A stretch of 36,682 nt of DNA, taken from contig JAADDJ010000044.1 in the NCBI GenBank assembly GCA_013153965.1, forward strand, positions 1 through 36,682. The letters run 5' to 3'. Shown here in pieces: positions 1 through 36,682 of this stretch. Origin of the DNA: Thermotogae bacterium. GTDB taxonomy: Bacteria > Hydrothermota > Hydrothermia > LBFQ01. The notes under the pieces are model-generated. The model saw only the letters and a list, made by a program, of their open reading frames with translations. It was not told where the DNA came from and ran no database searches. Each line of letters opens with the position of its first letter. Positions within the stretch are counted from its first letter, which is position 1. The position numbers and the translations under genes are program-made.

Positions 1-2
1 AA

Positions 3-125
3 GGCTCGCGTGAGGTTGAGGCGGAGTTGGACGCGCACGTGGAGAGGGCCATCGGAGAACGTCGTTATAGGAGCGACCGCCGTATAATATCCTCCCTCTT
101 CGGAGGGCGGTTAGCTCAGCGGTGA
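3..125 (+). CDS. C-terminal fragment of an upstream gene (partial, unknown product); possible overlap with the tRNA
   Basis: Frame 3 reads ..SREVEAELDAHVERAIGERRYRSDRRIISSLFGGRLAQR* with the codon style of neighbouring genes (GTTGAG, AGG, ATA). The TGA at 123-125 lies inside the tRNA. Confidence 0.4.
   Translation, partial: GSREVEAELDAHVERAIGERRYRSDRRIISSLFGGRLAQR
83..88 (+). promoter_or_regulatory. -10 box TATAAT upstream of tRNA-Val
   Basis: Exact TATAAT, 16 nt before the tRNA 5' end. Confidence 0.55.
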
Positions 126-177
126 GAGCACCGGTCTTACAAACCGGGGGTCGGAGGTTCGAATCCTCCACCGCCCA
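105..177 (+). tRNA. tRNA-Val (anticodon UAC)
   Basis: 73-nt cloverleaf: acceptor GGGCGGT/ACCGCCC, D-arm GCTC/GAGC, anticodon stem CCGGT/ACCGG with loop CTTACAA, T-arm GGAGG-TTCGAAT-CCTCC, discriminator A; CCA not encoded. Confidence 0.95.
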
Positions 178-180
178 CTT

Positions 181-888
181 CTAACCTTTCTCTTTGGGCT
201 CAAGCGTCTTGGCCACCCAGATACTCACCTCAAACAGCGCTATCAGCGGCAGCGACATGAGCAGAAGGCTGAACATATCCACCGTGGGCGATATGACGGC
301 CGTTAGGATAACTATCGCAACGATTATCTCCCTCCTCCTCCTCTGAAGGAGGCGGGAGCGCACTATCCCCAACTTGGCCAGTATGCCGACGGCCACCGGG
401 AGCTCAAAGACGACGCCGAAGATCACCGTACTCCAGAAGACGAAGTTTAAGTACTGGTTGGCATTCACCATCGTGGTGAAACCTTCGGAGAAGGATAGGA
501 GGAACTTCACGGCCCGCGGTATTATCACGAATATGGACATTAGTGCGCCGCCGTAGAAGAGGATTAGGGCACTAAGCAGGACGAGGGCGGCGGCCCTCTT
601 CTCATGCGGATACAGGGCAGGCTCAACGAAGCGCCATATCTCCCATAGGAAGTAAGGGAAGGTGAAGAATAGGGCCGCCATGAAGGCCACCTTCAACCTT
701 ACGAAGAAGGGGTCCTGAACGTTGAAGAGGTAGAGCTCGCCCACGGGTTTTGAGATGAAGTCCATTATTTGGCTGTGAAAGAACCACATGATAGCGACGG
801 CCAGAAGATACACGATTATGGCCCTTATGAGCCGAACCCTAAGCTCCTCAAGATGGGGGATCCAATCCTCCCAGCGCCAGCCTTCCAT
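181..888 (-). CDS. tatC: Sec-independent protein translocase TatC
   Basis: HLEELRVRLI, PFFVRLKVAF, FEPALYPHEKR-type and FGVVFELPVAV motifs; about 6 TM segments. Confidence 0.93.
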   Translation of the reverse strand: MEGWRWEDWIPHLEELRVRLIRAIIVYLLAVAIMWFFHSQIMDFISKPVGELYLFNVQDPFFVRLKVAFMAALFFTFPYFLWEIWRFVEPALYPHEKRAAALVLLSALILFYGGALMSIFVIIPRAVKFLLSFSEGFTTMVNANQYLNFVFWSTVIFGVVFELPVAVGILAKLGIVRSRLLQRRRREIIVAIVILTAVISPTVDMFSLLLMSLPLIALFEVSIWVAKTLEPKEKG

Positions 889-889
889 C

Positions 890-1858
890 TCAAACTCCGG
901 ACAGGAGCTGGAGGATCTCCACGGCGTTCGTGGCGGCTCCGCGACGCAGATTATCCGCGACCACCCAAGCGCTCAGGAGCCGAGGGTTGTCCGGATGGAA
1001 TCGGAGACGTCCCACGAAGACCTCATCCCTACCCTCAACGTCCATGGGCGTTATGTAATCCTCTCCGAGGAGAATCAGCCCGGGGAAATCTCGCAGGACC
1101 TTATAGACGTCCTCTATGGGAGGAGCACTGTCAAGGAGAACATGGACGGCCTCGCTGTGCCCCACCTTGACCGGCACCCTCACGGCCGTGGGATTTACGG
1201 GGATGTCGGCGTGGAGGATCTTACGGGTCTCGTTTATCATCTTCCACTCCTCCGTGGAGTATCCCTCCCTGAAGTCCCCTATCTGGGGGATGACGTTGCG
1301 ATGTATCCTCTTGGCGAAGGGGGTGTGGTCGTAGAATCCCCCATCCTCCTCCGCCTCAAGGGCGAAGATGCCGCGATAACCCGCCCCGGACACCGCCTGA
1401 AAGGTCACCACATTGACCTCCTCTATGCCGAAGGCATCCAGGAGAGGTTTTAGGAATATGACCATCTGGATGGTTGAACAGTTGGGGTTGGCTATTATCC
1501 CTTGGTGTTCGTGCGCGTCCTGCGGATTCACCTGGGGAACCACCAGGGGGACCCTCTCGTCCATCCTGTAGGCCGAGGAGTTGTCAATGACGACGGCCCC
1601 CTTGCTGACGAAGACGGGGGCGTAAGCGCGGGCCGCGTGGGAGCCCGCCGAGAAGAGGGCGAAATCAACCTCCGGAATCCCCTCCTCAACGTCCAGCACC
1701 CTGTACTCCCTTCCGAAGAAGGTGATGCTCTTCCCCGCGGACCTCCTGGTGGCCATCGGGAAAAGCTCTATGGGGATCTTCGGAGCCACCCGCTCCTCCA
1801 ACACCCTGAGCATAGTGTCGCCGACCAATCCGGTCGCTCCTACTACCGCTATTCGCAA
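890..1858 (-). CDS. asd: Aspartate-semialdehyde dehydrogenase
   Basis: VVGATGLVGDTMLRVLEER, NPNCSTIQM, VSGAGYRG motifs; TTG start. Confidence 0.95.
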   Translation of the reverse strand: MRIAVVGATGLVGDTMLRVLEERVAPKIPIELFPMATRRSAGKSITFFGREYRVLDVEEGIPEVDFALFSAGSHAARAYAPVFVSKGAVVIDNSSAYRMDERVPLVVPQVNPQDAHEHQGIIANPNCSTIQMVIFLKPLLDAFGIEEVNVVTFQAVSGAGYRGIFALEAEEDGGFYDHTPFAKRIHRNVIPQIGDFREGYSTEEWKMINETRKILHADIPVNPTAVRVPVKVGHSEAVHVLLDSAPPIEDVYKVLRDFPGLILLGEDYITPMDVEGRDEVFVGRLRFHPDNPRLLSAWVVADNLRRGAATNAVEILQLLSGV

Positions 1859-1866
1859 GATACTCT

Positions 1867-1872
1867 ATTCTA
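1867..1872 (-). promoter_or_regulatory. -10 box TAGAAT for asd
   Basis: 8 nt upstream of the TTG start at 1858. Confidence 0.5.
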
Positions 1873-1914
1873 AGCGTGAAGGGGTAGGACTGGAACGGAG
1901 GGGCAGAACGGGTA

Positions 1915-1920
1915 TAGAAT
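1915..1920 (+). promoter_or_regulatory. -10 box TAGAAT (within TATAGAAT) for the barrel/TPR gene
   Basis: 14 nt upstream of the ATG at 1935; divergent to the asd promoter. Confidence 0.4.
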
Positions 1921-1934
1921 TAAAAGGTAAAAAT

Positions 1935-3536
1935 ATGGGTTTTGTATTCTGGTATCTCGGGAACGGAGCGGAATACACGGTGGAACCTAAGAGCTTGGGG
2001 ATGTTCCACCGGGAACACTTCGTCGGTTTCCGGCAGGAGGAGATTACGATAACCACCGACCGCCTCGTCCTCAACCTGAAGGGGGGGTACATAACCGGCA
2101 TAGAGAGGACGGACGATTACGGGCGCGTCGTCGGGGACTACGACGCCACATTCACGGGACTGAACGTCATATACATGAATGCCCCCCTAACGTCGTGGGG
2201 ATGGACATTCGGCGTTGGGCCGGGAGTCCTCCTGTCCAAGATTTACGATGCGACCGATTACGCCATAACGTTGAATGCGATGGTTATGGGAAGGCTTGAG
2301 AGCGGGGAGGTCCTCGTGAGTATCCAGAACGTGGGATACGGCAGCACCCTACCCACACCCGAGCTGTACATTCGGGGCATAACCTACAACCAGAACTTCA
2401 AATTCGGCCCCTTCGTGCGCCTCTTCGGGGACAGGGACTTGGACGGTGGCTTCATATTCAAAATGGACCTTTCGCCTCTGGAGATGCGGGTCTCCCCCTC
2501 GCTCCGAAACACTCTGGCGGGTATGTCCTTGGAGGTGGGACCTCTGGAATTCTCCTACGACTATGAGTACTACTGGATAGGGTACTCCACCCACCGGATC
2601 GGCCTCGTGGTATCGTGGGGCAGGCAGAGGGCCTTGGAGGAGCAGTTGCGTGAGCATGAGCGCAGGCTCAAGGAGCACGAGAGACGCATAGCCTATCAGG
2701 AGCGGGAGATTAAACGGTTGAAGACGAAGATATCCGCGCTGGAGAACAAGGCGCGGGAGTACGCCCAGAATCTGGTGAAGCAGGCCGAGGCGACGGAGGA
2801 TCCCGAGGAGGCTCTGAGGAAGCTGGAGATAGCATACGCCTTTGATACCACCTTGAACGTTGAGGGCAAGATAGAGGCTCTGCGCGAGAGGATAGCGCGG
2901 CGGAAGAAGACCGCCGGCATCCGCAGGGTTGAAACCCTCCTTAAGAATGGTCTGTACTCGGACGCTCTGGCGGAGGCTCTTCTCCTCGTTGAGGAGTTCC
3001 CCGATGATCCCGACGTCCTGAAGATTTACAGGCGGGTGAAGAGGCGGGTTGAGGCGAGTCGGAACTCCAGAACCATAAGCAAGAAGGCCGAGAGCAAGTA
3101 CGTTAAGGGAAAGCTGGAGCGGGCTGAGGAGCTCATCCGCAAGGGAAAGTACGTTGAGGCGGCGAGGATCGTGGCCACGCTCCCAGCCGGTCCGGATAAG
3201 GTGAGGCTTCTAAAGCGCCTGCAGAAGGCCTCTGACGTCTTCGTTGAGAAGGCCAAGTACTACATAGAGCGGGAGGAGTGGGCGAGGGCGAAGTACTACC
3301 TTGAGAAGGCCCTGAAGATATATCCCAATCCGGAGGCCACGAGCCTCCTCTCTTACGTTGAGAGCCGCATAAAGAAGAGCGCCCATCTCCACTACATACG
3401 GGCCTTGGAGCTCTACCAGAAGGGGGATATAGTCGGAGCCTTCGCCCACATAAAGGAGGCCTACCTCCTTGATCCCAAGAACGAGCGGTACCGCGGCGTA
3501 TATTACAGGCTTAAAAACGCTCTGGAGGAGAAATGA
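1935..3536 (+). CDS. PorV/PorQ(UPF0164)-like outer-membrane barrel fused to coiled coil and C-terminal TPR region
   Basis: N-terminal amphipathic beta-rich region ending LEVGPLEFSYDYEYYWIGYSTHRIGLVVSWG, then heptad-rich EEQLREHERRLKEHERRIAYQEREIKRLKTKISALE, then TPR-like helices. The ORF-track start at 1722 is antisense to asd, so ATG 1935 is preferred. Confidence 0.6.
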   Translation: MGFVFWYLGNGAEYTVEPKSLGMFHREHFVGFRQEEITITTDRLVLNLKGGYITGIERTDDYGRVVGDYDATFTGLNVIYMNAPLTSWGWTFGVGPGVLLSKIYDATDYAITLNAMVMGRLESGEVLVSIQNVGYGSTLPTPELYIRGITYNQNFKFGPFVRLFGDRDLDGGFIFKMDLSPLEMRVSPSLRNTLAGMSLEVGPLEFSYDYEYYWIGYSTHRIGLVVSWGRQRALEEQLREHERRLKEHERRIAYQEREIKRLKTKISALENKAREYAQNLVKQAEATEDPEEALRKLEIAYAFDTTLNVEGKIEALRERIARRKKTAGIRRVETLLKNGLYSDALAEALLLVEEFPDDPDVLKIYRRVKRRVEASRNSRTISKKAESKYVKGKLERAEELIRKGKYVEAARIVATLPAGPDKVRLLKRLQKASDVFVEKAKYYIEREEWARAKYYLEKALKIYPNPEATSLLSYVESRIKKSAHLHYIRALELYQKGDIVGAFAHIKEAYLLDPKNERYRGVYYRLKNALEEK

Positions 3537-6500
3537 TGCTGGCGATTCTGATATCGGGTGTGTATCTGACCTCACGTCTGAATGCGGGAGAGGGGAAGGC
3601 GGCCACCCTCCTATCCGACGGCAGTTTCCTCGTCGCATCCTACTTGACCTCCTCAACTCTCACCCAGATAGACTCCCTCGGTCGGCCGATCCTTAGCGTA
3701 TCATTGCCTACAAGTTTTGAAGTTCTGAAGCGTCTGCGCTCCTACGGGGATGCCGTGTGGGGCGTGTCCGACTCCGCCTTCATTAGGATAATGTGGCCCG
3801 ACTCCGCTCTGGCCATAAATATGGCCACGTGGCCTTATCTGGATGAGCCTCTGGACGTTCTTCCGGTGAGCGGGGACTCGGCCATATTCGTGATTTACGA
3901 CTACTTGGGGATGGGAGGCGAGTATAAACTCCTCCTCTGGGACGGTAGTACGTTCTCCAGAGTGATATCAACGGGTATAAGCTCAATCCGGAACGTCGGG
4001 GCCGTGTTCCCCACCGTTGATGGTATCCTCGCCATCCTCTACGAGGATACCGTCTCCATGCACGTCATAAACTTTGACCCCAATTTGAACGAGATATGGA
4101 GCGCCGAGATTGAATTCTCGGACGAGTACTATCTGGATATCACGGCTCCCCCGAGCGCCGTATCCCTACCCTCCGGGAACGTGCTCGTCGCCTTCACCGT
4201 GGATTCCGCGGGATTGGGCCGATGGGCTTACCTCATGTTTGACGCCTCCGGGAACCTTTTGGATGCCAAGATGATGTTCCCGAGCGGCCAGGAGGACTTC
4301 TCCCATCGCCTGATGTACGCGGAGGGCTCCGGAGACGCCATACTCCTCGTCGGTGAGGTCTATGGTGCCGCGGCTTCCGCCGCCGCCGTCCTTCTGGATA
4401 CCTCCGGAGCACCCCTGAAGTCCGTGAATCTCTTGAGCGCCGCGAGCGCCGTATGGGCATCGTCGGGGCCGTACGGATACACCATCGTAGGCTCTGATCC
4501 CTCCAGCATCCTCTTCTACCGGCAGACTCCCGGCCTCGGTCCCTGCGATACCCTCGCATTCTCCCTCTACGTTGCCGACCTCCCCGTATCCACGGGTGGC
4601 ATAGACACCCTATGGGCGTCCATGTACTCTTCGTACTCCCTCCACGAGGAAGTGCTTACACCCCAGAGCCTTCCCTCCTACTCCCTCCTGTGCAGCGACA
4701 CCTTGAGGGTTGATACCGTACCGCCAACGGTCGTGGGCACGTACCCGCCTAACGGCGCCACGGGCGTGCCGGAGACCACGACCATATCGGTAGCCTTCAG
4801 CGAGCCCATAGACACCACCACCTTCAACGCATCCAACGTTAGCCTGAGTGCGAGCATCCCCTACAGCACCCACTGTCCCACCGATTCCATATGCCAGATC
4901 ACCCACTCCCCCTTCCCTCCGGGAGTGAGCGTCTCCGTCTCCCTATCCTCCGGTATAACGGACCTCGCATCCAACCCTCTCACGCCCTACTCCTTCGCCT
5001 TCCAGGTGGCCGCCGCGCCTCCGCCCGCGGACACGCCCCGTGTCATCCTAACCTCACCCGACAGCGGCGAGATAAACGTGCCCCTGAACGCGAACATAGG
5101 CGTGTGGTTCTCAACCGAGATAGATACCCTGACACTCAACACATCCACCGTCAGCATATGGGGTTGGGATGGGGACAGCACCGTGGTATATACCTTCACG
5201 AGGACGTGTCCCACCACCCTCTTCTGCGTCCTTGACCCCTCGCCCCTATTCCGCCCGAGGGAGATGGTGAGCATTCATTTTTCGGATGGCATACTGGACC
5301 GCTCCGGCGCCATCCCTCTGATACCCAAGACCGTAATCTTCTGGACGCAGGAGGTTGATACCCTTCGCCCCGTGATCGTATTCACCGTTCCGGACAGCGG
5401 GGCCACGGGCGTTCCCACCAACACCAACGTGGGTGTCCAGTTCTCAAGGGATATGGACACCACGACCATACCGGGGAACGTGCTCATCACCGGCAGCATC
5501 TCGGGAACCCACTCCTACTCGGTCTCATGTCCCACCTTGGACTACTGTGTCCTGAATCCGTTCCCTGACTTCGCGATAGCCGAGACCGTGAGGGTGGAGT
5601 TCTCGGACGCCATAACGGATATTGACGGACGAAATCTGGTCCCCAAGACAGTTGAGTTCCAGACGGGGGGCGGAGAGGATAACATCCCTCCGACGGTTGA
5701 GATAATCGCGCCGGCCAACGACACCATCATCACCTACACCAACGGCGAGATAATCCGCGCGTACGTATCCGACGGTGGGAACGGCATACAGAGGGTTGAT
5801 TGGGTCCTCGGCAGCCAAACCTACAGCGCACCCACCAACTGCGAGGGGGCCCTATACCTTGACCCCGACACATCCTGCTTCACTATGCCCGACCTGCCGG
5901 GTGGGGTCTATCTGGTGAAAGCCTTGGCCTTTGACAGAAGCAACAACGTGGCCTACGATAGCGTATGGGTCTCCCTGAACGATACGACCTCCCCCTACGT
6001 CATATTCACCGAGCCGTCGGACGGTGCGGTCGGAGTCTCGCCCCACACCGATATTCGGGTGGTATTCTCCGAGAGTATGGACACCACCGTCTCCGGAAAC
6101 GCGACCATCTCCGTGGGTACGACCGAATACGCCCACACTCAACTGTGGGAAGATGACCACACCCTCGTGCTGGATCCCACCGACGCCTTCCCGTACGACA
6201 GTACCGTCGTGGTGTCCTTGGACTCCTTCGTGGATATAGCCGGCAACTCCATGGTACCCTACACCTTCTCCTTCCGCATAGTCCCCAACGCATCCGTGAT
6301 CGCCAGAATTATTACCGTCAGTCCCGAGACCCTGTACGTGGGGGCGGAGGATAGCGTCCTCGTGCGCGGCGTCGTCTCATCTACGTATCCGATAACGGGC
6401 GCGGAACTCCTCCTTGACGGCACCACATCCTTCCCCATGCGGGCCGAGGATGGGGCCTACGATGAGGTGGAGGAGACGGTATCCGTGAGGATATACACGC

Positions 6501-6856
6501 AGGAGGAGGGCACCCATACCCTCGTCCTAAGGGGTAGGAACGCGTACGACTACGGCGACTCTCCCGCGGCCACCCTCTACGTCCTGAGGATCCCATTCCT
6601 CAGCGACGATAACGTGATCATCTATCCCAACCCGACCAGAGGGCAGGCCAAGGTCAAATTCGTCCTCGGAGGGGACGCGCAGGTGGTTCTGGAGGTCTTT
6701 GACCTGAAGGCGCGCAGGGTCTTCTACCGGACCGACCTGTTTGAGGGATACACTCCCCACGTCATAGACCTTCCGCAGCTACCCCCCGGCCTGTACCTCC
6801 TACGGCTGAAGGCCAAGGATAAGAAGGTTGAGAAGTGGTTCTCGGTGATCAGGTAG
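3533..6856 (+). CDS. Large secreted protein: beta-propeller-like N-terminus, SbsA/Big_5 Ig-like repeats, T9SS type A-like C-terminal sorting domain
   Basis: Repeats of (P)SDGAxGVPxxTxIxVxFSexxDTxT; C-terminus IIYPNPTRGQAKVKFVLGG..VVLEVFDLKARRVF..LPPGLYLLRLKAKDKKVEKWFSVIR. Confidence 0.82.
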   Translation: MMLAILISGVYLTSRLNAGEGKAATLLSDGSFLVASYLTSSTLTQIDSLGRPILSVSLPTSFEVLKRLRSYGDAVWGVSDSAFIRIMWPDSALAINMATWPYLDEPLDVLPVSGDSAIFVIYDYLGMGGEYKLLLWDGSTFSRVISTGISSIRNVGAVFPTVDGILAILYEDTVSMHVINFDPNLNEIWSAEIEFSDEYYLDITAPPSAVSLPSGNVLVAFTVDSAGLGRWAYLMFDASGNLLDAKMMFPSGQEDFSHRLMYAEGSGDAILLVGEVYGAAASAAAVLLDTSGAPLKSVNLLSAASAVWASSGPYGYTIVGSDPSSILFYRQTPGLGPCDTLAFSLYVADLPVSTGGIDTLWASMYSSYSLHEEVLTPQSLPSYSLLCSDTLRVDTVPPTVVGTYPPNGATGVPETTTISVAFSEPIDTTTFNASNVSLSASIPYSTHCPTDSICQITHSPFPPGVSVSVSLSSGITDLASNPLTPYSFAFQVAAAPPPADTPRVILTSPDSGEINVPLNANIGVWFSTEIDTLTLNTSTVSIWGWDGDSTVVYTFTRTCPTTLFCVLDPSPLFRPREMVSIHFSDGILDRSGAIPLIPKTVIFWTQEVDTLRPVIVFTVPDSGATGVPTNTNVGVQFSRDMDTTTIPGNVLITGSISGTHSYSVSCPTLDYCVLNPFPDFAIAETVRVEFSDAITDIDGRNLVPKTVEFQTGGGEDNIPPTVEIIAPANDTIITYTNGEIIRAYVSDGGNGIQRVDWVLGSQTYSAPTNCEGALYLDPDTSCFTMPDLPGGVYLVKALAFDRSNNVAYDSVWVSLNDTTSPYVIFTEPSDGAVGVSPHTDIRVVFSESMDTTVSGNATISVGTTEYAHTQLWEDDHTLVLDPTDAFPYDSTVVVSLDSFVDIAGNSMVPYTFSFRIVPNASVIARIITVSPETLYVGAEDSVLVRGVVSSTYPITGAELLLDGTTSFPMRAEDGAYDEVEETVSVRIYTQEEGTHTLVLRGRNAYDYGDSPAATLYVLRIPFLSDDNVIIYPNPTRGQAKVKFVLGGDAQVVLEVFDLKARRVFYRTDLFEGYTPHVIDLPQLPPGLYLLRLKAKDKKVEKWFSVIR

Positions 6857-6862
6857 TTATCC

Positions 6863-7810
6863 TCACTCCTCCAACTTCTCAACGTTGAGAACGCTCTTCT
6901 GATCGGTGATGAGGACCTTTATCTTGTCCCCCAGCTTGTCTATGTACATGTAAGTGAGGATTTTGGGATTCCGCCTTATCACGTCCCCCACGACCGATAG
7001 GGCCTTGGCCTTCCCCTTAGCCTCCACCATCATCCTCTCCACCTTGAGGCTCTCCTTCTTTATGGCGTACTTCATCTTTAGGGCCTCCTGCTCGGCTATA
7101 CGGCGCTCCTCAAGGGCCTTCTCGTAGTCGGGGGAGAGCTTTATGTCCCTTATGACGGCATCTATGAAGAGGAAGCCCATGGGCTCAATCTTCTTCTTTA
7201 TGTACTCCTTCAGGTCGTACTCAACCTTGTGCTGGCTGAAGGATATGAGATCCTCGGCCGTGTATTTGGATATTATGTACTTGATCGCTCCCACGAAGGT
7301 GGGCCTTATGAACTTCTCCTCGTAATCGGGGCCGAAATTCCTATGTACGTTCATCAGATTCTCGGGCACGAGTTTGTACCACATCGTCGCCTCAACACCG
7401 ACGGTGATGCCGTCGCTACTGGTACCCCACACCGTCCCCTCACCCTTGCGCTTCTTCGTAGGGCTTATCGTAACTTCCCGCACCCGCAGGTCGTACAGAT
7501 ACACGCTCTCAAAGAAGGGCATGACGAAGACCGTCCCCTCATTGACTATGCTGTACGTCCTGAAGAGGCTGTTGAACTTCACGCCGGCGTTCCCTTGGGG
7601 GACCACCTTTATGGACATGAAGGCGAGGGCTATGAGGATGGCGACCAGGGAGCCAACTATCAGCTGGGGTGTGAGGATGAACTTGCGCACCGTCCTTATG
7701 TCCCCTCCCCTCTCAACCAGAACCTCCTGCGTCCCGTACTTATAGACGAGATAGATCAAAACGACGACCAGAAGGACGGGTACGACAACGTTTATCACGT
7801 CGTAGTTCAT
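6863..7810 (-). CDS. SPFH/Band 7 (prohibitin-like) membrane protein
   Basis: Two N-terminal TMs, VVPQGNAGVKFNSLF..NEGTVFVMPFFESVYLYDLRVRE, DAVIRDIKLSPDYEKALEERRIAEQEALKMKY. Confidence 0.88.
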   Translation of the reverse strand: MNYDVINVVVPVLLVVVLIYLVYKYGTQEVLVERGGDIRTVRKFILTPQLIVGSLVAILIALAFMSIKVVPQGNAGVKFNSLFRTYSIVNEGTVFVMPFFESVYLYDLRVREVTISPTKKRKGEGTVWGTSSDGITVGVEATMWYKLVPENLMNVHRNFGPDYEEKFIRPTFVGAIKYIISKYTAEDLISFSQHKVEYDLKEYIKKKIEPMGFLFIDAVIRDIKLSPDYEKALEERRIAEQEALKMKYAIKKESLKVERMMVEAKGKAKALSVVGDVIRRNPKILTYMYIDKLGDKIKVLITDQKSVLNVEKLEE

Positions 7811-8049
7811 AACCTCTGAACCGTGTAGTCCTCTATTATAGGGTTGGAGAGGACGTCCCGGGCTATCCTGTCAACCGTCCTCTCGGCCTCCTCCTCGCTC
7901 TCGGCCTCCACGATCAGGTTTATGCTCTTGCCCACGCGCACGTCCTCCACCCTCACGCCCATATCCCTCAGGACGCCCGCGACCGCCCTACCTTGGGGGT
8001 CAAGGAGATCCCTCTTCGGCATGACTATCACCCTGAACTTGAACCGCAT
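7807..8049 (-). CDS. purS: Phosphoribosylformylglycinamidine synthase subunit PurS
   Basis: MRFKFRVIVMPKRDLLDPQGRAVAGVLRDMGV..VRVGKSINLIVEA..; start at ATG 8049 preferred over the TTG at 8088 of the ORF track. Confidence 0.85.
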   Translation of the reverse strand: MRFKFRVIVMPKRDLLDPQGRAVAGVLRDMGVRVEDVRVGKSINLIVEAESEEEAERTVDRIARDVLSNPIIEDYTVQRL

Positions 8050-8059
8050 CGGACCGAAT

Positions 8060-8065
8060 ATTATA
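8060..8065 (-). promoter_or_regulatory. -10 box TATAAT for purS
   Basis: 10 nt upstream of ATG 8049. Confidence 0.45.
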
Positions 8066-8084
8066 GCCCCGACGCCGAAGCCGG

Positions 8085-8660
8085 TCAATCCTCCAGATCC
8101 CTGTAGGTGAAACTATCCACGGTGTAGTACTTGACCACCGTCCGGGGATCCTCATACACGCTCGGGGGCAGGCCGGCCTTTCGGGCCAGCTCCACGAGGA
8201 ACTGAACGGGGTCCGGAATACTCTCCCACACCTGCGGTAGGAAGGTGGCCCGGCCCGATGGATGCTCAAGGATGAGACCCATGCCCGGGGAGATCTTCCT
8301 GACCAGGTCCTCAAAGTTCTCGTAAGGTAGGATCTTAGGCTCGGAGAGTACGCTCACCTCAACCTCCACGTAGGGCCACTCCTCGGGCTGCAGAGGGGGG
8401 AAGCGGGGGTCCCTGAAGGCGGCGGCTATGGCGTTGTAATGCACGTCCTCGGCCAAAGGTCTATGGGCCTCCACGCTACCTATACAACCTCGCAGATTTC
8501 CAAACTTCGTGAGGGTGACGAAGCTGGCCCCCTTCTCCCGAAGGCGGGGGGGGAGGAGGCTGATGTCCGGAGGAGTCAGATCCCCCCTGAAGGCCCGGGA
8601 TATGGCCGAGTGGGCTATATCCAGAAGCAGTTTCTTCTCCTCGCGAGTCAGCGGCTTCAT
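8085..8660 (-). CDS. AMMECR1-domain protein (AmmeMemoRadiSam protein A-like)
   Basis: FVTLTKFGNLRGCIGSVEAHRPLAEDVHYNAIAAAFRDPRFPPL..VEVSVLS..GMGLILE..ATFLPQVWE. Confidence 0.93.
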   Translation of the reverse strand: MKPLTREEKKLLLDIAHSAISRAFRGDLTPPDISLLPPRLREKGASFVTLTKFGNLRGCIGSVEAHRPLAEDVHYNAIAAAFRDPRFPPLQPEEWPYVEVEVSVLSEPKILPYENFEDLVRKISPGMGLILEHPSGRATFLPQVWESIPDPVQFLVELARKAGLPPSVYEDPRTVVKYYTVDSFTYRDLED

Positions 8661-8670
8661 TTCACAGTGA

Positions 8671-8676
8671 ATTGTA
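8671..8676 (-). promoter_or_regulatory. -10 box TACAAT for the AMMECR1 gene
   Basis: 10 nt upstream of ATG 8660. Confidence 0.45.
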
Positions 8677-8709
8677 AGGGCGAAGGGGGGCGTTGGCTTC
8701 TTTCCGGTC

Positions 8710-8715
8710 TATAAT
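8710..8715 (+). promoter_or_regulatory. -10 box TATAAT
   Basis: 14 nt upstream of GTG 8730. Confidence 0.45.
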
Positions 8716-8729
8716 AGCCTACCTACGGT

Positions 8730-9407
8730 GTGGAAATCCTGAAGATACTTCTCGTCCTCCTGATGCTCGTACTCGCCGGGGTATCCCCCATACTGCGGGA
8801 AGTTTTCATAAACTACGCGTACGCCAGCGGGGCCGTGGTCATGCTGGGAGCCTTCTTCATATCCCTGCGGAACGGTCGCATATACGAGAAGGTGTGGGGA
8901 TTCGGTTTCCTATCGCTGGCCATACACCACTCTCTCAACCTCATTGAGAATCTCTCCATCCTCCCCTTCGTGGGGGACGTCTTCTACATGCTCTTCTACC
9001 TCCTGATGTTCGCCGGGAACCTCATACATCTGTGGGAGTCCCGCTCCACGTGGTTCCTGTCGCTCGTCATGGTCCTCTCAATAGCCTCACTCTTCGGAGC
9101 CCTCACCGCCGCCGTCTCCCTCCCGGCCTTCCGCGATACGCAGGTGGCCTCCTTCTTCAACGTCTTCTATCTCCTCTTCTCGGCCGTCATAACCTTCTCA
9201 ACCTTGAGATCCGCCCTCTTTGATAGGGCTTGGATACTCCGCACCCTCGCCTTCGGCATATTCACCCTGTCCGAGGTGTGGTTCATGGAGTGGCTCTATC
9301 TCGGGGTCAATCCTCCCGACCCCTCCGTGATGTGGCTCGGCGTGGTGATGCTGGCTGTCCTCTCCCAGAAACCCGTGGATAGACGGATGAGGGTCGTGCG
9401 ATTTTAG
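8730..9407 (+). CDS. Multi-pass membrane protein of unknown function (225 aa)
   Basis: ORF with about 7 hydrophobic segments, GTG start; no family recognised. Confidence 0.7.
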   Translation: MEILKILLVLLMLVLAGVSPILREVFINYAYASGAVVMLGAFFISLRNGRIYEKVWGFGFLSLAIHHSLNLIENLSILPFVGDVFYMLFYLLMFAGNLIHLWESRSTWFLSLVMVLSIASLFGALTAAVSLPAFRDTQVASFFNVFYLLFSAVITFSTLRSALFDRAWILRTLAFGIFTLSEVWFMEWLYLGVNPPDPSVMWLGVVMLAVLSQKPVDRRMRVVRF

Positions 9408-9410
9408 AAT
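9405..9410 (+). promoter_or_regulatory. -10 box TAGAAT for the osmC-like gene, containing the upstream stop codon
   Basis: TAG stop of the 8730 gene plus AAT; 9 nt upstream of the in-frame ATG at 9420. Confidence 0.4.
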
Positions 9411-9845
9411 ATGCGCATCATGGATATCAAGCGGGCCGTGTTGCGCATGGAGGGAGATACATTCAACGTGGAGATCCCCTCCGGAAACGTGAGGATAGGA
9501 AAGGGTGCTCTGGCCCCCATGGAGCTCATGCTGGTGGCCGTAGGCGGATGCACCGCCATGGACGTTCAGTACATCCTGCGGAAGATGCGCTACGACTTTC
9601 AGATGGAGGTCGTCGTTGAGGGAAGCAGGAGGAAGGAGCATCCGAAGATATACGAGAGGATAACCATCACCTACAATGTGGAGGGAGACGTCCCCCAGAG
9701 GGCGGTGGAGCGGGCCGTGGGCCTGTCGCTAACCAGATACTGCTCCGCCACGGCCATGATATCGGCTACGACGGACATAGAGTACGTTATCGTTCTGAAC
9801 GGACAGGAGGTGAAGCGTGGCCAGAAGAAACCTCTGGAAGGTTAA
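9411..9845 (+). CDS. OsmC family protein
   Basis: GALAPMELMLVAVGGCTAMDVQYILRKMR..., VEGDVPQRAVERAVGLSLTRYCSATAMI; true start may be ATG 9420. Confidence 0.88.
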   Translation: MRIMDIKRAVLRMEGDTFNVEIPSGNVRIGKGALAPMELMLVAVGGCTAMDVQYILRKMRYDFQMEVVVEGSRRKEHPKIYERITITYNVEGDVPQRAVERAVGLSLTRYCSATAMISATTDIEYVIVLNGQEVKRGQKKPLEG

Positions 9846-10665
9846 AGATAAGGATCTAGACGTCTCCGACACCCTGATAATGGGCATCCTCAACATAACC
9901 CCCGACAGCTTCTATGACGGCAGCAGGTTGTCGGGTGTTGATGGGGCCTTGAGGAGGGCGGAGAGGATGTTGGAGGAGGGGGCGATGCTGCTGGACATCG
10001 GAGGCGAGAGCACGAGGCCCGGGGCCGATCCCGTACCCTTGGAGGAGGAGATACGTCGGGTGGTGCCGACGGTTGAGGCCATCGCGAGGACCTTTCCCGA
10101 CGCCGTCATATCCGTGGATACCTACAAGTCGGAGGTGGCCAGACGCTCCGTGGAGGTCGGAGCCCACATAATAAACGACATAAGCGGAGGCACGTTTGAC
10201 CCGGACATACTTAAGGTGGCCGCCGAGTACGGGACCGGAATCATCCTCAACCACATAAGGGGGAAGCCCAAGGACATGCAGCGGAATCCCCACTACGACG
10301 ACGCGCCCGCGGAGGTCCTCCGGGAGCTGATGGACAGGGTGGCGAGAGCCAAGGACTTCGGGGTGCCAGACGAGAGCATATGCATAGACCCGGGTATAGG
10401 CTTCGGGAAGCGTCTGGAGGATAATCTCCGTCTCATAAAGGCGGCCGATAGATTCGTCGCGAGCGGCTACGTGGTCCTCTACGGGGTATCCCGCAAGAGC
10501 TTCATAGGTATGGCCCTCGGATACGACGACCCTGCCGACCGCCTCTACGCTACGCTGGGCGTCCATGCCTACCTCTATCTCAAGGGCGTGCATGTGCTTA
10601 GGGTACATGACGTTCGGGAGACGGCGGACGTCGTAGGGATAATCCGCCACATAGAGCGCTCTTAG
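9817..10665 (+). CDS. folP: Dihydropteroate synthase
   Basis: MGILNITPDSFYDGSRL, LLDIGGESTRPGADPV, ISVDTYKSEVAR, INDISGG, GIGFGKRLEDNL, GVSRKSFIG. Confidence 0.96.
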   Translation: MARRNLWKVKDKDLDVSDTLIMGILNITPDSFYDGSRLSGVDGALRRAERMLEEGAMLLDIGGESTRPGADPVPLEEEIRRVVPTVEAIARTFPDAVISVDTYKSEVARRSVEVGAHIINDISGGTFDPDILKVAAEYGTGIILNHIRGKPKDMQRNPHYDDAPAEVLRELMDRVARAKDFGVPDESICIDPGIGFGKRLEDNLRLIKAADRFVASGYVVLYGVSRKSFIGMALGYDDPADRLYATLGVHAYLYLKGVHVLRVHDVRETADVVGIIRHIERS

Positions 10666-10668
10666 AAT
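10663..10668 (+). promoter_or_regulatory. -10 box TAGAAT for acyP, containing the folP stop codon
   Basis: 7 nt upstream of ATG 10676. Confidence 0.45.
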
Positions 10669-10675
10669 ATCGGCG

Positions 10676-10939
10676 ATGAAACGGCTACGGGCTAAAGTGT
10701 ATGGATGGGTTCAGGGTGTCGGCTTCAGGGCCTACGTGCGATGGAGGGCCAAGGAGTTGGGTCTCAAGGGGTACGCCAAGAATCTGCCCGACGGTACGGT
10801 TGAGGTCGTGGCCGAGGGGCCGGAGGAGGCTCTGCGAAAACTTGCGGATTATCTTTACGTGGGTCCCGGAAGGGTTGATGACGTGCGATGGGAGATAGTC
10901 GCCGGAGGGGGAGAGTTTGAGGACTTTAAGATTCTGTGA
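10676..10939 (+). CDS. acyP: Acylphosphatase
   Basis: AKVYGWVQGVGFRAYVRWRAKELGLKGYAKNLPDGTVEVVAEG. Confidence 0.94.
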   Translation: MKRLRAKVYGWVQGVGFRAYVRWRAKELGLKGYAKNLPDGTVEVVAEGPEEALRKLADYLYVGPGRVDDVRWEIVAGGGEFEDFKIL

Positions 10940-12926
10940 GGAGTATCTCGTGGGATCTGAAGAGTTGGTCGTAGGGGATGGGCGGTCTCCCCTCCCTAAG
11001 ACCTTCAAAGAGGGCATCCAACATACCCCTCTGCCCCTTATCCACGGTTGAGGTCCGGAATCTCCTACCGTCTATGGTGGTTATGCGGAAGTCGGAAATT
11101 ATGGCCGTCTTTCCGGAGGCCATCACCTCCACCCGCTCCTTCTCCCCGTACTTGGAGCCTTCGGTCGCGTAGAGGATGGTGGCCACGGAGCCGTCCGCCC
11201 ACGTGAGCATGACCGCCCCACCCTCTCCCGAGGGCACGACCTCCCAAGCGGTGGGTATTCCTCCCACGGCCAGAGCGTAATCTACGAAGTGTATCCCCTC
11301 ACCCACGAGCCTTCCTCCCTCACGGTGTATCCAGTGGTCCTTAGGCAGGGGGCCCGCATCCACCCTATAGACCATCTGGAAGGGCCTCCCCATCTCGGAT
11401 AGGAGTCGGCGGGTGTGGGGGGAGAAGCGGCGGTTGAATCCCACGCTTAGAAAACCCCTCACATCCTCCAGAACCCTCCTGACTTCCATCAGATCGTCGT
11501 AGGTGATGGCGAGCGGCTTTTCGCAATGGACGGCCTTGCCGGCCTCCAGCGCTTCAACCACTATGCGGGCGTGGGTCGCGTGCCTCGTGAGGACAAAGAC
11601 CAGGTCCACCTCGTCCATGCGCAGGATCTCCCGATAGTCGGTAGCGTATATGGGGAATCCCCAGATGTCGGCGGCGGACTTGGCCGTATGCCCTCGGGAT
11701 GTGGCCACGGCGAACAGTTGCACGTCCTTTCTGCCCTTCAGGTGTGGCAGTATGAAGCCTTGGGCGTAGGAGCCCGCCCCTATCAGGGCCACGTTGAAGA
11801 CCCCCTTTCTCCTCGGGGGAAGCTTGGATATATGAACCCTCTTGAGATTCGGCTCCCCGGGATATTTCAGGACCACCCCCACGAAGGGCTCCCTGCCCGA
11901 GGTGATGAGCTCGTAGGCCTTCGGCGCCTCATCCACGGGGAACTCGTGGGTTATCAGCGATGACAGGTCCAACTTATCCTCCTCCACCAACCGCACGACG
12001 TACTGGAGATTCCTCTCCTCGGTCCATCTCACGTATCCCGGAGGGTAGTCGTGGCCCAACTCCTCGTATGTGGGGTCGTATCTTCCCGGTCCGTAGGAGC
12101 GGCTCACGAGGAGGGAAACCTCCTTGTAGTAGAAATCCTTCCAAGGGAAGTCGTAGTTGGCGGGTGCTACCGCCACCACCTTACCCCTATCCCTCACGGC
12201 CCTTCCGGCCAGCCTAACGACCGCTCCGCTCCGGTCCGGCGCCGCTATGAATACGACGTCGTAGGCGTCGGTATCGGGCTTTGAGGGGGTTCGCACCCCA
12301 CCCCGGGAGGCCACCTCCCTCCGGAAGGGGTCAAGGTCGGTCGCATATACATCTACGTCCCATATTCGCAGGAGGCGGGCTATTATCTGACCCACCACTC
12401 CCAGCCCCACCACCAGAGCCCTCTCTCCGGGTTGAATCTCCGCTCTGCGTACCGCGTGGAGGGCGACCGATGCTATGGCCCCCAAGGACAGCTCACGCAT
12501 CCTGTCCTCCCTCGTCGCCTTCACGACGAGCCTGTGGGGGACGCTCACGACCTCCATATGGTGGGCGTACTGGCCTCCGACCGCGACGACCGGCTCTCCC
12601 CGCTTGAAGGGGCCGGAGTCCTCAAGGACCACGCCGGAGATGCTGTACCCGAGAGGCGAGAGGGCCTGCGCCCTACTCCGGGCCTTGTGATAGACGAAGA
12701 GGGGCCCGAAATCCTTGACCATGGCCAGCAGCTTCATCACGTCCCCACCCCTCTCCCGCAGAATCTTTACGGGGGATTTGGCCAAGGATACCGTGTGGCC
12801 CTCCGTACCGACACTTATGGCCGAGTAAAGGACCTTTATCAGGACCCTACCCGGCTGGGGAGGCGGAGGGGGCACCTCCTCAACGACCACCTTCCTCTTG
12901 GCTATACTGTAGAAAACGCCCTTCAC
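10926..12926 (-). CDS. Bi-domain oxidoreductase: zinc-type MDR dehydrogenase fused to Gfo/Idh/MocA
   Basis: N-terminal ALVVGLGVVGQIIARLLRIWDVDVYATD (MDR); C-terminal NVALIGAGSYAQGFILPHLKGRKDVQLFAVA..VHCEKPLAITYDDLMEV (Gfo/Idh/MocA). Confidence 0.88.
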   Translation of the reverse strand: MKGVFYSIAKRKVVVEEVPPPPPQPGRVLIKVLYSAISVGTEGHTVSLAKSPVKILRERGGDVMKLLAMVKDFGPLFVYHKARSRAQALSPLGYSISGVVLEDSGPFKRGEPVVAVGGQYAHHMEVVSVPHRLVVKATREDRMRELSLGAIASVALHAVRRAEIQPGERALVVGLGVVGQIIARLLRIWDVDVYATDLDPFRREVASRGGVRTPSKPDTDAYDVVFIAAPDRSGAVVRLAGRAVRDRGKVVAVAPANYDFPWKDFYYKEVSLLVSRSYGPGRYDPTYEELGHDYPPGYVRWTEERNLQYVVRLVEEDKLDLSSLITHEFPVDEAPKAYELITSGREPFVGVVLKYPGEPNLKRVHISKLPPRRKGVFNVALIGAGSYAQGFILPHLKGRKDVQLFAVATSRGHTAKSAADIWGFPIYATDYREILRMDEVDLVFVLTRHATHARIVVEALEAGKAVHCEKPLAITYDDLMEVRRVLEDVRGFLSVGFNRRFSPHTRRLLSEMGRPFQMVYRVDAGPLPKDHWIHREGGRLVGEGIHFVDYALAVGGIPTAWEVVPSGEGGAVMLTWADGSVATILYATEGSKYGEKERVEVMASGKTAIISDFRITTIDGRRFRTSTVDKGQRGMLDALFEGLREGRPPIPYDQLFRSHEILLTES

Positions 12927-14467
12927 CTGGCCACGCTAACCGCTCGTATCTCCCTTATCACGATGACGCGGATCTGCCCGGGATATTGGAGCTCGTTCTC
13001 TATGGCCCGAGCTATCTCCTCCGACAGGGCCCGAGCCTCCAAATCCGAGACCTTATCGGCATCTACTATCACCCGTATCTCACGGCCCGCGTAGAGGGCA
13101 TAGACCTTTTGAACGCCGGGGAACCTGTAGGCTATACGCTCAAGGTCCTGAAGCCGCTTTATGTACTGCTCTATGCTCTCCCTCCGGGCACCGGGACGGG
13201 CGCCGGATATGGCGTCGGCCGCCGCCACCAGGGGAGCTATCAGGGTCATCGGCTCAACGTCCCCGTGATGGGACGCGATGGCATTGACCACAGCCTCCTT
13301 CTCGCCGTAGCGCTTGGCCACCATCGCCCCGACCAGAGCGTGGGGACCCTCCTCCTCCTCAACCACCTTACCTATATCGTGGAGCAGTCCCGCCCTTCGG
13401 GCGTCCTCAACGTTTAAACCCAACTCGGCGGCCATTATCCCGGCGAGCTTGGCCGTCTCAACCGAGTGGGCCAGCAGATTCTGGCCGTAGGATGTGCGGA
13501 ACTTCATCTTACCTACGAGCTTCACCAGCTCCGGATGCATGTAGGAGATCTCCAGGTCCACCAATGTCTCCTCCCCTATCTTCCGGATGTGCTCGTCAAA
13601 CTCCTCCTCCACCTTCCTCGCCACCTCCTCTATGCGGGCGGGATGTATCCGCCCATCCTCTATCAACCTCTCCAGTATCACCCGGGCCTTCTCCCGACGC
13701 AGGGCATCAAACGAGGAGATGACCACTATCTCGGGGGTGTCATCTACTATCAGCTCAACGCCGGTTATGGCCTCAAAGGCCCGAATGTTCCTTCCCTCAC
13801 GTCCGATTATCCTTCCCTTTATCTCCTCCGATGGGAGCTCAACTATGGTGGTGGTGACTTCGGCCGTTCGGGAAGCGGCGCACCTCTGGATGGCCGTCGC
13901 TATTATCTCGCGAGCCTCCTCCTCGGCCCTCTGACGGGCCTCGTCCTTTATCTTTATGGACAGCTGGGCGGCCTCAAGGCGAGCGAGACGCTCCACCCTC
14001 CGCATGAGCTCCTGCTTGGCCTCGTCGGTGGTCATGCGGGATATCTCCTCCAGCTTGGCCAGAAGCTCGTTCTCGGCGTTCTTAACCCGATTCTCCCTCT
14101 TGAGCAGCTCCCCCTCCTTCTGGCGCAGCTCCCTCTCCAGACGACGTAGATTCTCCTCCTTACGGCGCAGCCGCTCCTCCTCCTCCCGAAGCTGATTCCG
14201 CTGCCTTGAAATCTCGTGTTTCTTGCGTGAAATTTCGCTGTGCAGTTTCCTCTGCTCCTCCTCTATCTTCCTCTTGGCCGATGATATTATCCTGTCGGCC
14301 TCCTTCCTCGCCTCGGTAATGTGCTTCTCCTTGAGCCTCTCCACCTCCTCCTTGGCCAACCTCATCGTCTCCTCGTATCTGCGTTTCGCCAACAAAAGAC
14401 CCACGAGGGCGAAGATTGCCCCCAAGATGATTCCCAAAATTATCCAAACGATTCCTGCCGACATCAT
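12923..14467 (-). CDS. rny: Ribonuclease Y
   Basis: N-terminal TM, long coiled coil, KH (IKGRIIGREGRNIRAFEAITGVELIVDDTPE), HD domain (AGLLHDIGKVVEEE); AGGAGGTAA SD. Confidence 0.96.
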   Translation of the reverse strand: MMSAGIVWIILGIILGAIFALVGLLLAKRRYEETMRLAKEEVERLKEKHITEARKEADRIISSAKRKIEEEQRKLHSEISRKKHEISRQRNQLREEEERLRRKEENLRRLERELRQKEGELLKRENRVKNAENELLAKLEEISRMTTDEAKQELMRRVERLARLEAAQLSIKIKDEARQRAEEEAREIIATAIQRCAASRTAEVTTTIVELPSEEIKGRIIGREGRNIRAFEAITGVELIVDDTPEIVVISSFDALRREKARVILERLIEDGRIHPARIEEVARKVEEEFDEHIRKIGEETLVDLEISYMHPELVKLVGKMKFRTSYGQNLLAHSVETAKLAGIMAAELGLNVEDARRAGLLHDIGKVVEEEEGPHALVGAMVAKRYGEKEAVVNAIASHHGDVEPMTLIAPLVAAADAISGARPGARRESIEQYIKRLQDLERIAYRFPGVQKVYALYAGREIRVIVDADKVSDLEARALSEEIARAIENELQYPGQIRVIVIREIRAVSVAR

Positions 14468-14778
14468 GGCATCTTACCTCCTTCTGCGTTTTTGAGGATC
14501 TCCTCGGTCATGACCAGCTCGGCGGCTAAGAGTATCCCCGCCTGCTCCAGTATCTTCGTGCGCGTTTGGAAGGGGTGGTAGGCCCGCCTTATGAAGGCAT
14601 TCACGGTGTCCTCCACCTCCCTCGCCAGATGATCCAGCACGTCATCAACGTCGGATGGGTCGCACTCGTTGCAGCTCTCGGCGAAGGCCTTGACCACGTC
14701 GTCGGATACGTAAAACGCGTGATCGGTCGTGTAATTGCCCAACCGTATCGTGATCTTGAGCCTATGCCTCTTCTTCAT
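14464..14778 (-). CDS. Small ZapA-like protein (104 aa)
   Basis: LKITIRLGNYTTDHAFYVSDD..VDDVLDHLAREVEDTVNAFIRRAY..TKILEQAGILLAAELVMTEEILK; position between pheT and rny. Confidence 0.55.
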   Translation of the reverse strand: MKKRHRLKITIRLGNYTTDHAFYVSDDVVKAFAESCNECDPSDVDDVLDHLAREVEDTVNAFIRRAYHPFQTRTKILEQAGILLAAELVMTEEILKNAEGGKMP

Positions 14779-15010
14779 CTCTTATACTCTCCAAGGCCTT
14801 CGTGGTGAGAACGAATTCTATGGCAAGATGCACGAGCATCTCCTGAAGCATCTCCGGGTACAGGAGATTCCTCCTCTCCAGCTTCTTTATGAGCCTCTCC
14901 AAGAAGGTCCTAACTTTCTCCCTGTCCAAGTTAAAATCCTCGGGCAACCGCCCCTCAACCACCCGGTTGCCCAACTTCACCCTTATGAACTGTTCTTCCG
15001 GTGGCATCAC
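14762..15010 (-). CDS. Second small ZapA-like protein (82 aa)
   Basis: FIRVKLGNRVVEGRLPEDFNLDREKVRTFLERLIKKLERRNLLYPEMLQEMLVHLAIEFVLTTKALESI; overlaps its neighbours. Confidence 0.5.
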   Translation of the reverse strand: MMPPEEQFIRVKLGNRVVEGRLPEDFNLDREKVRTFLERLIKKLERRNLLYPEMLQEMLVHLAIEFVLTTKALESIRDEEEA

Positions 15011-15207
15011 TCCTCCAGCAGAGTATCTATGGTCCTCTCTATCTCCCTGAGCTCCCGCAGGGCGTTATCCAGCTGGCGTTGTAGGTCCTCCTTCTCCCGG
15101 CGCAACCTCTCAATCTCCGCCTTCGCCTCCGCGTAGGATTCCTGCAGTTTTTTGAACTTCTCGGTCAATTGAGCCACCTTCTGGTATATCTTGTTCTTCT
15201 CTTCCAT
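15007..15207 (-). CDS. Short coiled-coil protein (66 aa; ZapB-like in form)
   Basis: Entirely heptad-patterned sequence; strong SD AGGAGG upstream (TTAGGAGGTAATGCT-ATG). Confidence 0.6.
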   Translation of the reverse strand: MEEKNKIYQKVAQLTEKFKKLQESYAEAKAEIERLRREKEDLQRQLDNALRELREIERTIDTLLEE

Positions 15208-15211
15208 AGCA

Positions 15212-17431
15212 TTACCTCCTAAGTTTGAACTTCCGCCCTATCCTCTCGCTCAAGGTATCCACCACGGCGCGTATCTCCTCGTCCGTCAGGGGAGATTCGC
15301 TCGGACGGATCACGAACCTGTAGGTATAACTGCGGCTGTCATCGGGGATGGGGGAGCCTTCGTATATATCAACCAGTTTAACCTCCTCCACGGGAAGGCC
15401 CTCAACGGATCCCCTGACGAAGGAATCAACCTCGTAGAAGGGCACGTGGCGTGGGGCCAAGAAGGATATGTCCTTCACCGACGCGGGCAGGTCGGAGAAT
15501 CTACCGTATCTGACGCGACCCTTGGGAAGGATCTCAACGTACCAGACGAAGGAGCGGGCTTTCAGGCCGAAACGCCGGGCCACCCGATGCTTTACGGCTC
15601 CTATGGAGCCCACGCGCCTTTCCTCTATCAGAATGTCCGCGCTGAGATTCGGGTGGAGGGAGGGATCCTCCGAGGGTATCCGGTAGCCGTAGGACCATCC
15701 GAACCGCTCCCGGAGGGCATCAAGGAAGCCCTTGGCATCGTAGTAGCCGGCCGGGGACGTTATTCCGAAGACGATGAATCTGCTCTCCCTCCCCTCCCTG
15801 TCGTAGATATTGACGATGGAGAAGAACGGGACCCCCTGATTCCCCATCCGGTGGTTGTGGGACAGGACCTTCAGGATGTGGGGAAGGGGCGACGATGAGA
15901 GGCGGGAGAACGATTCGTTGAAATCGCTCACCACCTTGAGACCCTCGTATCCGGCCGTCTCCGACGGGGAGAAGAGACCGAGGCTAACCGCCTCGTACGC
16001 TCCCATACCTGCCAAGAACGTCCGTATCTCATCCTCGTACCTGTCGCGGGGCCTCGGGGGAAGCGGTGTCTCGGGAGGTGGATCTTCGGGGAGGTTATCG
16101 TACCCTATGAGACGGGCGAGCTCCTCTATCACGTCCTCCTGCAGCGATATGTCGGTACGATGCTCCGGCTCCACGACCACCATACCGTCCTCGCTCCTCC
16201 CTTCAACTCCGAAGGCCAGTCTCCGCAGGAGCTCCTCCGCATTCTCGGGCACGAAGCCCAAGTATCTGCGCACCTTTCTCCAGCTTACGAAGACCTTGCG
16301 AGGAGGGACCACATCTCCGGCGAGGAGAAGCCTTCCGTAGGAGGCTCCCACCCAAGTCTTCAGGAGCTCCGAAGCGTAAAGGGAGCCGAGGGGGACGAGG
16401 CGGGGGCTCACGTTTCTCTCAAATCTCCGGGAGGATTCCGTCGTTATCCCCAACAGGGTCGTCGCCCGCCTTATGGCGGCGGGTGAGAAGTGCGCGCTCT
16501 CAAGGAGGACGGTCTCGGTATCCTCGTAGGTGCCGCTGTCCTTACCCCCTATGACGCCGGCCACGGCGAGGGGCTTTTGAGCATCTGCTATGAGCATAAC
16601 ACCCTCGGGGAGAATGTACTCTTTGCCCTCAAGGGAGACGAACCTCTCCCCCTCCCGCGAGGGTCTGACGACTATCCGGCCCTCCACCTTTCGCGAGTCA
16701 AAGGCGTGCAGGGGTTGGCCCAGCATGTAGGCGGTCCAGTTGGTGGCATCCACCGCGGGGTTTATGGGATTGAAGCCTACCATGAAGAGCTTGTAGCGCA
16801 CGGTCCTCGGCGTCTCCCCCTTCCCAAGGCGTATCACCCGCAGGGAGTACGCGTCGCACCTCTCGTCCATCACATCCACGGGGAAGGTCTCGTCCAGCGT
16901 CGGCTCCTCCCTCAGGTTCAGGTCAACGAAGGGGATACCTGTGAATGCGGATACCTCAACGGCCAACCCTCTGACGCTCATGAGGTCCGGACGATTCGGG
17001 GGGATATAGAGGTGTAGGATGGTCTCCCCTATGAGGAACTCCTCCTCGTACCGCTCGGGGTCGGATACCCTCGCCAGGTGCTCACTCTTGGGAGTTAAGC
17101 CCAGCTCCTCCTCGGAGAGGAACATGCCCTCCGAGACTCTGCCCCGCATCTCCTTCGGGGGAACGTCCGCCCACAGTAGAATCTCCCCCTCCCTCACCGG
17201 GTCGGTCGTGGCCACCGTCCTCGTGGCTCCGGAAACGTCCGCCTTGACCCAGTGAAGGTTGCCATCCCGCTCAACCGAGAGTATCCTCGCCGGAAGGATG
17301 GTCTTGAATCTCTCGCCGACCCTCTCCGCACCCTCAACCTCCACGCCCGCCCTCTCCAACGCCGCCTTCACCTCCTCCTCACTCGGATAACCATCCAAAA
17401 AACCGACTATATCCCCAATTATGACTCTCAA
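15212..17431 (-). CDS. pheT: Phenylalanyl-tRNA synthetase beta subunit
   Basis: Full B1/B3/B4/B5 layout (PNRPDLMSVRGLAVEVSAFTG, DATNWTAYMLGQPLHAFDSRKV, GVIGGKDSG), C-terminal FDX-ACB; TTG start. Confidence 0.96.
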   Translation of the reverse strand: MRVIIGDIVGFLDGYPSEEEVKAALERAGVEVEGAERVGERFKTILPARILSVERDGNLHWVKADVSGATRTVATTDPVREGEILLWADVPPKEMRGRVSEGMFLSEEELGLTPKSEHLARVSDPERYEEEFLIGETILHLYIPPNRPDLMSVRGLAVEVSAFTGIPFVDLNLREEPTLDETFPVDVMDERCDAYSLRVIRLGKGETPRTVRYKLFMVGFNPINPAVDATNWTAYMLGQPLHAFDSRKVEGRIVVRPSREGERFVSLEGKEYILPEGVMLIADAQKPLAVAGVIGGKDSGTYEDTETVLLESAHFSPAAIRRATTLLGITTESSRRFERNVSPRLVPLGSLYASELLKTWVGASYGRLLLAGDVVPPRKVFVSWRKVRRYLGFVPENAEELLRRLAFGVEGRSEDGMVVVEPEHRTDISLQEDVIEELARLIGYDNLPEDPPPETPLPPRPRDRYEDEIRTFLAGMGAYEAVSLGLFSPSETAGYEGLKVVSDFNESFSRLSSSPLPHILKVLSHNHRMGNQGVPFFSIVNIYDREGRESRFIVFGITSPAGYYDAKGFLDALRERFGWSYGYRIPSEDPSLHPNLSADILIEERRVGSIGAVKHRVARRFGLKARSFVWYVEILPKGRVRYGRFSDLPASVKDISFLAPRHVPFYEVDSFVRGSVEGLPVEEVKLVDIYEGSPIPDDSRSYTYRFVIRPSESPLTDEEIRAVVDTLSERIGRKFKLRR

Positions 17432-17440
17432 GGCGAAAAA

Positions 17441-17446
17441 ATTATA
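17441..17446 (-). promoter_or_regulatory. -10 box TATAAT for pheT
   Basis: 9 nt upstream of TTG 17431; no SD visible. Confidence 0.5.
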
Positions 17447-17465
17447 CGCCCGGAAGGTGTGGCCA

Positions 17466-19157
17466 TTACCTGCCCCTACAGGACCTGATGAACTTTCTGT
17501 AAAATTGCAATTTCTGCGGATCTATCAGCTCGTCAATCTCCTTTATGTAGTGGTTTTCGCACCGGACTATGAAGAGGTGCAGATAGAGCTCGGCTAAATT
17601 TTCGTTCTCCTCGTCCGACAGTGAGTCTATGGCCTGCACTATCAGGGCTTCGGCCGTATCCCTCTTTCCCATCAGGAAGTATATCCACCCCTTCGTGTCC
17701 AGTATCCCGTCAAGGGGGCAGAGGGAGTAGGCCCTGTCGGCTAATATGTAGGCCGTATCCAGACGCTCGCCCAGCAGGGATAGGGAGTAGGCCCAGTTGT
17801 TCAGAACGGCGGCCATCTCGCAATCCTTGAGTTTGAATCCGTGGTGTTTGACCAGATAGGAGTACATGGCGTGGAGGCTGTCGCCCATGCCCATTAGGGT
17901 ATATGCGTCCCCCAAGGAGAACCAGAAGGCTAAGCTGTCCGGATACCGGCGCGTGAGATTCCTCATAGCCTCCAGCGCCAGACGGAGGTGTCCCCGGGAG
18001 CGGGCGTACCAGTAAGCCTCCTCTGCGAGGCGCACGTTCCCGGGATCCATGGAGATGAGGGATTCGTAGTACTTCAGGGCCCGGCTATGCTCTCCCCTCA
18101 GGCGGTAAAATCTGGCGAGAAGCCACCTCCCGAGAGGATTTCTCTCATCCCTCCTGCGGATCAAATGTCCGAACTTCCGGGGGTTGTCGGAAACGTACGA
18201 GAGGAGGAAGGCGTACGCCAGACGGTAATCGTCGTCCCCCGGCTCAAGCTCGTAGGCGCGCCGGGCGTGCTTGAGGGCGGTCAGGGTATCTCCCTTCCTC
18301 AGGAAGGCGTGCATCAGCAGGTTCCTCGCCTTGGGATCATCTCCGGAGATGGCCAGATAGTGGGCCAGCTCCCTTATCCCCTCCCGCAGCCGAAGGGTGT
18401 CCTTGGCGTGTATGAGGGCGTATCCCCAGTGGAGGTTGGGTCTGGTGAAGCCCAAATCGTCGTACATGGCGGCCAGGAAGGATAGAGCCTCCTCACCGCT
18501 CCGGTTGGCCAGGATGTCTGCTATCCTGAAGCCCACCACCGTATCCTTCCGGAGCATGTAGGCCTCCTGATAGTACTCAAGCGCCTTTGAGGTATTCCCC
18601 ATCCTATCGTGGCATATCCCCAGAGCCAGCAGGAGCCTGCGGCGCTCGTACCTGTCATCGGGGAGGGTCTCAAGTTGCCCGAAGTACTCCATGGCCGAAT
18701 CGCACCTGCCCATGCGGGCGAGGAGTATGGCCATGCTCCGCAGAGCCTCGGGAGTGCGCTTGAGCTCCAGCGAGCGCTCGTACATCTTCAGGGCCTTCTC
18801 GTTCTCTCCGAAGGCCTCGTAGAGATTCCCCAAGAGGAGGACTATCTCCGGTATGTCCGATATCCGCCCCCAGTATCTCCTCACGAAGTCCTCAAACTCG
18901 CCGATGCTCGTCGGACCCCCAAACTGTCTGAATATGAAGACCTTCCAAACGTACGGGTCCTTACTCCCCCCCTCTATCATGCTCCTCAGGACGCTGTCTT
19001 CGTCGGCGCCGAGCGTGATGGCCAGACGGAGGCGGAGACTGTCGGGAAGCTCCTCCTCATGGGCGGCGAGGTATCTCGCCGCGGCCGCCGAATCCTCCAC
19101 GGAGAGGAGGGCACCCTTTAGGAATACGGAGTCTATAGCAGTCAGAAGCCAGATCAT
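17466..19157 (-). CDS. TPR-repeat protein (563 aa)
   Basis: Multiple TPR motifs (LLGNLYEAFGENEKALKMYERSLEL; LGICHDRMGNTSKALEYYQEAYML; LARFYRLRGEHSRALKYYESLISMDP). Confidence 0.85.
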   Translation of the reverse strand: MIWLLTAIDSVFLKGALLSVEDSAAAARYLAAHEEELPDSLRLRLAITLGADEDSVLRSMIEGGSKDPYVWKVFIFRQFGGPTSIGEFEDFVRRYWGRISDIPEIVLLLGNLYEAFGENEKALKMYERSLELKRTPEALRSMAILLARMGRCDSAMEYFGQLETLPDDRYERRRLLLALGICHDRMGNTSKALEYYQEAYMLRKDTVVGFRIADILANRSGEEALSFLAAMYDDLGFTRPNLHWGYALIHAKDTLRLREGIRELAHYLAISGDDPKARNLLMHAFLRKGDTLTALKHARRAYELEPGDDDYRLAYAFLLSYVSDNPRKFGHLIRRRDERNPLGRWLLARFYRLRGEHSRALKYYESLISMDPGNVRLAEEAYWYARSRGHLRLALEAMRNLTRRYPDSLAFWFSLGDAYTLMGMGDSLHAMYSYLVKHHGFKLKDCEMAAVLNNWAYSLSLLGERLDTAYILADRAYSLCPLDGILDTKGWIYFLMGKRDTAEALIVQAIDSLSDEENENLAELYLHLFIVRCENHYIKEIDELIDPQKLQFYRKFIRSCRGR

Positions 19158-22100
19158 CGCAGTATGACCTTGAATCTCCTCGTTCCCTGCGGTATCTCCA
19201 CCACGACCACATACACCCCTCGCGGTAGGGCCACAGGCACGAGGACGGAGAATTCCCCGTGCGTCCCGAGGGTGAAGCGCTTTACCTCTCTACCCGCCAC
19301 AGTGTAAATTTTAAGCCGGAGAGCACCCCGATTCCACCCCTCAACCCTCAGGGCATCCCCCTCGGGTACCACGCTGACGAATGGCCTCTCATCCTCCCCT
19401 TCGTGGGTGGATGTGATGAGGGTGTCGGGCATCTCCAAAGCGGGGAAGCCGCTGTTCCATCTGTTCCCTCTCACCATGGGCCATCCCACCCCCGTAGAGC
19501 TCCCCAGCTTCCAGCAGTAGAGGTGGTGCCCGGATGTGTGCGCGCAGAGCTCAACCTTCCCGTCCCCATCCAGGTCGTACAGGAGGGGGCCACCCTGAAC
19601 GACCTCCTCCCTGTAGCGGTCCTCGTGTCCGAGAACTATCGGGAATCCCATCAGATCCCCGTGGTGGGTCTTCCCGAAGAGGACGCTCCTGCCGGTTGAG
19701 AAGAAGACCTCCTCCCTGCCGTCCCCATCCACGTCCCCACCCACGAATCTCCTGCCGCGCGGATGGATGTCGTCGTGGTGGGCGTAGAGCACGGTGCCGT
19801 CCCCGTCGGATACGGCGAAGTCGTACATGTCCATATAGGCGAACTCCCATCCGGGTGTCCCATCCCACTCCACGGGCATGACGACGTCCGCCCTCGGTAC
19901 CACGGCTATCGGCGTTGAATCCATCCGTCCGGCCCGGAGGTCTATGGTGATGGCGTTGCCGAAACCGTTTGCCAAAAGCTCCCAATCGCCATCCCCGTCC
20001 GCGTCGTATATGCGGGTACCTACGTAGGTTATGTTGGGCAACAAGATGGTTGTATCCTCGCAGTCGGAGTTGAGTACCACGATTTGGGAGCCCGCCACAT
20101 CCCCCCTGACCACCAACTCCCAGCGGCCATCACCGCTTATGTCCCCCGCCGACATGTACTCGTCGGCCCAAACGTACGGTCCGCAGTTGCCTATGAGATT
20201 CCCGTGGCCGTCGTAGAATCTGACGAAGTCCGCCATCTTGACGGCCACGTCCGGAATCGTGGAGCCACCCCTGAATAGACCGAGGACAACGGGACCTATG
20301 GGGACGTCCGGCAGGGAGACGCTCCATTCCAGCGAGCCATCCGCACCGAGGGCGAGGAGGCGGGGCGAATCCCCCGCTATTCCGAAGACGATCTCGTAGT
20401 CCCCATCGCCGTCAATATCCCCCACAGCCGGTGGGGCCGATATCTCCGTTATGCTCGGTAGGGTATCCACCGAGTACCTCCAGAGGAGCCTTCCGTCGGC
20501 GGAGAATACGCTCAGATAGTTATACACGGAGGGAACGACCAGCTCGTAGCCCGGGGATGGATGGATGTCGGCGGCCAACAGATGGGCCCGGTATCCGGCG
20601 AAGGGAACGTCCCGAACGAATACCTCCGGAGGGTTGGGGCGGTTGCAAACGACCGGACCGGGCTGCCCCACGATACCACCCACCACGGGAAGGACCCTGT
20701 AGCATCTAACATCCCAACCGTCGTATCCGTCCTCCACGAATCCCCATCCGCCGGGCCTCACGGCCAACACCCTCCATCCGGTACCCGTATCAACCTCCAC
20801 CAGGCTGCTCTCCCAGTCCCCATCCCACATGACCCGCACGTACCCATCCCCCGGCGCGGACCACGTGAGCCGAGCCGACGGCAGGGAGTCGGGGACTATG
20901 ATAGTGGCATCCACCGTATCCCCGAAACCGTCATAAAAGGTGAAGCGGAGTATATCTCCCTCCGATAGGCTCCTCGGGAGGGCCACCCGCAGACTGCCCA
21001 CCTCTTGCGGCGGGATGGGAGACGCCGGCTGCAGATATGTGGGGGTTATCGTCCCTCCGACGAAGGTCGCGCGTATGCTGTCGGAGGCCACCGCCCCCTC
21101 GTTGAGGAGGAGAAGGTTTAAGGTACTGTCGTCCTCCATCTTGGCCCCTATGAACCTCAACATCGGCCCCCTACCCACCAGAAAGAGCGTGTCCGAGAGA
21201 CCGCAGGGGGAGCAGGTCAGATATCCGACCAACTTCGTCTCCCCCGCGAACCTTCCGACGGGAACCCGCAGATGGAATCCGATGGAATCCCCAACGGCGG
21301 GGACGATGAGGGTATCCGCCCCCAGAGGCCCCTCCCCCACGAAAACGAGTTTGACGTCTATCCCGGCTCCCCCCGTCAGGACGTACCCCTCTATGTGGAG
21401 GGTATCTCCCGCGAGGGCCACATCGGGGAAGGAGTACCGCACATTCGGAAAACCGGGGGCGGGAACGGTTAGCACCGTCGGAAGGTATCCCCTCCGGTAT
21501 ATCCCGACCTTCAGAGGCTCCGGCGCCAACCCCTCCACACTTACGCTCAGGCTCCCGGACGCGTCCGCATGCCACCTGCCCAGAATCCGTCCCCCCTGCA
21601 TGAGGGTTATGAGGGCCTCCGGCGGAGCGCCGACGACGGAGAGGGTATCTCCGAGGAGAGTCGCCGACGGGGAGGAGGGAAGTGGCGTCTCCCTGTACAG
21701 TCGCAGGGATGGGTCCCCCACGAGGTTGTAGCTCAGAGCCTCATAGACGTAGGAGAAGTAGTATCCGATGGATGCTATGAAGTGCTTGCCGTAGAGGTCT
21801 ATCATCCCGGCGTAGAAGTCCGTCGTATCGCCGAAGGCCATCCTGAAACCCTCCCCCACGAGGGGGATGGCGGCTCCCGGAGAGCTCTCCCTGCTGGGGC
21901 CGTAGGAGGCGATGACCTTCCCCCACTTGTACAGCATCACGTTTATGGAGTTGGTCGTCGGAGCATTCACCAGACATCCCATGTGTATCCACAGGGGAGG
22001 AGTGCTGTCGGTATTCAAAAGGGGGATGTGCTGCAGAAGGAATGGAACGGCCGTGCTGTCAATATTCACCAGAAAGGTCTGATAGTTGGAGTGGGAGAAG

Positions 22101-23230
22101 GCCATTACGAATGTGGCACTCTCAACGGAATCTACGAACTCCTCCAGACTGACGTCCCTCACCGGTACGTCCATCTCGCAAAGGGAATCGTACGGGAGCT
22201 CCGGCGGGAGGTGGGCCGCCATCTCCGACACGTGGGTGCAGGCGTCGTTGTCCAGAATGAATTTGGAGGCGAACAGTTGAACGTTGGGGGGGAAGGGGAA
22301 TCGGTAGTGGCTCTCGTAGTACTCTATACGCCTGACGGCATCGTAGGCCTCGGAGAGGGTATTGACCGGTATCCTACCGACGGCCACGTCCAGCCACAGG
22401 TCCAAACTGTCGGTGAATTGGCCGAAGGACCAGTCCCCGTTGGCATTCCAATCCCCGTCCATACTCCCGTAGTACGCGTCCGTCGTAATGTGGGTTCCGT
22501 AGTCGTAGGGCCAGTAGGAGGGCATGTCTATGTCGGGGGCGGGTACGTGGGACTCGTCCCCCCCTATCAGCAGGAATCTGACTCCCCACGTCCCGTAAAG
22601 GTACCGCACGAAGTTCCTTATGCGCTCGTAGGGCGTTCTGCCGGGAAAGCTTTTCGCCTCATCAACCGTGAAGACGGCCGTCCTTATACCCGTCAGGTTC
22701 TTGAACTCCGCCAACGAATCAAAGGCCGGCTTCAGAGCCTCCGTCGTAAGGATGACCAGGTCTAAACTGTCGGCTCCCGGCATGGAGATGGAGGCCGGTC
22801 CGGCTCCTCCCACCACATCAACGTCAAGGACTATGCGACGATTTCTGTAGAATCTTTCGCCGTCTGACGTTATCTCAAACGCCACCACGGTGGCCACCTT
22901 CTTACCCCTGTACCACCCGTACCTGACCATCACAGGGGAGCGGGGAGTGGGTATGGGCTCGTCCGGATAGGGACGTCCGGTGAGCAGTCCCGTGGGGGAC
23001 GGATAGAGCTCCGGCGAGATTTCCTCGCGCTCGGTGGATACGACCCGAACGCTCAGGGACTCGCCCGGGGCGAGTAGGTACCTGAGGACCTTGACGGCGC
23101 TTACGGGTCTCTTGGGGACCTGCAGCTTGGGAGACTCCTCGGAGAATCCCACCACCACGGTAGTTAGAAGGAGAAACATGATGACGGCTCCTATTTTAAC
23201 GGAGAACGGTTGCCCCCTTAAAATCCCCAT
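19154..23230 (-). CDS. Gingipain-like (peptidase C25) secreted protease with FG-GAP-like repeats and T9SS-type C-terminal domain
   Basis: FLLIGGDESHVPAPDIDMPSYWPYDYGTHITTDAYYGSMDGDWNANGDWSFGQ..VAVGRIPVNT; candidate catalytic His (AFSHSN) and Cys (MGCLVNAP); GDIDGDGDYEIVFG repeats; C-terminus LKIYTVAGREVKRF..LPRGVYVVVVEIPQGTRRFKVILR. Start could instead be ATG 23179. Confidence 0.85.
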   Translation of the reverse strand: MGILRGQPFSVKIGAVIMFLLLTTVVVGFSEESPKLQVPKRPVSAVKVLRYLLAPGESLSVRVVSTEREEISPELYPSPTGLLTGRPYPDEPIPTPRSPVMVRYGWYRGKKVATVVAFEITSDGERFYRNRRIVLDVDVVGGAGPASISMPGADSLDLVILTTEALKPAFDSLAEFKNLTGIRTAVFTVDEAKSFPGRTPYERIRNFVRYLYGTWGVRFLLIGGDESHVPAPDIDMPSYWPYDYGTHITTDAYYGSMDGDWNANGDWSFGQFTDSLDLWLDVAVGRIPVNTLSEAYDAVRRIEYYESHYRFPFPPNVQLFASKFILDNDACTHVSEMAAHLPPELPYDSLCEMDVPVRDVSLEEFVDSVESATFVMAFSHSNYQTFLVNIDSTAVPFLLQHIPLLNTDSTPPLWIHMGCLVNAPTTNSINVMLYKWGKVIASYGPSRESSPGAAIPLVGEGFRMAFGDTTDFYAGMIDLYGKHFIASIGYYFSYVYEALSYNLVGDPSLRLYRETPLPSSPSATLLGDTLSVVGAPPEALITLMQGGRILGRWHADASGSLSVSVEGLAPEPLKVGIYRRGYLPTVLTVPAPGFPNVRYSFPDVALAGDTLHIEGYVLTGGAGIDVKLVFVGEGPLGADTLIVPAVGDSIGFHLRVPVGRFAGETKLVGYLTCSPCGLSDTLFLVGRGPMLRFIGAKMEDDSTLNLLLLNEGAVASDSIRATFVGGTITPTYLQPASPIPPQEVGSLRVALPRSLSEGDILRFTFYDGFGDTVDATIIVPDSLPSARLTWSAPGDGYVRVMWDGDWESSLVEVDTGTGWRVLAVRPGGWGFVEDGYDGWDVRCYRVLPVVGGIVGQPGPVVCNRPNPPEVFVRDVPFAGYRAHLLAADIHPSPGYELVVPSVYNYLSVFSADGRLLWRYSVDTLPSITEISAPPAVGDIDGDGDYEIVFGIAGDSPRLLALGADGSLEWSVSLPDVPIGPVVLGLFRGGSTIPDVAVKMADFVRFYDGHGNLIGNCGPYVWADEYMSAGDISGDGRWELVVRGDVAGSQIVVLNSDCEDTTILLPNITYVGTRIYDADGDGDWELLANGFGNAITIDLRAGRMDSTPIAVVPRADVVMPVEWDGTPGWEFAYMDMYDFAVSDGDGTVLYAHHDDIHPRGRRFVGGDVDGDGREEVFFSTGRSVLFGKTHHGDLMGFPIVLGHEDRYREEVVQGGPLLYDLDGDGKVELCAHTSGHHLYCWKLGSSTGVGWPMVRGNRWNSGFPALEMPDTLITSTHEGEDERPFVSVVPEGDALRVEGWNRGALRLKIYTVAGREVKRFTLGTHGEFSVLVPVALPRGVYVVVVEIPQGTRRFKVILR
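23219..23224 (+). promoter_or_regulatory. -10 box TAAAAT for the nitrilase gene
   Basis: 7 nt upstream of GTG 23232. Confidence 0.4.
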
Positions 23231-23231
23231 C

Positions 23232-24038
23232 GTGCGATTCAAGGTGGCCGTAGCCCAGTTCCGGCCCGTCCTCGCCGACGTTCGGGCCAATCTGAAGCGA
23301 CATCTGGAGCTGATTGACAGAGCCGTATCCGAGGGGGCCCATCTGGTGGTGTTCCCGGAGTTGAGCCTCACGGGATACCTCCTCGGCTGGCTCGTGCCTC
23401 AGGTATCCGTCAGGAGGGAGGAGCCCCTATGGGAGGAGATGGTGAGGCACCTGAAGGGGGCCGTGGCCGTCGTGGGTGCCGTCCTTGAGGAGAGGGATAT
23501 GTTCTACAACGCCGCCGTCGTCCTCTCATCCGAGGGGATATTGGGAATACACCGCAAGGTCTATCTGCCCACCTACGGGATGTTTGACGAGGGAAGATAC
23601 TTCTCCGCCGGCCACTCCTTTGAGAAGATCCCCACCCCCTTGGGGGAGATGGCCCTCATGATATGCGAGGACGCTTGGCACATGGACGCGTACTTGAGCC
23701 GGGCCGACGCGGACCTTTTCGTCCTGATAGCCAACAACCCCCTGCGGGTGGTTCAGGATGCGTCGGCCGTTGAGGTTTGGCATCGTCTATCCTCGCTACC
23801 CCCAACGTTTTTCGGATCTCCGGCGGTCTATGCCAACCGCGCGGGCGTGGAGGATGGGATAATCTTCTTCGGAGGATCAAGGATATACGAGGGGAACGGT
23901 GCGGTTATGGCCGAGGCTCCGCTGTTTGAGGAGGGCCTGATCTTCGCTGAGATTGATACCGATATACGAAGGGCCGCCAGGTACAACTCGGCCACCCTGC
24001 GGGAACATCTCAACTATGCCCTCCGGAAAGGTTCATGA
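23232..24038 (+). CDS. Carbon-nitrogen hydrolase (nitrilase superfamily)
   Basis: FKVAVAQFRPVLADVRANL, LVVFPELSLTGY (Glu), HRKVYLPTYGMFDEGRYFSAG (Lys), MALMICEDAWH (Cys). Confidence 0.92.
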   Translation: MRFKVAVAQFRPVLADVRANLKRHLELIDRAVSEGAHLVVFPELSLTGYLLGWLVPQVSVRREEPLWEEMVRHLKGAVAVVGAVLEERDMFYNAAVVLSSEGILGIHRKVYLPTYGMFDEGRYFSAGHSFEKIPTPLGEMALMICEDAWHMDAYLSRADADLFVLIANNPLRVVQDASAVEVWHRLSSLPPTFFGSPAVYANRAGVEDGIIFFGGSRIYEGNGAVMAEAPLFEEGLIFAEIDTDIRRAARYNSATLREHLNYALRKGS

Positions 24039-24507
24039 CGCCGTAAATACCATCCTGACCTTCGCGGCCGTCCCCGTAGGGTACCGTCTCGGCTTCAGCG
24101 CGGAGGACCTCACCCTCTTCGCCCTCGGCTCCCTCTTCGCCACATTCTACCTATCCCCGGACCTTGATCTGGAGGGGACCCGACCGGTGCGCCGGTGGGG
24201 GAGGTTAGCCTTCATATGGAGGCCCTACTCCGCCCTGATGCCCCATCGGGGAGTATCCCACTATCCCTTCTTGGGGATACTGACGAGGCTCGGATACCTC
24301 TTCGTCGTCTTCTCCCTGCTGTGGGCTATGGTGGTGGGTACCCTCCACTACTTCGGCCTCTCCCCTCCAAACCTCAACCTGCGGGCCCTATGGGAGCCGG
24401 ACGTCTGGGTACCCTTCTCCGTAGGGGCCCTGTTCGCCGACACCCTTCACATCTTTCTGGATTGGGCCCAGAGCCGGCTCAAGCGCCCGAGGAGACGGCG
24501 CAGGTGA
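24016..24507 (+). CDS. DUF2227-like putative metal-binding membrane protein
   Basis: MPSGKVHDAVNTI, FYLSPDLDLEGT, RRWGRLAFIWRPYSALMPHRGVSHYPFLG, DTLHIFLDW. Confidence 0.8.
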   Translation: MPSGKVHDAVNTILTFAAVPVGYRLGFSAEDLTLFALGSLFATFYLSPDLDLEGTRPVRRWGRLAFIWRPYSALMPHRGVSHYPFLGILTRLGYLFVVFSLLWAMVVGTLHYFGLSPPNLNLRALWEPDVWVPFSVGALFADTLHIFLDWAQSRLKRPRRRRR

Positions 24508-25203
24508 TCACTTGAAGGCGGCCAGCAGCTTATCCACCTTCTCTGCTATGTCTATCTCAAAGAGGGCTATGGTGGGCAGGAGCCACGATACCCTGAAGCG
24601 GGCATCCCCATCCTTGTTCTCACCGTAGTACGCGAGGGCCACCCGACCGAATCCGGCCTCCTTCTCAACGTCCTTGGCGCCCCGTAGGAATCGGCGGGCC
24701 ACGTTGGGCAACTTGGAGTAGGGGTAGGGCTTACCCTCCTGGCCGCGCTGCTTCACCAACTCCGTGGCTATACCCACGTTCCGCAGGGCCTCTATGACGT
24801 TGAATAGGCGCCGCTTCTTCAGGTACGCCAGAAGGGTTATTCCGGCCGGCAGGCGTAGGATCTCTATGTTCTCGCTCCCCTCTCGCAGCTCGCCCACCAG
24901 ATACGCCGTACCCTCGTGGGTCTCTATGTGGGCGAATATCTTCTTGTTCTTGGGCATCTCCTGAAGTATCTCCAGAACCTCGTATTCGGTGTCCCCTTCG
25001 GTATATACGTCTCCCGCCTTACGCTTCCCGTACTCGGCCGTGAAGTAGGTGGCCTTACCCCCCTTCTTCCCGAATATGAGATCAAGGCCCCAACGTTTCA
25101 GGCTCTTGAATTTGAACTCCCGCTCCCTCTCGGGTTGTCCCAAGGTTTCAAACACCAGCGTGTTTAGAACCTGAATCTCTCGCAGTTCATACACCTTTCC
25201 CAT
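24508..25203 (-). CDS. Conserved-looking protein of unknown function (about 231 aa)
   Basis: ORF with strong SD (TTAGGAGGTGATC-ATG); no family recognised. Confidence 0.7.
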
Positions 25204-25212
25204 GATCACCTC

Positions 25213-25728
25213 CTAAGTTAAGAGCTTGGAGAGTCTCCACCGGGCCAGAAGCTCCAGTATGAGGACCACGAATGTGGGGATGAAGGCTCCCCAGAAGGCC
25301 GCATCTACGAATGGGCCGAAGGCCACGTTGGTTATGATGTTGACCTTTATCAGGGCGTTGAACAGGAACAGGAGGAAGAATACCAGATAGAGGGCGTACT
25401 TGAAGGGCTCCAGGTAGGAGAGCCAGAAGGAGAGTACGGCCGCGGCGGTGAGATTCTGAAGCAGTTGCAGGGGGTAGTTGGTGGCCCTGGCCACCCTCTC
25501 CCTATCAATCTTTGAGCTTCTGCTGTAGTATCCGGCGGCCGATATTATGCCCCAGTATCCGAAGACCAACCTGTTGGCGAAGAGGTAGAAGCCTATGAAG
25601 GACAGGAGGAAGGTGGCGACGAGGGGGGACGATAGGGTCGCCATATATACATTCACGTAGAGGAGGAAGAGGTAGATGAAGAATACGACGAGTAGGACTA
25701 TCCCCACGATCCTACGCCATCGGTTCAT
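25213..25728 (-). CDS. Multi-pass membrane protein of unknown function (171 aa)
   Basis: 4-5 hydrophobic segments; start overlaps the upstream TPR gene stop (ATGA-type). Confidence 0.7.
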   Translation of the reverse strand: MNRWRRIVGIVLLVVFFIYLFLLYVNVYMATLSSPLVATFLLSFIGFYLFANRLVFGYWGIISAAGYYSRSSKIDRERVARATNYPLQLLQNLTAAAVLSFWLSYLEPFKYALYLVFFLLFLFNALIKVNIITNVAFGPFVDAAFWGAFIPTFVVLILELLARWRLSKLLT

Positions 25729-26726
25729 TCCTTGAACTCCTTCTTACGCTTGGCCTGATTCAGATGCTTGCCCGCGGCCTTGAGCTCACCCTTGGTGGGG
25801 CAGTACTTCCTATCCTTGCGACAGAGCCTTCCGGCCCTCTTCAGATGCTTTATGCCCTTCTCGTAGTACTTGGTGGCCTCGGCGTACTTCTTCTGCCTGT
25901 GGAGAGCCTCCGCCTTCTTCACGTACGCCCTACCCACCGACAGGACGAGCTTGGCGCTCTTCTCCCAAGCGGGTACGCCCATGAAGGCGAGGGAGGCCTT
26001 CTCGTAGTAATCGGCGGCCTTCTCGTACTCGCCCTTCTTCACGAGGGCGTTCCCCAGATGGTAGAGGGTCATACCCAGCTCGTAGGCCACGGCTTCATTC
26101 GTGGGCTCCTTCTTGACGAGGTCGTTGAGGAGCTCCGCCGCCTTCTGAAAGTCCGCTATGGCCTCATCCAACTTGCCGGAGCGGCAGTAGGCCACGCCCC
26201 GACCGTGATACGCCTTGGCGAGGTCAAAGTCGTAATCCTGTACCTTCTTCAGGTACTTTATGGCGGACGTCAGGTCGTTTATGGCCTCCCAGTACTTTCC
26301 CTCGTTCAGGGCCATGAGGCCCGTGGTCAGATAGTAGTTCCCCACGGCCTCCAGCAGGAGGTCCAGATTCGTACTGAGGGAGATCATGCGCCCCCTCTCC
26401 CAATCGGTACTCTTACCGATGCTCCTTATGGCCTCCCTGTAGGTCTCGCTGGCAGCCTTGTAGTCCTCGTTGGACTTCTGGAGGGAGCCCTTGACCATCA
26501 GGGCCTTCGCCCTCTTGCCCTCCGAATCCTTCACGTAGCGCTCGTATATCTCTATAGCCCTATCGCAGTCCTTTATGGACGCCCTGTAGGTACAGCGCTG
26601 AAGGTACAGCTCAGCCAAACTGTCGGCCAGAGCGCTATTCTGCTTGTACGCGCCACTCTTCTCTATGGCTGCTATGGACTCGTTGATAGTCTTCAAGTCG
26701 GTTGCACTTAAAACTAACCACAGCAT
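25725..26726 (-). CDS. TPR-repeat protein (333 aa)
   Basis: DLAKAYHGRGVAYCRSGKLDEAIADFQKAAELL; MTLYHLGNALVKKGEYEKAADYYEKASLAF. Confidence 0.85.
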   Translation of the reverse strand: MLWLVLSATDLKTINESIAAIEKSGAYKQNSALADSLAELYLQRCTYRASIKDCDRAIEIYERYVKDSEGKRAKALMVKGSLQKSNEDYKAASETYREAIRSIGKSTDWERGRMISLSTNLDLLLEAVGNYYLTTGLMALNEGKYWEAINDLTSAIKYLKKVQDYDFDLAKAYHGRGVAYCRSGKLDEAIADFQKAAELLNDLVKKEPTNEAVAYELGMTLYHLGNALVKKGEYEKAADYYEKASLAFMGVPAWEKSAKLVLSVGRAYVKKAEALHRQKKYAEATKYYEKGIKHLKRAGRLCRKDRKYCPTKGELKAAGKHLNQAKRKKEFKE

Positions 26727-26734
26727 AGGACGTT

Positions 26735-26740
26735 ATTATA
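26735..26740 (-). promoter_or_regulatory. -10 box TATAAT for the TPR gene
   Basis: 8 nt upstream of ATG 26726. Confidence 0.5.
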
Positions 26741-26777
26741 CGACTGGAAAAGGTGCAGGCCTCACGGTACCCGACGG

Positions 26778-26783
26778 TATAAT
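26778..26783 (+). promoter_or_regulatory. -10 box TATAAT for the ankyrin gene
   Basis: 6 nt upstream of GTG 26790. Confidence 0.5.
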
Positions 26784-26789
26784 TCCACC

Positions 26790-28811
26790 GTGAAACTCCT
26801 GAATGCCCTTCTCTCGGAGGAGCTTGACCTCGCGGAGGAGCTCCTGAAGGCGGGCGCGGACCCCAACTGGACGGACGATGGGAGGTCTCTCCTCTGCAGG
26901 TGGTTCAACTCCTCCTTCTCCATATCGCCGGAGGTTCTGGAGATGCTCGTCAGGTACGGGGCGGACCTGAATCTTCCGATTCCCCTCTATGAGCAGCCCT
27001 ACGAGCGATTCTATCTAACGCCCCTCAACTGTCTCGTGGATTCTTGGGTTGACGCCAAGCGCGGAGGATACAGAGCCAAAGCCAAGGCTCTCAGAAGCCT
27101 CCTGAGATACATGCTGGAGCTGGGGGCATCCCCCGAGAGGGCCCCCCTGAGCCTCTACGGGCGTGCCGCCATATACGGCTATGCTGATCTCATCGCCTAC
27201 CTCGCCGATGTGGGGGCTCCCCTTACGACTCCCGTACCCCTCCAGAGCAACATATCTCCTCCCCTATCAATGGCCAAGAATCTGAAGGTGGCTCGCCAAC
27301 TGGAGTCGTTGGGGGCCGACCCTCTATCCAGAGATGTCTTGGGTCGGAACGTCCTATTCACACTCTTGGACACCGTCATGCGCTCTCCCGTGCATATGGA
27401 CTGGAAGGTGGCTCCGCTCTCCCTCGTCAGGCACCTGGTGAAGGTGGGCAACGATCCCCAAGAGCGGGGGGTGGCGGATGAGAGTTTGGTACATGTGGCC
27501 GCCTCCGGAGGGAACGTTAAGGCCCTCCGCTACCTGCTCCGGCTGGGTCTGAAGGCGCAGGATGAGGACGGAGAGGGCGACACTCCCCTGCACTACGCCG
27601 TGCGCCAGAGATGGCTGGCGTCCATAGAGGGCGGGTTGGACGTTATGGATACTCTGGTGGATGCGGGCCTGCATCCGGACACTCCCAACGGCGACGGTCT
27701 GACCCCCTTACAGCTGGCCGTGTCGCTCCACAGGACGAGCGCCGCCTTAAGACTTCTCCGGTTGGGTGCGGACCCCTCCCTACCCTACCCCGACGGCCGC
27801 TCCCTCGCCGAAGTATTTCTTGAGGTCTATGGGGAGGAGGCGGAGAACTCCCCTCTGGCCCGCCACATCGTGCCATCCATGCGCCCCTCCCGCGAGCCTT
27901 CGCCTCCGAGGAGGGTGGCCGAGGTCTTGGATTTAGCCGGGAAGGTTGAGAGAGATTGGTCGGAGGCCCCCGTTGAGTGGGTGGATGTCGTCATCCTCTA
28001 TCCCGCCCCGTGGGAGTCCGCCGGCGTAATGAGGTTGGGGGGTAAGCCCGTGGGTGTAGATGGGAAGAGATGGCCGATGGCATCGGAGCGGGTCTTAAAG
28101 ATGCTCTACGGTGAGGCCGAAGGCTCAACGAGGAGATTCAGAAGATGGCTCAAGGAGAGGAGGAGCCGGTTTCCGAACGCGCCGGAGGGATATCTGCCCA
28201 TGGAGCACCTGCTGACCGTTGACCTGCGTGCTTTGCCCGGCAGACCGAAGGGCGTCCCGGAGGATGCCGTCGCCCTGAGCATCTTCCTTCCCGTCCTTGA
28301 GTATGGTCTCGGGGAGTATCTGGCCGAGGGGGACGTGAGCGCGGAGGAATTCTACGCCCTCGTATTTAGCAGCGAGGAGGATCTGCGGAAATTCCCGGCC
28401 GACGGGGAGGGTGCGGTGGCTCTGGCCTCGGAGCGTATTCGGGTACCCCTGCCGGTCTTCCACGTTCTCAATCCTCGGAGGATGGGTTTCAACCCGGCAG
28501 ACGGTGGGGAGGCGTACGAGAGGATATTCACCGTACCCCTCGGGGATGGACTCCTCGGATACCTGACGGAGCGTCCGGAGGAGGAGCAGGAACGTCTGAT
28601 ATCGCTCCTGTACGCTCTAAAGTCCGCTCTGGTGAAGAACTCTTACGCTGGGGGTCTCCCCATATACGTTCAGGGTCCGGAGGGGGACGACCCGGAAACG
28701 TTCATCGTGCAATTCTCGGAGGAGATAACGGAGTATGGGGAGTTGATGTGGGTCAATTTCGGCTCGGCCACGTACTACGTCTTCGCGACGAGGATGTTCG
28801 GGCAGGCCTGA
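26790..28811 (+). CDS. Ankyrin-repeat protein with C-terminal DUF1963/YwqG-like region
   Basis: Ankyrin: DLAEELLKAGADPNW, SLVHVAASGGNVKALRYLLRLGLKAQDEDGEGDTPLHYAV, DGLTPLQLAVSLHRTSAALRLLRLGADPSLP; tail: RLGGKPVG..KRWPM..EHLLTVDLRALP..GGLPIYVQGPEG..IVQFSEE..LMWVNFGSATYYVFAT. Confidence 0.75.
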   Translation: MKLLNALLSEELDLAEELLKAGADPNWTDDGRSLLCRWFNSSFSISPEVLEMLVRYGADLNLPIPLYEQPYERFYLTPLNCLVDSWVDAKRGGYRAKAKALRSLLRYMLELGASPERAPLSLYGRAAIYGYADLIAYLADVGAPLTTPVPLQSNISPPLSMAKNLKVARQLESLGADPLSRDVLGRNVLFTLLDTVMRSPVHMDWKVAPLSLVRHLVKVGNDPQERGVADESLVHVAASGGNVKALRYLLRLGLKAQDEDGEGDTPLHYAVRQRWLASIEGGLDVMDTLVDAGLHPDTPNGDGLTPLQLAVSLHRTSAALRLLRLGADPSLPYPDGRSLAEVFLEVYGEEAENSPLARHIVPSMRPSREPSPPRRVAEVLDLAGKVERDWSEAPVEWVDVVILYPAPWESAGVMRLGGKPVGVDGKRWPMASERVLKMLYGEAEGSTRRFRRWLKERRSRFPNAPEGYLPMEHLLTVDLRALPGRPKGVPEDAVALSIFLPVLEYGLGEYLAEGDVSAEEFYALVFSSEEDLRKFPADGEGAVALASERIRVPLPVFHVLNPRRMGFNPADGGEAYERIFTVPLGDGLLGYLTERPEEEQERLISLLYALKSALVKNSYAGGLPIYVQGPEGDDPETFIVQFSEEITEYGELMWVNFGSATYYVFATRMFGQA

Positions 28812-29585
28812 CTAAGCGAATTTCAAGAAGACGTCCTTTATGACCCAGAAGGCGGGGAAGGAGAGGAGGGCGCTATCCACCCTATCCAAGAGTCCCCCAT
28901 GCCCGGGGAGGAGATTACCCGAGTCCTTCACACCCTTCTCCCTCTTCAGGGCGGATTCAACCAGATCCCCTATCTGGGCGAAGAGTCCTATGTATGCTCC
29001 TCCCAGCGCCGCCACGGGTATGCTGTATCCCACGAGGTATCCGGTTATGGCACCGGCCAGGGCGCTTCCGATTATGGCACCCACGTACCCCTCCAGAGTC
29101 TTGCCTCTGCTCACCTGCGGAAACATCCTCCGCCTGCCGAAGAGCTTGCCGGAGAAGTACGCGAAGGTATCGGCCGACCAGTTGCACACCATCACGTATA
29201 TGAGCAGGGCTATGGACTCATCCCTCAGCTTTATGGCCACGTAGGCCGGGAAGGCCACGAAGACGACGACGGATATGAGGACGAAGGCCTCCTTGATGGA
29301 GAAGCCCATCAGGTAGTTGGCCAAACCGAAGATGGCCAGAAGGACGACCGTTAAGGTGATGTTCTCCGTCCAGAAGGCCAGAGAGAGGGTGATGAGACCG
29401 GCGGCGAAGGAAACCACGCTGAATTTGAAGGCCACGAGACGATAGAGCTCGTAGAAGACTATGACAGCCGCCACATAGACCACGACCCGAAAGGCCAGAC
29501 CTCCGAGGTACAGCGCTCCTCCCACCAGCGCTATGAGGATGGCCGCCACAACAACGCGGGGCAGTAGGTCAGAGAACTTTGCCAA
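28812..29585 (-). CDS. cdsA: Phosphatidate cytidylyltransferase
   Basis: MVCNWSADTFAYFSGKLFGRRRMFPQVSRGKTLEGYVGAIIGSALAG..GLFAQIGDLVESALKREKGVKDSGNLLPGHGGLLDRVDS; likely TTG start at 29585, since the upstream part of the ORF is out-of-frame uppS. Confidence 0.93.
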   Translation of the reverse strand: MAKFSDLLPRVVVAAILIALVGGALYLGGLAFRVVVYVAAVIVFYELYRLVAFKFSVVSFAAGLITLSLAFWTENITLTVVLLAIFGLANYLMGFSIKEAFVLISVVVFVAFPAYVAIKLRDESIALLIYVMVCNWSADTFAYFSGKLFGRRRMFPQVSRGKTLEGYVGAIIGSALAGAITGYLVGYSIPVAALGGAYIGLFAQIGDLVESALKREKGVKDSGNLLPGHGGLLDRVDSALLSFPAFWVIKDVFLKFA

Positions 29586-30258
29586 ACTTCCTAACCCTCT
29601 TGGAGTAGTCTTCCAGCGCCTTGAAGAAGTCCTCCTCGCGGAAGTCGGGCCAGAGCGTCGGGGTGAAGTACAGCTCCGCGTAGGCCGATTGCCACAGCAG
29701 GAAATTGGAGAGGCGGTACTCCCCCGCCGTCCGGATGATGAGGTCAACGTCGGGTAGATCCGGGTCGTACAGGAAGCGGGCGAAGGTATCCTCATCCACC
29801 TCTCGGATCCCGGACTCTATTATCCGATTGACCGCATGCACTATCTCCCGCCGGCCCCCGTAGGACAGGGCCAACGTGAGGACCATGGCGTCGTTCTTGG
29901 CCGTCTCCCTCATGGCGAAGTCCAGTACGTCCCTGACGTCCTTAGGAAGACGCTCCAGATCCCCTATGGCCCTCACCTGAACTCCCAGATGGTTGAGATT
30001 CCTTATCTCCTTGCGCAGGAGGATCTTGAGCATGTACATCAGGGCCTTGACCTCCTCGGCGGGTCGCTGCCAGTTCTCCGAGGAGAAGGTGTATAGGGTG
30101 AGATATCGCACTCCCGCCTTCTTGGCCGCCCTTATGACGGAACGGACGGACTCCACGCCGACCTTGTGGCCCATCACACGTGGAAGCCCCCTCATCTGGG
30201 CCCATCGCCCGTTCCCGTCCATGATGATACCCACGTGGGTGGGGACCTTAACCTTCAA
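29569..30258 (-). CDS. uppS: Isoprenyl (undecaprenyl) diphosphate synthase
   Basis: HVGIIMDGNGRWAQMRGLPRVMGHKVGVESVR, LTLYTFSSENWQRP, DLIIRTAGEYRLSNFLLWQSAYAELYFTPTLWPDF. Confidence 0.96.
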   Translation of the reverse strand: MKVKVPTHVGIIMDGNGRWAQMRGLPRVMGHKVGVESVRSVIRAAKKAGVRYLTLYTFSSENWQRPAEEVKALMYMLKILLRKEIRNLNHLGVQVRAIGDLERLPKDVRDVLDFAMRETAKNDAMVLTLALSYGGRREIVHAVNRIIESGIREVDEDTFARFLYDPDLPDVDLIIRTAGEYRLSNFLLWQSAYAELYFTPTLWPDFREEDFFKALEDYSKRVRKFGKVL

Positions 30259-30805
30259 GAATCTCCTTTTCCTTCTTGCGCAGAATCTCGTTTATCTGCT
30301 CTATGTAGCGGTCGGTTATCTTCTGAATCTCCTTCTCGGCCCTGTAGCGGTCGTCCTCGCTTATCTCCTTATCCTTCTCCATCTGGCGAACTCTCTCTAT
30401 GGCGTCCCTCCGGGCGTTCCGCACGTGTATCCGCGTCTCCTCGGCCAGCTGGCGGGCAAGTTTGAGGAGCTCCCGACGACGCTCCTCCGAGGGCTTGGGA
30501 ATGGGAATCTTCAGCACCTTCCCGTCGCGGGTGGGGTTGAGGCCCAGATTGGCCGCCTTTATCGCCCGCTCTATCTCACCTATGGCCTGCTGGTCCCAAG
30601 GTTGAACCACGAGACCGCCGGCGCTGGGATCCGCCTTTATGGAGGCTATCTGCTTGAGAGGCAACTTCTGGCCGTAGTAATCCACCTTGACGCCGTCCAG
30701 TATCGCGGGGTTGGGCCTGCCGACTTGAATCTTCGCCAGCTCCTTCTTGAGGTACTCCACCGACCTTTTCATCGCCTGCTCCATTTCCCTATATACCTCG
30801 TTCAT
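30248..30805 (-). CDS. frr: Ribosome recycling factor
   Basis: MKRSVEYLKKELAKIQVGRPNPAILDGVKVDYYG..LPLKQIASI..IPKPSEERRRELLKLARQLAEETRIHVRNARRDA. Confidence 0.97.
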   Translation of the reverse strand: MNEVYREMEQAMKRSVEYLKKELAKIQVGRPNPAILDGVKVDYYGQKLPLKQIASIKADPSAGGLVVQPWDQQAIGEIERAIKAANLGLNPTRDGKVLKIPIPKPSEERRRELLKLARQLAEETRIHVRNARRDAIERVRQMEKDKEISEDDRYRAEKEIQKITDRYIEQINEILRKKEKEILEG

Positions 30806-30812
30806 AGTGTAT

Positions 30813-30818
30813 ATTCTA
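30813..30818 (-). promoter_or_regulatory. -10 box TAGAAT for frr
   Basis: 7 nt upstream of ATG 30805. Confidence 0.5.
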
Positions 30819-30845
30819 CTCCCGGAGGCGGGCCGAGGTCGTCCG

Positions 30846-30851
30846 TATAAT
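30846..30851 (+). promoter_or_regulatory. -10 box TATAAT for the rmlB-like gene
   Basis: 27 nt upstream of TTG 30879 with SD AAAGGAGGGG between; conventional leadered arrangement. Confidence 0.5.
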
Positions 30852-30878
30852 CCCCAACCGTGTTAAAGGAGGGGATCC

Positions 30879-31994
30879 TTGAGGCCTAACGGCACTCTAC
30901 TGATAACCGGAGGGCTCGGGTTCTTGGGGAGTTGGACGGTTGAGGAGGCCGTCAGGAGAGGCTACAGGGTGATAGTGGTAGATGCCCTCACGTACGCCGC
31001 CAACCCCGACAACCTGCGGGAGCTTAGGGCCGGTTTCATCGCTCCCACGGTGAGACACATATGGAGTCCCGTGAGGTACGAGGGGGAGAGGGGAATACCC
31101 CTCCTGAGACCCTCGGACTCGGACAGGTTTGAACCCTCCGACGATGTGCGCTCCACCGTTGAGAAATTTTTGGATTCGGACCTTGACGTTCTGACTCTCC
31201 TCTCGTCGGTTGAGGACTACGACCTGATGAAACTGCTGATGGAGTACGTGGATGGCGTGATCCATCTGGCGGCCGAGACCCACGTTGATAGGTCCATAGA
31301 GGACGCTTGGGACTTCGTTAGGGCCGAGATTCTCGGCTTCTACAGCAGCATAGACGCCTTCCGCAGGGTCAAGGGGACGTCCGGGAAGTTCGTCCTCGTC
31401 TCCACCGATGAAGTTTTGGGCGAGATAATGGAGGGGGCGGCGGACGAATCCGCTCCCCTCATGCCCCGCAATCCCTACGCCGCAGCCAAGGCTTCGCAGG
31501 AGCACTTCGCCCAGAGCTACATGAACACTTACGGGACGCCCATAACCATCGTCAGGCCCACGAACGCCTACGGTCCCCGCCAGCATCCGGAGAAGTTCGT
31601 CCCCAAGATAATCCTCAACGCCCTCTCGGATGAGCCTATCCCAGTATATGGCGACGGCAGGCAGAGGAGGGTCTGGATATACGCCGAGGACGTGGCCGTG
31701 GGCATAATGGACGTGTATGAGAGGGGAAATCCCCACGAGATATACCACATAGGGAGCGACGACGAGATGGAGAATCTGGAGCTGGTGAGACGCATACTCG
31801 CGATGTTGGGCAAGCCGGAGTCCCTCATAAAGTTCGTGGAGGACAGACCCGGACACGATCGCCGCTACGCCCTGCGGTGGGAGAGGATGCGGGCTCTGGG
31901 GTGGAGTCCCAAGACGCCCATGGATGAGGGGTTGAGACGTACGATAAATTACTACAGGGAACGTTATGCTGACGGATCTTCTATTCGCCGATAA
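30879..31994 (+). CDS. dTDP-glucose 4,6-dehydratase-like extended SDR
   Basis: TGGLGFLGSWTVEEAV, HLAAETHVDRSI, VLVSTDEVLGE, NPYAAAKASQEHFAQSYMNTYG, RPTNAYGPRQHPEKFVPK. Confidence 0.88.
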   Translation: MRPNGTLLITGGLGFLGSWTVEEAVRRGYRVIVVDALTYAANPDNLRELRAGFIAPTVRHIWSPVRYEGERGIPLLRPSDSDRFEPSDDVRSTVEKFLDSDLDVLTLLSSVEDYDLMKLLMEYVDGVIHLAAETHVDRSIEDAWDFVRAEILGFYSSIDAFRRVKGTSGKFVLVSTDEVLGEIMEGAADESAPLMPRNPYAAAKASQEHFAQSYMNTYGTPITIVRPTNAYGPRQHPEKFVPKIILNALSDEPIPVYGDGRQRRVWIYAEDVAVGIMDVYERGNPHEIYHIGSDDEMENLELVRRILAMLGKPESLIKFVEDRPGHDRRYALRWERMRALGWSPKTPMDEGLRRTINYYRERYADGSSIRR

Positions 31995-33051
31995 TCCGTG
32001 GTGGCTGGGAAGGGAGGTGCCTCCGCCGGAGAGGCTTCTTCCGATAAGCGAGACGCCGGGAATACTGCGTTTCTGGATACCCGTGGGGGGCATAAGCCCT
32101 AAGGATCTAAAGGGCATGCTCTACGGCTGGTCCAAGAGGTGGGGGCAGTACTCGGCCATGCTCATTGACCTTCAGAGGATAGAGCTACCTCCGACCAACT
32201 TTGCGGACATTCTGGACTTCTACACCAGCAGGTTGCACGTATCAAGCGACAGGCATCTGATAGCAGTCAATGGGGCCCAGTGGATAGACGAGGCCCTCTT
32301 AGGGGAATATCTGGATGAAACTTACACGGTGGTTCTCATATACCACATTCTGCCGGATATGGATTTCAGGGCCATCCTCCCCTACTATCCCGATTCGCCC
32401 TCGCCGGGGGACGTCCGGGAGGCGTTCTGGAGGGGCGACGTTGAGAGGGCCATCTCCCTGCTGCGTGGCTACGGTAAGCCCCTTGAGAGGAGGTTGAAGT
32501 CCTACCTTTGGAGGTACGTGGTGGGCTTCCCTCCGGATGAGAGATTCTACTCCATGGCCGTCAAGATGTATGCCCTGATCCATGAGTACTACGATGTCAG
32601 AGAGAAGGGGCTGTTTCGTAAAGTTCTCTCGTACGTCATGCGGAGTGCCGGCGGTAGGTTCAAGTATCGGGAGGCCGCCGAGAGTCTATCGCTGCGATTT
32701 GAAACCCTACGGGCCTTCATAGACCAGATGATCAGCGTGGGGCTCATATACGAGGTCACGCACGTCAATAGGGAAAGTCCCCGCTCCCCCCGGATAATCC
32801 TTCCCGGAAACGGTCAATTCTATCATCTCCTGCGACACACGGACACCAAGGAGATTCTGATGCTGGACGAGAACTCCAAGGGGATACTGGTCTTCCTCCT
32901 CCCGTACGTGGTGGGGAAGGCTCTGGAGATGGGATACGAAGTTTCATTTGAGGATGACGAGGGTCGCCACCTGCGCTTTAGGGGGAATAACGATTTCTCC
33001 CTCCGTCTGGGGGAGGACGTCTCTTACGTTGAGGTCGTAGGACTGCTATGA
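31966..33051 (+). CDS. Degenerate AAA_14/DUF4143-like protein without a visible Walker A motif
   Basis: N-terminal FADNPWWLGREVPPP; C-terminal GGRFKYREAAESLSLRFETLRAFIDQMISVGLIYEV resembling the DUF4143 winged-helix segment; no GxxxxGK[ST]. Confidence 0.5.
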   Translation: MLTDLLFADNPWWLGREVPPPERLLPISETPGILRFWIPVGGISPKDLKGMLYGWSKRWGQYSAMLIDLQRIELPPTNFADILDFYTSRLHVSSDRHLIAVNGAQWIDEALLGEYLDETYTVVLIYHILPDMDFRAILPYYPDSPSPGDVREAFWRGDVERAISLLRGYGKPLERRLKSYLWRYVVGFPPDERFYSMAVKMYALIHEYYDVREKGLFRKVLSYVMRSAGGRFKYREAAESLSLRFETLRAFIDQMISVGLIYEVTHVNRESPRSPRIILPGNGQFYHLLRHTDTKEILMLDENSKGILVFLLPYVVGKALEMGYEVSFEDDEGRHLRFRGNNDFSLRLGEDVSYVEVVGLL

Positions 33052-34004
33052 GGTACGAGGACGCGGGCGTTTCCATAGAGCGGGCGAACGCTCTGGTTGA
33101 ATGGCTGAAGGGAACCGTGGGAGGAGGTATAGGCTCCTTCGCCACACGGGTGAGGGTACCCGGCGGGAGCATCCTCCTATCCACCGACGGGGTGGGGACG
33201 AAGATCCTGCTGGCGTTGGAGTACTACGGACTCACCGGCAAGGAGGAGGTGATGGAGAATCTGGGTCAGGACCTGGTGGCCATGGTCTCCAACGACATAC
33301 TGGCCGACGGCGGGCGCACTCTCCACTTCCTTGACTACTACGCTACGGGGAGGTTGGATGGACGGGTCGCCTCCGTCCTTCTCTCCGGTGTCATCAAGGC
33401 ATGCCGGAAGGTGGGCGCCAGACTGGTGGGTGGGGAAACGGCGGAGCTTCCGGGGATGCTTCCGGAGGGCGTCTTTGACGTCGCCGGATTTGGCGTCGGA
33501 GTCCCCCTCAAGAGGCGATTTCCGGCCGTCAGGCCGGGGGATGCCCTCGTGGCCTTCCCATCCTCGGGTTTCCACTCCAACGGGTACTCCCTGATTCGCA
33601 AGATAATAAGCTCCCGAGGTTTAGACATCACCCGCCCCTATAGGGAGACGGGAAGTCGCAGGCCTCTCGGGGATCTACTTTTAAGGCCCACACGCCTTTA
33701 CGCCCGTATAGGGAGGGAGATGTTCCTGAAGTTCGGGGCCAAGAGGGGAGCCCACATCACCGGTGGTGGCATACCCGAAAATCTCCCCCGTGCCCTCTCG
33801 GGACGGGAAGCCCGCATCTTCTGGGACAGGATAAGGACGCCCCGCTTTATGAGGTTCATCTTGGAGGTGGGGGAGGTCCCGGAGGAGGAGGCCCGGAGGG
33901 TGTTCAACATGGGTGTGGGTTTCGTCTTCGTGGTGCCAAAACGCAGATTAAAGGCGGTGTTGCGTAGGTTCAAGGAGGCCTACGTGATCGGTGAGGTGGT
34001 TTAG
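33048..34004 (+). CDS. purM: Phosphoribosylformylglycinamidine cyclo-ligase
   Basis: LLSTDGVGTKILLA, NDILADGGRTLHFLDYYATGRLD, LVGGETAELPGML, FPSSGFHSNGYSLIRKI, HITGGGIPENLPRAL. Confidence 0.95.
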   Translation: MRYEDAGVSIERANALVEWLKGTVGGGIGSFATRVRVPGGSILLSTDGVGTKILLALEYYGLTGKEEVMENLGQDLVAMVSNDILADGGRTLHFLDYYATGRLDGRVASVLLSGVIKACRKVGARLVGGETAELPGMLPEGVFDVAGFGVGVPLKRRFPAVRPGDALVAFPSSGFHSNGYSLIRKIISSRGLDITRPYRETGSRRPLGDLLLRPTRLYARIGREMFLKFGAKRGAHITGGGIPENLPRALSGREARIFWDRIRTPRFMRFILEVGEVPEEEARRVFNMGVGFVFVVPKRRLKAVLRRFKEAYVIGEVV

Positions 34005-34855
34005 GCTTTGGCCCCGTTGCCGTTCCTCAGACCGTGGTACGTGGGTATGAACTCCACCGAGGGTCTCCTTATGCCTATCGTCTCCGCCCGGTAGAGCTCC
34101 ATAAGCTCATACACCTCCTTGGGAACGTCCGTGCTCACGTTTATTCCCATGGAGCGCATGTCCTCAACCGTCAGGGGATAATCGTGGGTCCATTTGCCGC
34201 TCGTGAGGTCCTTGGCTATCCTGCGAGCCTTCTCCTCGTCCATCTTATCCTTTATGAGATTGAAGACGAAGTCCTCCATCTGCCTTATGGCTTTCTCCGA
34301 GACATCCGCCAGAATCAGGGTCTTGTCCTCCACCTTGTCTATGGGCTTGCTCTCAACGACCTTGAGGACGGAGGCCGCCGGGACGACGGATCCACCGAGG
34401 CCCAGCTGGGGGTCTACGGGTCCCAGAACGGCGTCGGGATTCATGAGTATCTCGTCGGCCGCGAGGGCTATGAGGGTTCCACCGCTCATGGCGTAGTGGG
34501 GCACTATTACGGTGGTCTTCGCCTTGTGGCGCTTGAGAGCCCTCGCTATCTGGCCGGCGGCGAGGACGAGACCTCCCGGCGTGTGTATTATCAGGTCTAT
34601 CGGGACGTTGTCGTCGGTCATGTGTATGGCCCGCAGTATGGCCTCCGAGTCCTCTATATCTATAAAGCGCGAGATGGGGACTCCGAAGAAGCCGACGGTC
34701 TCCTGCCGGTGTATGAGGGTGATGACCCGGCTGCCCCTCTTGCGCTCTATCTCCCGTATTTTGCTAAAACGGGCGTTCTGCAACATCTTACGCTGTATAA
34801 CCGGTTGCAGGGACATCAAAAAAATCAACAGAAAAAGTAGATCCAAGCCTCCCAT
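34001..34855 (-). CDS. SDH_sah/ClpP-class membrane serine protease
   Basis: N-terminal TM, PIDLIIHTPGGLVLAAGQIARALKRHKAKTTVIVPHYAMSGGTLIALAADEILMNPDAVLGPVDPQLG. Confidence 0.9.
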   Translation of the reverse strand: MGGLDLLFLLIFLMSLQPVIQRKMLQNARFSKIREIERKRGSRVITLIHRQETVGFFGVPISRFIDIEDSEAILRAIHMTDDNVPIDLIIHTPGGLVLAAGQIARALKRHKAKTTVIVPHYAMSGGTLIALAADEILMNPDAVLGPVDPQLGLGGSVVPAASVLKVVESKPIDKVEDKTLILADVSEKAIRQMEDFVFNLIKDKMDEEKARRIAKDLTSGKWTHDYPLTVEDMRSMGINVSTDVPKEVYELMELYRAETIGIRRPSVEFIPTYHGLRNGNGAKA

Positions 34856-34861
34856 CGTTTT

Positions 34862-34867
34862 ATTATA
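34862..34867 (-). promoter_or_regulatory. -10 box TATAAT for the SDH_sah-type protease gene
   Basis: 6 nt upstream of ATG 34855. Confidence 0.5.
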
Positions 34868-34897
34868 ATCGCGAAAGACGAAGCGGTAGGGCTTGCA

Positions 34898-36649
34898 TCA
34901 GTCCATCCTATCGGGGGCCTCAACCCCGAGGGCGTTCAGGCCGAGCTTCACGGTGTGCATCACCGCCTCGGAGAGGGTGAGACGCTGTCCCTGACGGGGA
35001 GCTCCCACTATACGGTTGTTCTGATAGAAGCGGTGGTAGGTGTGGGCCAGCTCTATCAGGTAATCTACCAGAAGGTTGGGCGAAAACTGGCCGGTAGTCC
35101 CGGATGTGCTCGGCAGGCCCATGGACGCGAACACCCCCTCGCGCAGGTTTAGGGGAACGGTCTTTATGAGGTAGTAGGGGAGATACTGGACGAGGGCGGC
35201 CACGTCCCTCTCCTCGCCTAAGGGGGCACCCATCGGTTGAGGCTCGGCACCGTTCGCCTCGGCGTAGTCCAGAAGGCTCCTTATTCGGGCGTGGGCGTAC
35301 TGGGTGTAGAAGACGGGATTCTCCTTGACGGCCTTCTTCGCCAAGGTCAGGTCAAAGTTGAGCTCTGTCTGGGGAGCGCGCAGGAGCATGAAGAATCTGA
35401 CCGCATCCTTTCCCACCTCGTCCATAAGGTCGTCTAAGGTGTATATGCGTCCCGCCCGTTTGGACATCCTAACCCTCCTGCCCTCCTCATAGAGATTGAC
35501 CTGGCCGGCGATTATCACGTCGTACGTGGCTTCCCTGCCCGTCGCCTCCATGAAGGCCCGCATCACGGCCTTCATCCGTGGTATGTACCCGTGATGGTCG
35601 GGGCCGAAGATGTCGTATATGTATTCGTAACCGCGAAGGAGTTTGTAGAGATGGTACGCCGCATCCCAGAAGAAGTACGTGGGCTGACCGTTTGACCTCA
35701 CCACCACCCTATCCTTATCGTCGCCGTAGAGGGTGGATTTGAAGTACAGGGCCCATCCGGGGTACCTGTACGTGCCGCCGTCGTACAGGTCCGAGAGGCT
35801 CGGAGGCACCTCGTGGGAGATCTCCCCGTGGCCGTCTTGGAAGTAGAGGAGATTCATACGGCGGAGGATGGCGTAGGTCCTCTCCGGGTACTCGGACTTC
35901 CTTATCCACGACTCATGGACGAAGTTATCGTAGTGTATGCCGTACCTTCTCAAGGTCTCTTTCTGGAGCTGGAGGATGCGATGGGCGACTTTGCGACCGA
36001 ACTCTTCGGCCTCCGTGAGGCTCAGTTGGGTGGGTCCCTTAGCCAGCAGGGGGGCGGCCTCCGATACGAACTCTCGGGCCAGCTCCCTCACGTAGTCGCC
36101 ACGGTATCCGTCCTCGGGCATGGGGAACTTGTCCGGAGCGATGAAGTGGAGGATGGAGAGGCCGAGATTGACTATCTGCATCCCCGCGTCATTTACGTAG
36201 TATTCGCTCTCGGCATCGTATCCTAAAAGTTTCAGTATCCGCACTATGCTGTCGCCCACGGCCCCGGCCCGGGCGTTGGCCACGTTCAAGGGTCCGGTCG
36301 GGTTGGCCGATATGAACTCCACCAGTATTCTGACTCCGCTCTTGGGGAATAGACTCTCCCACCGCCCCCGCGCCACCTCGTCGGTCCATCCTCCGAGCGC
36401 CTCGTCTTCCATGCGAAAGTTTATATAGCCTCCGGCTACGCTCAAGGAGAATCTGCCCTTCAGATGGGGCTCCACGCTCTCGGCCATCTCTTGGGCTATC
36501 TTCGGGGGAGGCTGCCTTCGCTCCCTCGCGAGTTTGAAGGGGGCGTTGGTGGTGAAGTCTCCGAATTTGGGATTCTGGGTGCGCTCAACCTCAACGGGTC
36601 CGACCCTCTCCCTCAAGGTTCTCTCCAAGGTGATGTAGGCTCCTCTCAT
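34898..36649 (-). CDS. argS: Arginyl-tRNA synthetase
   Basis: NPKFGDFTTNAPFKLA, EFISANPTGPLNVANARAGAVGDSI, YYVNDAG, RMSKRAGRIYTLDDLMDEVGKDAVRFFML, YAHARIRSLL. Confidence 0.95.
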   Translation of the reverse strand: MRGAYITLERTLRERVGPVEVERTQNPKFGDFTTNAPFKLARERRQPPPKIAQEMAESVEPHLKGRFSLSVAGGYINFRMEDEALGGWTDEVARGRWESLFPKSGVRILVEFISANPTGPLNVANARAGAVGDSIVRILKLLGYDAESEYYVNDAGMQIVNLGLSILHFIAPDKFPMPEDGYRGDYVRELAREFVSEAAPLLAKGPTQLSLTEAEEFGRKVAHRILQLQKETLRRYGIHYDNFVHESWIRKSEYPERTYAILRRMNLLYFQDGHGEISHEVPPSLSDLYDGGTYRYPGWALYFKSTLYGDDKDRVVVRSNGQPTYFFWDAAYHLYKLLRGYEYIYDIFGPDHHGYIPRMKAVMRAFMEATGREATYDVIIAGQVNLYEEGRRVRMSKRAGRIYTLDDLMDEVGKDAVRFFMLLRAPQTELNFDLTLAKKAVKENPVFYTQYAHARIRSLLDYAEANGAEPQPMGAPLGEERDVAALVQYLPYYLIKTVPLNLREGVFASMGLPSTSGTTGQFSPNLLVDYLIELAHTYHRFYQNNRIVGAPRQGQRLTLSEAVMHTVKLGLNALGVEAPDRMD

Positions 36650-36658
36650 CTGGCGGCA

Positions 36659-36664
36659 ATTGTA
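36659..36664 (-). promoter_or_regulatory. -10 box TACAAT for argS
   Basis: 9 nt upstream of ATG 36649. Confidence 0.4.
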
Positions 36665-36682
36665 CCGTGGATGGGTGGGGAA

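Follow-up and report, generated by a model that had tools for sequence, protein, structure and literature searches.

Why is the palindrome TCGA reduced to a single copy in a long stretch of bacterial DNA, and by what route and under what pressure was it lost? We analysed a window of 36,682 bases, which is the whole of contig C53 of its own draft genome, G000 (1.53 Mb in 63 contigs, 90% complete). The RNase Y gene of this window (12923..14467, minus strand), which is 84% identical to its counterpart in candidate division WOR-3 genomes and 71% identical to that of Ca. Caldipriscus T1.2, assigns the organism by sequence identity to a WOR-3/Hydrothermae-like lineage that has Ca. Caldipriscus as a relative, and by analogy with these relatives it probably lives in hot environments. 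A search with a fast-evolving protein found no relatives.

Depletion of TCGA across genome and family

A scan of the window found TCGA once, at 159..162 in the T-loop (TTCGA) of a tRNA-Val(tac) gene (105..178, plus strand), as the initial annotation had reported, where 122 copies are expected under a second-order Markov model, 134 from base composition and 88 by the Karlin/Burge measure. The count of tetranucleotides against a Markov expectation that the annotation had called for places TCGA far below expectation and lowest of all 256. Its statement that similar words are plentiful stood only in part: GATC is mildly low (88 versus 131–201 expected), and the scarcity of CTAG (the next rarest word, with one copy at 9856..9859 versus 48–65 expected), GTNNAC (9 versus 82, about ninefold depletion) and GTNAC (6 versus 47) had been overlooked. 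Across 913 kb of G000, TCGA occurs 42 times versus approximately 2,970 expected, CTAG 45 times versus 1,702 and GATC 2,009 times versus 4,680. A single 3.9-kb contig that encodes a DUF2341 protein (L087) holds 14 of the 42 TCGA copies at normal density and is probably foreign or mis-binned; with this contig excluded, coding sequence retains about 10 copies versus 3,900 expected from codon usage, a ratio of about 0.003.

TCGA falls below 0.1 of the Karlin/Burge expectation in six of eight sampled members of the family (G000 0.01, G110 0.03, G084 0.03, G114 0.05, G098 0.05 and G090 0.06); the two weaker members stand at 0.36 (G120) and 0.38 (G126), and the sister family is near normal (0.83 and 0.91). 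CTAG is low in all sampled genomes (0.03 in G000), whereas TCGA depletion is confined to this one family. The depletion thus spans genome and family, which supports the earlier proposal of a genome-wide signature left by an enzyme encoded outside the window.

Surviving copies cluster in structured RNA. Among the 28 TCGA copies outside L087, 15 lie in tRNA or tRNA-like T-arms, including that of tmRNA, one lies in the 5′ part of tmRNA (identified by eye) and one in a CRISPR spacer; a virus link for this spacer was rejected, the IMG/VR match being a chance 20-mer (25/36 bases). Functional constraint on the loop, offered initially to explain the lone window copy, is not absolute: T-loops in G000 read TTCGA in 12 of 28 tRNAs and TTCAA in 16, whereas among 30 tRNAs of the sister family and of Clostridia loci the counts are 26 and 4 (P = 0.0007), which indicates erosion in tRNAs as well, where A is tolerated at position 57. 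Of the 13 non-RNA survivors in G000, six read GTCGAC, even though GTNNAC shows ninefold depletion of its own there (P ~1e-9 at a 1% expectation, 0.0005 at 9%); three of these six come from a single contig (L003), where the genes that hold them are atypical. Such survivors fit an arrangement in which one adenine would be protected by two methyltransferases. From sequence alone, they suggest that two restriction systems cross-protect each other's sites. The excess was not repeated among the survivors in G090 (0/13).

Replacement of TCGA by C-to-T change

Coding copies are lost to a similar depth in all three frames, each at or below 1% of expectation in G000: 3 of 503 expected for TCG-A, 6 of 3,283 for NTC-GA and 1 of 152 for T-CGA (hyphens mark codon boundaries). 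This under-representation on both strands and in every frame is the pattern by which avoidance of an orthodox type II restriction–modification system is recognized. In the window genes, codons switch ahead of GA as first described, with NTC found 0 times before GA versus 332 times before other G-starting codons, and NTT 142 versus 19 times. Genome-wide codon frequencies before GA codons, compared with those before codons starting GC, GG or GT, show the same exchange: for Leu, CTC 0.000 versus 0.370, CTT 0.295 versus 0.022 and CTG 0.385 versus 0.360; for Ile, ATC 0.001 versus 0.274 and ATT 0.251 versus 0.012; for Val, GTC 0.001 versus 0.295 and GTT 0.463 versus 0.046; and for Phe, TTC 0.001 versus 0.942. 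C-ending codons are replaced by T-ending codons that are rare elsewhere, and the combined C+T share is nearly conserved. Lost TCGA therefore became TTGA or TCAA, mainly by C-to-T change. Relatives with normal TCGA (G063 and G086) exhibit the opposite codon trend.

We expressed this pattern as a replacement index, in which 0 denotes replacement in proportion to the other codons, as under selection at equilibrium, and 1 denotes a conserved C+T class. For TCGA the index is 0.96 (CI 0.89–0.99) and 0.63 in G000, 0.87 and 0.92 in G110, and higher still in G090. By contrast, it is −0.16 and 0.14 for GATC in G000 and −0.18 and 0.11 for TCGA in Thermus pTT27. Testing whether the C+T class holds steady once C is ruled out is a help, with nothing but sequence to go on, in separating selective from mutational site loss, and gives opposite answers for TCGA and GATC within one genome. 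The C-to-T route was not seen at CTAG. It is not unique to TCGA, since the strongly depleted ACGT of G063 (index 1.06) and the outer G of GTNNAC in G000 (0.86) follow it too.

Comparisons between related genomes suggest how the exchange may proceed. At Leu CTN-GA sites, the states of G000 and G110 (G/G 19, G/T 23, T/T 19 and T/G 15) are about independent, so that T/G exchange has approached saturation while TCGA stayed absent; this comparison rejects constant selection with TTGA as a fading relic. In closer species, T/G differences before GA (12/180) are as frequent as C/G differences before other G-starting codons (13/222; P = 0.84) and exceed G/T differences before other G-starting codons (1/132; P = 0.009), counts that are small and unpolarised, drawn from approximately 12–13 kb per pair, with one genome shared by both pairs. 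The differences look as if the path may run from G to C to T. Two accounts of such a route are left: either the cytosine is hypermutable, or a restriction–modification system has repeatedly been lost and regained, with TCGA arising anew in the intervals. The system does turn over, in that one sister species lacks the methyltransferase M2 described below (G110, 94–95% identical to the M2 carrier G084) and that TCGA seems to be recovering in G120 and G126.

Candidate enzymes and competing explanations

Profile searches of G000 found neither the TaqI endonuclease (RE_TaqI, PF09573; the positive control Thermus composti was detected) nor the specificity domain of M.TaqI-type enzymes (TaqI_C, PF12950; three positive controls were detected). 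C5-cytosine methyltransferases (PF00145) gave no match over the cut-off in 11 genomes, with 10 genomes of other taxa serving as positive controls, and the only weak match is by sequence an RlmI-like rRNA methyltransferase. The search for D12 methyltransferases in G000 returned none, and that for N6_Mtase nothing that explains TCGA. Methyltransferases that G000 does show are M1, M2 and a type ISP/IIG enzyme whose gene is truncated where its contig stops. M1, an orphan with an SPPY motif (L008:1314-2201), was dismissed as the source of TCGA loss: a 72% identical orthologue lies in G007 (whose contig numbering is that of G063), where TCGA is normal, and three depleted genomes lack M1.

M2 (L116:858-1601, minus strand, contig 62) is a 247-aa beta-class amino-methyltransferase (PF01555) and clearly a DNA methyltransferase; its DPPF motif presumably indicates N6-adenine methylation. 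Adjoining it is R (L116:244-861, minus strand, contig 62), a conserved protein of 205 aa with a nuclease-like motif but no informative match in Pfam, NCBIfam, PADLOC or PDB. R orthologues share a D-x(n)-S-x-K motif, which we take to resemble that of PD-(D/E)XK nucleases. The two genes sit side by side in five genomes, which represent three families (G000, G114, G084 and the distant G031 and G067). Of the six strongly depleted genomes, five carry an M2 orthologue (G000, G084, G114, G098 and G090); the sixth, G110, has none, nor have G120 and G126. Among the eight family genomes, strong depletion is thus found in 5/5 carriers and 1/3 non-carriers (P = 0.11).

The reading that we favour, at a probability of roughly 55%, is that TCGA was purged through avoidance of a long-lived orthodox type II restriction–modification system, probably M2–R. 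The family would long have carried a system recognizing TCGA, and any unmethylated copy would be at risk of cutting and hence avoided in every reading frame. M2–R is the best encoded candidate: the pair would recognize TCGA, M2 would methylate adenine and R would cut, with cutting as the selective agent. The near-exclusive C-to-T replacement may have arisen because the system was lost and regained time and again, or because the cytosines are hypermutable. We favour this reading because loss is equally deep in all frames, including T-CGA, in which a C-to-T change creates a stop codon or replaces Arg with Gln, and because TCGA stands at 0.01–0.06 in M2 carriers and at 0.36–0.38 in the non-carriers G120 and G126; G110, so close to the carrier G084, may have lost M2 recently or may lack it through an assembly gap. 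M2–R adjacency in three families, as in mobile restriction–modification pairs, the GTCGAC survivors, which would follow from two methyltransferases acting on a shared adenine, and an outcome of the same type in Helicobacter pylori with a beta-class m6A enzyme also count in its favour. Against M2–R stand the P value of 0.11 for the family association and more distant M2 carriers, in which TCGA lies at only 0.27–0.84 of expectation; G090, in which R is broken, and G098, in which R is absent, are still depleted. Constant selection at equilibrium predicts replacement by preferred codons, as seen for GATC here and TCGA in Thermus, rather than by rare T-ending ones, and G090 shows no GTCGAC excess. 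The initial suggestion of a TaqI-like TCGA system is therefore favoured as to a restriction–modification pair, with M2–R as candidate, but not as to TaqI homologues.

The main rival, which we consider possible though rather doubtful, is loss by mutation, in which a modified cytosine of TCGA (5-methylcytosine or an equivalent) would turn to T at high temperature and escape repair. Whereas the C-to-T route is plain in the codons, the data do not cleanly separate restriction–modification from deamination as its mechanism. The conserved C+T class of G000, G110 and G090, the lack of this replacement in control relatives, the saturated T/G exchange between G000 and G110, which excludes a mere relic, the T/G differences in closer species and the move of tRNA T-loops from TTCGA to TTCAA all favour hypermutation, as does the heat lability ascribed to 5mC, which is predicted to be rare in thermophiles (PMC8557920). 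The C-to-T signature expected from the 5mC deamination that the initial annotation proposed is real and strong, but no TCGA-depleted genome yields a PF00145 enzyme over the cut-off, T-CGA is equally lost although C-to-T change is non-synonymous there, and the site is kept in 12 of the 28 tRNAs. Because ACGT in G063 and GTNNAC in G000 share the route, hypermutation would need several such enzymes, which lowers our confidence in it. If the route is mutational, it bears on whether modified cytosine is tolerable for hot-living bacteria.

The same sharing among palindromes invites a broader conjecture, to which we give low odds: the clade may burn off several palindromes (TCGA, ACGT in G063 and GTNNAC in G000) by an enzyme-linked C-to-T process that dispenses with known C5-methyltransferases, be it a new cytosine modification, a deaminase or a restriction enzyme that excises cytosine, and by which the target word mutates at thousands of times the normal rate.

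Less probable again is that the restriction–modification system that caused the depletion is now lost and TCGA is slowly returning. G120 and G126, lacking M2, look like recovery, R is decaying in G090 and traces of lost systems have been described (PMC4687349), but the coding ratio of about 0.003 in G000, despite synonymous sites near saturation relative to G110, means that the pressure is present or very recent. Chance, a composition artefact or an artefact of the window contig, for which we found no supporting point, is refuted by the genome-wide counts and merits next to no credence, given a Poisson P of ~1e-51 for a single TCGA in the window and given that, one probably foreign contig apart, every other stretch is depleted, as are public assemblies that other projects produced.

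Comparison with known systems

The loss of TCGA is a very extreme case of a word avoidance already known in other bacteria, with H. pylori as the precedent; it stands out by how deep the loss is, by running almost purely through C-to-T change and by its GTCGAC survivors. We know of few cells from whose genomes a four-letter word has been removed so thoroughly, and this one belongs to an uncultured phylum. Site avoidance is established for long-lived orthodox type II systems (PMC4687349), and hosts show near-elimination of sites less often than lytic phages do (PMC6286503). In H. pylori, where TCGA is likewise nearly eliminated (observed/expected 0.05, with GTAC at 0.02 of expectation; PMC3849833), the TCGA methyltransferase of HpyV (M.HpyAX / M.Hpy99VII) is a beta-class m6A enzyme (PMC3936762) and resembles M2 at the level of this broad class of amino-methyltransferases; G000 differs in its deeper coding depletion, its thermophile-related candidate phylum and its C-to-T-specific replacement. 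The TaqI and TthHB8I systems of Thermus (TCGA, m6A) share the word and probably also a hot-living host, but G000 lacks the TaqI endonuclease and TaqI_C domains, and coding TCGA in pTT27 stands at 0.25–0.30 of expectation with proportional replacement. The CTAG rarity of many bacteria, which G000 shares, also leaves a four-base palindrome nearly absent, but it extends to every sampled genome and shows no C-to-T route here, whereas TCGA loss is family-specific. Methylation-induced hypermutation at Dcm-type 5mC, as treated by Cherry in 2018, likewise drives C-to-T change at a short methylation-type motif, there with a C5-methyltransferase of the kind not found in the 11 genomes searched here, and its enhancements are reportedly tens-fold, far below the several-thousand-fold shift in C:T odds inferred from codon frequencies in this lineage.

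Surviving TCGA copies

Among the 13 TCGA copies that survive outside tRNA and tmRNA in the genome from which the window derives, six lie within GTCGAC, greatly exceeding expectation (analysed stretches L003 at 4592, 5962 and 9168, L076 at 18983, L092 at 13880 and L114 at 8558). Contig C32 (L087:1-3871) has a normal TCGA density, with 14 copies observed versus 10.6 expected; it carries a single gene, encoding a DUF2341 protein, and is probably foreign or mis-binned. The window itself encodes two very large secreted-protein-like products, of 1,107 amino acids (3533-6856) and 1,405 amino acids (19154-23371).

Other scarce words

Two further words are strongly depleted across the same genome (window 1-36682, L001-L020 and L076-L117): GTNNAC occurs at 0.11 of expectation and GTNAC at 0.21. 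GTNNAC is likewise depleted in the TCGA-poor relatives G090 and G114. Close relatives in the sister family have purged different palindromes, with ACGT in G063 at 0.02 of expectation (L158, L168-L177) and GATC in G086 at 0.13 (L160, L178-L187), or 0.05 by a Markov estimate on one stretch. Searches of G063 and G086 for PF00145 (C5-cytosine) and D12 methyltransferases found neither.

CRISPR arrays and restriction genes

Two CRISPR array pieces (L016:22-580 and L111:10200-10558) share the 30-nt repeat GTTTGTAGCCTACCTATRAGGGATTGAAAC, and a few scans of their spacers against IMG/VR returned no convincing match. A type ISP/IIG restriction enzyme-methyltransferase, truncated by the contig end, is encoded on the minus strand at L114:2-2701. 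The amino-methyltransferase M2 is intact in both G090 and another TCGA-depleted relative, G098, while its candidate nuclease partner, R, is a broken remnant in G090 (L154, about 8658-8836) and absent from G098 (L155, about 9160-9762), a pattern of endonuclease decay.
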